From Cephalotus follicularis (lineage: Eukaryota; Streptophyta; Magnoliopsida; Oxalidales; Cephalotaceae), in contig BDDD01000568.1 in the NCBI GenBank assembly GCA_001972305.1, forward strand, positions 146,433 to 210,432: DNA of 64,000 nucleotides. Reading direction: 5' to 3'. Of the stretch, positions 1 to 64,000 are shown one piece after another. Every line of letters begins with the position of its first letter. Position 1 is the first letter of the stretch. The translations under genes were made by a program, and so were the position numbers. The notes under the pieces were generated by a model. The model was not told where the DNA came from, searched no databases, and saw only the letters and a list, made by a program, of their open reading frames with translations.

Positions 1-1
1 G

Positions 2-109
2 GTGGATCAAATTTATGATCGCTTAAACTCCCAAGACGCGCAAATGGCCCAAGTGATTCAAATGCTCCAAAATGCCTACCCTCAACCACCACCTCCCGGA
101 TCTTCTTGA
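2..109 (+). other. C-terminal tail of a retroelement ORF, possibly SIRE envelope-like
   Basis: Reading frame 2 gives 35 residues ending at 109. The peptide is rich in Gln with heptad-like hydrophobic spacing (LNSQDAQMAQVIQMLQ), then a proline run and GSS. SIRE-type copia elements often carry an extra ORF after pol whose product ends in a coiled coil, and this tail fits that position. Most of the ORF is outside the window, so the identity is inference. Confidence 0.35.
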
Positions 110-374
110 GCAAACATCTTATGCATATCACATTTTCATTTTATAGTGTGTAATGAACTTGTTATGAGCTTTTATCTTGTAGTATTGTGTTTAACTTGGT
201 ACTCTTTATTGTAAAATGACTTTGAAATGTTATGTAATGAATTTGCATTGCTATTTTATGTGATGAAGTTTTTATATGTTGATAGAGTTCAATATATAGA
301 TGGATTATGCTTGTTTATATTGATTCCTCTCCAATAGGTTAAAAATGCCAAAGGCTTACACATATGCTATGATT

Positions 375-698
375 AAGGGGGAGTCTCTTTCATCTTTTTG
401 TTGCTTGACAAAAAGGGGGAGATGATTATTGGTATTGCATTGATATTTGCTTTTAAACATTGATATCTTTCTTTTCATTAGTAAAATTGAGTTTTGCATT
501 TGCAAAAATGCTTAGGTATACATTGGTTTTTAAACTATCTCTTTTAGTCTATGCATACAAAAAGGGGGAGAATTATTGTTAAAAGACTTGGACATATGCT
601 TAGACATGATAATTTGTAAGATGAGTTAATTTCAGTAAGTTAGATGTCAAAATTATGCAATATTAGGCTTGTTTTGTCAATCATCAAAAAGGGGGAGA
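375..698 (+). repeat. Repeated polypurine tracts before the SIRE-like 3' LTR
   Basis: The 13-mer AAAAAGGGGGAGA occurs identically at 410-422, 559-571 and 686-698. A shorter variant (AAGGGGGAG) lies at 375-383. The last copy directly precedes the LTR start TGTTGG at 700 and is the expected plus-strand priming site. The upstream copies are the multiple polypurine tracts known from SIRE elements. The bases between them are AT-rich and non-coding. Confidence 0.75.
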
Positions 699-875
699 TT
701 GTTGGCTTTTTGCCACCCCTTTAATTATGTTAAAGATTATGTTTCGATGATTAACAAACAAGTATCAATCAAGAAACACTTATATGCATGATTTGATTTT
801 ATACAAATTCATATACTCACTTGGTTGTTTTGTTGAAAGTGTTGCAAAGGTTCTAAATTGCAGAAACAGGCAATC

Positions 876-1260
876 CAGCCGACTGAAACAGAGATTCAGT
901 CGACTGCCAAAGCATACAGTCGACTGCCAAAGTATGACCAACCGACTGGACCTTCAAACAAACTCAGAATCTGCACATGCACCCCAGCCAGCCGACTGCC
1001 ACAGGGCTACAGTCGACTGCCAGGGCAAGACAGTCGACTGCCACAGGACTCCAGCCGACTGCCATGAAATGCACAATTCAACCAGTAGCTTTGGAAATCG
1101 ACTTTCAAGCCCAAACAGCCGACTGGAACAGAGCATCAGTCGACTGCCCAGGCATCCAGTCGACTGCCTAGTCTATCCAGCCAACTGCCTCCTCCCAACG
1201 GCTATAATTATAAATGCACAACATTTTACCAGCCGACTGCATGGAAAATCCAGACGACTG
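876..1260. repeat. 14-word array of CAGTCGACTG-type palindromes, 21-bp phased
   Basis: Words start at 876, 897, 917, 939, 989, 1010, 1031, 1052, 1116, 1137, 1157, 1178, 1230 and 1251. The consensus CAGTCGACTG is its own reverse complement; CAGCCGACTG is the commonest variant. Neighbouring words are 20-22 bp apart except for three gaps of 50, 64 and 52. The spacers of about 11 bp share little sequence. The array sits 40-430 bp upstream of the TATA box of the LTR. Frames across it give Ser-Arg-Leu-Pro-like heptads that are a by-product of the 21-bp period, not a protein. Confidence 0.9.
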
Positions 1261-1303
1261 GATTTGGTCTGAATGCACAAAAATAGATCCGTTGGAGGAT
1301 CTC

Positions 1304-1310
1304 TATAAAA
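1304..1310 (+). promoter_or_regulatory. TATA box of the SIRE-like LTR
   Basis: TATAAAA lies within the LTR, 44 bp downstream of the last palindromic word. The position, about 600 bp into an LTR of 1.1 kb, fits the U3/R boundary. No transcription start can be read directly. Confidence 0.55.
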
Positions 1311-2152
1311 GGAAGAATGTGGTATTTTTACAAAAGAGACACATCAAGAGATACCAAGCAAATGCACATTACTTCCAAGTAACACTAGAGCTATTTTCAA
1401 TCTTTCAATTCAATATCCAAAGCTTGTAACTAAGCTAGCATTTTCATATCCAACCTATTGAGAAGTTATTGTAAACACAACACACTTCACATTTATCATT
1501 CTTTGTATTTGCGGGAAGTGAACCCTTGTAAGTTGTTTATTGATTTACACCCGGAAATTAAATCAAGTGTAAAGGTGGTTTGTTTGATTTGCACCCGTAA
1601 GCCAAAAATCAAAGGTTGCTAGTGGTGGCTAGTGGAATCTCAAGGTGTTCTTGAGAAAGTGGATGTAGGCACGGTTTTGCCGAACCACTATAAATTTTGT
1701 TTGCACTCTCTATCCCTTAACTCCTTATTTATTTGTTATTGTGTGATTGTTTATGTTCATTGCTTAAATTGTATTTTCCGCATACATAGTTAGTAGTTAA
1801 AGGTTGCCATACAAATACTTTCAGTTCTAAAATCCGAACTACATATATAATCCTTAACATAAATTCCAAGATCAAGATATGTACATAACACTGGTCAACA
1901 TAGGATCATGAAACGACTATTCAATTGACAGAATTAAACTTAAGTGATAAAATCAACTTAAACTCCAAGTTCCATACATAACCATAACATTACTAAAAGA
2001 AACCAAATCCTAAAATGCCCTCAAGCCAAAGGTGTTTCTCTCATCACACTTGCCCCATATGCTCCTGATAACTTGTCGCATGGTAAACAAAAACGCAGCT
2101 GAGCAAACCTCAGTACGGATATAGAATCATAAAACAGTTTACGAACAAAAGA

Positions 2153-2240
2153 GAACAGTTACGAATCAAAATAGAACAATTGTGAATCAAAACAGAACAG
2201 TTATGAATCAAAATAGTTTACGAAACAAAACAGTTTACGG
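2153..2240. repeat. 21-bp tandem repeat in the minus-strand LTR
   Basis: Units built on GAACAGTTACGAATC start at 2153, 2174 and 2195, exactly 21 bp apart. They are followed by shorter AGTTTACG units at 2215 and 2232. The word is not palindromic and is unrelated to GTCGAC, but the period equals that of the palindrome arrays elsewhere in the window. Confidence 0.7.
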
Positions 2241-2877
2241 AACAAAACAAAACAGTTTAAACATTCTTTATAAATTACCTCAGAAATTTTCGTATCAAAC
2301 CAATTCCATACCTTTAAAAACATAAAGCATACCTTTCAAAACATAAGTTTCATACTTAGCGTCATAACATATCATATATCGGAACACATATAAGCAATAG
2401 ATTCGCGATGCCCACATGCCAGGTAGAAATGACGTGTACGGCACCACACAATCAATTCTCACAACATATCATATCTCATATAACTAGGATCGATCCATAC
2501 ACCTCTGTCACAAATCCACCACAAGGATATCATAAACATAGAGAGACACCGTAGACTAATCACACCACCACGGAAAGTGTCATGCCTCCATGCCAAAGGA
2601 CATGCCTATGGTACGCCCCATAGGTGGGTACAAAAGCTTAGTACTTCACCATTTCAAAACATTGATTTTTCATAATCAATTTAAAACACATATAGAAAGA
2701 TTTTCTGAATAATCGTTATCGACCGATAAATTTCACATTGCACATAATTTCATAATCGGAAATCAACTCATTTATTTTCACGATAAAAGTGAGGATTGCA
2801 TAACATTTCATAAACGTATCATAGCTGAATATATAAAGTCAGAAATATTGACTTTCATAAAAATATCAAAACAGACT

Positions 2878-4455
2878 TGATGGGTGGCCGAATCAAAATT
2901 ACCCTAATCTAACATTTTAGCAAGTGGAAGTAGGGATCATTCCCACGAAGAGCTGAAAGGAGATGCTACAAAAATAAACTTAGGATGTAACTAAACAAAA
3001 ATAACGAATAGGAAATTAATTTAATCTACGCTAACAATGCAAATAAAATGAATTGAAAAGAGAATTGATTTGGATTAAATTAATTTAATGAGAAATTGAA
3101 CAATTCAAATTAAATATCCAACGTAAACTAACAAAATAAATAAATAAGAAAAATAATATAAAACAGAAATCCCGTAGATGTGAGAATCCCCGCATGTATA
3201 TATATATTCAAATTCATGGCACAAGTTTCAGTTTAGCAAATAAAATTACCGAATTAACCTAGGTACGACTATCCTGTCAAACCTTGATACTCTCAAAAGG
3301 TTGATTGGTTAAAGGGTGTCTTTGGTTAACACAACAAACTAGTGATTTAGCCTAGGTACAACCTATCCTGTCACACCTTGATACTCTTAAAAGGTTGATT
3401 TGTTAAAGGCTATCATTGGTTCAACCAGATAAAAAAAGTATAGCATGATATAAATGAAATAAAGCTACTAACAATAAATCATCAAAACAGATTTTATATA
3501 TTAAAAATTCTTCTTATCAATGTTGTCACTACACTAACAAGAAAAAGTGTCTCATAAACATGCAATTAAACTTGAAACCAAAACTGAAATATATATATAT
3601 ATATAACATAGGTTCATCTACATCTAGGGATTAAAAATACTTAGCCGGACATGACGATGAAAACAGATATCTTGAATGAATTCTTCATCCTTCACCTGCC
3701 GTGCGCCTCTCTTCTTCTTTCTACTTTCGCGTCTCATGATATATATATATATGTCACTGCTTAACCTAACTCAAAAATTAAAACGTGGCGTTGGCGTGTT
3801 ATTGCTGCATGACTTCATGGGCTGAAGACGAATGGATGTATGGGTTGGGCGTTTTGGCGGCGTGATGCGCATGGACTGAAGACTCGTGGGCTCATGGCTT
3901 CATGATATACTGGGCTGAAGATTTTATGAATGCATGCATGCAGGCATTTTGGTGTGTGTTGATTGGTTGGAAGATGTATGCGTGCATGGAATGGGCTGAT
4001 GGATGACGTATGGGCTTTGCATTGAGGCTTGATGTTGCTGATGGCTTTTGCTAGGCGCATGGTGTTGGCGTGAGAATTTGATGACACGTGGCGGATGTTG
4101 GCTTGATGTGTTCCAATATTTGTTTTCTTGCAATATCTTTTCGTCGGAGCTTCAGAATGAACCGGTCCAAGAACTAAAAGTACTCCAAATAATTTTATGA
4201 ACAAAATGAGCCCAATATTCAATATCTTTCGAGCTTTAAATTTAGACTTCTCTCGCTTAAGTGGGTGCACTCTTTAACTGATCGTTGACTTCAAACCACT
4301 TTAACTCGAAAAGTAACGTTTTAGCATCATTTTCTTTTATTCCGTAATAATCAAATAATACTTGAAAATCAAATAAACACCACCACAGTAGTCTATTCCA
4401 AGCATAAAAATATAATAATTAACTCATTAAAAAGAACACATTTTTATGCTTATCA
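2878..4455 (-). repeat. 3' LTR of the Athila-type element
   Basis: About 1.58 kb, beginning TGATAAGCAT on the minus strand at 4455 and ending with CA at 2878. It matches 9314-10819 over its length. It contains a roughly 93-bp tandem duplication (units from 3258 and 3351, each with CCTAGGTAC), also present in the other LTR at about 9705-9875. The two LTRs also share short AT-dinucleotide runs of different length. Confidence 0.88.
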
Positions 4456-4466
4456 AATACCCCCAT
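4456..4466 (-). other. Polypurine tract of the Athila-type element
   Basis: On the minus strand the tract reads ATGGGGGTATT directly before the LTR start. It is preceded by GCTTGAGGACAAGCAAAG, a string commonly seen at this place in Athila and Tat elements. Confidence 0.8.
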
Positions 4467-6492
4467 ACTTACACTTTGCTTGTCCTCAAGCAAACAAAAT
4501 AGAAAGCTAAGAACATGAAAACAAAAACAAAAGCATAAATAGCAAACACAAAGAAAAACAAAAACCTAACTCACTTTCGGAGGAATCACGATTGCATTTA
4601 GCACATGCAACAAGCCTTTAAACCCCTAGGTGTCCCTAGTGGATGAGTTTTGTCTCGTGAGTGTTTTCCAAGTGAATAAACACACAAAATTCAGTTCATC
4701 AAAATTCTGAAAATAGGCAAAATGTATCTCTACTAAAATATTCATAGAACACCATCATACTTGATTTTTATTATCTCGTTCCAAGTTCTAGAATCAAAAC
4801 ACATCTCAATTAAGGAGCATTCATATATATTTCTATTATTCCAAAATATATAAACCAATCAAAATATGCATTCTTAGCAACATAAAATCTAGTTCGGAGC
4901 CGGACAAAGAACTTTAGCACTTACACATATTTTCTTTCTTTTGCTTTTTTTTTTCTTTTTTTTTTTTCATTCTTGCACTCTTTTTCATCTGAAATGTCAT
5001 GGATGGAGCAAACACCAGACACTCAAAGTACTAAGTAGCTTCAGATTTTTTTTTACCAACTTAAATTCGTGCAATGTCTTGATCTCTTAAGCTTTCTATA
5101 AGACCCATGTAGCGAGCTTTCGACCAGTTACTCTCAAACCAGTTGGCTTTAAGGAACTAGGTCTAAAACACCCCTCGGATTTAATTACTCGAATCAAATA
5201 GGCTACAGACCAAGACTGAATTCAAAAAGGTAAAATAAACATTTTTTTTCTTTTTTTCTTTTTTTTTTTGATATATATGTAAGAACATCCATTCATCATC
5301 CTTCTCCTCACTAAAGTTTATGAAACTTTGAAAACATACAAGACGAACTTTTTTTATCTTTATCTTTATTTATTTATTTTCGCACAAACTCCTACGTTGA
5401 GATATATTTCTTTTCTTTTCCTCGAAAACGAAAATTTTATTATTTCTCATATGGGGTTTTCTATTATTTCTAAGTATATCAACATTTATTCCTACTTTCA
5501 AAATTAAAATGAACAACGGTACCAAACTCCCCCATTCGTAAACGTTGCATTGTCCTCTATGCAATGAAACACAAATATAAAAATAACAATAAATGAGCAA
5601 AAATAATCAAACAATGCAAATAAATAAAAGAGCAATGGGGTAGGATTTACAGGATATGATCATAGAGCTCGAAATATTCTATCGATACAGCTAAAATTTT
5701 TGAAGATTATCAATCCGTGCTTAAATTACCTACAAAAACAAAAACGTAAAAGAAATGAGATACATAAATAAAACAAAAATACAGTGGGTTGCCTCCCACT
5801 AAGCGCTTTGCTTTAACGTCTTTGGCTAGAAGCTGCTGGTGTGGATATCAAAGAGGAGTGTAGACAGGATCGATCAGGTCAATAGACTCAATGATCTGTC
5901 GATTAGTAATTCCATCCACATATGGTTTCAAAGGCGGCCCATGGACGTTAAATGTGTCTTTAAAACCTATCCAAGCAAACTCAAAAATACCAGGTGAAAG
6001 CACAGTTTGAACAATATAAATGGCATCCCAAAAATATTTCCATCAATAAAATCCATCAATAGAACCATAATATTTAAGTGCATCAGCACAATGGGAGAAA
6101 ACAACTTTTACAATATAAGAACTGTCCCAACAAAAATTCCACCAGTAAAAATGGTCAAGAATGCAATCTACCAAATTACTAGTCTCTCAATCCCAAAGAA
6201 CAGTCAATATTTCAAATGATGTGGAACAATGACCAATGAATGAATTACAAAGAAATTCTTTTAATTCAAATTTCGGAGACTTTTCTATGAATGGTTTATG
6301 TCAAGATGTGGGCAATGGACCCTCTGATTCTAATTGTTGTGGACCTAACACCTCAAAGAAATCTCCTTTTTCAATCTCCTCAAATTCCCTCGTACACTCA
6401 CTGATGATTTCATCAAATTCGCGTTCCTTATCCGAGATGGATTCAATAACCCCATTATCTAACCACTTCAAAAATTCCAGTTGAATTGCTTC
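4467..6492 (-). other. Non-coding 3' region and remnant pol end of the Athila-type element
   Basis: This 2-kb stretch lies between the protease region and the 3' LTR. Around 5850-6000 the minus strand encodes a peptide resembling the C-terminal end of Athila pol (VHGPPLKPYVDG), followed by a conserved hairpin at 5783-5800. The rest is AT-rich with poly-T/C runs at 4931-4966 and 5240-5270. The unit at about 5087-5250 (containing GTAGCGAGCTTTCGACCAGT) recurs twice at 61770-62090 in the other Athila fragment. No further coding region is recognised. Confidence 0.6.
5783..5800 (-). other. Conserved hairpin near the end of Athila pol
   Basis: AGTGGG and CCCACT form a perfect 6-bp stem around a 6-base loop. 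In the sense of the element it reads AGTGGGAGGCAACCCACT. From memory, this GGGAGGCAACCC motif recurs just after pol in many plant Athila/Tat elements, so it is probably a retained RNA structure. Its role is not known to me. Confidence 0.65.
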
Positions 6493-7494
6493 CTAATCCT
6501 CGATTTCCTTCAAGCATTCAATGAAGTTGCTATCAAACTCTATGTCAAAGGATGTTTGGTCAGGTGTGGCAATTTTGTGAGTGTAATGGGATAGATGATC
6601 CCATTCGCTATCTGATGTTGGCTCATTGAGCTTATTTTCTAGCCATGCTAACTCTGCTTCATTTTCCAACCACTGTGTGTCAATCCTATCAGGAGTTGAG
6701 TGAATCAAACGAGAATCCAATAGGTCCTTAATCTCAACAGTGTATGAATTTGACTCACAATCATCGTCAACGAAACTCCGAAGATATGTCCTATCTATAC
6801 TATTTATGGCAAAACAAGCCTCCTCACCTTGCGGTCCTAGGGCTTCATTGAAGATGTTCAGTCTTAACTTCTTATTACCAAAGGATATGTCCATAGCTCC
6901 AGATCGATAATTTATAAAAGCATTTGTTGTGGCTAAGATAGGACGACCTAAGATAATCAATTGCGGCTTCTCATTCGCATGTGTTTCCATATCAAGCATT
7001 AGGAAATCCAATAGAAAATAAAGCTCATCTACTTTCACCAAAACATCCTCAATGAATCCCTTCAGAATTTTCAAAGATCTATCAGCAAGTTGAAGGGTTA
7101 CCTCATCGGGTTTCAATTCTCCAAATCTGAAATGGTCATAAACTGAGCTAGGGAGGATGTTAACGCTAGCCCCTAAATCCAAAAGTGCTCTATCTATGAG
7201 TAAATTTCCAATCTTACTCGATATCAGAGGAGCTCCAGGATCTTTTAGTTTAGCTGTCAACTTGTTAGAAAGCACTGCGCTCACCTGCTCTGTGAGATGG
7301 ACCATTTTTGGAATGTACGTTTTCACCTTACGCTTCGTGGTGCATAAGTCTTTCAAGAATTTGGCGTATACTGGCACTTGTCGTATTGCATCTAAGAGAG
7401 GAAGGCTGATTTGGACTTGTTTAAACAGTTCCATCATCTCGTCCATTCTTGCTAACTTTTTACCAAATGGAGGAACTAAAGACGGAGATCGCAA
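6493..7494 (-). pseudogene. Athila protease region (retropepsin-like)
   Basis: The minus strand encodes a retropepsin-like aspartic protease domain. Residues near 106-115 read DLGASVNILP, the active-site motif form of this lineage, and a later GRPILATTNAFI block matches the flap/C-terminal part of plant Athila proteases. The segment lies downstream of gag as expected. It is part of a broken element and is not a host gene. Confidence 0.8.
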
Positions 7495-8039
7495 ACACTC
7501 GGGGAAAGGTACTTTAGGTGTGGAAAAGGTAATGTCTTTTTCCTTCCCCTTTTGTTCACTTTATTTAGACATGGATGCTTTAGTGACTTCCATTTCAGAT
7601 TGGCCAATGGTCACTTTCTCACCACTCTTGAAGGACACACTCTCTTCAGGATTCTTTTCATGAATCGGATTAGGATTTGAGATAGTTTCTTGCATTCTTT
7701 AGATTACTCGACCACTTCTCAAGGTAGTAATTGCTTGGGCTGGTTCTACATAGGAACACTATCTAGCCTGATTTCTCAGATTGCCTACCACTTGACTGGG
7801 CATGTAGCCTTCTTCTCTCTTCCTCATCATATCGGCTAGTTGTCCTATTTGCGTTTCCAATTTGGAGATGGATTAGGAATGGGAGTGAATGATCTGATCA
7901 TATTTCTGGCTGTTCTTGTTGATCCCATCTAACGCAAATAGTATCTTATCCATTTTATCTTCATTTGACAAGGGCACTTGAGGTGGAAAATTTGATTGTT
8001 GTACATCCCTATAGGCATTCTGATAAGGAAAGGAATTGT

Positions 8040-9280
8040 CTTACCTATACGGGGGATTCTGGCTAGTATTGGGCAGCTTCCATGAAAAATTGGGGTGATT
8101 CCTCCATCCCGGGTTATACGTGTTGGAATATGGGTCATTTTCTGATCGTTGGAATCCTTGTACTGCTTGCGCTTGTTCTTGAATAAATTCTGGATATTGC
8201 ACAGCAAGCGGGCAATCACTCATGTAATGTGTCGGATTAGCACATAAGGCGCAAGCCTCGTGTGCAGTAGAATTCTGAGTAGATTGCGTAGGAAGCGTCC
8301 CTATTGTAAGCACTTTATCTAAATTCTGAGATAGGATGTCCACCTTGGCATTGATAGTCTCAAATTGGCTAACCTCGTATATGCCTCCTTTCTTTTGAGT
8401 ACCCATCGCAGAGGACTCTATTCTGGATGATAAATGATGCAAAGAGTTCTCGCTAAGGGCCTCAAACAATTGCCAAGCCTCATCCTCACTTTTATTCATG
8501 AATGTACCTCCACAAGAAGCATCCACCATCTGTCTATTTTGTGCAGTCAGCTCATCATAGAAGCATTGGACTAACTGCCATTTAGGAACGACATGATGGG
8601 GACATTTTCGAATGAATTCCTTTAATCTTTCCCATGACTCATGGAACTGCTCACCATCTTGCTGTGAAAAGTTAGTGAGAGCTCGTCTTATTTGGTTGGT
8701 TCAACCTATGGGAAAATATTTCTTGAGGAACTCGTGTTGTAATTGTGCCCACCTGGTGATGACTACGGAGTCTAAGGAATATAACCATTGTTTAGCTCTA
8801 TCTTTCAATGAGAATGGAAATAAGATCAACTTAAGGGCATCCTCCGACAAATTCTGAATTTTAAACGTGGAGCAAATCTCTATGAATTCATCCAAATGTT
8901 TGTACGGTTCCTCATTGGGAAGTCCATAAAAGGATGGTAACATCTGAATCATATTGGACTTAATCTCATATTGAGCAGCTTGGATAGCAGGCACCCTAAT
9001 GCATGAAGCAGTGGTATATGCACGAGGGGTAAAATGTTCACTCAATGGCCGTCTTGGTTGCACATCATGATTTTCACCCATTCTGGTGTTTGCTCTAATG
9101 GCAGCAAGGGCTCTTTCAATCTCTAGGTTGCAAGTAAGTATTTCGGAATCCAACGATCGACGACCTAGCATGCATTTAAGTACAATGAAAAAAATAAGGA
9201 AAAAAAATCCTAAGGTTTTGTTTTTGTTTTGTTTTTGTTTTTTTTTACTTACTAAACTCCCTAAACTATTTTTATGACAC
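8040..9280 (-). pseudogene. Athila gag region
   Basis: The minus strand encodes a retrotransposon gag. The block FPFSLKDRAKQWLYSL with the preceding NEEPYKHLDEFIEIC is the conserved core of Athila/Tat gag, at roughly 8760-8910. Further on, at about 8212-8253, CALCANPTHYMSDC forms a CX2CX4HX4C zinc knuckle typical of nucleocapsid. The region begins just after the primer binding site. It is broken. Confidence 0.8.
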
Positions 9281-9290
9281 TCACTTCGCT

Positions 9291-9307
9291 CCCCGGCAAC
9301 GGCGCCA
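9291..9307 (-). other. Primer binding site of the Athila-type element
   Basis: On the minus strand it reads TGGCGCCGTTGCCGGGG. This string is the usual primer site of Athila elements and is thought to pair with tRNA-Asp. It lies six bases from the 5' LTR end. Confidence 0.85.
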
Positions 9308-9313
9308 AAATTT

Positions 9314-10819
9314 TGATGGGTGTCGTTAGGCCGAATCAAAATTACCCTAATCTAACAATTTAGCAAGTGAAAGTAGGGATCGTTCCCACGAAGAGCTGAA
9401 AGGAGATGCTATAAAAATAAACTTAGGATGCCACTAAAAAGAAATAACAAATACTAAATTAATTTAATCTAAGCTAACAATACAAATAAAATGGATTGAA
9501 AAGAGGATTGGTTTTCAATTAAACTAATTTAATGAAAAAAACTAAACAATTCAAATTAAATATCTAACGTAAAGTGACAAAATAAATAAATAATAATAAT
9601 ATGAAACAGCAATCCCATAGATGTGAGAATCCCCGCATGTATATATATATATATTCAAATTAATGGCACAAGTTTCAGTTTAGCACATAAAATTACCGAA
9701 TTAACCTAGGTACAACCTATCCTGTCAAACCTTGATACTCTCAAAAGGTTGATTGGTTAAAGGGTGTCTTTGGTTAACACAGCAAACTAGTGATTTAGCC
9801 TAGGTACAACCTATCCTGTCACACCTTGATACTCTCAAAAGGTTGATTGGTTAAAGGCCGTCATTGGTTCAACCACATAAAAAATGTATTGCATGATATA
9901 AATGAAATAAAGCTACTAACAAGAAATCATCAAAACAGATTTTATATATGAAAAATTCTTCTCATCAATGTTGTCACTACACTAACAAGAAAAAGTGTCT
10001 CATAAACATGCAATTAAACTTGAAACCAAAACTGAAATATATATATAACATAGGTTCATCTACATCTAGGGATTTCTTCTTTCTACTTTCGCGTCTCATG
10101 ATATATATATATATATGTCGCTGCTTAACTTAACACAAAAATTAAAACATGGCGCTGGCGTGTTATTGCTGCATGACTTCATGGGGTGAAGACGAATGGA
10201 TGTATGGGTTGGGCGTTTTGGCGGCGTGATGCGCATGGACTGAAGACTCGTCGGCCCATGGCTTCATGATATACTGGGCTGAAGATTTTATGAATGCATG
10301 CATGCAGGCATTTTGGTGTGTGTTGATTGGTTGGAAGATGTATGCATGCATGGAATGGGCTGATGGATGACCTATGGGCTTTGCATTGTGGCTTGATGTT
10401 GCTGATGGCTTTTGCTAGGCGCATGGTGTTGGCGTGAGAATTTGATGACACATGGCGGCTGTTGGCTTGATGTGTTCCAATATTTGTTTTCTTGCAATAT
10501 CTTTTCATCGGAGCTTCAGAATGAACCGGTCCAAGTACTAAAAGTACTATAAATAATTTTATAAACAAAATGAGCCCAATATTCAATATCTTCCAAGCTT
10601 TAAATTTTGACTTCTCTCGCTTAAGTGGGTTTACTCTTTAACCGATCATTGACTTCAAACCACTTTAACTCGAAAAGTAATGTTTTAGCTTCATTTTCTT
10701 TTATTCCGCAATAATCAAATAATACCTGAAAATCAAATAAACACCACCACAGTAGTCTATTCCAAGCATAAAAATATAATAATTAACTCATTAAAAAGAA
10801 CGCATTTTTATGCTTATCA
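9314..10819 (-). repeat. 5' LTR of the Athila-type element
   Basis: About 1.5 kb, the partner of 2878-4455. Its minus-strand end at 9314 lies six bases from the primer binding site, and its outer end at 10819 touches the AGACT duplication. A frame of about 135 residues on the minus strand inside it is also found in the other LTR and is not a gene. Confidence 0.88.
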
Positions 10820-13050
10820 AGACTTTATTTCCAAAACACATCGAAAAATCCAAAATGTAACAGAGTTCATAAAACGAAGGAATATAACAAGGAACGAATA
10901 TCCTCACACATCCATTAAAAACCAAAACTGAATTTATTTCAAATAAATAAGATATGCAAGAAGAGAATTATCCGTACTTATTCATAATAGAAAAACAAAA
11001 TTTATCAAAACCCAAAACAAAGGATGATAATTAAAGACGAAGAATCTGTATCGCATGCAATCACCAAAATAACCTCAAGAATATATATCGATAATTCTCT
11101 AGACCGCTCCTCGGTTGTTGCAAATATCTAACAGAAATAAAAACGTTCTGGTAAGGACTTGAAATAAAATCAGATCTCGACGCATGGGTCACTGTACACT
11201 GATCATGACCATATAAGATAATGATAGGTTTACTAAACCCAATTTGCAGAAGCCTCATCTAAACATAAATTTCAAATTCACTAAATTTCTGTGGTCGTCC
11301 AGGTCATTCAATTTTGAATCATAAAACAAGTTCAGCTCATAATGTCACAAAAATAGCTACAGAAATACAAAATTCAATAGAAAATAGAATTTAACGGAGT
11401 AGAGTTTAGAGTTTACCAAAAACAAACGGAATGGAGGACAGAGCCAGAATCGTGCCGCAGAATTGGAACGGATCACAACTACGTAGAAAACAAAGTCAGA
11501 ATGCTGTCAAAAATGTGTCTGTCAGGCGCGGTTGTTGGCCAATAGCAGTGAAGGTCGGATCTGAAGCGTTAGAGGTCGAGGACCATGAAAATGGGGCGCG
11601 TTTGTCACGGCACAGCTTCATCTTGCCAGAACGAACGCATTTGACCACGGTTGACTTCTCCGTCGATCTGCGTTTTTGGCATCGCAAAGGTTTGGGGCTG
11701 GTCGGGTTTGCTTCATCTCGATGCTAGGATACTGAATCTGGGATTTCCTTGTTGTGATGGTCACCGGAGTGGGAGAATCGACGCCAAACAGTGGCGAGAG
11801 AGAGAAGTCAATCGTGCGTGCAAAGGGGTCATTGGCCAGTGCAGGGATGGCATGTGGTGTGCTCGGGAGGTCGTGGGGGTTCGATCGGTACCTTCGCCGG
11901 CGTCATATCGGCACTAATGCTGACGGCAGGAGTAGAATAGGAGAGAGGGCCGGAGAGAGGGTGGCGGGGAGAGAGAGAGAATGGGAGAAAAAAGAAAAAC
12001 GAATAATGTAAAAATAGGGTTTTTGATTTTCAAATGCTGAAATTGGGTTTTAACACTTAAGTAAAAGCCAAAATTGTTTTATTCATTTATAGTCTTGCTA
12101 TCAAAACCCACTAGGCTAAGGCTAAAACCCACTTAGCCCAACCAAGAGTAAAACAAACTGAAAATGGGCAGTCCACATACCGAAAAAAATCGACAGCCCA
12201 CAAAAAATAGCTGAAAAACCCCGAAAATTTAATATGGAAAACGGGGTATTACATCTCCACCCCCTTAAAAGAAGATTTTGTCCTTAAATCTAAAACCAAT
12301 ACTAACCTGAATCAAACAGATTATCCCAATGGAAAACACCATATCATACCAATGAAAACCTCTAGCAGTATAAAAAAAAAGCAGTATGGATAACCATTAA
12401 AAACCATACTCTTAGGATTTCCCGTAAATCGAGCATGTATTATCCGTTTATCAGACTCCATGCCACCTGATAAACCACAGTTTATATGTTTGGGGATCAA
12501 TTCTCATATTTCCTCACAATCTATATGCTAGGGCTCAGCCTGCACCAGCCTGCATCATAACTAAATCAAATATATCATTTGCATGCGAAGGACAATCCTT
12601 TCAATACTCTCAAAGTTGGGTTTGATCATATCCAATAATATCATACGCATGCGAAAGATAATCATATCAATGAATAATCAATTGAGTACATTCTAACTCT
12701 TATAATCTCCCAAAAATTGGGCATGTAGTATTCGTTTATCGGACTTATGCCCCCTGTAAAGAAAACACAATTTATATCCACACTCCCGAAGAAGGAACCA
12801 GCAGTTATAAATGGGCTCAGCCCTCAGTAAACCACAATTTAAATCCGAATTATATTTCCAATCTCTCATGTGTGAACTCATGCATATCCAATACATCAAC
12901 ACACATATCTCATAAGCACTGCCACATGTCAGCAGGTCGATAACAGAATAAACATATCTCTTAAGTTATCTCTTATACATAATAAGTCTTATAAATCTAT
13001 ACAGTTTAGTTTATAAACAAAAGGCCCTCTTTACTAATCATATAAACAAT

Positions 13051-13166
13051 TTCATATCCATTATCATAAGCAATGAATGTGTGTAGAGGTGTAGCATATA
13101 TATATACTTTCATATCCATTATCATAAGCAATGAATGTGTGTAGAGGTGTAGCATATATATATATG
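13051..13166. repeat. 58-bp direct duplication
   Basis: TTCATATCCATTATCATAAG starts at 13051 and again at 13109, and the copies are almost identical over about 55 bp, ending in AT dinucleotides. The near-identity indicates a recent event, probably slippage or unequal exchange through the flanking ATAT tract. Confidence 0.85.
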
Positions 13167-13560
13167 TATATATATAATATCGATCATGTGAGATGCATAC
13201 CTAGCATAAAAGATATGAACAATGTCATCTCATATCCATATAATCCATAACACAATCTGTCATCAGTTACTCCACCATATATCATCATCCAAGGCCTTTT
13301 GCCCCATATCAATCCATGACTGTGCTATATCTATTACATTTCATATCCGCTTATGGTCCATAGCCGTTTACAATCCATTTTTGTTTATGATTCATAGGCG
13401 TCTAGCACTCCACTAGGAATCTAGAGGCAAACTCCATATCTAGTTGACATCGAGTGGTTGACTAAATACATATACTGTCCCGTACCAGCATATATAAGTA
13501 GTTAACTGTCCTATCAACTCATTCATAATCTATTTTGAGCATCCATGCAATGCCCATCCA

Positions 13561-13730
13561 TTCGTTAACAGTCCATCCAATCACAAACCATTCAATAACG
13601 ACCCATTCGATCACTGTCCGTTCGATAACGGGTCACACGATCACTATCCGTTCAATAATTGTCCTTACAATCGCTATCTGCTCAATAACGATCCTTAACG
13701 ATACGATGCAATCGATAACGATACACTAGC
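13561..13730. repeat. 30-bp (2 x 15-bp) degenerate tandem array
   Basis: Units start at 13561, 13591, 13621, 13651, 13681 and 13711, exactly 30 bp apart, each beginning TTCRATAACG or similar. Each unit divides into two 15-bp halves (TTCAATAACGACCCA / TTCGATCACTGTCCG type). The array probably also covers diverged copies from about 13530. It explains the His/Ser/Ile-rich chance frame here. Confidence 0.85.
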
Positions 13731-13831
13731 CATCCATACCCTATCCATTCATAATGATCATTCATATTCTATCTTGATTAACCACTATTGGATACGGAAG
13801 CTATTCAGACAATACTTATGCCTTTCGGCCC

Positions 13832-13907
13832 ATTCGATCGATCGCTTAGCCATTACAGCTTATTCAATCGGTCACTTACCCATTACGGCTTATTTGGTCG
13901 ATCTATT
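13832..13907. repeat. Second 30-bp array
   Basis: ATTCGATCG, ATTCAATCG and ATTTGGTCG start at 13832, 13862 and 13892. The intervening CCATTACRGCTT is conserved. It has the same period as the array 100 bp upstream and a related TTCRAT start, so it is probably a diverged part of the same expansion. Confidence 0.8.
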
Positions 13908-14024
13908 AATCTCTATACAGTTCATAACCCTCACTAACTCATCCAAAGTTTACTCATTTCGTGCACCCTCTTGTGCAACAGCTGACTCAGCTTCCTGATT
14001 AACATTCCTTAGTCGTCCAATTTT

Positions 14025-15215
14025 GTAATTGTAACGCCCGAGATTTCCATGTCATATTATTTCACAAGTAATTGTACTCTTAAATTGTGGAATTAATAAA
14101 AAGATGGATTTCCCGAATTTGATGATGTTTTCCAATCCTTCTTATTTTGAAGCTTTAGTGTTAAATGTCCAAGAAATGTATAAGGGGCTAAAACGATGCT
14201 GTCTTGAAGGAAAGACGTCGACTCCTTTAAGAAACACGTCGACGCCTTTTTGACAGAACGTTTCACGTAACTGCATGCACATGCACCTCGATCGGGACAA
14301 AGACATCGACGTCTTTGGAAAAGACGTCGACGTCTTAAGTTCGAATGTCTTGCATGTTACCTCCTGACAAAAAACGTGCAAGAGGGGTTTAAGTGGAGGT
14401 CTTCTGCAGAAGCCTTGGTGCATGGTAGAGACGTGTTGTGCATGCTATTTGTTTTCAGACATGCATGTATCTGAGTGGAGGGAGAGGTGTGACACATGGG
14501 AGTGCATGCAGACCATGGTGCCACCCTCAATACCTGCTCCTGCAAAACAAACGGGTCAGATTTGGGAAAGAGGGAATGGACTGTTAGTGCATGCAATGGA
14601 TTTGAGAGGGATGAGAGAGGACTTACCTGCATAAAACGCCTCCTTATTCATCCCTGGGTGGCTACACGCCGTGGCTGTCATGAAACAGAAAGTAAAGAGA
14701 GAAAACACTTCCTTCCTTGACCACCATTGTTGAGCTTGCTGGAAAGCTTGAAAGCTTGGAAGCTTGGAGCTTGGAGCCACTAGTGCAACATCGGGACGAT
14801 CCTTTGGGAGTTGCTGTGACCGGTTGGATACACAAAGGGGTGGACTTTCCTGTTCCTAACGTGGGACAAGAGGTAGGGGAAAGCCATGACTGTATCTCAA
14901 GTTATTATAAACCTGTTGTGGTTATGCTTTTAAGTTGTACTGTTATTTTGATTCTGTTCTTAAAGGAATTTAAACTTGTACTGTATTTCACGCTCCGTTT
15001 TTATGGGCGATTAGCTTAACGACTTGTACTGAAGTAGCGTGTGGTATGGGACACACGTTACGGGTTACAGCTTATGGATTTGTGCTTCCGCAACTGTTTG
15101 TACCTTGTTAAAGGTTTAAGTTTTAAATTTCACGGTTTTGCATGAGCTGTATTGTATGTTAATTGTCTTTACCGCTTTAATGCTGTGTTTATCATAAACG
15201 GGGTGTGACAGTAAT
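14025..15215 (+). mobile_element. Solo LTR of a Tekay-type family, with target duplication
   Basis: The LTR runs 14030-15210 (1181 bp), from TGTAACGCCCGAGA to GGGGTGTGACA, and is flanked by a perfect GTAAT duplication (14025-14029 and 15211-15215). It is homologous to the longer solo LTR at 36403-38965 and to the LTR at the right end of the window (62096-64000), but is shorter than the former in its middle. No internal region is present, which is the product of LTR-LTR recombination. Its palindromic words are GACGTCGACGTC-like (14217-14331). Confidence 0.9.
14214..14334. repeat. Two pairs of GACGTCGACGTC-type words
   Basis: Word cores (GTCGAC or ATCGAC) start at 14217, 14238, 14305 and 14326. 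Both pairs are exactly 21 bp apart. The last word reads GACGTCGACGTC, a perfect 12-bp palindrome. The cluster lies 185-300 bp from the LTR start, the same relative place as in other LTRs here. Confidence 0.9.
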
Positions 15216-16758
15216 ACATAGTAATAACTTATCTAAGCATAAATTATCCTTGGAGATGCAATGGTTTTGTAAAGAAAATTTTTGAGACATAATTTGTAAG
15301 CTAGCCAATTTTGTAATTAGGGTTTCTTTGCATTACCATTCCAACAGTTCTTACTAGTCATCATGTAGTGACTATATGGCATACACGTGGGTGCTCATTA
15401 TTTTATGAGTTCATTGAAGTGGCTCGCAGTAGGAAGACCTGTATGGAGTTTTAGTTATATGTCAGACAAGCTTCCTGTATTGCAGTAGTGTGTGTGGTCC
15501 CTAGACCTGAGCCACCATTAGATGTCTTATGTATAAGATATCATACTTTGATTATACTTAAGAACATCTTCTAACCATGAGGTGTATACAGGTATTAGTT
15601 GGGTATGGTGGATAATGCATGAAGACATGTGAGTGAGCAAAATGTAATCTACTGCTCCTAGTGAATGGAATTTTTGCTTAGGGTTATTAGCTATAATATT
15701 TTCTGGCCAAGATGAAAAGGTATCTGAATGTTGATTCCAATATCAGAGATCAGTTAATTAGAAAGGCTGATTACCTGCGATATCATTTTAATGAATGAGC
15801 TGTTAGGGCCTAAAATGTTCCTTGCCATAGGTTTAATTGGAGCATTATCGGTAGAGGGATTATACGTGCATGTAATTGTAATTCGAGGTTCAAGGTTATA
15901 TTTATATTACTTGGAGGCCAATATGCATTGCTAGATGTCATCATTAGGATAACCGAGATTAATTGATTATTAATCACGTGTAATAAAGAATTAAAATAAG
16001 GGTTTAATTATTTTATATCTATTATAAGTTTCTAATACGATTAGGAATGACTAATTGATCAATCATATGCGTTATGATTAATCCTATGTTTAGCGTAATT
16101 ATGAAGCCATAAGTCACACACAATACAAGTGTGATAATGCAAGAGAATTGGAGAGAAATAATTAATTAGAGAATAAATTATTTGTACTAAGGCGATTAGT
16201 TTAATTGAATAAGCTTATGTGATAAGTTAATGTGATTAATGAGATTAATTATTTGTTACGTTCACTTAAGTTAACTATCTTTGACTTGATCTAGTCAAAG
16301 CTAGTAAGTCATTTAATGACATAGTATATATACTAAGAGTTAGTAAGTAAATTACTAAGGTTCTCATTGTCACAAGAGCATTAAAGAAACTAAGTTAGAG
16401 ACTAGTATCTCCAAGCTTGGTTCTTTCTCTCCTCTTGGCCGAAAATACTAGTCTCTCTCCCATACACTCTCTTGCTTCTCTCTTGGTGTGGACATTCTTG
16501 GAGATAGCATACACTTTTCTATTCAAGAGCTTTGAAGTAGGATAGGTTTTGAAAAGATTTGGAGGAATTAAAGAAACTTTGAGTAAGTGTTATTCATTTT
16601 TGTCTTCTCTTTATTTCTTTGATCTCTTGATATGCCAAAGTGATGCTCAAAATGATCTTGGAATTAGGTTTTGTTTATAGCAAATCCATTCCGTTTTAGG
16701 GTTTACTAGTTAGGGTTAGATTTAGTGTTAATCTAGCCACTTTGTAATGAAACCAACA
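15216..16758 (+). mobile_element. Copia-like LTR, left end uncertain
   Basis: A CA at 16757-16758 followed two bases later by a primer site (16761-16772) marks the 3' end of a 5' LTR. A possible start is TGTTAGGGCC at 15801 (958 bp), but the stretch from about 15350 on resembles the middle of the LTR at 18730-20875 (CCTAGACCTGAGCCAC, CTGGCCAAGATGAAAAGG), so the LTR may be longer. No matching 3' LTR is recognised. 15216-15350 shows nothing identifiable. Confidence 0.45.
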
Positions 16759-16760
16759 AA

Positions 16761-16772
16761 TGGTATCAGAGA
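16761..16772 (+). other. Primer binding site (tRNA-iMet type)
   Basis: TGGTATCAGAGA matches 11 of 12 bases of the usual TGGTATCAGAGC primer site complementary to the 3' end of initiator tRNA-Met. It lies two bases after a CA-ending LTR. Confidence 0.7.
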
Positions 16773-18226
16773 CAACTTTGATAACACTTTGTTATATTTT
16801 TATGGTGTGAAAAATGTATGAGTAATGAGCTTTCCATTAATGTAAAAAGTTTTAGTTTTGGAGACCTAAGTGTTGGTCTAAGGTTAAGTATTAAAATGAT
16901 GAACAAAAGAGCTTTGTTTTGATTTTGGAGGGCACCAATGTAATTGTGTGTGTGTTAGGGATATTTTTCTCTCTTGGACCTAAACCTAAAAATCAACTTG
17001 ACCATGTCCCAAAGTAGATAAAAATTTTAGCCTAATGATCTTCAAACTCCATTAATGGATTTTGTTTGAAGCTCTTAGGTCATCTTAATGAAGATGATGA
17101 CAAAGGCACTTTATGACATTATTGTATAGTCCCTAAACTTTACAATATGTGACACATATTAAAATATTTACCATACTCACTTTAATATCTCAAAAGTTAG
17201 TAAAGTCCATAAAGTTTAGTATAAAAGTTCTATTTAATGTGAATGGATGGTTAGATGTAAGAGTTGCATTTAATTTTGATGTAAATGTTACATTAAAAAG
17301 AGATGTGAGGGTTGAGTGTAAAAGGGACTACGAGTATTAATGGGAGGATGGAATGTGGTATAAGTGTTATGACACTCCATGTGACACTTTCCTTGATTTA
17401 AGGAAGCATGTGTCCAACTTCAATAAGGTAGATTTTATGCAAGATTAAATATTAGCCCTTGAATCAATCCATTTGATGGATGGCTAGGATTTGATCTTCA
17501 CTTTTAGGGCTGAAGTTGTCTCATGTTATGAAGGGTGGATTGAAGGACAAGTGGCATGTGTGTATGGATGACACTTGGCACTTGTTAGGGTTTTTACTAA
17601 ACCCTAACTATCCCTAACCCTAACCCTGACCCAAACTTCTAACCCTAATTGAATGGTTGAACCATGAATAGTATTTAAGACCCAATTCTTAGTGGGCCCT
17701 AGTACCTCTTTGACACATGATGAATAGTAACCAAAGCCCAATCCTTGGTGGGCCCTCGTACCTCTCGGGCCCATGATGAATAGTGACCCAAGCCCAAAAT
17801 TGTTCTTAAATTTTTTTTTCCAAAAGTTGATAATTGTTTTATATGTTCATAATTACTCATACATTTGTCTATTGTATATATTCAATGAGATTGAATACTT
17901 TAATACATGATGTTAGTTCATGGACTTTAGACTAGATGGATGGTTTTATTTATTCAAATGTTGAATGAATTGTATGTTTATTGCTTTAATGATGGGCGTT
18001 TGTAATATTTTTTCAATTAAGGCTTTCATGTCTCTTCTCCCCTAATATGTAATCCGTTTAAACATTCTCTCTTCCCTTTGTAAATCCCTCGATTTGAAAT
18101 CCAATTTCTTTTATAATTAGAAGTATATTGTTTAGTTGACGAGATTTGCAGTAGAAGATTGAAGGAGAAGATAGAAGTGAAAGAGATTTTAGAGGTTATG
18201 AGGCATTTTAGGCTTTAGGGCTACTA
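16773..18226. other. Non-coding internal-like stretch without gag or pol
   Basis: Downstream of the primer site, 1.4 kb contain no recognisable protein motif. A 56-bp tandem repeat (17664-17795) and a short cluster of CCCTAA-like strings (about 17600-17650) are the only structures. It may be the leader of a copia element whose coding part is missing, or a non-autonomous element. 17800-18226 shows nothing beyond AT-rich DNA. Confidence 0.4.
17664..17795. repeat. 56-bp tandem repeat, 2.4 copies
   Basis: ATGAATAGT begins units at 17664, 17720 and 17776, exactly 56 bp apart. Each full unit contains AGTGGGCCCT or GGTGGGCCCT followed by GTACCTCT. The third unit is partial and ends near AAGCCC. Confidence 0.85.
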
Positions 18227-18729
18227 GGTGCTCAACTTCGACTTTAAACAAAAGTTACTTCAAGTCAAGGAGCACCCTATAATCGAAGTCCATAAATGTC
18301 CTATTACCATGTCCAAGGATCACTAATTACCAGCCAATTGAACCGCAATAAACCAATCAAGCATGCATAGGCCATGGGTTGGAGCTAGGGTTTCACAACC
18401 CTAGCTTCAGCTCAAACAATATCAACACAAGGCAAACCCCAAACAATCCATGACCAACACTCCACCCCCTAAGGGTTTAGTTAGGGTTTCACTTAGAAAC
18501 CGTAAGGGTTTAGCTAGGGTTTCAACCATGAAACCCTAGTTGAACCCGAAACCATTAAGAGAGAAAAGGATAAGGTGTTCAAAACATCATTACCCAAAGT
18601 GATGGCTCATTCCTTCAAGAATGCTCCCTTTACACTTTAAGGTTCTTAACTCCCTTCCAAGATCCACTCCTAGAGCTCCAAGCTATCTCCAACTCGCGAC
18701 AAAGAGGAGTTTTCTAAGGGGGCCAAGAC
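18227..18729 (-). repeat. Hairpin followed by an inverted LTR-tail fragment
   Basis: GGTGCTC (18227-18233) and GAGCACC (18270-18276) form a hairpin with further partial pairing inside. From 18277 to 18729 the minus strand resembles the last 500 bp of the LTR family at 18730-20875 (GAATGAGCCATCAC compared with GAAGGAGCCATCACC near 20700). TAAGGGTTTAG repeats at 18470 and 18503. The homology is patchy, so this is moderately supported. Confidence 0.45.
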
Positions 18730-20875
18730 TGTTATATAGGGTGACCCGACAAGCCATTTGATGGGCTTTTGTATCAAACCGATATGTATATATATAAATA
18801 GTCTTATTCCATATATATGACATGTGCTATTTTGTTTATAATTTATATGGCAATATCACTTGTGTTTTATCATATAATCGAAGTAGTCTATATAAACCTA
18901 CTTACGCTTGTGATGCCCTGACATAAGGTTGGATGCCAAGCATGGAGGCAATGAGATTGGCTACCTTATTCCTTATGATGAATTAGTTCCAAGTCATACG
19001 TTCACTTTGTGGGCATTAGGTAACCGATAGACTTGCGCGTATGTTGCCTGTTTTGGGAATTGGAGGATGGAGTCTCTCACTACCATTTGTGTTGCGACAC
19101 TAGGGCAAATACTGGGTGCGCGCTGAGAGCATGTACACTGAACTGGACCCACGTATGCGACATTATTTTGATAGTCGCTATTCTCGTGTCAGTAGTGACT
19201 CCTACTTGTTACGGTTGTGTATAAGTACTAGTCACTTAGCGAGTTCTCGAACTTGTTTTATCCTTAGACCTGAGCGACTACTCTATATTGTATGGAGACG
19301 GTTATGCTTTGATCTCCACCTTACCCAGTTCTTACGCGGGGCTGGAAATCGGGTGGTCTTTGGGTATAATTCAATCTATACGAATGTAAGCGAGTGCGCA
19401 ATATGGGATTGTCACACCTGAGCAAAGGTGATTGGCCCTTTTATGGTCTGATTGTACTTTGGACTTATGAAATACTTGGCCAAGGTTGAGGTGGAATGAA
19501 AATTAGATTTTTGGAGAGTCTACCAAAGGTCCTAGCAATTAATCAGATATTTTAGCCACTGAGGTAATATTAGGGTTGACACGTATCCTTACCCTATACC
19601 TCAGTGGGGCCAACTATGATGAGGGATTATAGTGCACGCGAACCGACGACTCAAAAATTCTCTCTTTACGACAGTGTGTAATAAATTATGAGAAAATTAA
19701 TTAGATTAATATTTCATATTGATAATATCAGATATTAGTCCGGAAGCATTTTAAATTGGTTTGGGACCATTTGGAATGGCTTAACCGAACCCTAGGGGTA
19801 TTTCGGTAATTTATGAACACCACCGATTTTAACCAAGATTTTCAAGGGTCCCTGTCCGATAATTATTTCTTCCTAAATATGTTAGACATATTTAGTCTTG
19901 GTGACAATTATAAAATAAAATATTAGTTAGTGAATTTTGCGAATTGTGTCATCATTAAATGGTGGCATATTCGCTTAATCTTATTTAAGTAATATTTGAA
20001 GGGATATGTGACATTACTAAAATGAGTAGGACTCATTTAAGTTACTGTTGGCTGTTTTCTTGGAGAAGTGAACATGTGTCATACAAAGGATGAGTTGGAC
20101 TCATTTTTGACACGTGTAAAGGCCAGCATGTCTAAACTTTGACTCCTTTGGAGAAGGCGTTGACGCTTAGCCCGTTTTAGCATCGACGCCTTTTGCAGAA
20201 AGCGTCGACACTTAGTGCGTTAATGTGGGCACACTACGTGGTCACGCGACATGGGCACACTCTTCTCCCACTCCCAGCTGATTTTCCTTCTCAGAGAGAA
20301 AAGAGGGAGCACGTTGGTGAGTGGGAAGTGGGTTTCCTTAGAAGAAGCATCATGGTGCATGATGTGTGAGTGTGTGCTAGTGCGTGTTACATCGTGCAAT
20401 GGGTTGGAATAAAACAGAGAACAAAAAATTTCTCTGGGTACGTCCAACACTTGAGAACACACTGCGATCCCTTCACTGATTGGTTCACCAAGCTTGGAGC
20501 TAACCTAGGGTGGATTGTGATTGATAATCTTTGTCAATCTCATTGTTCCCTTTGTGAGCATAGAGAGAAAACACTGTGAGGTGCAAAAACAGAGCATCTG
20601 TCATTTTGGAGTTTGGTGTTTGGAGCAACATTGTTTCATCTTATAGAAGGAACTAAAAGCTTGAAGGGAGTCGTCTCAAGCAAGTAGCGGCAAAGATGAA
20701 GGAGCCATCACCATTCGGTATGACCTCCTTGTTCTTCTCTGTGTCAGCATGTTCATCACATGAGCATGCACGTGTGATGTTCAATTCAAGTATGTAATTG
20801 ATGTGGTGTTCCTTGTGACTTGTATCCCCTGTTTTGAACTTGCTTTAGTGGTGTTAAGGGTTGCTTCCATTGGCA
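18730..20875 (+). repeat. LTR-like repeat, first plus-strand copy
   Basis: It begins TGTTATATAGGGTGACC and runs about 2.15 kb to a palindromic junction near 20876. A second plus-strand copy begins TGTTAGATATAGGGTGACC at 21545 and resumes after a Tekay insertion to about 33965, with the same total length. A minus-strand copy at 33966-34892 plus 47046-47325 is attached to copia pol, so the family is probably copia. The copies differ by an estimated 25-35%, so they are old. No primer site follows this copy. A GTTGAC/GTCGAC cluster lies at 20137-20209. Confidence 0.6.
20137..20209. repeat. GTTGAC/GTCGAC words at about 22-bp spacing
   Basis: Cores start at 20159 (GTTGAC), 20182 (ATCGAC) and 20204 (GTCGAC), with a weaker TTTGAC at 20137. 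The gaps are 22, 23 and 22 bp. Flanks are GCG..GC, the same variant as in the Tekay element at 34893, although this LTR belongs to an unrelated family. Confidence 0.75.
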
Positions 20876-21544
20876 TCTTTAAACAAGAAAATTTTTGTTT
20901 GTACCTTTAACACCCTATGGTCCGATTTCTTTATACGGGGATGGATTACCATTCCTAACAGAAAGTTCTCTCAACACACAAAACAAAATGGAACTTATAA
21001 TCACTTACCATGCAAGGTTCCAAAGGGTTTAATGTCCTCCAAGGAACCTTTGTTGTAAAGAGAGTTCCAAGCTCTAAATGTAGAGACCTAAATAGATAAA
21101 GTTATATTACAATGTGTAATACAACTCCACCTATAGAGATCAAAGGGAGGGTGAGAGGAGATATGTGTGTTGTCTTTCTTCTTGAAGCTCCAAGCTTTCC
21201 AACTCTAGCTTCCAATGGAAGATGAAGAAGAAGAAAGGAAGAAGAGAGAGAGGCACCCATGAGTCAACAAGAGAGAGATGAGTGAAGAATGTTTAAGTGA
21301 GACTCCAAGCCTCTTACTCTCTGTTTTTCTTACCCAAGGGATGGTCATGCTATGAAACAAGGACAGGAGCCCATACTTTGCACCATGCTTGTCATTGCTT
21401 CTCTTACATACTTGAATGTCCAACACTCAAAACATTTTAAATTAAAAATTGGGCATTTTCAGGTCAATTGGGGCGGCCAAAATTGTGTGCCTAGCACCAT
21501 ATAAATTTTGGCCTTACATGCATACACACTCCAAGTATGCATGC
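20876..21544 (-). repeat. Inverted LTR-tail fragment with a palindromic junction
   Basis: The minus strand from 21544 to 20876 resembles the plus-strand tail of the copy ending near 33965: CTCATATCTCCTCTC-like, TAGGTGGAG, TTCCTTGGAGGACAT and GTCGGACCAT-like blocks occur in the same order. At the junction, GGTGTTAA (about 20855) faces TTTAACACC (about 20910) around AAAATTTT, so the tail folds on itself. It ends exactly where the next plus-strand copy begins. Confidence 0.5.
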
Positions 21545-21840
21545 TGTTAGATATAGGGTGACCCTACAAGCCACTAGTTCACTAATTGTAATTGTAATTC
21601 ACCGCATATATATAATCTTGAATTCATTTAATGTTACCTTGTGAAATTTCAATTTAGTTATGGAATGCTGTGTAATAACCGCAAATTCAATTCGTGTACA
21701 CTGTAATATTGATTAATAAAATGTGCACTCATTTGAATTTAATGTCCAATTATTATAATTTATGATTGGTAATTGCTTGGGATGAATGGAGATGCAATTT
21801 AGTGAAGATCGGACTTAAGAAACCCTAAAACAGCCTTTGA

Positions 21841-21967
21841 CAACCGACTGCCATAGGGGTCAGTCTACTTCCTGGTTTGTGAAGGGGCAGCCGACTGTCA
21901 CAGGGGAGCAGTCGACTGCCTGATGCGTGTTGTGGACAGTCGACTGTCCAATGCATCCAGTCGACTG
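21841..21967. repeat. CAGTCGACTG word cluster 1, Tekay 5' LTR
   Basis: Words start at 21841, 21861, 21888, 21909, 21937 and 21958, giving gaps of 20, 27, 21, 28 and 21. The counterpart cluster in the 3' LTR is at 29360-29486. It lies 170-300 bp from the LTR start. Confidence 0.88.
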
Positions 21968-23002
21968 GATCGGTACAGAACAGGTGTCTATGCATGCCTG
22001 CTAGACTGAATCATTGGGGCATTGCATGAAGGGGCAAGTGTCATGCGTGTCAGGGACTGCCAGAGCATGCAAGATAGAATGCTTGCATGTTCTCTGCAAC
22101 CTGCAAAACAAAATAGAAAAGAGAGAAATGTGGGAAAGAGATAGAAAAGAGGAGAGAAAAGAAATGCATGTGATGAGACAAGGCTGAGTTATGGCTCTAG
22201 CGAATTCAAGATTCCTGAGCCTTATATCAACTGTTAGCACTGTGTGTGAGTGTTAGAAAACACTGGAGATAGAGGGGAATTGCTGGAGAATTAAAGGAGC
22301 TTGCATGTTGATGGTTTAGAGCTCAAGGGGGGAACATGGAAGCTTGGACTTCTCCTGGTAAGTTCCAAATATGAAATCTCTGCTATGTGTTGATAAGGTA
22401 ACTAGGAGGATGTTTGATCTTCTATTAACATGGTTAAGGTTAACAAACTTCTAGATTGAATGGAAATGGAATGTAGTAATGGTTCAAGTAAAGTGAAGAT
22501 TATAATCTTTGAATTGGGTTATAGTTGTTGTTTATGTTTGAATATATGCTTCTGATTTCCTTGAGTATGCATATACCTTCTGTCCACATGTTCAAGATCA
22601 AAGAACCTGGTATAGAAAGATAATTGACAAGGTTCATAGATATGTGGTAAAAAGGGGATAGTTATGAAGCTTAATGATCTAGAGAGTAACTACTGTTAGA
22701 TCATAGTTGTCATAAGGTTATTGAACTCCCTGTGCTGATGCATGTATCCATAAACCTGCATGCATAGATTAATATTGCTGGATTCGGAGGATTGTTTGGA
22801 AAGGCTTTGGAAGCTTTAAAGAGAAAGATCAAGCCCAATTGATCTTGGGATAGTGATTGAGGTAGGGGTGATGATATGTTATGGAAGATATAGTATGCAT
22901 ATTGTGTATGTCTATTTTCTGCATGATTACATGTGTTGAAATTGATTGGAAATTGATCTTGAATTGCATGAACTGCTACTGCCTGCATTTTCTGGGCAGA
23001 AG

Positions 23003-23115
23003 CAGTCGACTGCTCTTCATGGCAGTCGACTACTCAACCTATCCAGTCGAATGCCAAGGCAAAGCAGTCGACTACTCAACCAAGGCAGTCAGCTATTCTT
23101 GAAGGCAACCGACTG
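23003..23115. repeat. CAGTCGACTG word cluster 2, Tekay 5' LTR
   Basis: Six words start at 23003, 23023, 23044, 23065, 23086 and 23106, with gaps of 20, 21, 21, 21 and 20. The spacers (CTCTTCATGG, CTCAACCTATC, CCAAGGCAAAG) are only loosely related. The same six positions are kept in the 3' LTR at 30522-30634. Confidence 0.92.
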
Positions 23116-24462
23116 TTCTGGGAAAATTACTGATATAAGTCCTGTTAAGGCCTTAATTTAGAATGTAATTAACTTGACCTTCATATGGACGATTAGAACA
23201 GTCTATACTGGCCGCATATTCTTTTACATTTCAAAATTAAACAATGTACGCACTTCTTGCGAAAGTTGCATATGAATGACTATGAAATGCTATTATCTTG
23301 TGATTCCTTGAATTACTACTGCCTTTGATTATTGTTACTGTATATGCTACCTCATATTAGTAAATACCAATGACTATTATAAGCCTACTGTTTTCATGTT
23401 CCAAAGGTGGAACAACTATGTGCTATATGCACAACACATGGTATTATCCTATCATTTTAAAAATGAACACTTCTCACCTAAAAAAAAAAAGAACTACTGA
23501 ATTTCCTCCTATATGAGAGGTACCTACTGTTTTGTTTCCTCACCTGGAAACCACTGCTGAATTGATGTCGTTTTCCTCACATGAGACGTACGATAAATGA
23601 ATTGTTATATGTTTCTAAAGAAAACAACCATTATATTACATATTGTTGATATATGTAATATTGTTATTGAAATGCTTGAATTGTTCGTCTATGTTTATTG
23701 CCGTAGTCGAGTGATGGAGGATATCACGGACTACGGAAGTGATCCTGGATGCCAGGAGTTGGCCAGAGTATCAGCCAAACTGTCTGCATTGGAGAGCTTA
23801 CTGTTAAACTACCCGCCAACGCCGATAGTAAATGTTACCAGTTCTATCATCCTCGGTGCATAGGGTGATAGTTAGGTGGTGCACAGTTGGTGCTAGGAGT
23901 TAGCGATATGTGACACCCAAACCATTGTATGAATTGATTGTACCCTTGTGCGGTATGCTTGCATTATATTGTCCATGGCCACTTGGCATGGTTGCTTATT
24001 CATTTGAATACTAAATGTTACTTTTATATAAACTGTCATACATATTGCATCCATATATTCCTTAGCAGGCATTATCTTCCTACTTAGCCAAGTGAGGACA
24101 ACGGCTAACCCCTACAATTACATATTGAGCGAGGACGTTCGTAGCTTGCTGCTGAAGCTTTGGAGAGCTTCTGTTCATCTTTTAAGGTTGTTATCTATGT
24201 TGTTGTATTGAATTGTAATGAACAGATCATACCTCGTTATGTTGTACTTTCCTTATGTTTAAGGATAATTTTTTTTTGACTTATACCCGCACGTAGTATG
24301 GGATGCGTGCGGACGGCTTGTGTTTATATTCCAGCTTATTGACTACTTCCGCATATTATTTAATGAACTGTTGAATGAAATGCTGGAATGTTATGTTTAA
24401 TTCTGAAATCACCATATATGCTTGTCTTAATGAATGGAACCGAATAACGGGGTGTGACAGCA

Positions 24463-24474
24463 TGGTATCAGAGC
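24463..24474 (+). other. Primer binding site of the Tekay element at 21671
   Basis: TGGTATCAGAGC, a perfect match to the usual initiator tRNA-Met primer site, begins three bases after the 5' LTR. Confidence 0.92.
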
Positions 24475-24562
24475 ATATTCCATATATGCTAGCTGGGATA
24501 AGTTTCTCAAAAATTACGTGAACTATTTCCTAATGATTATGTCATTCCATATAGGAAACTGA

Positions 24563-25640
24563 ATGGATCCACGAAGAGGAACAAAGGGAAGGCGTAGAGC
24601 CGACGAAGGTGTCGATGCACTGCCAGCACATGGACATTACCCGGCAATGAATGAAGGGGTGAAAATTCCTCCAGTTCATGATGAGAGGAGTAACTTTAAC
24701 CACATGGCTGATCTTTTCCGTCTGCAGATGCCAGCAAATGCTGCGAACATGGAACAGATCCGACAAATGTATGAGGCTAACCCGGCATATCAGCAAGCAC
24801 CGGAACCTTGTCATGTTGGTAGTTTTGGCAGAGATTTGGAGCGGTTCATGTGGCAGAATCCTCCGACTTTCAGCGGTGAGCTGAATGCTACTGTGGCCGA
24901 GCGATGGATAAGAGACTTGGAGAAAATATTTGCTATTCTAGAATGTACTGATGATCAGAAGCTTAATTTTGCTGTGTACCGCTTATGGGGCAAGGTAACT
25001 TACTGGTGGGAACGGATTGAAGCAAAATGGGAAGCCCGTGGACTTGATAGGACTTGGGAAAGATTTTAGTCTGAGTTCTTTGCAACATATGTTCCACAGA
25101 TAGAGCGTGACCGATGGGAGACAGAGTTGATGGAGTTACGCCAAGGAGACATGACGGTAGCTCAATACCAGACCAGATTTGTGGAGCTAGCAAGACACAT
25201 GCCTTATCTTGTGGAGGGTGAGTCACGGATGATCCGGAGGTTCCTAAAAGGCCTTCGACCAGACATCAGATCTAAATTGTTGATGTTGCGGCTGACCTCT
25301 TTTGTTGAAGTTGCTGAGAGGGCGATGATTCGTGAAGAAGATGCTAATGAGAGATGGATAGAAAGGACTCGTACTAATCAATCGAGGGCCGTGCAGTCAC
25401 AGGGGCAGGGAAGCAATAATCTTGCTAAGTCAACCAGATCTGACAACAGAGGGCAAGGAGGATCTCAACGCACACGATCAAAGACTCTGGGCCGGAACAG
25501 TCAGCAGAATGCAAGTGGATGTGCTTTTTGCGGTCGTCAGAACCATGATTAGACCGATTGCTGGAAGAAGATGGGAAAGTGCTTGAGGTGTGGCTCATAA
25601 GATCACATGCTGAGTAATTGTCAAAAGATGAGGGATCATG
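24563..25640 (+). pseudogene. Tekay gag region
   Basis: The plus strand encodes a chromovirus gag. The N-terminal part contains MRR/RRADEG-like charged sequence, then the conserved retrotransposon gag block (FSGELNATVAERWIRDLEKIF ... VTYWWERI) and LRQGDMTVAQYQTRFVELARHMPYL. A CX2CX4H-type zinc knuckle begins at CAFCGRQNH near 25520. It is expected to form the particle shell of the element. It is a broken fossil. Confidence 0.88.
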
Positions 25641-28600
25641 CACGCGGCCAACAAGGAAGTGCTGGTGCTAGTGGTAGTGTTGCGGCAGCTCAACCGCGGA
25701 AGGACACCGGAAACGGGATTGTGAAAGGTAGGGTCTACACCTTATCTAAAGATGATGTGCCAGAATCTACTACTGTTGTGGGAGGTACTATTTACATATC
25801 TGGCATATTAGCTCATGTGTTGATTGACCCTGGTGCGACGCATTCATTTATTGCATCTAGTTTTGCTCGCAAGTTGCATGGTGTTACTTCTAGACTACCA
25901 TATGTTTTGGAGGTGAGTACTCCTGCGGGTACTTGTCTTTTAACTGATACTGTTATGAAAGACTGTGAAATTATGGTAGCGGAGATTGAATTATCCGCTG
26001 ACCTGATAGTGTTATCTATCCGAGAGTTTGATGTAATCTTGGGGATGGACTGGCTGTATGCTCATCATGCTTGTGTTGATTGCTACAACAAGGTTATGAC
26101 ATTTTATCTACAAGATGGGACTGAGTGCAAGTTTATCGGGAAGAAGAATGTTACTGCTCCGATCATTTCATATACACGAGCACAGAAGTATCTCAAGCAA
26201 GGATTCGAGGGCTATTTGGCGTATGTGATTGATCATACGAAAGGTACGCCCAGTATTGAACAAGTGCCTGTTGTATGTGATTTTCCTGATGTGTTTCCAG
26301 GTGAACTCACTTCATTGCCACTGGAGACGGACATAGAGTTCAGCATTGAATTATTGCCTGGAACTGCTCTGATATCCAGAGCACCGTACCGAATGGCTCC
26401 TGCTGAACTGAAGGAGTTGAAAGTTCAATTGCAAGACTATCCTTACAAAGGCTTATGCAGACCGAGTGTATCACCATGGGGAGCACCGGTTCTATTTGTG
26501 AAGAAGAAGGATGGATCGATGCGGCTATGCATTGATTACAGGCCGCTGAATCAGGTGACAGTGAAGAACAAATATCCTCTGCCACATATTGAGGAGTTGT
26601 TCGACCAATTTCAAGGCTCAACTGTTTTCTCCAAACTTGACCTAAGAACAGGTTACCATCAGTTGAGGATCAGGGAAGGTGATGTGGAGAACACTGCATT
26701 TTGAACCAGATATGGGCACTACGAGTTTCTGATACTGCCGTTTGGTTTGACAAATGCTCATGCAACCTTTATGTGTCTGATGAACAAAGTGTTCCAACCT
26801 TATCTTGATTAGTTTGTTGTGATATTCTTAGATGACATCCTGATCTACTCAGAGAGCGTTGAGGAACACATGCAGCACTTGAAGATTGTATTGCAGATAC
26901 TACGGAAGGAACAGCTGTACGCCAAGTTCAGAAAGTGTAAATTTTGGCTGGATCATGTGACCTTCCTAGGTCACATTGTGTCGAGTGAAGGATTGTCAGT
27001 GGATCCTTCGAAGATTGAAAGCATTGTTGATTGGCCCCAACCGAGGAATGTTATGGAGGTGCGTAGTTTCTTGGGATTGGCTGGCTATTACCGCAGATTC
27101 ATTGAGGGATTCTCGAAACTTGCTGTACCACTGACACAGTTGAAGCAGAAGAAGTCCAGTTTTGTGTGGGATGAGTCTTGTGATACAAGTTTCCAAGAGT
27201 TGAAGAGTCAGTTGATTTCAGCTCCAGTGTTGGCATTACCTGAGGGTAATGAGGGTTTTACTGTCTACACTGATGCTTCTGGGAAAGGATTGGGATGCGT
27301 TCTGATGCAACATGGTAGGGTGATTGCATACGCATCGAGAAAATTGAAGCCGTACGAGGAAAATTATCCCGTACACGATCTTGAGTTGGCAGCCATAGTG
27401 TTTGCTTTGCAGAAATGGAGGCAATATCTCTATGGAGCGCAGTTTGAGATCTTCACGGACCGTACGAGCTTGAAATATTTGTTTTCGTAGAAGGAGCTTA
27501 ACATGAGATAGAGGCGATGGGTGGAATTTTTCAATGACTACAACTGCAATATTCAATACCACCCGGGAAAGGCAGATGTAGTGGCTGATGCACTGAGTCG
27601 AAAGGCGATGATTGCTGGAGCAATGGTGTCATAGTGGAATCTATTGGAGGAATTTCAAAGATGGAATCCGTTCATGGTTTCCCGAGGAGTGATTGTGGCA
27701 AGTATGAGAGAATAACCGGAACTTCTCGAGCATATTTTGACTACTCAGTATAGTGATGCTGATTTGTGGAATATTCGTGAGAACCTTGACGCTGATTCTG
27801 AGTTCTCCGTTCATACTGATGGCATACTGAGGTTCCGATGGAGGATATGTGTTCCGAATGACGAGAGTATCAAGGATGAGCTACTGCAACAAGCTCACAA
27901 ATCGAGATACAGTGTTCACCCAGGGAGTTCCAAGATGTGGCACGACCTGAAGAAGAATTATTGGTGGAGCGGCATGAAGAGAGAAATTGCTGAATATGTA
28001 GCAAGATGTTTGACCTGTCAGAGAGTGAAGGTTGAACATCAGAAACCTGCGGGACTGCTACAATCGCTACCAGTGGTTGAATGGAAATGGGAGTACATGA
28101 CCATGGACTTTGCGTCAGGATTGCCAAGGTCACGGAATCATCATGAAGCAGTGTGGGTTGTTGGGGACAGACTTACTAAGTCTGCACACTTTCTTCCAAT
28201 GAACATGACCTATTCTATCGAGGAGCTTGCTCGATTGTATATCCGGGAGATAGTGAGATTGCATGGGGTGCCGGTCAGTATTGTCTGCGACCATGATGCT
28301 AGATTTACTTCAAGGTTCTGGAAGAAGTTCCAAGCAGCTATGGGAACAACCTTGAACTTTAGCACTGCATTTCACCCACAGACTGACGGACAGTCCGAGT
28401 GTATTATCCAGACTCTGGAGGATATGTTACGGGCTTGTATGATTGACTTTGCTCGGAGTTGGGAGGATCATCTAGCATTGATTGAGTTCTCTTACAACAA
28501 CAGTTTTCACACTAGCATCGGAATGGCTCCCTATGAAGCTTTGTACAGGAGGAAGTGCAGGTCACCTATTTGCTGGGACGAGGTAGGTGAGAGACAAGTG

Positions 28601-29143
28601 CTTGGACCGGACTTGGTGCAAGAGACCACTGATAAAGTGGAGATGATCAAGAAGAGACTGCTAGCTGCACAGAGTCGGCAGAAGAGTTACGCCGATAGCA
28701 AGAGGAGAAAGCTGGAATTTGAAAAGGGAGATCATGTTTTCTTGAAGATCTCACCTTCGAAGGGGATATACTGTTTTGGCCTCAAAAGGAAGTTAGCTCC
28801 AAGGTATATTGGACCTTACGAGATACTGGAGAGAGTGGGGGAGGTAGCTTACTAGGTTGCACTACCGCCTAGTTTTTCGGACCTGCATAACGTATTTCAT
28901 GTTTCCATGTTAAAATACGTACCCGACCCATCTCACATTTTGAGCTACGACCCTGGATTCATCAGTCCTAGGTTGACATATGAAGAAAGGCCGACGAGGA
29001 TTGTGGATCGCATGGAAAAGGCTATGAGGAACAAGACCATCCCTATGGTCAAAGTGTTGTGGCGTTTTCACGGAGAGGAGGAAGCTACCTGGGAGCGTGA
29101 AGAAGAAATGAGGGAGACATTTCCCCACTTATTCGGAATGTAA
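25640..29143 (+). pseudogene. Tekay pol region with C-terminal chromodomain
   Basis: Domains appear in the order expected for a chromovirus. The retropepsin has [16 protein letters not shown] (about 25820-25870). The reverse transcriptase runs from [10 protein letters not shown] to past [11 protein letters not shown], the catalytic YxDD-equivalent block at about 26822. RNase H begins at [13 protein letters not shown] (about 27258). The integrase has a zinc-finger half and the FHPQTDGQSE block (about 28370). A chromodomain (IVDRMEKAMRNKTIPMVKV..WRFHGEEEATWE) ends at FPHLFGM, 29143. Such chromodomains are thought to steer insertion into heterochromatin. The region is broken. Confidence 0.92.
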
Positions 29144-29176
29144 TGTAAGGGCTAAATTCGAGGACGAATTTTCTTT

Positions 29177-29189
29177 AAGGAGGAGGGAA
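29177..29189 (+). other. Polypurine tract of the Tekay element at 21671
   Basis: AAGGAGGAGGGAA immediately precedes the 3' LTR start TGTAATAACC. It follows the string GAGGACGAATTTTC that is typical just after Tekay pol. Confidence 0.88.
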
Positions 29190-31927
29190 TGTAATAACCG
29201 CAAATTCAATTCGTGTACATTGTAATATTGATTAATAAAATGTGCACTCATTTGAATTTAATGTCCAATTATTATAATTTATGATTGGTGATTGCTTGGG
29301 ATGAATGGAGAAGCAATTTGGTGAAGATCAGACTTAAGAAACCCTAAAAAAGCCTTTGACAGCCGACTACCAAAGGGGGCAGTCGACTTCCTGGTTTGTG
29401 AAAGGGCAGCCGACTGTCACAGGGGAGCAGTCGACTGCCCGATGCGTGTTGTGGACAGTCGACTGGCCAATGCATCCAGTCGACTGGATCGGTACAGAAC
29501 AGGTGTCTGTGCATGCCTGTTAGACTGAATCATTGGGGCATTGCATGAAGGGGCAGGTGTCATGCGTGTCAGGGACTGCCAGAGCATGCAAGATAGAATG
29601 CTTGCATGTTCTCTGCAACCTGTAGAACAAAATAGAAAAGAGAGAAAGGTGGGAAAGAGATAGAAAAGAGGAGAGAAAAGAAATGCATGTGATGAGAGAA
29701 GGCTGAGTTATGGCTCTGGTGAATTCAAGATTCCTGAGCCTAATATCAACTGCTAGCACTGTGTGTGAGTGTTAGAAAACACTGGAGATAGAGGGGAATT
29801 GCTGAAGAATTAAAGGAGCTTGAATGTTGATGGTTTAGAGCACAAGGGGGGAACTTGGAAGCTTGGACTTCTCCTGGTAAGTTCCAAATCCGAAATCTCT
29901 GCTATGGGTTGATAAGGTAACTAGGAGGATGTTTGATCTTCTGTTAACATGCTTAAGGTTAACAAACTTCTAGATTGAATGGAAATGGAATGTAGTAATG
30001 GTTCAAGTAAAGTGAAGATTATAATCTTTGAATTGGGTTATAGTTGTTGTTTATGTCTGAATATATGCTTCTGATTTCCTTGAGTATGCATATACCTTCT
30101 GTCCACATGTTCAAGATCAAAGAACCTGGTATAGAAAGATAATTGACAAGGTTCATAGATATGTGGTAAAAAAGGGATAGTTATGAAGCTTAATGATCTA
30201 GAGAGTAACTATTGTTAGATCATAGTTCTCATAAGGTTATTGAACTCCCTGTGCTGATGCATGTATCCATAAACCTGCATGCATAGATTAATCTTGCTGG
30301 ATTCGGAGGATTGTTTGGAAAGGCTTTGGAAGCTTTAAAGAGAAAGATCAAACCCAATTGATCTTGGGATAGCGATTGAGGTAGGGGTAATGATATGTTA
30401 TGGAAGATATAGTATGCATATTGTGTATGTCTATTTTCTTCATGATTACATGTGTTGAAATTGATTGGAAATTGAACTTGAATTGCATGAACTTCTACTG
30501 CCTGCATTTTCTGGGCAGAAGCAGTCGACTGCTCTTCATGGCAGTCGACTACTCAACCTATCCAGTCGACTGCCAAGGCAAAGAAGTCGACTACTCAACC
30601 AAGGCAGTCGGCTATTCTTGAAGGCAGCCGACTGTTCTGGGCAAATTACTGATATAAGTCTTGTTAAGGCCTTAATTTGGAATGTAATTAACTTGACCTT
30701 CATATGGACGATTAGAACAGTCTATACAGGCCTCATATTCAATTACATTTCAAGATTAAACAATGTACGCACTTGTTGTGAAAGTTGCATATGAATGACT
30801 ATGAAATGCTATTATCTTGTGATTCCTTGAATTACTACTGCCTTTGATTATTGTTACTGTATATGCTACCTCATATTAGTATATACCAATGACTGTTATA
30901 AACCTACTGTTTTCATGTTCCAAAGGTGGAACAACTATGTGCTATATGCACAATACATGGTATTATCCTATCATTTTAAAAATGAACACTTCTCACCTAA
31001 AAAAAAAGAACTACTGAATTTCCTCCTATATGAGAGGTACCTACTGTTTTGTTTCCTCACCTGGAAACCACTACTGAATTGATGTCATTTTCCTCACATG
31101 AGACGTACGATAAATGAATTGTTATATGTTTCTAAAGAAAACAACCTTTATATTGCATATTGTTGATATATGTAATATTGTTATTGAAATGCTTGAATTG
31201 TTCGTCTATGTTTATTGCCGTAGACGAGTGATTGAGGATATCACAGACTACAGAAGTGATCCTGGGTGCCAGGAGTTGGCCAGAGTATCACCCAAACTGT
31301 CTACATTGGAGAGCTTACTGTTAAACTACCCGCCAACGCCGGTAGTAAATGTTACCTATTCTATCATCCTCGGTGCATAGGGTGATAGTTAGGTGGTGCA
31401 CAGTTGGTGCTAGGAGTTAGCGATATGTGACACCCAAACCACTGTATGAATTGATTGTACCTTTGTGCGGTATGCTTGCATTGTATTGTCCATGGCCACT
31501 TGGCATGGTAGCTTATTCATTGGAATACTAAATGTTATTTTTATATAAACTGTAACCCAAGTGAGGACAACGGCTAACCCCTACAATCACAGATTGATCA
31601 AGGACGTTCGGATATTGCTGCTGAAGCTTTGGAGAGCTTCTGTTTATCTTTTAAGGTTGTTATTGATGTTGTTGTATTGAATTGTAATGAACGGATCATA
31701 CCTCGTTATGTTGTACTTTCCTTATGTTTGAGGATAATTTTTTTTGACTTATACCCGCACGTAGTATGGGATGCGTGCGGACGGCTTGTGTTTATATTCC
31801 GGCTTATTGACTGCTTCCGCATATTATTTAATGAACTGTTGAATGAAATGCTGGAATGTTATGTTTAATTCTGATATCACCATATATGCTTGTCTTAATG
31901 AATGGAACCGAATAACGGGGTGTGAGT
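29190..31927 (+). repeat. 3' LTR of the Tekay element at 21671
   Basis: About 2.74 kb, partner of 21671-24459. It keeps both word clusters at 29360-29486 (gaps 20, 27, 21, 28, 21) and 30522-30634 (gaps 20, 21, 21, 21, 20), so word spacing has been preserved since insertion although bases differ. The right boundary is set by the TGCTG duplication. Confidence 0.9.
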
Positions 31928-34900
31928 TGCTGTGTGTGAGTATCCCAACCAATATTTATTGTCTCAGTTTAATTTATACATTAACTGTAAGCACACATGG
32001 CGCCCTATCTTGCAAAGGATTGGATGTCTTGCCATGGAGGCTATGAGAACGACTACCTTACTCCGTTTTGTCTAAATGTTCCAAGTTGTTGGTTCACTAT
32101 CTTTGGGCAATAGTTGAACTGGATAGACTATTTGTAGTTAGGCACGTATCCCAACAGTGGAGGATGGAGTATCTCATTACCATTTGGCTAGAGCCAAGGG
32201 TCTAATGCGGGGTGCATGCTTAGAGCATGTCCACTAAACTTGACACACCATAGGAAACCTATATGGATAGTCCTACCTCTGTCAATAGGATTCCTATCTG
32301 TGTCAGTAGTCTATAGTCACTAGGTGACTAGTAGGCAAACTTCCTGCGCTGCTCCTTCGACCTGAGCGGCTGCTTGACATTGCGTAGTGACTGCATGGCT
32401 TTGATTTCCGGCTTACCCAGCTAAGAGAGTTGGCAAACGGCTTGTCTTTCTGTGATGTGGGAGCTGTGTACGAGTGTGAGCGAGTGTGCAATATAGGATC
32501 ATCACACATGTAGGCAGGGTGATCAGCTCTATACTGTATGTGTCCATTGCAGACTTCAAAAAACCTGGCCAGGTCCCGGTGGACTGGAAACTAGATTTCC
32601 GGGGAGGTTGACCGATAGTCGCAATGTGGTACTAGATTTATAGTGATCGCGGCTTTCATATAGGGTGACACTTATCCATACTCTAGTCCGTGATCCGAGC
32701 TAAGCATGATGAGGGAAACACTACACATACGCTGACAGCAGCAGAAAGTATTGGTTAATTGAAATTCGAACGATCACCGCGGAATTTAATTTAGAGATTA
32801 AATCCACGAAACCAAAAAGAAAAATATTAGATATTTTTCTGGGACTGTTTGGATGGTCTAGGACTACTGGAATGGTCGTACTGGAACCTTGGGATATTTA
32901 AGGAATTAATTGTTGTACTGGATTTCAAACCAAGCATTAGGGTCTCGCCTGATCTCTGGTGTGACTGATATATGCTAGGCATATGTCGATAGGGGGAGGA
33001 TAGTACCTCGAGGTACTACCAATCGAAAAGTATTTTTATTAGCTTAGAGCTACATCATAGTCAAAATATTCTAGTTTGGGCTGAGTGTTGTTATGGTAAC
33101 ATATTGGATATGTGATTGGAGAAAATATGTGTTAGACACATATTGGGCCAAATATAAAATGTGTGTTAGACTCACATTGGGAAAAACCCAAAATGCAAAG
33201 TCCTTGGAGGGCTCAATTTTGTCTTCTAGTGAAGGCATGATAATTGGCGCATTAAATGCAAGCATGCTTAGAGGCTTGTACGCATAAGGGAGTAAGACTC
33301 CTGAACTCGTCAGACAAGGTCTGGTGGGTTGGCGGAAATGAAAAGAGAGGTTGAGTGTTAGAGACTCAACTCCCCTTCTCATATATTTGCGCCTGTGCTT
33401 GTCCTTTAAAGTGAATGTTGCTCTTTCCTTGTTCTTAGAGAAACGAAGAAAAGAGAGAAAGCTTAGAGCTTCCAGAGATATTCTCAAACACACTCATCTC
33501 CTCTCGCCCCTCCCTTGGTCATTGTAGGTGGAGGATCGTTGTACTCTACAGCGCTCCTTTATCTATCTTGATCATTAGTATAGCTAGAACTCACATTAAA
33601 TTCTAGACTTCTTGGAATCATCAATGTCCAAGAAATTTCTTACAAAGCAATTGATTGTAAGTTCCTTTTGTAGATTGGGTATTAGAGAGTCGGACCATCA
33701 TGGTCTTTCTTTATATAGCTAGTATCCGAGCATTGAAGCTTAGACGTTTGAGATCGTGGAGCTCGCTGAGGACCTAGAGTGTAGAGGGATCTCTAGAAGG
33801 AAGGAGCCATCGGTTTAGGTAATGGATCCTTCTCCTCTACGTTTTTTATCTTGTGCCTTGGAAGTTGTGGAGTGATTGGTTAGCTAATCAGGTGATCCTA
33901 GTTTTTGCGTGGATGTTTATGGGCATAGATATTCTAGGGTGTTCTCTCGCTCAGAGCTCTTTAATTGTAAAATTAAAATTGGACATCCCGAGAACCTATG
34001 GCCTAAAACGTCCTCTGCACCCCTTCACACTTTCAACACATGCTGCCCCCATGCTCTCTCATAAAAGCACTCAAGTGCTTACTTTGACTATAATACTTTA
34101 TTGTGGTGATGCTAGGACTAAACCTTCAAGAGGTGACAAATGTCTATCAAATAAAAGTATCCATGCAAAGTAACATCTCAAAGATGATATCCTCTCACCA
34201 AATGACACATGTCCAACATGTGTCAACAAATCCAATAATCAGCTGGGATCCGAAAGTTCGGCTGGAAATCTGGTACGACGATAAATTCCTGGAATATCCC
34301 AGGGTTTCGTTACGACCATACTAATAGTCCCAGATATTAAAATAGGCCCGGTATGATATCCAATATCCCTCCGGATCTGTAGAATTAATTTCCACGTTAA
34401 TCGGTTGATTCTGGTTAACCGATACTTTATCCTGTTATCGGTTTGTGTGTAGCATTTCCCTTGTCATCCTTGGTTCCGACCGCGACCTAGGGTAAGGATA
34501 AGTGTCAAACCTAGATATAGCCGCAATGACTGTAAATTTGTAAACACATTGCGACTATTGGCTGACCTTCCCAGAAACGTAGTTTCCAGTCCGATGGCAC
34601 CGGACCAGGTTTTCCCAAGTCTGTAATGGATACAGATATTATAGAGCTGATCACCATCATTACGAGTGTGACGATCCCTTATTACGCACTCGCTTGCATT
34701 TCGGTATAGATTCCACAAGGCCCAAAGACAACCCATTTTCCAGCTCGTGGCTAGAGCTGGGTAAGGTGGAAATCAAAACCAGACAGTCACTATACAATGC
34801 TAAGCAACCGCTCAAGTCTAAGGAACGGCGCAGGTCATGTATGGCCCGATAATACACTACCAATACAGATAGGAATGGCTATTGACGCAAGTTGTAATGA

Positions 34901-35048
34901 CCGCGACTTCATTTTTATGTATGTTGTATAATTCATGAATAAAATTATACATTGATCTGAGATTATTTGCTAATTGTCCTTTTAATTAGCTTATTGCTAT
35001 GGAAGGATAAGCTAAGTATTGGAAATTATAAGGAATAAGGGCGCTTGC

Positions 35049-35252
35049 GCGTCAATGCCATGCATTGACGTCGACGCCTAGTAACACTGAAACTCCCTTA
35101 AGGCTTCTTGCCTTAAGGCGTTGACGCCATGCGAGGACGTTAACGTCCATTGCTGCGGTATGGAAGGGAGTTAGGCGTTAACGCGACTAAGTGAGAGCTT
35201 GTTAACGCCAAAACATGGAGTCAACACATCGACGCCCAGCATTGACGTTGAT
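35049..35252. repeat. GCGTCGACGC / GCGTTAACGC word cluster 1
   Basis: Cores such as GTCAAT (35051), GTCGAC (35070), GTTGAC (35120), GTTAAC (35139, 35177, 35201), GTCAAC (35220) and GTTGAT (35247) are embedded in GCG..GC flanks. GGACGTTAACGTCC at 35135-35148 is a perfect 14-bp palindrome. Spacing is less regular than elsewhere, with gaps near 19, 24, 38 and 50. Confidence 0.8.
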
Positions 35253-35780
35253 GCCTAAAGTGTCGGCAGAATACGTTAAAAGGAGAACAGAAGACATGTG
35301 AGGGACAAAAGTACGAGATTTTGCACTTCCCCATGCTCTGCACTGACGAAAATTAAGGAGAGAAGTTATTGATGGAGGTCTTGTCACCTGCCATGAAGAA
35401 GGAGAGGGAAGAGTGACTCCATTAAAGCTCCTCTCCTCTTCTCCGAACCTCACACCAGTGAAAGAGAGAGTGAGTGAGAGAGTTGCTGTTCTGCCACTTT
35501 AAGCCGGAAAAGAAGCTTGAGGACCAAATCTTGGAACCTGGGCGTGGCGTATTAAATCAGATCTTGAAGCTTGGAGAAGTTGAGGATCGGAATAAAGCTT
35601 AAAGAAAAGGGCTTTCGATTCCTAACTTGGAATCAGAGGTAGGTAGTAGGGTTGTTTATGAAAATATGGCATGTATATTGTGTTATGGTGATTGTGAGTG
35701 CTTGCATGTTGATTCCAAGTGTTAAATTCGTGCTCGATTGAATTGATTGTTAACTGATTGTCCTTCTGCGTTTGATTCAC

Positions 35781-36173
35781 GCCGACACCTAAATGAATGA
35801 CGTTAACGCCTTAACTGGAATAGGCGGTGTTTTGTACAGATAGGTTGGTTTTTGTCAACGCCTATGTGGTTGACGTTAACGCCATAGCTGTAATTAGTTG
35901 ATGTTTCGTACGGTTAGGATAATTTACATTGACGCCTAAGTACACGTTGATGCGTAAAACCTACTAGATTTTCCAGGACATCAACGCTTAAAAGGACGAC
36001 GTTGACACCTAAGGTTCCTACCTTACACGTTGACGCCAATATCGAATGTTGACGCGTAAGGTCCTTCCTTAATGCGTTAACGCCCAATTTGGGTATTGGC
36101 GCATGAATGACGTTAACGCCTAAGATACACGTTGATGCATAAGCTAACGTTGACGCCTAAGTTACACGTCGAC
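35781..36173. repeat. GCGTTAACGC / GTTGACGCC word cluster 2
   Basis: Cores at 35781, 35802, 35854, 35875, 35928, 35946, 35980, 36001, 36029, 36048, 36076, 36112, 36131, 36149 and 36168. The commonest gaps are 18-21, then 28 and 52-53. Most words are followed by CCTAAG or CTTAA. The 3' LTR has the corresponding cluster at about 45514-45893. Confidence 0.8.
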
Positions 36174-36397
36174 ACCAATAGTGACTGTTTTACATTATGA
36201 ACATATGTTTGCTTGCTTTTATGTGGTTTGATTCCTAGAACCACCAATGATTGTATTGATTGAGTGATGGCATATTATTGAAAGTGATATATTGTTAGAG
36301 ATATTACATATATATCAAGTGATTTCAAGTGATTTATTTATTGATGCTATATGCATAATCAAAGGTTTTCTATTACTATTTTCAAAGAAAACCAAGT

Positions 36398-38970
36398 GTA
36401 TTTATAAAGCCCGAGAGTTTCATATGTTGTAATTTCACAATGTAAATGTGGTTTTATTGTGGAATTAATGAAAAGATGGATTTTTCCGAATTTGATGATG
36501 TTTTCCAAACTCTAGTAATGTTGATTTTTGGAGAAAGAATGCTAAAGAAATGTTAAGAGTGTAAGTTTAAATCAAAACGGCATAGTTTTGAGACTAAAGC
36601 GCCGATGCCTAGAGTGGAGCATCGACGCCTAAGTGATCAAAATGGGAGCTTAATTCAAACATATAAGCGACGATGCCTGCATGTAACCGTCAACACTTTG
36701 TGGCATGTTCTGCTTAATATAAACAGCAGAAAGACGTGGCGCACGAAGGTATGTTCAAGCCACTCTTCAGGCGCCTCACATACATTTCAAGACGTGTTAA
36801 CCATACAACAAGGCTTCAGGCATGCACCAAAATGTGTCCATAGCCTTTGACATGCAAATGGTTAGTCTCACCTCCACCTTCAATGACAGATTGTTAAGAA
36901 GAAAGAAACAAAACCTGGGAAAGGGGGAAGATGGGAAAAGGAGCCTGGGAGGTGCATGCAACGAACCAGAGAAAGGTGAGAGGTGTGTTACAAGCATAAA
37001 ACACCTCCCACTTTGTCCTCCTTCTTGCTGAAACATTTGAGAAAGGGGAAAAGACAGAGAGAGAGACTGCCATTGTTAAGCAAAGGAAGCTTGGAGCTTG
37101 CACACCAACTGCTGGGACGAACCAGGGAACTTTTAAGCCGTACCTGGGAGCTCAAAGTGACTGGTTGGATACTAAAAGAGGTGGACTTTCGGCTTCTAAC
37201 TTGAGGTCAGAGGTAGGGGAAGCCATAATTGTATTTTGTGTTCAATATTTCGTGTTTGTTCAGTGATGTTCATGCATGAATTTCATAGCTTGATGATCCG
37301 TTTTTAGTCACTGAAATGATGCTACCTTGTACTAGATGTGTCATATGATATTGCACGTCGATCATCTGAAATGTATACATGTAGGATTGCATGTTACTAT
37401 GGTGAAATTGTTACTGTTTGGTCATGTTGAGAGGAAGAAGACGACTGCTGCATGAAACCGTCGACGCCTTTGGTAACCGTCGATGCTTCATTCTGTGAAC
37501 TGCGTTTTATATGTTGAACGCGTTAAAATGTCGACGTCTGTGAGAGGAGATATCGACGCTCAGACACTGAAAGCGCTGACGCTATGGGACTGAACGTCGA
37601 CGCTTAAGGGACATAAGCGTCGACGCCTAAGGAATAAACGCCGACGCTTTAGAGTTCTGTTTGGACAGTTTTTACGGTTTTGATACCCGACGATCCCGTT
37701 TCCGCTTAGGATGCATTAGAGCATTTTTATGCATTGCTTATGCACTCTTCACTGCCTGTTCTCGACTGTCTACAAATTGACTATGATTTCTAAGTATCGT
37801 TACTTTAGAAATGCTTATATAAGTTGAAACTACTATGTTGAACACGAAAAAATAAGATGAACGTTATTATATTTTCGAACATACAGGGAAAGCAATTTCC
37901 TCTTACTGAAACTATTTAAAAGTTTTTCTACTATTGAATATGTATATTTCAAATGTTTATGACCTTCGAAAACATTTTGAAATGAATTGCCTGTTGTCGA
38001 TCTAAACGATCACTACTGTACTGTTTACTGCACTGTTTACTATTTGATTCACTGCTTGCTCTGTGAATTTATTATGATTGTGCTTGAGCCACTAGTTGCA
38101 TGGCGGAGGCTACCAGCGCCGGCTAGTGGTAGGGTTGACCTAGGGGCCAGGAGTTGGTTGGGTGACTCACTGTACTGTACTGTTGCCTCGCTTGGTTGCC
38201 TGGAGTAGGGACCGAAGTGGGAGTGAACGTGGGGCCAAGAGTTGGCGGCGTTACACATACTGCCTGACTGTTGTGGTCCTTTATGGACATACTTTACTTC
38301 CTGTTGGTCCTTTTCGGACATTACTGTGACTGTGGATGTAACCCTGGCCGGGTTACTACTGTACTGTTATTGCTTACATATATTTTCTGATATATGTACC
38401 CACTGTTATTTTTACTGTACCGCCAAAATATATATATTTTTCATGTATATATATAGACTGGTATTTCCTGCACTGCATCATTTATGCATACATCACATGA
38501 CATACATTTAATGTTGATCCTGATCTACTTTTATGACTTAGTCGAGTGAGGACAAAGGCTAACCCCCTACTTTACAGATTGATGCTGTGGACCGGTTGGA
38601 CTGGCATGGACGAAGAACAAGTTGTCATGTTGTTTTGTTTTTGGTTTTACTTTTTCTCCTGTTTTGTAATAAACCGGGTTTTGTTTAAGGACTACTAATG
38701 TACCGTACTCATGGTTTGTTAATGGTGGGATTTAATTTTGTACTATGATCACGCTCCGTTTTGAGGGCTATTAATAATGACAGAATTGTTCTATGTAGCG
38801 TGCAGTATGGGATGCACGTTACGAGTTTTCAGCTTATGAATCTTATGCTTCCGCAACTGATCTCCTGTTTAAAGTTTAAATTTTTATGGTTTTTGCATGA
38901 GCTGAATTTATATGTTAATTGCTTACCGCTTTAATGTTGTCTCTTCTCGAAAATGAGGAGTGACAATATT
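36398..38970 (+). mobile_element. Solo LTR (Tekay-type) nested in the 5' LTR of the second Tekay element
   Basis: The LTR runs 36403-38965 (2563 bp) and ends GTGACA. The flanks GTATT (36398-36402) and ATATT (38966-38970) are a target duplication with one difference, and the uninterrupted 3' LTR confirms the empty-site sequence. It is homologous to the solo LTR at 14030-15210 and to the right-end LTR. Word clusters lie at 36601-36694 and 37460-37645. It also holds GGCCAGGAGTTGG (38141) and GTGAGGACAAAGGCTAACCCC (38548). It must be younger than its host element. Confidence 0.9.
37460..37645. repeat. GCGTCGACGC-type words in the nested solo LTR
   Basis: Cores at 37460, 37479, 37530, 37552, 37575, 37596, 37619 and 37640. 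Seven gaps read 19, 51, 22, 23, 21, 23 and 21. An upstream cluster has cores at 36601, 36621, 36668 and 36689. Flanks are GCG..GCTT or GCC, unlike the GAC..GTC flanks of the homologous LTR at 14030. Confidence 0.85.
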
Positions 38971-39900
38971 GTTTTGTTTCCTCAGAAAGGAAACCTAGTG
39001 AAGTGTTTCACTATTTCCTCCAAGTGAGGCACAGTCAGTGAAGTGTTTTATCGTTTCCTCAAAAGAGATTTTAAGTGTTTACCATTTTCTCAAAGAAAAC
39101 TAGTGTTATTTTACATATTATATATATGTAATTTCAGTGACTGATTGTGATTGAAGTGTTCCGATGGATTAGTGGTTGGAGTATGCCACTGACTACGGAG
39201 GTGAGCGGATGTGCCAGGAGTTGGCTCTAGCTTATTCACCAAATTTATCTGCATTACAGACAGTGAGTGTTATATTGCCCGTCAAGTGACGTCAATAAGT
39301 GTTTACCTAGTCTATCACATCGGAGTGCATGATGGTAGTCAGGTGGTGTATCGGTTGAGGTAAGAGGTAGCACTATATGACACCCACCCAGTGTAGTGAT
39401 TGATTGTACCCTTGAGCGGTATTCTGGAAAGTGATTGATTGTAGCCATTTGGCATGATTGCTTATATATATTCATTATATATATACTTAGTGTTTAATGA
39501 TATAATTGCAATGCATGATTACATTCATATGTTCATTGTCATGCATATTTTCCTGCTTAGCCAAGTGAGGACAACGGCTAACACCTACAATTACATATTG
39601 AAGTGAAGGATTGCACGTGCTGCTGAAGCTACACTTGGAGGCTTCTTATTTTAAGGTTGTTAAGCGAATAAATTGTAATAAAGTCATACTCTGTTATGTT
39701 CTAGTTACATTTTCAATATGTAATGTATAACCTGTATTGTGATTGAAAGCATGTAGTATGGGCTGCATGCAGATATTATATATAATCCAGTATTATTGAA
39801 TGCTTTGGCAAAGTTTTTAAATAATTTGATTTTAATGAATACTGGATTAACTGTTAGCCATGTGTAATAAATGGTAACTGGGAACGGGGTGTGACAAGCA

Positions 39901-39912
39901 TGGTATTAGAGC
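39901..39912 (+). other. Primer binding site of the second Tekay element
   Basis: TGGTATTAGAGC, an initiator tRNA-Met type primer site, begins four bases after the 5' LTR end. Confidence 0.88.
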
Positions 39913-39999
39913 TTATATTAAATTATAAGCTATCGCTGGGATACAATCCTCAGTGATTAATGAATTGTTCCTGATGATTAACTCATTCCTTATAGGGAT

Positions 40000-41090
40000 A
40001 AATCGATCATCGGAGAGGTAGGCAGGGAAGGCAGAGGGTTGAAGAAGAAGGTAATGCCCCGCCAGTTCACGAAAATGTTCCATAGATGAATGATGGAGTA
40101 AATGTTTCGCCAGTGCACGATGAAAGGAGTAATTTTGATCGTATGGCTGATCTTTTTCAACAGCAGATACAGGCCAATGTGGCTAATATGGAACATTTGC
40201 GACAAATGTATGAAGCGAATCAAGGGTACCAGAATGCACCTGAAGTTAATCAAGCATGTGTATCTGGGATAGATCTGGGGAGGTTTATGAGGTAGAATCC
40301 CCCGATATTCAAAGGTGAACTTGATGCCACCATAGCAGAATAGTGGATGAGGGACATGATTAAAATCTTTACTGCTCTTGAGTTTACGGATGAGCAAAAG
40401 TTGAACTTTACAGTGTACCGTTTATGAGGAGAGGCTACCCATTGGTGGGAAATGACCGAAGCGAAGTGGGAATCTCTTGATCTTGACAGAACTTGGGACA
40501 GATTTCAGTCCGAGTTTAGTGATGTTTATGTTCCACAGATGGAGCATGATCGGAGGGAGACTGAATTGCTGGAGCTGCGTCAAGGAGACATGACGGTGGC
40601 TGAATATCAGACCAGATTCATTGAGTTGGCGAGACACACGCCTTATCTAGTGGAATGAGAGTCAAGGTAGATAAGGATATTCTTGAAGGGTATAAGGCCA
40701 AACATCAAATCTAAGCTTGTGGTACTACAACTGACTTCTTTTGTCGATGTTATAGAGAAAGCAAGGATTCTAGAGGCAGATGCAAGTGAGAGAAGGATTG
40801 AAAGGTCTTGTAATTTTCAATCGAGATCCGCTTATTCAGAAGGGCAAGGAAGTAATAATCCTGCTAGGTCATCAAAGTCTGGTAACAAGGGGCAAGGAGC
40901 TTCTCGACGGAATACTTCTTGTTCAAGGACTCCTAATCGAGGTGTCCAACAAGGTTCTGGAGTGTGTTCTTTTTGTGGTCTCTCAAACCATAATGAAAGT
41001 GTTTGTTGGAAGAGAATGGGAAAGAGTTTGGAATGTGGCTCGCAAGAGCATATGCTGAAGGATTGTCCGATAGTGAAAGAGCAGATGCAA
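40000..41090 (+). pseudogene. Gag region of the second Tekay element
   Basis: Chromovirus gag blocks are visible in the expected order: FKGELDATIAE-like, YRL..THWWEMTEAKWE, LRQGDMTVAEYQTRFIELARHTPYL and a zinc knuckle CSFCGLSNHNESVC near 40966. The sequence parallels the gag of the element at 21671 throughout. It is a broken fossil. Confidence 0.87.
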
Positions 41091-44000
41091 AGGGGTGCTG
41101 GAGCTAGTGGTAGTTGTGCTGTTGGTCCTTCGCGAAAGGATACTCGAAAAGGGATTGTGAAAGGTAGGGTCTATACCTTATCTAAGGAGTATGTGCCAGA
41201 ATCTACTTCTTTTGTGGGAGGTAACATTTTCATATATGGAGCTCGTGTCTTAATTGATCTGGGCGCTACACACTCATTTATTGCATCATGTTTTCTATGC
41301 AATTTGCATTGTATGACTGATTGTTTGCCCTATGTACTGGAGGTGAGTACTCCAGCTGGTGGTTGTTTGATGGCTGATATTGTAGTGAAGGATTGTGAGA
41401 TCATGATAGCTGGGTTTCAGTTAGTCGCTGATCTGATTGTATTGCCGATCTAGGATTTTGATATTATCTTGGGGATGGACTGGCTCTATGTTCATCAAGC
41501 TTGTGTTGACTGCTACAACAAGGAAGTGACCTTTCATCTATCGAATGGAGTTGTGTTCAAGTTCATGGGAGAGAAGATGACTTCTACTCCGATTGTTTCT
41601 TACACTCGAGCGTTGAAATATCTCGAGAAGGGATGTGAAGGTTATTTGGCGTATGTGATTGATCATACGAAAGGTACGCCTAGTCTGGAACAAGTTCTCG
41701 TTGCTTGCGATTTTCCTAACATGTTTCCAGATGATCTTGTTTCATTACCGCCGAAGAGAGATATGGAGTTTAGTATTGAGTTACTACCGGGAACTACCCC
41801 AATTTCTAAAGCTCCATATCGTATGGCTCCTGCTGAATTAAAGGAATTGAAGGTGCAGTTGCAAGACTATCTTGACAAGGGGTTTATCAGACCGAGTGTA
41901 TCACCGTGGGGAGCGCCGGTCTTGTTTGTGAAAAAGAAGGATGGGTCGATGCGGTTGTGCATTGACTATAGATTGTTGAATCAAGTGACCGTGAAGAACA
42001 AGTATCCTCTTCCACACATTGAGGAACTGTTCAATCAATTGCAAGGCTCAACTGTGTTATCTAAACTTGACTTGAGGACAGGCTATCATCAGTTGAGGAT
42101 CCGTGAAGGTGACACCGAGAAGACTTCTTTTCGTACCAGATATGGGCACTATGAATTTCTGATACTGCCATTTGGTTTGACTAATGCCCCTGCAGCTTTT
42201 ATGTGTCTGATGAACAGAGTGTATCAGTGTTACCTTGATCGGTTTGTGGTTTTCTTCTTAAACGACATTCTTATTTATTCAAAGAGTATTGAAGATCACA
42301 TGTAGCATCTACGAATTGTATTATAGACTCTACGGAAGGAAAGGTTGTTCGCCAAATTCAGTAAGTGTGAATTTTGGCTAGATCATGTGATTTTCCTTGG
42401 TCACATTGTATCGAGTAAAAGATTATCTGTAGATCCTACAAAGACTGAGACTATTATAAATTGGCTGTAGCCGAAGAATGTTACTGAAGTTCATAGCTTC
42501 TTGGGATTGGCTGGCTATTATCGAAGGTTTATTGAGGGGTTCTCAAGGGTTGCGAGTCCGCTGACTCGGTTGACTCAGAAGAAGTTGAGTTTTGTATGGG
42601 ATAATGCTTGTGAGACAAGTTTTCAAGAGTTGAAGAGTCCGTTGATTTCGGCTCCAGTGTTGACATTACCTGAAGGTAATGAGGGTTTTACTATGTATAG
42701 TGACGCTTTTGGGAAAGGCTTGGGATGTGTTCTCATGCAACGTGGTCGAGTGATTGCATATGCATCAAGGAAGCTGAAACCTTACGAGGAAAACTATCCC
42801 GTACATGATCTTGAGTTGGCTGCCATAGTGTTTGCCTTGTAAAAGTGGCGACATTATCTATATGGTGCACAATTTGAGATATTTACGTACCACAAGAGTT
42901 TGAAGTATTTGTTCTCCCAGAAGGAGCTGAACATGAGACAGCGAAGGTGGGTTGAATTTTTCAATGATTACAACTGCAATATTCAATACCACCCGGGAAA
43001 GGCTAATGTAGTTGCTGATGTGCTGAGTCGTAAGGCGATGGTTGCTGGTGCGATGGTTTCGCAGTGGAAGCTATTGGAGTATTTTCAGAGATGGAATCCG
43101 TTCATGGTTTCCAAAGGGGTTATTGTGGCTAATCTTAGAGCTCAACCAGAACTTTTGGATCGTATTTTGACTGCCCAGTATGGCGACACCGAATTGTGGC
43201 ATGTTCGGGAGAACCTAGATTTAGATTCTAAATTCTCCCTACATTCAGATGGTATACCGAGGTTCCGAGGGAGAGTATGTGTCCCGGATGATGAGGGCAT
43301 AGGGAATGAGCTACTACAACAAGCTCATAAATAAAATTATAGTGTTCATCCAGGAAGCTCTAAGATGTGGCATGACATGAAGAGGAACTACTGGTGGAGT
43401 GGTATGAAGAGAGAGATTGCCGAGTATGTGGCAAGGTGCCTGACATATCAGAGAGTGAAGGCTGAGCATCAAAAGCCTACTGGATTGTTACAGTCATTAC
43501 CAGTGGTTGAGTGGAAGTGGGAGCATGTGACCATGGATTTTGTATCGGGCCTACCGAGGTCACAGAATGGACATGAAGCAGTGTGGGTTGTTGTGGACAG
43601 ACTCACCAAGACGGCTCACTTTCTTCTGATGAACATGACATTCCATCGAGAAGTTGGCTCGATTATATATACGGGAGATAGTGAAGTTGCACGGAGTACT
43701 GGTCAGTATCGTTTGTGGCCGTGATGAAAGGTTTACTTCCAGGTTTTGGAAGAAGTTTCAAGCAGCGATTGGAGCAACTCTGAGTTTCAGTTTGCATTTC
43801 AACCCCAAACTGATGGGTAGTCAGAGCGCACTATTCCCACTCTTGAGGATATGCTCTGAGCTTGTATTGCTGACTTTGCTGGGAGTTGGGAGGATCATAT
43901 TTCACTCATTGAATTCTCTTACAACAACAGCTATAATTCTAGCATTAGAATGGCTCCTTATGAGGCCTTGTATGGAAGGATGTGTAGATCACCAATATGC

Positions 44001-44572
44001 TGGGATGAAGTGGGTGAAAGGCAAGTGTTGGGACTGGATCTTTTCCAAGAAACTACTGATAAGGTCAAAATTATCAGGAAGAGATTGATTGCTGCACAGA
44101 GCCGGCAAAAGAGCTATGCCGACAAAAGGAGAAGGAAGTTGGAGTTCGAGAACGGAGATCAATTGTTTTTGAGAATCTCGCCTTCAAAAGATATACACAA
44201 GTTTGGCATGAGAGGGAAACTGGCCCAAGGTATATTGGACCGTATGAGATATTGGACAAAGTTGGGGAAGTTGCATACCAGATAGCACTGTCGCCCAACT
44301 TATCGAATGTACACAATGTATTCCATGTTTCCATGCTACGGAAATACGTACCTGACCCCTCTCATATATTGAGCTATGACCCTGGTTTTATCAGTGATAA
44401 ACTGTCATACGAAGAAAGGCCAGTGAAGATTCTGGACATGAAGGAGAAAGTTTTAAGGAATAAGACTATTCCTATTGTGAAGGTATTGTGGCAGTTTCAC
44501 AGGGCTGAAGAAGCTACTTGGGAACGTGATGTTGATATGATAGAGACATTCCCTCACTTGTTTGGAATGTAA
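41091..44572 (+). pseudogene. Pol region of the second Tekay element, with chromodomain
   Basis: The protease block ([17 protein letters not shown], about 41245-41290) is followed by reverse transcriptase ([24 protein letters not shown] ... [23 protein letters not shown]), RNase H ([17 protein letters not shown], about 42687), integrase (MWHDMKRNYWWSGMKREIAEYV, about 43365; APYEALYGRMCRSPICWDEVGERQVLG, about 43953) and a C-terminal chromodomain ending FPHLFGM at 44572. The layout equals that of the element at 21671, so the two are close relatives. Broken. Confidence 0.9.
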
Positions 44573-44599
44573 AGCTAACTTCGGGGACGAATTTTCTGT

Positions 44600-44612
44600 A
44601 AGGAGGGGGGAA
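44600..44612 (+). other. Polypurine tract of the second Tekay element
   Basis: AAGGAGGGGGGAA lies directly before TGTAATGACC at 44613, after CGGGGACGAATTTTC. Confidence 0.88.
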
Positions 44613-47040
44613 TGTAATGACCGTAATTTAATTTCGATGTATGTTGTATAATTCATGAATAAAGTTATACATTGATCTGAGATTATTTTCTAATTGTCCT
44701 TTTAATTAGCTTATTGTTATGGAAGGATAAGCTAAGTGTTGGAAATTACAAGGAATCAGGGTGCTTGGGCGTCAACGCCATGCATTGACGTCGACGCCAC
44801 GTAACACTGAAACGCACTTAAGGCTTCATGCCTTAAGGCATTAACAACATGCGAGGACATTAACGTCCATTGTTGGTGTATGGAAGGGAGTTAGGTGTTA
44901 ACACAACTAAGTGAGAGCTTGTTAACACCAAAAAATGGAGTCAATGCGTCGATGCCCAGCATTGACGTTGACGCCTAAAGTGTCGGCAGAATACGTTAAA
45001 GGAAGGACAGAAGACACGTGAGGGACAAAAGTGCAGGATTTTGCACTTCCCCATGTCTGCACTGACAAAAATGAAGGAGAGAAGTGATTGATGGAGGTCT
45101 TTTCACCTGCCATGAGGAAGGAGAGGGAAGAGTGACTCCATTAAAGCTCCTCTCCTCTTCTCCAAAGCCTCACACCAGTGAAAGAGAGAGTGAGTGAGAG
45201 TGAGAGAGTTGTTGTTCCTCCACTTTAAGTCGGAAAAGAATCTTGAGGACCAGATCTTGGAACCTGGACGTGGAGTGTTGTATTGGATCTTGAAGCTTGG
45301 AGAAGCTGAGGATCGGACAAAAGCTTAAAGAAGTGGACTTTCGATTCCTAACTTGGAATCAGACGTAGGTAGTAGGGTTTATGACATGTTTATGACAATA
45401 TGGCATGTATATTGTGTTATGGTGATTGTGAGTGCTTGCATGTTGATTCCAAGTGTTAAATCCATGCTTGATTGAAATGATTGTTAACTGATTGTCCTTC
45501 TAAGTTAGATTCACGTCGACGTCTAAATGAATGACGTTAACGCCTTAACCGGAATAGTCGGTGTTTTGTATGGATAGGTTGATTTTTGTTAACGCCTAAG
45601 TGGTTGACAATAACGCCATAGCTGGAATTAGTTGTTGTTTCGTACGGTTAGGATGATTTACGTCGACGCCTAAGTACACGTTGATGCGTAAAACCTACCG
45701 GCTTTTCCAGGACATCAACGCCTAAAAGGAAGACGTTGACGCCTAAGGTTTCTACCTTACACGTCAACGCCAATATCGAACGTTGACGCCTAAGGTCCCT
45801 CCTTAACGTGTTAACGCCCAATTTGGATATTGACTCATGAATGACGTTAATGTCTAAGATACACATTGACGCCTATGATACACGTCGATGCCAATAGTGA
45901 CTGTTTTACATTCTGAACATATGTTTGCTTCTTTTTATGTGGTTTGATTCCTAGAACCACCAATGATTGTATTGATTGATTGATTGCATATTATTGAAAG
46001 TGATATATTGTTATAGATATAACATATCTATCAAGTGATTTATTTATTGGTGCTATATGCATAATCAAAGGTTTTCTATTACTGTTTTAACAGAAAACTA
46101 AGTGTATTGTTTTGTTTCCTTAGAAAGGAAACCTAGTGAAGTGTTTTACTGTTTCCTCCAAGTGAGGCACAGTCATTGAAGTGTTTTATCGTTTCCTCAA
46201 AAGAGATTTTAAGTGAAAGTGTTTACCGTTTTCTCAAAGAAAACTAGTGTTATTTTACATATTATATATATGTAATTTCAGTCATCAATTGTGATTGAAG
46301 TGTTATGATGGTTTAGTGGTTTGAGTATGCCACTGACTACGGAGGTGAGCGGATATGCCAGGAGTTAGCTCTAGCTTATTCACCAAATTTATCTGCATTG
46401 CAGACAGTGAGTGTTATATTGCCCACCAAGTGCCGGCAATAAGTGTTTACCTAGTCTATCACATCGGAGTGCATGGTGGTAGTCAGGTGGTGTATCGGTT
46501 GAGCTAGGAGGTAGCACTAGATGATACCCACCCAGTGTAGTGATTGATTATACCCTTGAGAGGTATTCTTGAAAGTGATTGATTGTAGCCATTTGGCATG
46601 ATTGCTTATATATATTCATTATATATATACTTAGTGTTTAATGATATAATTGCCATGCATGATTACATTCATACGTTCATTTTCATGCAAATTTTCCTGC
46701 TTAGCCAAGTGAGGACAACGGCTAACACCTACAATTACATATTGAAGTGAGGGATTGCACGTGCTGCTGAAACTACACTTGGAGGCCTCTTATTTTAAGG
46801 TTGTTAAGCGATTAAATTGTAATAAAGTCATACTCTGTTATGTTATATTTACATTTTCAATATGTAATGTATAACTTGTATTGTGATTGGGAGCATGTAG
46901 TATGGGCTGCATACGGATATTATATATAATCCAGTATTATTGAATGATTCCGCAAAGTTTTTAAATAATTGAATTTTAATGAATGCTGGATTAACTGTTA
47001 GCCATGTGTAATAAATGGTAATTGGGAACGGGGTGTGACA
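44613..47040 (+). repeat. 3' LTR of the second Tekay element
   Basis: 2428 bp, uninterrupted partner of 34893-39896. Word clusters lie at about 44770-44975 and 45514-45893. Comparison with the 5' LTR shows that many differences fall within the words (for example GCGTTAACGC against GTGTTAACAC near 44896), as expected from loss of methylated CpG. Confidence 0.92.
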
Positions 47041-47325
47041 CAAGTAAGGACTATCTAAATAGGTTTTCTATGGTGGGCCAGTTCAGTGAACATGCTCCCA
47101 GTATGCACCCCATATTAGCTTGAGGGGAAAACCCTAATTGGCAATGAGGTAGTTCACCCACTGAACCTGGGAGCAAGCATAATACGGAAAGTCTATCCGG
47201 TTCATCAATTTCCCAAAGAAAGTGAACCTATGACTTGGAACATTTTGTCAAAAGGGAGTAAGGTAGTCGTTCTCATAGGTTTCTCGGCACGACATCCAAC
47301 CCTTTGAGCGACAGGGTGCCATATT

Positions 47326-49400
47326 GTATTTCCCAGTGGAGTCTGCAGTAGTCTCATGCTTCAAACTCCTCCAACTCACAGCACCGTCGTTCAAGAGAAA
47401 CACATATACCAAAAAACAGCTGTGATCATCTAGATAACTATTGAAACTGGAGTCTGTATAGCCCTCCAGTCTCAACTCACTTTCTCCTCCATGTATCAAG
47501 AAGGTATCCTGAGTCTGTGTATGGTACTTAAGGATCCCCTTGACTACTTCCTAGTGCCTCTCACCGGGATCGAAATGAAATCGACTTGCATACCCAGGGC
47601 ATATGCGACATCTGGCCTAATACATAGCATGGAACACATGATGGAGCCCACAGCCGAAACATAAGCATGCCTACTCATGTGTATCCTCTCCTCAGATGTC
47701 TCTGGGGACATCCTCAATGATGTTAGTTCGTTAGTGCCTTCAACTAGAAAACCACATCTCTCGGGCACTGTCAAAATCCGGCCTGATCTCCTCACCAAAT
47801 GAGGGCCTGACTGAGACCCAATCTCATGTTGGGGTCCAACCCTAATTGTGTCTCTAGAAGGTCCAACCTCTAATTCCTCATCGTCCTGTAGGATCTCACC
47901 TGGTGCTAACTCTAGGAGTTTCACCTTACTCCCACTGCTTCCTTCGAGAAGGAATTCCCTCTCTAGGAACTTTGTAGTACGTGAAACAAAAACCTTTTGC
48001 TAGCTGGAATGGTAGAAATAGTATCCTATGGTTTCCTTAGGATACCCCATAAACCGACAGTGAATCGATCGCGGCTCCAAATTAGAAGGCTCCAACCTTC
48101 TAATATATGTTGGATAGCCCCAAACCCTTAAGTGGTTTAGGCTGGGTTTCCTCCCTTTAAACAACTCGTAAAGTGTGGAGGGGACGAATTTTGAAGGAAT
48201 CCAGTTTTGGATGTACACTGCCGCCTGCAGCGCATAAGCCTAAAAGGAGATAGGAATTGCTAAAAGACATCATGGACCAGACCATATTCATCAAGGTCCA
48301 ATTCCTTAGTTCTGATACACCATTATGCTGTGGTGTTCCGGGAGGTGTCCAGTAAGAGAGAATTCCATTATCTCTAAGATAATCTTGGAATTCAGTAGAC
48401 AGGTATTCGCCACCTTGGTCAGACCAAAGTATCTTAATGTGCATACTCGTTTACTTCTCTACTTCGTGTATGAATTCCTTGAACCTCTCAAAGGATTCAG
48501 ACTTGTATTTCATCAAAAACACGTACCCAAACCGAGACAAATAATCGGTAAAGGTAATGAAGTAGGGAAAACCACCACGTGCATTGACCGATATCAGTCT
48601 ACAAACGTCAGTGTGGACAAGATCTAGTATTTCCACCACGAGAAGGGAGATTTGGTCATCTTTCTGATTAAACATGATTCACACGTTGGAAAGGACTCCA
48701 AGTCCTAGATTTCTAAAACTCCATCCATAACAAAACGTGACAGTCTAGCCTCGCTAGTATGACCTAATATGCAATGCCAAATATATGATGGATTTACATC
48801 ATATATCTCTCTTGGTCTTTTACTAGTTCCTTGTTGCATTGTTAATGCTAGGATTTGATTAGTATTTGAGATGTAGATCCCATTGTCCACATGCCCAGCA
48901 CAAACTAGAACTTTATCAGATGATGAAAGTGTAAATCCATTTGCATTAAAACTGAACTCCAAGCCCATCTTAAGCACATATGACACACTTATAATGTTCT
49001 GAATTAAGTTCTTTACATAATAGCAAGGTTCCAGTCTCAATACAAAACTATTTGCAAAATACAACTCAAAAATGCCTACAACAGTAGTGAAGATCCTCGA
49101 TCCGGCACCAAGGCGTAGATCCACTGCTTCGTCAGCTCTAAACGGCCTAGCTCCTCTTAGCCCATGCAAAGAGTTAAAAATGTTAGTGTCACAACCGGTG
49201 TCCAACACCCAAGTAGAATTGACATTATAAGCTAGGTTTAATTCAATCATGAAAGTACCTGACCCCGAGGCACCTCTATTAGTAGATTTAAGGAACTCAC
49301 CACAGTTCTTCCAATGACCTGGTTTCCCACAATAGAAGCAGGTCTTCTCCTCAGCTAGCTGGTTGATCCTTTTCTGGATGGCATCCCCCACCACTCCAAG
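47326..49400 (-). pseudogene. Copia pol region
   Basis: Minus-strand motifs are a CX2CX4HX4C knuckle (CFYCGKPGHWKNC, about 49305-49343), protease WVLDTGCDTNIF (about 49210), gag-pre-integrase IWHCILGHTSEARL (about 48770), integrase HTDVCRLI..FITFTDYLSRFGYVFLM (about 48630-48510) and SDQGGEYLSTEF..PGTPQHNGVSE (about 48430-48310), and RT/RNase H remnants RHAYVSAVGSIMCSMLCIRPDVAYALG and GYTDSSFNSYLDD. Most of the reverse transcriptase core is not visible. Broken in many places. Confidence 0.85.
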
Positions 49401-49481
49401 AGGTTTCTTCCCTTTGATACGCCCCTCTTAGGGGTTGTCCTAGAGGAAGAAGGGAGAAGCATAACATTCGGCTTGGATATA

Positions 49482-51880
49482 CCATGTGTAAGCCCCAGAT
49501 TTTTTTATATGTATGGTATTGTATGCATTTTGGTTGTATTTATATGGTATTGTATAGTATTGTATTGATGGATGGCATGGATTGTATATGATATATACTA
49601 TTTTTCACTTTTATGTCTGTTTTTGGGTAATGGGGGTTCAGTAGAACCTAAATGTGGATTATGAGATTTTCGCCTAAAGGAGCCTATATCTATATATAGG
49701 CGGTTCGGCTCTTTCTATTCTCATTTTCATTTCTCATTCTAATTCTAGAGAGAGAGTGAGTTAGAGGGAGAAAGTGGGTGGAATCAAGCAAGGAGGGAGT
49801 CTTTGGGATGGTGGCAAAGTGTAGAACTTGAAGGGAGGAACAGAATGAAAATTCAAACAGCGTATTCTTCGTTCTCATTCAATTGAGGTAGGTTCTACAT
49901 ATGCTTTGATTTTCTTATTATGATGGATTTGAATGGATTTCATGGCTATGGATGATTGCACATATGCTAGATGCATGGATTATGGTATTTATTATGACTT
50001 TAAATGGATTAAAATGGTAATCAGAGGGAGAATTGAGAGTTTTAGATTCATAGGCCTAATCTCTTCTCTCTCTAGATTCATGGGTTACAGGCACAGATCT
50101 GAAGGGATGAAGTTGTTTTTAACTTACCATCGACCTTAAAGGCATGTAACTGCCATTAGATCGAATTTAAACTGATTTAAATGCTTTTAAAGTGGATTTT
50201 ACAGACTGTTTGATGATCTGCCTGGTGCTATCAAACCATTGACGCTTTGGCTAAGGCGTTGGAGCTTTGATCGCACAAACCGTCGACTCTTCCTTGTAAA
50301 ATGTCGATGATTAAGGACCAAAACCTCGACGCATTTGTTAAAGAGTCGACACTTATTGTGTTTCCCAATGGTTGACGCATAATGCACGTGTCAACGCTTA
50401 GGCGCTAACTGTTGATGCTTTGGATGAAGCAGTTGACGCTTAGCGCCCTGTTTCAGCCAAATCACATTGTTTTCAACCCCAAGTGGTTTTCTCTACAAAT
50501 GGATTCCATAGGAAGCCTCCGTAAGACCTTGTAGCCCATGTTAATCCTCTTTTAACACATTTGATTGCTAAATCAATCTTCAAAAGTGAATCTTTAAAGA
50601 AAGTTTCAACAAAAGGGTTTTATACAAATGGTTTTCAATAAATGGTTAGGATAGCTCAACTGGGACATCTGGACGTAGATATCCTAGTTGGACTTCCTCT
50701 CCATTGTTTTTCAACTCCGATAGGGACCAAGAAAATGGTTATGGGAAAATGGTTTTAAAATGGTTTTGACGGATGGATCCTATGTGATCCTTTATGGTTA
50801 GGTCCCGATCCTTGAAAATGGAAATATGGTTATAGGCTGCAGGTATGGTACGACTATGATCGATGGATTATTATGGTTGAGACCTTAAGGGATAACCCAT
50901 TCATAATCTTCATTTCAGTCATGAAGAAATGTGGATGTATGCCACATATTATAGATAAGGTATTCCTCCCTTTTTGGGTGACCTACGGGCATCACCACAT
51001 TGTGGAGTGACATGGTATAGTATGGATATGGCATAGAAATGGTATAGATTGCACAGATCTCTATTATGGGTCAGTACCTTTGGGACTAGTATGGGCTAGT
51101 ACCTTCGAGACTACTATGGGCTAGTACCTTCGGGGCTAGCATTATGGTATGGATTATGTGGCCGGTGTTATCCTATGCTCCACATGACTATGGCACGGAG
51201 GGTGTATCGACGGTGGGGGTACTATCTCGGGCCGGAGCGGCAGAGAAGTACTTGACCCTATGGATTGATTGTCCCCATGGATGATTATGGATTGTTTTAT
51301 GGAGTGTCTGCAAGCTTATGGCCTTTGATGTGTTTAGGACTTGCCAAGTATACGATCGCTTAGGGACGGTTGGTATACTGACGCGGTCCACAATTGGCAT
51401 TCATGCATATAATATGTCATGCATATATACCTGTTATATCTGATGCATTTCATTTCATATAGTATAGCCTACACAACCATAGGTTACTGACCCATTCTCG
51501 TAATGGGTCAGGTTCAGGTGCAGGTACCGGTGATGCATCGATTTGAGGAAGATCGAGACGGATAAGACTTCCCTGGCAGATCTTGGACAGTGGCCTAGAT
51601 TATTGTTATCTACCTTGTGTATATGAATTTGGATGTATAAGAGACATATTGTAATTTCAGCTATTGACCTGCTGGCTTGTGGCAGCGCTTAAGATATATG
51701 TTTGATGTTATGGATATGGATGGGCTTATCCTTGTATATTGAATATTTTTCTTCCACATGCATGTTTTATATAAAAGTTTTAATTTGTAGTGTATTTGGA
51801 GTATGATGCCACGTATGTGATGGATCGTATGGACGGACCTGCCAAGTGTCGAACTTTGGAGTTCGGGGCGTGACACCTTG
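49482..51880 (+). mobile_element. Solo LTR inserted in the copia body
   Basis: The LTR runs 49487-51875 (2389 bp), from TGTAAGCCCC to GGGGCGTGACA, Tekay-like ends. The flanks CCATG (49482-49486) and CCTTG (51876-51880) are a target duplication with one difference. It splits the copia gag/pol boundary region. A TATA-rich string lies at 49691-49698 (CTATATATAGG). It has ten phased words at 50238-50437 and short repeated strings GGGCTAGTACCTTCG at about 51088 and 51119. No internal region remains. Confidence 0.85.
50238..50437. repeat. Ten-word GTCGAC/GTTGAC array
   Basis: Cores start at 50238, 50258, 50282, 50303, 50325, 50345, 50371, 50390, 50411 and 50432. The nine gaps are 20, 24, 21, 22, 20, 26, 19, 21 and 21. 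Words vary (ATTGAC, GTCGAC, GTCGAT, CTCGAC, GTTGAC, GTCAAC, GTTGAT) but positions hold to about 21 bp. Confidence 0.85.
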
Positions 51881-52474
51881 ATCCATGTCGGCCTCAACAG
51901 TTTGAAGCATCTCCACCAGCTCCGGTAGAGTATATTCCACCTTATTCATGTGGAAGTTTATGATGAACTGGGAATATGTCTTAGGAAGAGACGAGAGCAT
52001 AAGATCAATGTAAATATCTTTGCCCATGATAAGATCTAATTGAGCCAACTGTTCAATCAGGTCAATCATCTTCAGCCCATGCTGATAAACTGAATTTCCC
52101 TCAGGCATTTTCATCCAAAAGAGCCGACAAGATAGGTTAAACCTAGCGGTCCTAAATAGGGCGCCATACAACTCCTTGAGTTGTAAAAGTATGCTACATA
52201 AGGTTTCCAAATGCTCATGTTGCCTTTGAAACTCCGTCACCATGCCAGCAATGGCTAAACAACGAGCTTACTCGTTGTCCTCATACCATTTGGCCACCTT
52301 GGCCTTATGCTGTTCGGATGAGTTTGCACCTAGTGTATGGGTTGTCTCAGTCATTACATGAGCAAGCTTCATGCTCGTGAGAGCTAAGCGCAAGTTGTGC
52401 CACTAGTATAGAAAGTTAGGATCTTCTAGCTTATTCGTTTCCAAGACGTGTGCTAATGCTGTGCTAACTGCCAT
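51876..52474 (-). pseudogene. Copia gag region
   Basis: A minus-strand start codon at 52474 opens a gag of the UBN2 type. Recognisable blocks are NKLEDPNF near the N-terminus, then LKELYGALFRTARF, LKMIDLIEQLAQLDLIMG, DLMLSSLPKTYSQFIINFHMNK and LPELVEMLQTVEADMDQG, ending where the nested LTR begins. This is the standard gag of many plant copia elements. Broken. Confidence 0.82.
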
Positions 52475-52911
52475 TAAGTATATCACAGAATATATAACTA
52501 GCAACCTATAAGAGGAAACAAAAGAGATAACATTAGCAGATTAGTCCAATTTTATATTACAACCACAACACTTGGTCTTTAGTGTTTAAGGCTCCTCCCA
52601 CTATTCTAATCGTATCTCACACCTCCATGTGGAATTCGGGAGGCTCCAACCTCTTAGTGGGGATCGGAATCTATCTCAGAATGCTATAGCCTCAGCTGTC
52701 ACCGTACGAGCCATAATATCAAGATATGTAGACACACATGTCAGTTTACATTGAGGGTCCAACCATCGCAATGTAAGATCCGATCATAAATTTGGCCTCC
52801 CGGCTCCGTATGGTCCAAACTGTCACTGTGCAAACCATAAGCACTAGTATTAGTCCGTACACACAATCCTCAAAGAAATTAACTCGTTTTGAAGCACCCA
52901 CACGTGACCAT
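52475..52911 (-). other. Copia leader region
   Basis: This stretch lies between the primer site and the gag start. It is non-coding, with several GAG-CCAACC or CCAACTG-like strings but no recognised element. Nothing else is visible. Confidence 0.5.
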
Positions 52912-52923
52912 GTCCTGATACCA
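52912..52923 (-). other. Primer binding site of the minus-strand copia
   Basis: On the minus strand it reads TGGTATCAGGAC, close to the initiator tRNA-Met site TGGTATCAGAGC. It lies about 440 bp upstream of the gag start, in the right orientation. Confidence 0.75.
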
Positions 52924-54428
52924 AAACATAGTCATTTCCTTGCAGTGCCTAACACTAAAATTGAATAGCAATGGTCATATGGAGGACCTTAACTGTCGCT
53001 AACCGTCCCCACTATGTCCACATTGTTCAACAAGAATCATGGAAGGCCAACGATGGGTCACCCTTGTAACAGCTGAGCATCCTTGACGTGTTTGGAATCA
53101 TCCATCTCATGCATCCTATGTCCAACATAAAATTAAAATGGTCAAGCTTGGGACATAAACTTTAAGTGATCACACGAGCCAATGTGATCACTTGTTCTGC
53201 AAGGTGAACTATTTAAAACCACTTTATTACAAAATTGCACCATGCATACATGGCCTTCACTTGGACTTTCAATCGTCTTGATCCTCTTCAAACTCCTTTG
53301 TACTCCATCTTAGATTACATCAAATGTTACAAAAGAAAAGAATACAAGTAAAGGGAGAGGAGAATTCTATCCTAAAGAATTAATTAAGGATAAGAAGTTA
53401 ACGATGCATGTCGGCAACCTTATTACAGTCCAAATGAAATCCATATGAATAAAGTAATTTAAATTCATCCACAGAAGAAACCAAAAGCTAGGCCAAATCC
53501 CAAGCCCACCATCATGCATAAGACATTCAAATAAAATATATCGAATATATAAATTTGAATAAACACATAACGATTTTAATATTCGATGGCTTGTCGATTT
53601 AATTAGTAGCCAAAATAAAATGTCACTTCCTCTAGATAATGAAATATTGTATCCCATATTAATAGTTCCAAACTATATAAATTTATGGTCCAACCATTAA
53701 AATTTATTCAAGTGAAAATGCAATTCAAATATTAGTTCCAAACTAATATTATTATTTTCTAAGAATAAACTACAATATATATAAGTGAACTAAATGCATA
53801 AGTGTAATAAATTTTTGCCTAAACAGCCTAGTATGTGCATGTCCAGTCTGTCCAGTAATTCTGCGAGTAACTGCGTGAAAACTACGCTGAAACTGCGCAA
53901 AAAAGGCTGTAGGAAGCTTGCAGGAATTGTGCAGAAAACTGTCAGTAATAATGCAGAGTCTGTCAGTAATAGTAAAGGAACTGTCAGTAGCTGTACTGTA
54001 AAATCTGCACTAAGACTACAGTAAATTGTCCAATCTTATTGCATGATTTTTGCCAGTAAAACTACACGAAATAGTGCGGAAAAAATGTACAGAAAATAAT
54101 GCATACACATAGTTTTTACTGCAGAAATTCCTGACGCTTAAAACCTAGTTCATTCACTTTTTAAGGATTTGTTCATGATCCTAAATTGTACCTAGGACTG
54201 TTTGAATGCCCCATGCACCATAAACAGCCAATGTACTAATTTTCGGATTAACGAACATTCCATTAATTAATGAATTACATTAGTTCACCTAATTGGTTTA
54301 ACCAATTAAATTTAATCAATCCAATTGAATTAAATTTTACAAATTCACTTTAGGGTTAGGGAGTCCAAGTTTCGGCCATATAAGAAAACATCAACCAAGC
54401 CACCAAACATCGAAATTAAGGTCCAAAT
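52924..54428 (-). repeat. Probable 5' LTR of the copia (part)
   Basis: This 1.5-kb stretch lies beyond the primer site, where the 5' LTR is expected. It is AT-rich and has no coding motif. The part nearest the primer site resembles the end of the LTR copy at 20875 only weakly. A phased word array lies at 53861-53990. Its outer part is replaced by the LTR starting at 54429, so the start is not seen. Confidence 0.4.
53861..53990. repeat. CTGTCAGTAA words at 21-bp spacing
   Basis: CTGTCAGTA starts at 53939, 53960 and 53981, exactly 21 bp apart. Upstream, CTGCG/CTGTA/CTTGC words start at 53861, 53871, 53893, 53907 and 53917, roughly every 10-14 bp. The word is unrelated to GTCGAC and is not palindromic, but the period is the same. 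Confidence 0.7.
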
Positions 54429-56105
54429 TGTAACATCCGTGTCCTAGTTAGAATAGTAAAGTGCTTATCCTTATCAGTGGTCGTAGTATTTGGTTTTAAT
54501 TTTTGGGCGAGAGACACGTGTGTGGCACATGTATAATGTGCTAGGCGCATAATAATTTATATTAAGCAGAAATGGCATAGTGAGAAATGGCGTGAGACAG
54601 ACGCTTGAATGTTATTTTTATCTTGATAAAGGCGCCCTAAATAAAGAAGGAAAAGAGAGTGACAGTCTGGAAGGCTTTAGTTTATTCTAGAAGGTACTAT
54701 AGACAAAAAAATTGGAAGAAATAAAAGAGAGAGAGAGAGACCCGGCATGCGCGCACATAACGTGCATAGCACGCCAGGCAAAAACAAAGTGCAGAGAGAG
54801 AGAGACGCGTGAGGCACAGGACCTGCGATCGGGAAGAGAAGTCGGCAAGCTTCACTGCACGGTAAGTCTCTTCCTCTCATTCTTCCTCTTTTCTCTTCTT
54901 TCTCCCCAGCGTTTCCGTCACTGCCGCTGCTCTTCGACCGCAACTATCACAGTGGGTGGAGCCGGTCTTTGTCTAGAAGACTAGCCCTTCCCAATTTGAT
55001 GACGGTTTTGGCATTTTCCAGCGTTAATCGTTCGTTTTTGTGTCGATGAGTCAACCCAGCGAGTTTAACTTGCCGCCTGCTGTGACTAGCCGTTTCTTAG
55101 TGAGTCACAGTGAGTCTTTTGCACTGATGAGTAAATCAAACATTTTGGAGGCCAACGGTGATGTGGCTGGAGCTCAGTCGACCTGGCCAGGGCTTCGGCT
55201 AGGCAATATAGGGCCGAGTCTTGGGCAGAGACGCGTAGAACGAACCTTGTGCAAGTCTGTTTGTGAAGTGACAAGAGTTGTTGAAGACTGGCGAGTCAAC
55301 TCAGTGAGTTAGACTCACTGTAGGTTGTGACTGTGTGTTTTGCACTGAGTCACGGCAGTTCTCTAGCAGTTATGAGTAGATCAACGGTTTATGAGGCCTT
55401 TTATGGCGTGGACGAAGCCCCGACAGGTTGGCCAAAATTATAGGCGGAGCTCCGGTGGTGCACATTGTTGTTGCCGTGTGTAGGTCGCAAAGGAAGCGTG
55501 TCACATTTCATGCCTATAAAGTAAAGGAAGGACCAAATATGGTAGATGTATTATAATGGGTAAAGAATTGGCGATAAGTCATTATTATTGAGTTGAGAAA
55601 CATGAATATGTTAGCGGATTAAAGATTTAAAGTAATATGAAATTAATTCAACCATTTCCTTGTATGAAGAATTTAGGCCATATGTGTTCATAGATTATTA
55701 AGGTTGTTTAATAAGCCTAAGATGTTAGATGGTGTATTCGAATGATAATCAATAACGGGGGAGGCATTGGAATGAATAATGAAGTGATTATATGATAAGG
55801 TTAGTAAGTGTATGCATATACAAGTAGTGCATTAATGCTATTTGTTCCAAGATGTAATTATGATGAATTATAATTTGCAATGTGTTAAGTTGGGGGAATC
55901 GGGTAAAGATGGCATCTAAATGCATTAGGCAACTCATACACGCATTTTATGCATCTAATGTGCATAAGTATAGGAGATGTAATTAATAAGACATTAATGC
56001 GATGACATTTGTAATAACAGGAAAAATCTTGTTAAAGTTATAATATGGTTGCTATTGTTGAGGTTGGAAAATATTTCAAAGGACCAGTACTATGACCCTA
56101 ACACT

Positions 56106-56193
56106 CCGGGGTTCAGGGGTTCCGCTCCCCGGTGACCGGACGAGGGGTGTGTCTGGCCGGACAGCGGGCAGAGACTCGGGGGCAGCGCCCCCG
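56106..56193. other. GC-rich hairpin pair in an LTR
   Basis: CCGGGG (56106-56111) pairs with CCCCGG (56127-56132). CGGGGGC AGC GCCCCCG (56177-56193) is a perfect 7-bp stem with a 3-base loop. The block is strongly GC-rich in an AT-rich surrounding. Similar GGGGGC..GCCCCC strings occur in many plant LTRs, from memory. Confidence 0.8.
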
Positions 56194-56315
56194 AAAGGTA
56201 GTTGAAATTGTCTATTTGTTTTGGGCTGAAAATTTTGTTGAAGTCATTGTTTAAGGATATACGGTTATTTTAGGAGTTGTACTGTGTGTTGTAAGCATGT
56301 TTGCGTGTGTTTTGC

Positions 56316-56476
56316 GTCGACTGCATATTTTAAAGCGTCGACAGTTTGCTTTGTTATATGGTGAAATGCCATAAAGCGTCGACAGTCCTATTCAAGGCGT
56401 CGATGGTTTGGCTTCGTTTTGTGGGCTCAATAATTTTGAGTTAAAGCGTCGACGCTTTTAACACGTTTTGTCATCG
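56316..56476. repeat. GCGTCGAC word cluster
   Basis: Cores at 56316, 56337, 56378, 56399 and 56448, with gaps of 21, 41, 21 and 49. Words are preceded by AAAGC or AAGGC. Weaker relatives (TCATCGCTT near 56471, CGACGCTTT near 56578) follow. Confidence 0.82.
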
Positions 56477-56710
56477 CTTAAAGCATGTTCTCTTTGTTAT
56501 TTCGTTAACCGGTAACGCTCAGAGGGGAAAGCGGTAGCACTTTGAGCCTAAAGCGGTGACACTTAGCGCTTAACCTACGACGCTTTAAGAAAAAGGACGC
56601 GTGTCAAACAACGGATGAAAGAAGAGGACACGTGTTGTTACCTAGTAAAGGCGGCTGAAGAACGTGGACGGCGGCGTGCAACATGGCGCATAAGAAGCGC
56701 CAGACTCTCC

Positions 56711-56717
56711 TATAAAT
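56711..56717 (+). promoter_or_regulatory. TATA box in the LTR at 54429
   Basis: TATAAAT follows the word cluster by about 240 bp and a CTCTCC string. The order of word cluster then TATA is the same as in the SIRE-like LTR at 876-1310. Confidence 0.55.
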
Positions 56718-57939
56718 ACTGCTTTGCTGCTCCATTGCTCAGTGCAGAGAATTCGTGTCACACCCCGCTTGCATTAACAACATACAACATGGAAATTTAA
56801 CAAACATCCAGCTTATACAGAGAACGATAAAACTTAAAACTTTTGATTAAACATCAAACTTGCAGAAGAATTTAACTATAAGCTGAAAGCAAACGGAACC
56901 ATGCGTCCCATAGCACATGATCCCCACAACATCCACAGTAAAGAATTGTTTAAAAAGCCCACAAACGGAGCGTGATCCAAAAGTTGATACAACAGCCTCG
57001 TTAAACATTAGTACATCAACCAAAGTATAACATGTTTACACACTGCTTTACAAAACACTTAAAGCATAAAAATCCATCACTTCACTGTCTGGTATAGCCA
57101 TGCCCGGTGATATCCAAAACGCAGCATCAATCTGCAACCGTAGGGGGTTAGCCTTTGTCCTCACTCGCCTAAAGTCATAAAAGCGACATAAGATCAACAA
57201 AACCAAGGTATGAATGAAACATGATGTAGTACATACTATATCTCGATGCATATATATAAATATACATATACATATGCCAAACCACGATGTTACAGTATCA
57301 CGATGCACAATAACACGATATCACATTTCACGGTTCACAATCACGTCCCAAAAAGGACTACACAAATCTTGATAGGTACGAAGAGCGTCGCCAACTCCTG
57401 GTCCCAACGTCATACATCTCGTCATCGGCCCTGACTCCGGACTGCACGAAGCAGGTCATGATGCAGTGAGTCACCCAGCCAACTCCTGGCCCCTGTGTCG
57501 ACCCGAACACTAGTCATCGTTGGCATCTCCACCACGCAACTAGTACGGTCACAATCAGCAATCACAGTCAAGCTCAATCACAATCACAGTCATCTCGATG
57601 CTCAAAACAGTTTTCCAAGTAATTTATAAAACAAAACACTTGAAAACAAGCTCGTTTTCACGATGTCACGGTTCTCGGTTCTCGGTTCTCAATATCACAA
57701 GACTCGGTTCACGGTGTTTTTGGAAGTCATTTTCACGGTTCGAAAATATATATTTTCTCAAAACATACATTTTCGTGCAAAGTAATGATTTACTTTAAAC
57801 TACAATGCACTTCCAGAAAGGTGATATAACAGTTCAAACTCAGAAATCAAAAAGCTCAAAATAGTTCATAAAGCTTTACAAAGCAGCTCATCACAATACA
57901 CGATGCATACACATGTTCACAATGCAAAACAGGCCCTAA

Positions 57940-58249
57940 CAGTTGGCTGTACCTCATTGGCAATCGGCTGTTAGCCTTCAAACAGTCGGCTGCCCAACAC
58001 TGGCAGTTGGCTGACCACACTAATCAGTCGGTTGTCTCCCTCGACAATCGGCTGCTCACACTCGACAGTCGGCTGTCCCTCAGGACAATCGATTGTCCAC
58101 ACTCAACAGTCGGCTGCTGACCTAGAGCAGTCGACTACACAACCTCTGCAGGCACTTCCCAGAGACACACATGGGCAGTCGACTGGCTCCTCAAGCACAG
58201 TTGGCTGGAACCATTAAGCAGTCGGCTGCCCAACATGGGCAGTCGGCTG
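57940..58249. repeat. Fourteen-word CAGTCGGCTG array, the most regular in the window
   Basis: Words start at 57940, 57961, 57983, 58004, 58025, 58045, 58066, 58086, 58107, 58128, 58176, 58198, 58219 and 58240. Gaps are 21, 22, 21, 21, 20, 21, 20, 21, 21, 48, 22, 21 and 21. The prevailing word is CAGTCGGCTG, with CAGTTGGCTG, CAATCGGCTG and perfect CAGTCGACT- variants. Spacers of about 11 bp are unlike each other. Confidence 0.93.
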
Positions 58250-58787
58250 GACTCAGCAGAAAAGGTAGAAAACAGCAGCCAAAACAAGCCACAACACACA
58301 CCAAACCCATCCCAACACAGGACATTAATGCAACAACACATTCCAGGCTCAATACACAACACATACATGCATTTTATATCATGGAAAACATGAAAACCGA
58401 ACTTAACATCACTAAAATGACTTTCACCCTACCTTAGAACTCCAAGTTAGGAGCTGAAATCCACCTCTTTAAGTCCAAAACAAAGGCTTTTGCACTCCCC
58501 AACTCGTCCAGCAACTCCCACTGGTCCGTTCTTGCCACTGTCCAAGCCTCCAAGTCCACGGTTCAACACAAAGCTCCTTGGATCCACAACACACACACAC
58601 TTTCACTCCCTTTTCTTCACTCTTTCACACTCTCTTTGAACTCTCTGTGAAAAGGGATGAAGATGGAGGAAGAAGCTTGTGTTTTTATGGACAAACCCGG
58701 CCCCTCTCCCTGTCTTCTGCCCATACAAAGCCAACCCCCACTTTTGTCACACCAAGCCTGACAGCACGTGTGCTGTCTGGCGCCTGG

Positions 58788-58918
58788 CAGTCGACTGCCT
58801 CGACTTGGCAGTCGGCTGTTTCTGCCGACACACACAAAGCCTGCTGTTTCCCCACAGTAGATGGCTGGTTCCTTCACGAGGGGAACCCAGTCGGCTGCCT
58901 CCCTGTGGCAGTCGGCTG
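58788..58918. repeat. Second CAGTCGACTG/CAGTCGGCTG cluster of the same LTR
   Basis: Words start at 58788, 58809, 58888 and 58909, two pairs each exactly 21 bp apart. They lie 140-280 bp from the LTR start on the minus strand, the same relative position as cluster 1 in the plus-strand Tekay LTRs. Confidence 0.9.
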
Positions 58919-59060
58919 CCCCCTGCTTCAAAACACACCAACACACTTTTCTTGCAACTTTCAAAACACAAAAGAGGAAAAACACGGTTCCCATTAACAC
59001 AAGGTGCAAAATTACATTGGAAAAGCAACATTACACTTTAACAAAAACCCGAGCGTTAAA

Positions 59061-59914
59061 TCCACCCCTAATTCGAGGAATTTCGTCCCCGAAATAAAGC
59101 CGATACTAGAACAAGTGAGAGTAACGCTCCCTTATCTCCTCTTCACGTTCCCAAGTTGCTTCTTCAGGACGGTGAAACTGCCACTGAACCTTCACCATAG
59201 GAATGGTTCGGTTCCTCGACACTTGCATTTTCCAATCCATGATACGCACAGGTAACTCCTTGCAAGATAGGTCATCTCGCACAGGAACTGAATCAAAGTC
59301 CATAACATGCGAAGAATCTCTGATATATCCCCTCAACATGGATACATGAAAGACGTCATGCATACCAAACAGTGCAGGAGGTAAGGCAAGCTGGTAAGCC
59401 ACCTCCCCAACTCTTTCCAGAACCTCAAAGGGACCGACGTAGCGTGGAGCTAACTTGCCCTTTTTCCCAAACCTCTGAACGCCTTTCCACAGTGAAAAAT
59501 TCAAAAAACATATGATCACCGACGTCGAAGGTTAAAGGTCTTCTCTTGACGCTGTCAACATAGCTCTATGCCGGCTTTGAGCAGCAAGCAGGTTCTCCTT
59601 TATGAACTTGACTTTCTCAGAAGTCTCCTCCACCAAGTCTAAGCCCAACAAAGGTCGCTCGCCAACCTCGTCCCAACACACAGGGGACCTACACTTCCTC
59701 CCATACAGAGCCTCAAACGGTGCCATGCCAATACTGGAATGATAACTGTTATTATAAGAAAACTCTATCAAAGGAATATGGTCCTCCCAAGTTCCAGCAA
59801 AGTCAACAACACAAGCTCGGAGCATATCCTCCAGGGACTGGATAGTACGCTCTGACTGGCCATCCGTCTGTGGGTGGAAAGCTGTGCTCAGGTTCAGTGT
59901 TCACTTAAAAGGAA
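59061..59914 (-). pseudogene. Integrase C-terminus and chromodomain of the minus-strand Tekay element
   Basis: The minus strand encodes the last third of pol as listed for the parent element: the end of the integrase core, the GPF/Y-like module (PRYVGPFEVLERVGEVAYQLALP) and a chromodomain ending ERYSHLF. A CGGGGACGAAATTCC string follows, as in the other Tekay copies. Broken and incomplete. Confidence 0.85.
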
Positions 59915-60189
59915 TGTTTTAAAATTTATAGCCGCAAGTGCACGGATCATGCAGTAACAGGTCAAACGCAGGGAAACGTAAACTAGTTGTAATTTATACA
60001 ACCTAGGCGAAGTATACCAAGTTTCAAGATAAACTATCGAACTAATGAATAAAAGATAACAAAATATAATTAAAAAGTGGTTTAGGGAATAGAAACTCAC
60101 CGTAGATTGTATTGAACAATTCCATGAAGTTGAACGATCATACCTTGATAAACAACGACAACTAGGTCGATACGGAGTACGACGATGAT

Positions 60190-60312
60190 GACAAGACGTA
60201 TGAGTAGTCATGCTAGGTCTATACGAAGTGTGGATTTTAATCAGACAAGACGTATGAGTAGTCATGCTATTTCTATACGAAGTGTGTTCTTTGCGACAAA
60301 TCGTATGAGTAG
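60190..60312. repeat. About 52-bp tandem repeat in the Athila LTR
   Basis: GACAAGACGTATGAGTAG starts at 60190 and 60244, and GACAAATCGTATGAGTAG at 60295. Each is followed by TCATGCT or ACTCC and preceded by TATACGAAGTGTG. It explains the Thr/Ser/His-rich minus-strand frame here. Confidence 0.8.
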
Positions 60313-60689
60313 ACTCCGTTGAATTAAGCACCATTTATTCACCAACTTTCAACTTCACCGACAAGATGAGTGTGGATTTTAATCGGACAAACAAAGTGTG
60401 TGCGAAGGCAGAAATATTGAAGAACAAATTGAATATTCAAGGATTTTTATTGATGGAATTGAAACAATTACAATCTAGGCTTTGTTCTAACCCAAAACCC
60501 TAAAAACTAGTTACAAAACATAATGAAAACTAAAAGAAGGAGGGAGGTGGCTACTTCCACAGACTCTCTGCCCTATTTGGCCGAAATAACATTATTTATA
60601 TACTACAAATTTGATCAAAACGGAAATAAAGCAATCCTAGTTACAAAATCTGGCAAAAATCTAATCTTTCTATTTCTGCTGCAGAGGAA

Positions 60690-60975
60690 GACGTCGACTT
60701 CTTTTGAAAGACGTCGATGTCTTCTTGAAAAAATCGCGATTTGCTGAGATGCGATTGAAAGACGTCGACTCCTAAGGTGAAAGACGTCGATCCCTTCTGT
60801 CCAAAAGTTACACGTCGATTTTCCTCAAAGACGTCGATCCTTATGTTGAAAGACGTCGATCCTTTGTTCATAGCTCTTTGTATTGCCCAGAAAAGACGTC
60901 GACTTCTAACAAAATACGTCGACGTGTTTGTGAAAACCCAGAAAAGACATCGATGTGAATGAAAGGCGTCGATGC
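60690..60975. repeat. GACGTCGAC/GACGTCGAT word array in the Athila LTR
   Basis: Cores at 60693, 60713, 60764, 60786, 60814, 60833, 60855, 60898, 60918, 60949 and 60968. Gaps are 20, 51, 22, 28, 19, 22, 43, 20, 31 and 19. Words are preceded by GAAA or AAA, and many read AAGACGTCGA. The same word type occurs in the Tekay-type LTRs at 14030 and 62096, although Athila is a separate lineage. The Athila LTRs at 2878 and 9314 lack it. Confidence 0.88.
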
Positions 60976-61671
60976 TTTTGATCTGTTTTCTCCAAACTTT
61001 GGCAATTTCTTCAATCTTTATTCTTTTAAACTCCAATTTGCACACTTTTGTGTAGTATTTTTGCACTTTGGTCATTTATAACTTGTACCTGAAAATCAAT
61101 ATAACACAACCAAAGTAGTCTATTCCAAGCATAAAAATATCACAAATAACACATTAAAAACAACACATTTTTATGCTAAACAAATACCCCCATCCTTAGA
61201 CTTTGCTTGTCCTCAAGCAAACCAAATAGAAAGCTAAAAACCAGAAAACACACACACAAACACAAAAATAAAAACTGAAAACACAAACAAGAACATAAAC
61301 AAAAAACCTAACTCACTTTCGTAGGAATCACGATTGCATTTAGCATATGCAACAAGCCGTTAAACCCCTAGGTGGCCCTAGTGGACGAGTTTTGTCTCGT
61401 CAGTGTTTTCCAATGAATAAACACACAAAATTCAGTTCATCAAAATTTTGAAAATAGGTAAAATGTATATATGCTAAAAAATTCATAGAACACCCCCATA
61501 CTTGAATTTTATTATCTCGTTCCAAGTTCTAGAATCAAAACACATCTCAATTAAGGAACTTCTTAGCAAATTATTTTATTATTCAACCATTAATGACCAA
61601 TCAAGATATGCATTCACAACAACATAAAATCCTACTTTGGAGTTAGACAAAAGAACTTTAGCACTCACATA

Positions 61672-61672
61672 T

Positions 61673-61708
<36 letters not shown>
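61672..61708. repeat. CA/TA microsatellite
   Basis: A run of ACACACAC passes into ATATATAT over about 37 bp. It lies in the 3' region of the Athila fragment. Confidence 0.9.
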
Positions 61709-61769
61709 CCATTTTTTCTTTCTTTTTTTTCTTTCTTTTACCATCTTTTAAATTCGTGCATTGTCTTAG

Positions 61770-62095
61770 TCTTTTTAGCTTATCTATAGGATCCATGTAG
61801 CGAGCTTTCGACTAGTTGCTCTCAAACCAGTTGGCTTTAAGGAACTAGGGGTAGAACACCCCTAAGGTTTAATTACTCGAATCAAATAGGCTACAGACTA
61901 AGACAGAATTCAAAGAGGTAAATTTTTTTAGATTTATTTTATATAGGTCTTAGCATTTTAAGCTTTCTATAAGGTCCATGTAGCGAGCTTTCGACCAGTT
62001 GCTCTCAAACCAGTTGGTTTTAAGGAACTAAGTGTAGAACACCCCTAAAGTTTAATTACTCGAACCAAATAGGCTTCAGACTAAGACCGGTATCA
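61770..62095 (-). repeat. Direct duplication of an Athila 3' block
   Basis: Blocks containing GTAGCGAGCTTTCGACYAGT, CTCTCAAACCAGTTGG and GAACACCCCTAA occur at about 61785-61910 and 61965-62090. The element at 2878 has a single copy (about 5087-5250), so the duplication is specific to this fragment or its subfamily. Confidence 0.8.
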
Positions 62096-62364
62096 TGAAT
62101 GAATGCATAATGATGAGCCATGACATGTAATTTTTATAGTAAAAATACCTCCGTGTGTACATATAAAAATATACGCATGCTCACAGTACAAGTATAACTC
62201 AAAGTTATATCAATACAAGCAGTAAATATGTTCCCAAAAAGGAACCAGACAAACCAGTCGTCATGATCATCGCCACCTCCTGGCCCCAACGTCACGCACT
62301 CTTACTCCATCAAACGGTTTTGGAGCAAGTCCTCAATAAGTCGTTTAGCACGGTGACTAAACCA

Positions 62365-62525
62365 ACAGCAGGTTACTAGCACAGTGGCTAAGTAATCAAC
62401 AAGTTATTAGCACGGTGGCTAATAATCAACAGGTTATTAGCATGATGGCCAATAATCAACAGGTTATTAGCACGATGGCCAATAATCAACAGGTTATTAG
62501 CACGATGGCCAATAATCAACAAGCA
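62365..62525. repeat. 30-bp minisatellite
   Basis: Units reading GTTATTAGCACGATGGCCAA plus TAATCAACAG repeat about five times. The last three are almost identical, the first two diverged. A chance frame across it gives MANNQQVIST repeats. The array lies in an LTR and is not a gene. Confidence 0.9.
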
Positions 62526-63000
62526 CAAGCATTTCACAGTACAAGTCAAGCAATTACATATAATTACGTGATCAAATATATTTGTTTAAAATATACTTTT
62601 TCATTCACAAGTTGTAATAAGTCATAAACTTAAAACAATACATTTCTCTGTCTTTGGAAATACTTCCCCAATCATTTCGAAAATATATACATTCATAATT
62701 TATACATTTTCGCAAATTACATTTGGTTTCGTAATAAACCTTTAAAACAGTTCTCTGTCATTGGAAATACTTCCCCAATATATAAATTCAGGTGTTGACA
62801 AATATACATTTTCGTACCCAAATGATCATAATAATGATGCAAGCTTTTCAAAATGGTTTTAACACTTTTAGGAAAGCAACCATAATGCGAATCACAGTAG
62901 CAAAGCAATCATATGCTCAGAATGCACCTAGGTTCGTTTCTAGAGTCGTTTCGGGTCTAACAGGTCCCATTCAAGCAAAATCCTACTGTCCAGGAGGAAA

Positions 63001-63379
63001 GACGTCGATGTCATCCCTAATGGCGTCGATGTCTTTTAGCCTAAAGCATCAACCCTATATACAAATATTTCCAGGCGTATTCGAACCTAAGACGTCGATG
63101 TCTTTTACAAAGACGTCGATGTCTTTTTCATACCAGAGAGCATCAGTTCGCAAGTCTTGGTTTTAGAGAGTAAAATCCAACCTTTTAATCCCTCTTATAA
63201 ATGAATCTCACTCCATAAACGTATAAGGTATGCTACTGGTTAATAGTTACACAACCATAACATCAATCCGAAACCAAACAGGTGGTTCCAAGTGGCTAAA
63301 TAGCCATCTGAAATGACCATCACAGTTCTTACAATTTTCCAGAAAAGGAGTCGATGTCTTCTACAAAGACGTCGATGCC
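63001..63379. repeat. GACGTCGATGTC word pairs
   Basis: Cores at 63004 and 63025, 63094 and 63115, 63350 and 63371: three pairs, each exactly 21 bp apart. The prevailing word GACGTCGATGTC differs by one base from a 12-bp palindrome. The pairs are followed by TTTTA or TTTTC. Confidence 0.9.
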
Positions 63380-64000
63380 TCTTCCAACACAAAACGTGTT
63401 TTCACGATTTTAACACACCAGGCAATTATCAAATCCACTCCCACACATGTATTCATGTAATCATACATGTAAGATCAATTTAATGTATCACAGTATCACT
63501 TCAACAAGTCCAGAATCACAATCCAGTCAATAATCATCCAATTCATCATGCTATTTATTAACTTAGAACTCAAAAATGCATATATAAATTCATCACTTTC
63601 CCCTACCTTGTTGTTCCAAGTTAGGAACTAGAAAGTCCACCTCTTTTAGTATTCAAACAGGTCACAACAGCCTCTCCAGGTCCGTCCCGTAGCTGCACTA
63701 GTGGTTGCAAGGTCCAAGGTCCAAGGTCCAAGCTCAACAATGGCACACACACTCACTGGTTTTCTTTCTCTCTTTCTTCTGGCGTTATAAAACGAGAGAG
63801 AGAAGTGGGGAGGGTCGTTCTTATGCAGATTCCTCCCACCTAACACACTCCTTCTGTCATTTAACAGCCACCCCCGAGATCTCTCCCACTATCTCTCTTT
63901 CTGCATTTCCTTTTATATATTCTAATCTTTTTGCAGGTTGCATGATAGGATAGCATAATTCCTTGCTTGTTCCATGTGAGGGTAGGTTTTAGTGCTCCTG

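Follow-up and report, generated by a model that had tools for sequence, protein, structure and literature searches.

GTCGAC-type words on a 21-bp lattice in copia and gypsy LTRs of Cephalotus follicularis: putative protein-binding arrays

The 64-kb stretch of the Cephalotus follicularis genome analyzed here (contig BDDD01000568.1; "the window") raises the question of why a short self-complementary word, GTCGAC, recurs in clusters at steps of about 21 bp in the long terminal repeats (LTRs) of unrelated retrotransposons. A first-pass annotation, made from the letters alone, had assigned such clusters to at least ten LTRs and proposed that selection or a copying process preserves the word and its spacing irrespective of the remaining LTR sequence.

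The word is strongly enriched. The window contains 48 copies of GTCGAC versus 5.2 expected (about ninefold), the highest over-representation among the 64 palindromic hexamers, and exact pairs occur at 20 bp (5) and 21 bp (7), with further pairs at 41–42 and 62–63 bp and none at 1–19 or 22 bp. In a sample of 20 stretches of 10 kb, arbitrarily placed in the genome, there are 90 copies versus 10–25 in dinucleotide shuffles, 19 pairs at 20–22 bp versus 0 in each of 20 shuffles, and at least one array in 12 of the 20 stretches. When sample and window are pooled (runs of N set aside), the top six hexamers by excess at 20–22 bp are GTCGAC and words overlapping it. Class A words, the main class, show 54 of 83 steps of up to 75 bp at 20–22 bp in the pooled set, and arrays with at least three words contain 53 steps of 20–22 bp versus a mean of 5.4 and a maximum of 14 in 2000 randomizations of word positions inside each array. 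Genome-wide counts (1.58 Gb), covering distances of 20, 21, and 23–40 bp, give 105,145 GTCGAC pairs at 21 bp and 41,498 at 20 bp versus 49,307 at the 18 distances from 23 to 40 bp together, or about 2,700 per distance. The stepping of about 21 bp noted at first reading thus holds in the window, the sample and the genome, with the genome-wide maximum at 21 bp among the distances counted.

Copia and gypsy carriers of the arrays

The copia carrier, element A, lies at the beginning of the window and comprises the following features:

375..697, + strand: four copies of the polypurine tract (AA..GGGGGAG) directly preceding the 3' LTR, a Sirevirus-type feature (pattern scan, sequence reading)
700..1826, + strand: element A 3' LTR, Sirevirus-type Ty1/copia (ends from alignment to a genomic copy)
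876..1260, + strand: array A in U3, with 13 listed words (6 exact GTCGAC and 7 near-words) at steps of mostly 20–21 bp
1303..1312, + strand: TATA box CTATAAAAGG, downstream of array A

Multiple polypurine tracts have been noted for Sireviruses (PMC2829016). The element A LTR is 89% identical over 1.1 kb to a genomic copy (L001:1209-2304) with a PBS-like TGGTATCAGAG and a copia gag ORF (PF14223, E 4.9e-32) downstream of it, and the SIRE-like copia of the first-pass annotation is accordingly a Sirevirus-type copia LTR. Array A is palindromic and present as many U3 copies upstream of the TATA box, as in the Sirevirus repeated motif; the distance from the LTR start to its first word is about 180 bp, versus 200–400 bp in Bousios et al. 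2010 (PMC2829016). One Sirevirus-type element has an additional array (L002:1499-1683) about 115 bp before the ATG (1800) of an env-like ORF, which matches PF20167 with E 2.6e-6 and, in the next piece, 7.4e-10, both below the Pfam cut-off. Spacers of the LTR array and of the env-upstream array show no detectable relation in this element (p 0.10).

Elements C and E represent the gypsy carriers and are listed here together with element D, a further LTR pair:

21671..24459, + strand: element C 5' LTR (chromovirus, Tekay-like), followed by the PBS TGGTATCAGAG at 24463 (LTR pair, sequence)
21841..21967, + strand: word block 1 of this LTR, with a 28-bp step (21911 to 21939)
23003..23115, + strand: word block 2 of this LTR, its first four words stepped 20–21 bp
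24563..28852, + strand: element C coding pieces RVP_2, RVT_1, RNase H, Integrase_H2C2, and SH3_Tf2-1 (Pfam matches)
29190..31925, + strand: element C 3' LTR, both word blocks repeated (29360-29486, 30522-30634; LTR pair)
34893..36402, + strand: element D 5' LTR, first part, with GTCGAC, GTTAAC, GTTGAC, and GTCAAC words, many with C..G flanks, at irregular steps
37440..37645, no strand assigned: class C cluster within the insertion (36402-38967) that splits the element D 5' LTR
44613..47040, + strand: element D 3' LTR, some GTYRAC words matching places in the 5' copy
57983..58920, − strand: element E class A clusters, mostly CAGTCGGCTG (sense CAGCCGACTG), minus-strand downstream of a chromovirus integrase/chromodomain piece

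Element C encodes PR, RT, RNase H, INT, and SH3_Tf2-1 domains, and a chromodomain match occurs only in a related piece (59109-59531, E 8.1e-5, below the Pfam cut-off). Its internal region contains no GTCGAC. Chromovirus LTRs are confirmed as carriers, the assignment of element C to this group being probable; Tekay is the lineage name used in the first-pass annotation. No Pfam match to the proposed Athila carrier was found among the 30 window pieces scanned. In the LTR pieces of element B GTCGAC does not occur, therefore the arrays are not a property of all LTRs. The 21-bp phasing also attributed to GTTAAC and GTTGAC is not confirmed, as these words lie mostly in the D LTRs, where neighboring words are 6–126 bp apart (bar one gap of more than 500 bp per LTR) and the steps include six of 19, four of 28, and one of 21 bp.

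Class C words (C GTCGAC G) form further clusters, to which no strand is assigned:

14217..14331: class C cluster, steps 21, 67, 21
20159..20209: short class C cluster, steps 23, 22
50282..50437: class C cluster flanked by copia gag (51770-52267, − strand) and pol (48708-49427, − strand) pieces
56316..56453: class C cluster, steps 21, 41, 21, 49
60693..60973: class C cluster GACGTCGACGTC and GACGTCGAT, steps 19–28 and 43–51

The cluster at 50282-50437 may be an insertion between the gag and pol pieces, and a second copia family is not confirmed as a carrier. As to the ten or more LTRs initially counted, a location within an LTR is shown for the clusters of elements A, C, and D.

Word, lattice and selective conservation

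The commonest form of the word is the 10-bp CAG[T/C]CGACTG, set on a rigid lattice of 20–22 bp, sometimes 28 bp, with spacers that are mostly unlike. Words on this lattice are found at three kinds of place: 5' of the TATA box in copia LTRs of the Sirevirus type, ahead of an env-like ORF in one such element, and in gypsy LTRs of chromovirus (Tekay-like) elements. Per-position base counts, from 39 distinct words in Sirevirus-type LTRs and 122 in Tekay-like ones, give a matching word. Class A pairs 6–39 bp apart fall only at 20 (12), 21 (46), 22 (8), 27 (2), and 28 bp (9). In the wider set, partly picked for containing a 21-bp pair, 153 of 220 nearest-neighbor steps of up to 75 bp measure 20–22 bp and 18 measure 27–29 bp; steps of 20–22 bp account for 45/64 in Sirevirus-type and 83/123 in Tekay-like arrays. 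Helical phasing alone is insufficient, since the second step that recurs regularly, 28 bp, corresponds to 2.67 turns and leaves the helical face. The word is also strand-polar at one position (GCCGAC 97 sense versus 6 antisense in 26 stretches), so a strictly symmetric dimer falls short as well. Among the roles initially proposed, a protein site fits best, though neither as a purely helically phased series nor as a strictly symmetric dimer site. The pattern is looser in class C words and in the D family (GTTAAC/GTTGAC), some of which fall outside RYCGAC.

Words are conserved over their surroundings. When element C is compared with seven further gypsy LTR stretches, identical positions amount to 458/506 (about 90%) in words, 425/665 (64%) in spacers and 4137/6029 in the rest of the LTR; within the C family the gap is modest (0.93 versus 0.89). 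In methylated repeats, no site usually mutates faster than CpG. Here it is retained at 216/234 positions in words versus 99/160 elsewhere in the same LTR piece, and single-mismatch words at lattice places are GCCGAC/GTCGGC in 55 of 76 cases and the CpG-deamination products GTTGAC/GTCAAC in 6. These data support the initial proposal that word and spacing are conserved separately from the remaining LTR, and spacer comparisons within arrays agree with the variable spacers described there.

The simplest alternative, that 21-bp units were tandemly duplicated and then decayed as functionless minisatellites, draws on the detection of several arrays by TRF as 20–21-bp tandem repeats, on a higher-order repeat in array A (859-1063 versus 972-1189, 68%) and on adjacent spacers being more alike than random ones (likeness 0.27 versus −0.78 in class A, sd 2.3, n=31; 1.93 versus 0.66 in class C, n=7). 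Decay would, however, strike all positions, yet in adjacent units offsets 9–11 from the dyad are only 26–35% alike while the flanks at ±4 (83–86%) and ±5 (69–70%), which lie outside the selection of words, and the core (79–97%, partly kept by that selection) are preserved. The complete lack of class A pairs at 1–18, 23–26, and 30–39 bp in the wider set, the CpG retention and the word conservation between families also oppose this view, which we consider very improbable; plain tandem-repeat decay, the null explanation of the first-pass annotation, fails because spacers are far less conserved than words. An ordinary minisatellite, with the whole unit including the spacer repeated, is likewise largely refuted.

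It could also be argued that the selected feature is a cruciform, an RNA hairpin or a small-RNA precursor, as pooled words are complementary at distances of 4–8 bp on both sides of the dyad and palindrome regions of maize Sireviruses are small-RNA hotspots (PMC5311732). When the complementarity test is split by class and near-duplicates are removed, class A has no excess at ±5 to ±8 (p 0.12–0.76; 64 of 179 words kept): the letters themselves are fixed and not merely their pairing. In class C, positions ±6 and ±8 do covary weakly (p about 0.008 each; 26 of 43 words kept), a signal that this argument does not account for. As the arms of main-class words lack compensatory covariation beyond fixed letters, the cruciform idea raised at first is unsupported; a hairpin does not predict a 21-bp DNA lattice either, and the whole explanation seems most unlikely.

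Relation to known systems and sharing between superfamilies

Complex palindromes with variable surroundings in the regulatory part of LTRs were reportedly described in a 2016 Genome Research paper. Location and surroundings are comparable here; those palindromes are said to be maize small-RNA hotspots, a point of difference, and we know of no report that gypsy elements share them. Repeated palindromic motifs that lie 5' of the TATA box in the LTRs of Sireviruses, and also upstream of the env gene, were described by Bousios et al. 2010, who called them Sirevirus-specific, mostly with a CGG-CCG signature (the Tnd-1 motif lacks it), and reported database matches to stress-related sites (PMC2829016). 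The arrays resemble these motifs in their many palindromic copies in the upper LTR half before the TATA box and in front of env, and the Vitis motif CGGTCGACCG has a GTCGAC core. They differ in that the CGG-CCG signature is replaced by CAG[T/C]CGACTG, in the 21/28-bp lattice and strand-polar position, whereas the section of that paper on the motifs gives no spacing rule or polarity, and in that word and lattice also occur in chromovirus Ty3/gypsy LTRs, which breaks the reported restriction. The statement in the first-pass annotation that no description had been published therefore needs correction for the Sirevirus LTR repeats, which were already known (PMC2829016); gypsy sharing, lattice and polarity were not found in the literature searched.

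The sharing may reflect a single-origin array that moved from one superfamily's LTRs to the other's through recombination or template switching rather than convergence, a scenario compatible with function. Word, polarity and step are identical in both superfamilies; five of ten array-to-array spacer comparisons, three of them copia versus gypsy, reach nominal p <0.05 (e.g., A-C1 0.017, A-C2 0.017, A-E 0.043, C1-E2 0.007), and one gypsy copy (L063) is a mosaic with spacers 94% alike and the LTR 71% alike elsewhere. However, the remaining five tests give p 0.086–0.89, a strict ten-test correction spares perhaps only 0.007, one of the low values (C2 versus E in opposite orientation, p 0.013) suggests that the shuffle null is lax, and steps of 27–29 bp number 16/123 in Tekay-like but 0/64 in Sirevirus arrays. 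Exchange, and with it the copying process considered at first reading, is thus a serious possibility, somewhat short of probable.

A putative binding platform for a host protein

The arrays are probably selected, promoter-linked binding platforms for a host DNA-binding protein, a reading in which binding, host origin and activation are inferred. A sequence-specific host protein would occupy each 10-bp word (sense [C/T]AG[T/C]CGACT[G/A]), with neighboring molecules about two helical turns apart or at the alternative step of 28 bp; bound molecules would jointly activate transcription, both of the LTR and, in Sirevirus-type elements, of the env-like gene, or prevent silencing. Arrays would probably grow by segmental duplication and may swap between LTR families; words and geometry alone would then be retained.

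Alternatively, the arrays might recruit an anti-silencing or silencing factor instead of an activator, possibly element-encoded, in the manner of VANC proteins on VANDAL DNA transposons, an option that we judge rather unlikely. VANC targets are also short motifs at high density in tandem repeats of non-coding transposon DNA, with rapid turnover (PMC5735166, PMC10398659), and CpG retention in the words would suit local hypomethylation. VANC targets, however, differ between related elements and their binder is element-encoded, whereas one word is common here to unrelated elements; the passages of these papers on the targets describe no spacing lattice. In the pieces scanned, copia and gypsy carriers have no Pfam family in common, so a single element-encoded factor would have to cross superfamilies; since the word is common to both, a host factor is simpler.

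A candidate for the host protein is an AP2/ERF factor of the CBF/DREB type, proposed by analogy because PLACE catalogues GTCGAC (CRTDREHVCBF2) as the CRT/DRE core that barley HvCBF2 prefers and RYCGAC (CBFHV) as the site of barley CBF1/2 (PMC4222965, PMC5183650). Sense cores GTCGAC, GCCGAC or ATCGAC account for 32/39 Sirevirus and 99/122 Tekay-like lattice words, in sets drawn with GTCGAC so that the fit is partly built in; among non-GTCGAC lattice cores, 13/20 and 23/46, respectively, fit RYCGAC. CRT/DRE sites share the GTCGAC/GCCGAC core; the present words differ in having ten conserved bases, near-palindromic flanks and rigid spacing, and their A-for-G variant is not strand-polar. A sense-strand reading of RYCGAC predicts sense-biased A[T/C]CGAC, which is observed 7 sense to 7 antisense, and because this second predicted polarity is absent our confidence in the assignment was lowered slightly, to a level at which it is doubtful. 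The CRT/DRE core also leaves the CA..TG flanks and near-palindromy unexplained.

It is conceivable, if not the likelier case, that these arrays represent a shared cis-regulatory code, in which Ty1/copia and Ty3/gypsy elements exploit one host protein by means of arrays that are convergent or exchanged and whose 21/28-bp geometry is itself selected. The arrays would extend to gypsy elements a feature described as private to Sireviruses. The rigid lattice provides a testable prediction on cooperative binding, and more than 100,000 word pairs offer a natural mutagenesis series for the specificity of the factor. If one protein reads the arrays, unrelated retrotransposon families of a single genome would be linked in their activity and, if the code is indeed shared, a large part of the retrotransposons of a plant genome would answer to a single factor.

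Abundance, form and spacing of the word

GTCGAC, the core of a 10-bp word that recurs in rows (arrays), is found 48 times in the window against 5.2 expected from dinucleotide composition, and exact-word pairs up to 80 bp apart cluster there at 20 and 21 bp, with more near 42 and 62 bp. So that the finding's own window was not the sole judge, 20 arbitrarily placed 10-kb stretches were sampled as well. These contain 90 words (10–25 in shuffles) and 19 pairs at 20–22 bp (none in each of 20 shuffles), and an array is present in 12 of them. The 20–22 bp excess claimed in the first-pass annotation is thus upheld by the autocorrelation of GTCGAC positions against shuffled sequence. In the sample and window together, with N runs set aside, GTCGAC and hexamers that overlap it take the first six places for excess at 20–22 bp. 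Across the 1.577-Gb plant assembly, GTCGAC pairs number 105,145 at 21 bp, 41,498 at 20 bp and 49,307 over the 18 distances from 23 to 40 bp (many of the last at 28 bp among the matches listed), against 1,224, 391 and 1,411, respectively, for a reversed-pattern control.

Dyad symmetry of the 131 unique pooled words extends to 8 bp and no further. Two flank classes occur, A GTCGAC T (class A) and C GTCGAC G (class C); class A is the 10-bp word [C/T]AG[T/C]CGACT[G/A], whose position-wise base counts are similar for the 39 distinct words of Sirevirus-type LTRs and the 122 of Tekay-like LTRs.

Class A pairs 6–39 bp apart, in the sample and window, occur only at 20 (12), 21 (46), 22 (8), 27 (2) and 28 bp (9). 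A larger set, part of it selected for carrying a 21-bp pair, has 220 nearest-neighbour steps up to 75 bp, of which 153 fall at 20–22 bp and 18 at 27–29 bp; most longer steps are sums of these two kinds. Among class A steps of the unbiased set, 54 of 83 are 20–22 bp long. By family, 45 of 64 steps in Sirevirus arrays measure 20–22 bp and none 27–29 bp; for Tekay-like arrays the figures are 83 and 16 of 123, respectively. Spacing in class C is looser, with 42 of 82 steps at 19–23 bp under one definition and 33 of 63 under a stricter one. The vector strength of distances between 30 and 150 bp is 0.57 at 10.5 bp, the strongest of seven periods tried, 0.49 at 7 bp and 0.26 at 21 bp; pure 10.5-bp phasing is nevertheless violated by the 28-bp step.

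Stretches L001–L008 and L047–L066 were selected for a 21-bp pair and are by themselves no evidence on spacing; the hexamer excess, the 6–39 bp pair tally, the array count and the 54 of 83 steps come from the arbitrary stretches and the window only. The overlapping L003, L004 and L007 and the 18 copies of the LTR of element C, a gypsy element (L029–L046), were excluded from the covariation, 153/220 step and period, and single-mismatch tallies. For dyad symmetry, adjacent units, covariation, steps (153/220, by family and 54/83), mismatches and polarity, stretches that were identical or nearly so entered the count a single time.

Conservation of words and variation of spacers

Plain tandem-repeat decay, the null explanation of the first-pass annotation, supposes that words and spacers diverge alike. 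Adjacent units are only 26–35% alike at 9–11 bp from the dyad, compared with 69–70% at ±5 and 83–86% at ±4 (core likeness, 79–97%, is in part a product of the selection of words), so that the described variation of spacers around conserved words is confirmed. Between element C, a gypsy element and putative Tekay-like chromovirus, and seven other gypsy LTR stretches, identical positions amount to 458/506 in words, 425/665 in spacers and 4137/6029 in the rest, in alignments partly anchored on words and hence biased toward word identity. With spacers far less alike than words, minisatellite decay is rejected as unlikely. The score of adjacent-unit spacers in gapped alignment exceeds random, and old duplication is therefore likely to be one part of array origin. 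The exception among the seven gypsy stretches is L063, whose spacers are 94% alike to C. Along it, the LTR start, the two arrays and ~1100–1250 show high identity, with lower values between them. This stretch (contig 1, 475000–476600) is an LTR mosaic in which the arrays and LTR start are ~80–98% alike to C and the mid-LTR mostly 50–78%.

Comparison of 20 copies of a C LTR piece, two from the window and 18 from the rest of the genome, gives a non-CpG identity of 0.93 for words and of 0.89 for spacers as well as for the remaining sequence. Word cells retain CpG in 216 of 234 cases vs. 99 of 160 for other cells (Fisher p 2e-13, with related copies and cells that are not independent). Arrays have 0.08 length changes for each 21-bp window, the sequence outside them 0.16.

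When words were fixed and spacer letters shuffled in 10 array pairs, five pairs were nominally more alike than chance (p 0.007–0.043), three of them matching copia array A to a gypsy array; the other five were not (p 0.086–0.89). One low p comes from a pair in opposite orientation, so the shuffle null may be lax. Given these mixed results, exchange or common origin of arrays is possible.

Elements carrying the word and their neighbours

The window is dense in nested LTR retrotransposons; the following features were noted there, with or without the word.

700..1826: Sirevirus-type Ty1/copia 3' LTR, with array A at 876..1260
21671..24459 and 29190..31925: LTRs of element C
34893–36402 and 44613–46108: words in the 5' and 3' LTRs of element D, predominantly GTTAAC, GTTGAC or GTCAAC; several have a counterpart at the matching place of the other LTR, and steps of 19 and 28 bp are frequent
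36402–38967: 2.6-kb insertion inside the D 5' LTR, with class C words of its own; parts resemble 14902–15213 (71%), and the LTR immediately before it resembles 14024–14191 (75%)
2886–4456 and 9329–10820: LTR-like direct repeat pair; the element is on the minus strand and matches gag (PF03732), with no GTCGAC in the repeats and no reverse transcriptase in the pieces scanned
62345–62523: tandem repeat with no relation to the words, its units 30 and 60 bp long

Array A lies in U3, with four PPT copies on its 5' side and a TATA box at 1303 on its 3' side; positions 859–1189 form a higher-order repeat of ~110–120 bp (68% alike) in which the order GCCGAC-GTCGAC-GTCGAC recurs. In a close genomic copy of this element, the LTR is followed by the primer-binding-site-like TGGTATCAGAG and then by a copia gag ORF. 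In apparently the same element on contig C1 (~4.4 to at least 10.2 kb), where LTR copies are 96% alike over the first 0.7 kb and unmatched beyond, a second array occupies the internal region ~115 bp upstream of the ATG that starts an ORF matching PF20167 below cut-off; the spacers of this array have no detectable kinship with those of the LTR array (p 0.10). This apparent Sirevirus-type element (L001, L002, L005; no pol in the pieces scanned) reads LTR, copia gag, ORF with a weak leucine-zipper match, word array, ORF with the sub-cut-off PF20167 (Transposase_32) match, three PPTs and LTR. The LTR and pre-ORF arrays have the layout described for palindromic Sirevirus motifs (Bousios et al., 2010; PMC2829016). 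As palindromic repeats of Sirevirus LTRs are already described there, array A belongs among them, although it has no CGG-CCG signature. The claim that no description had been published accordingly fails for Sirevirus palindromes. In the limited literature searched, no report was found of the polarity, of the 21/28 rule, or of gypsy LTRs that share the word and its lattice (20–22 bp steps, sometimes 28). A search of viral contigs for CAGTCGACTG-N11-CAGTCGACTG gave no match, which says nothing about plants.

Element C has 2.8-kb LTRs with two word blocks ~1.1 kb apart and no GTCGAC in its internal region; the LTR pieces of element B also lack it. The reverse transcriptase piece at 25601–26701 has four Cephalotus follicularis protein matches (83–92% identity over 53–68% of the query), and no other exceeds 63% identity among the matches listed, which makes this pitcher plant the very likely source of the assembly. 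Class C clusters at L017:3876–4044 and L018:8189–8335 precede gypsy pol genes that differ strongly from those of C (~32–45% alike in the reverse transcriptase and RNase H pieces) and possibly represent a further gypsy lineage with the word. For D, post-insertion decay of GTCGAC was rejected as the source of GTTAAC words: 5/8 of those in the 5' copy are GTTAAC at the matching place in the 3' copy, and at least these therefore predate insertion. The D-family words may constitute a separate word type.

Strand polarity and the candidate binding factor

Cruciforms, another role put forward in the first-pass annotation, would fit the pooled dyad complementarity and the weak arm covariation of class C at ±6 and ±8 (26 of 43 words kept). 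The complementarity disappears within the main class on dereplication, with no covariation of class A arms at ±5 to ±8 (p at least 0.12; 64 of 179 words kept after near-duplicate removal), and cruciform or hairpin pairing is rejected; class A therefore keeps fixed letters rather than pairing.

Single-mismatch class A words on the lattice (n = 76) comprise GCCGAC (32), GTCGGC (23), GTTGAC or GTCAAC (6) and others (15), with only 10 off the lattice over 17 distances. In 26 stretches with LTRs oriented by homology, GCCGAC occurs 97 times in sense and 6 in antisense; eight short stretches (L048, L049, L050, L052, L053, L054, L060, L061) owe their orientation largely to alignment of the array region, which is partly circular, and the remaining 18 give 61 vs. 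6. The A-for-G variants A[T/C]CGAC are unbiased (7 sense vs. 7 antisense). A perfectly symmetric dimer site does not predict the GCCGAC polarity, nor does a simple RYCGAC reader predict the unbiased A[T/C]CGAC. Of the proposed dimeric DNA-binding protein, the binding fits the fixed letters, spacing and CpG, and strict symmetry does not account for the polarity of one position.

PLACE entries quoted in two papers (PMC4222965, PMC5183650) assign RYCGAC to barley CBF1/2 as their site and give GTCGAC as the CRT/DRE core that HvCBF2 prefers. Sense-strand lattice cores fit RYCGAC in 32/39 Sirevirus and 99/122 Tekay-like cases, in sets drawn with GTCGAC, and in 13/20 and 23/46, respectively, of the non-GTCGAC cores. 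On account of these entries and this fit, a CBF/DREB-type AP2/ERF protein is the leading candidate factor, albeit a doubtful one, its probability having been lowered slightly because the second polarity, A[T/C]CGAC, is missing. Such a protein leaves the palindromic flanks, class C and the D-family GTTAAC words unexplained; a silencing-related factor acting on the arrays is also possible. As letters and spacing are fixed, spacers free, CpG protected and placement promoter-side, the arrays point to protein binding.
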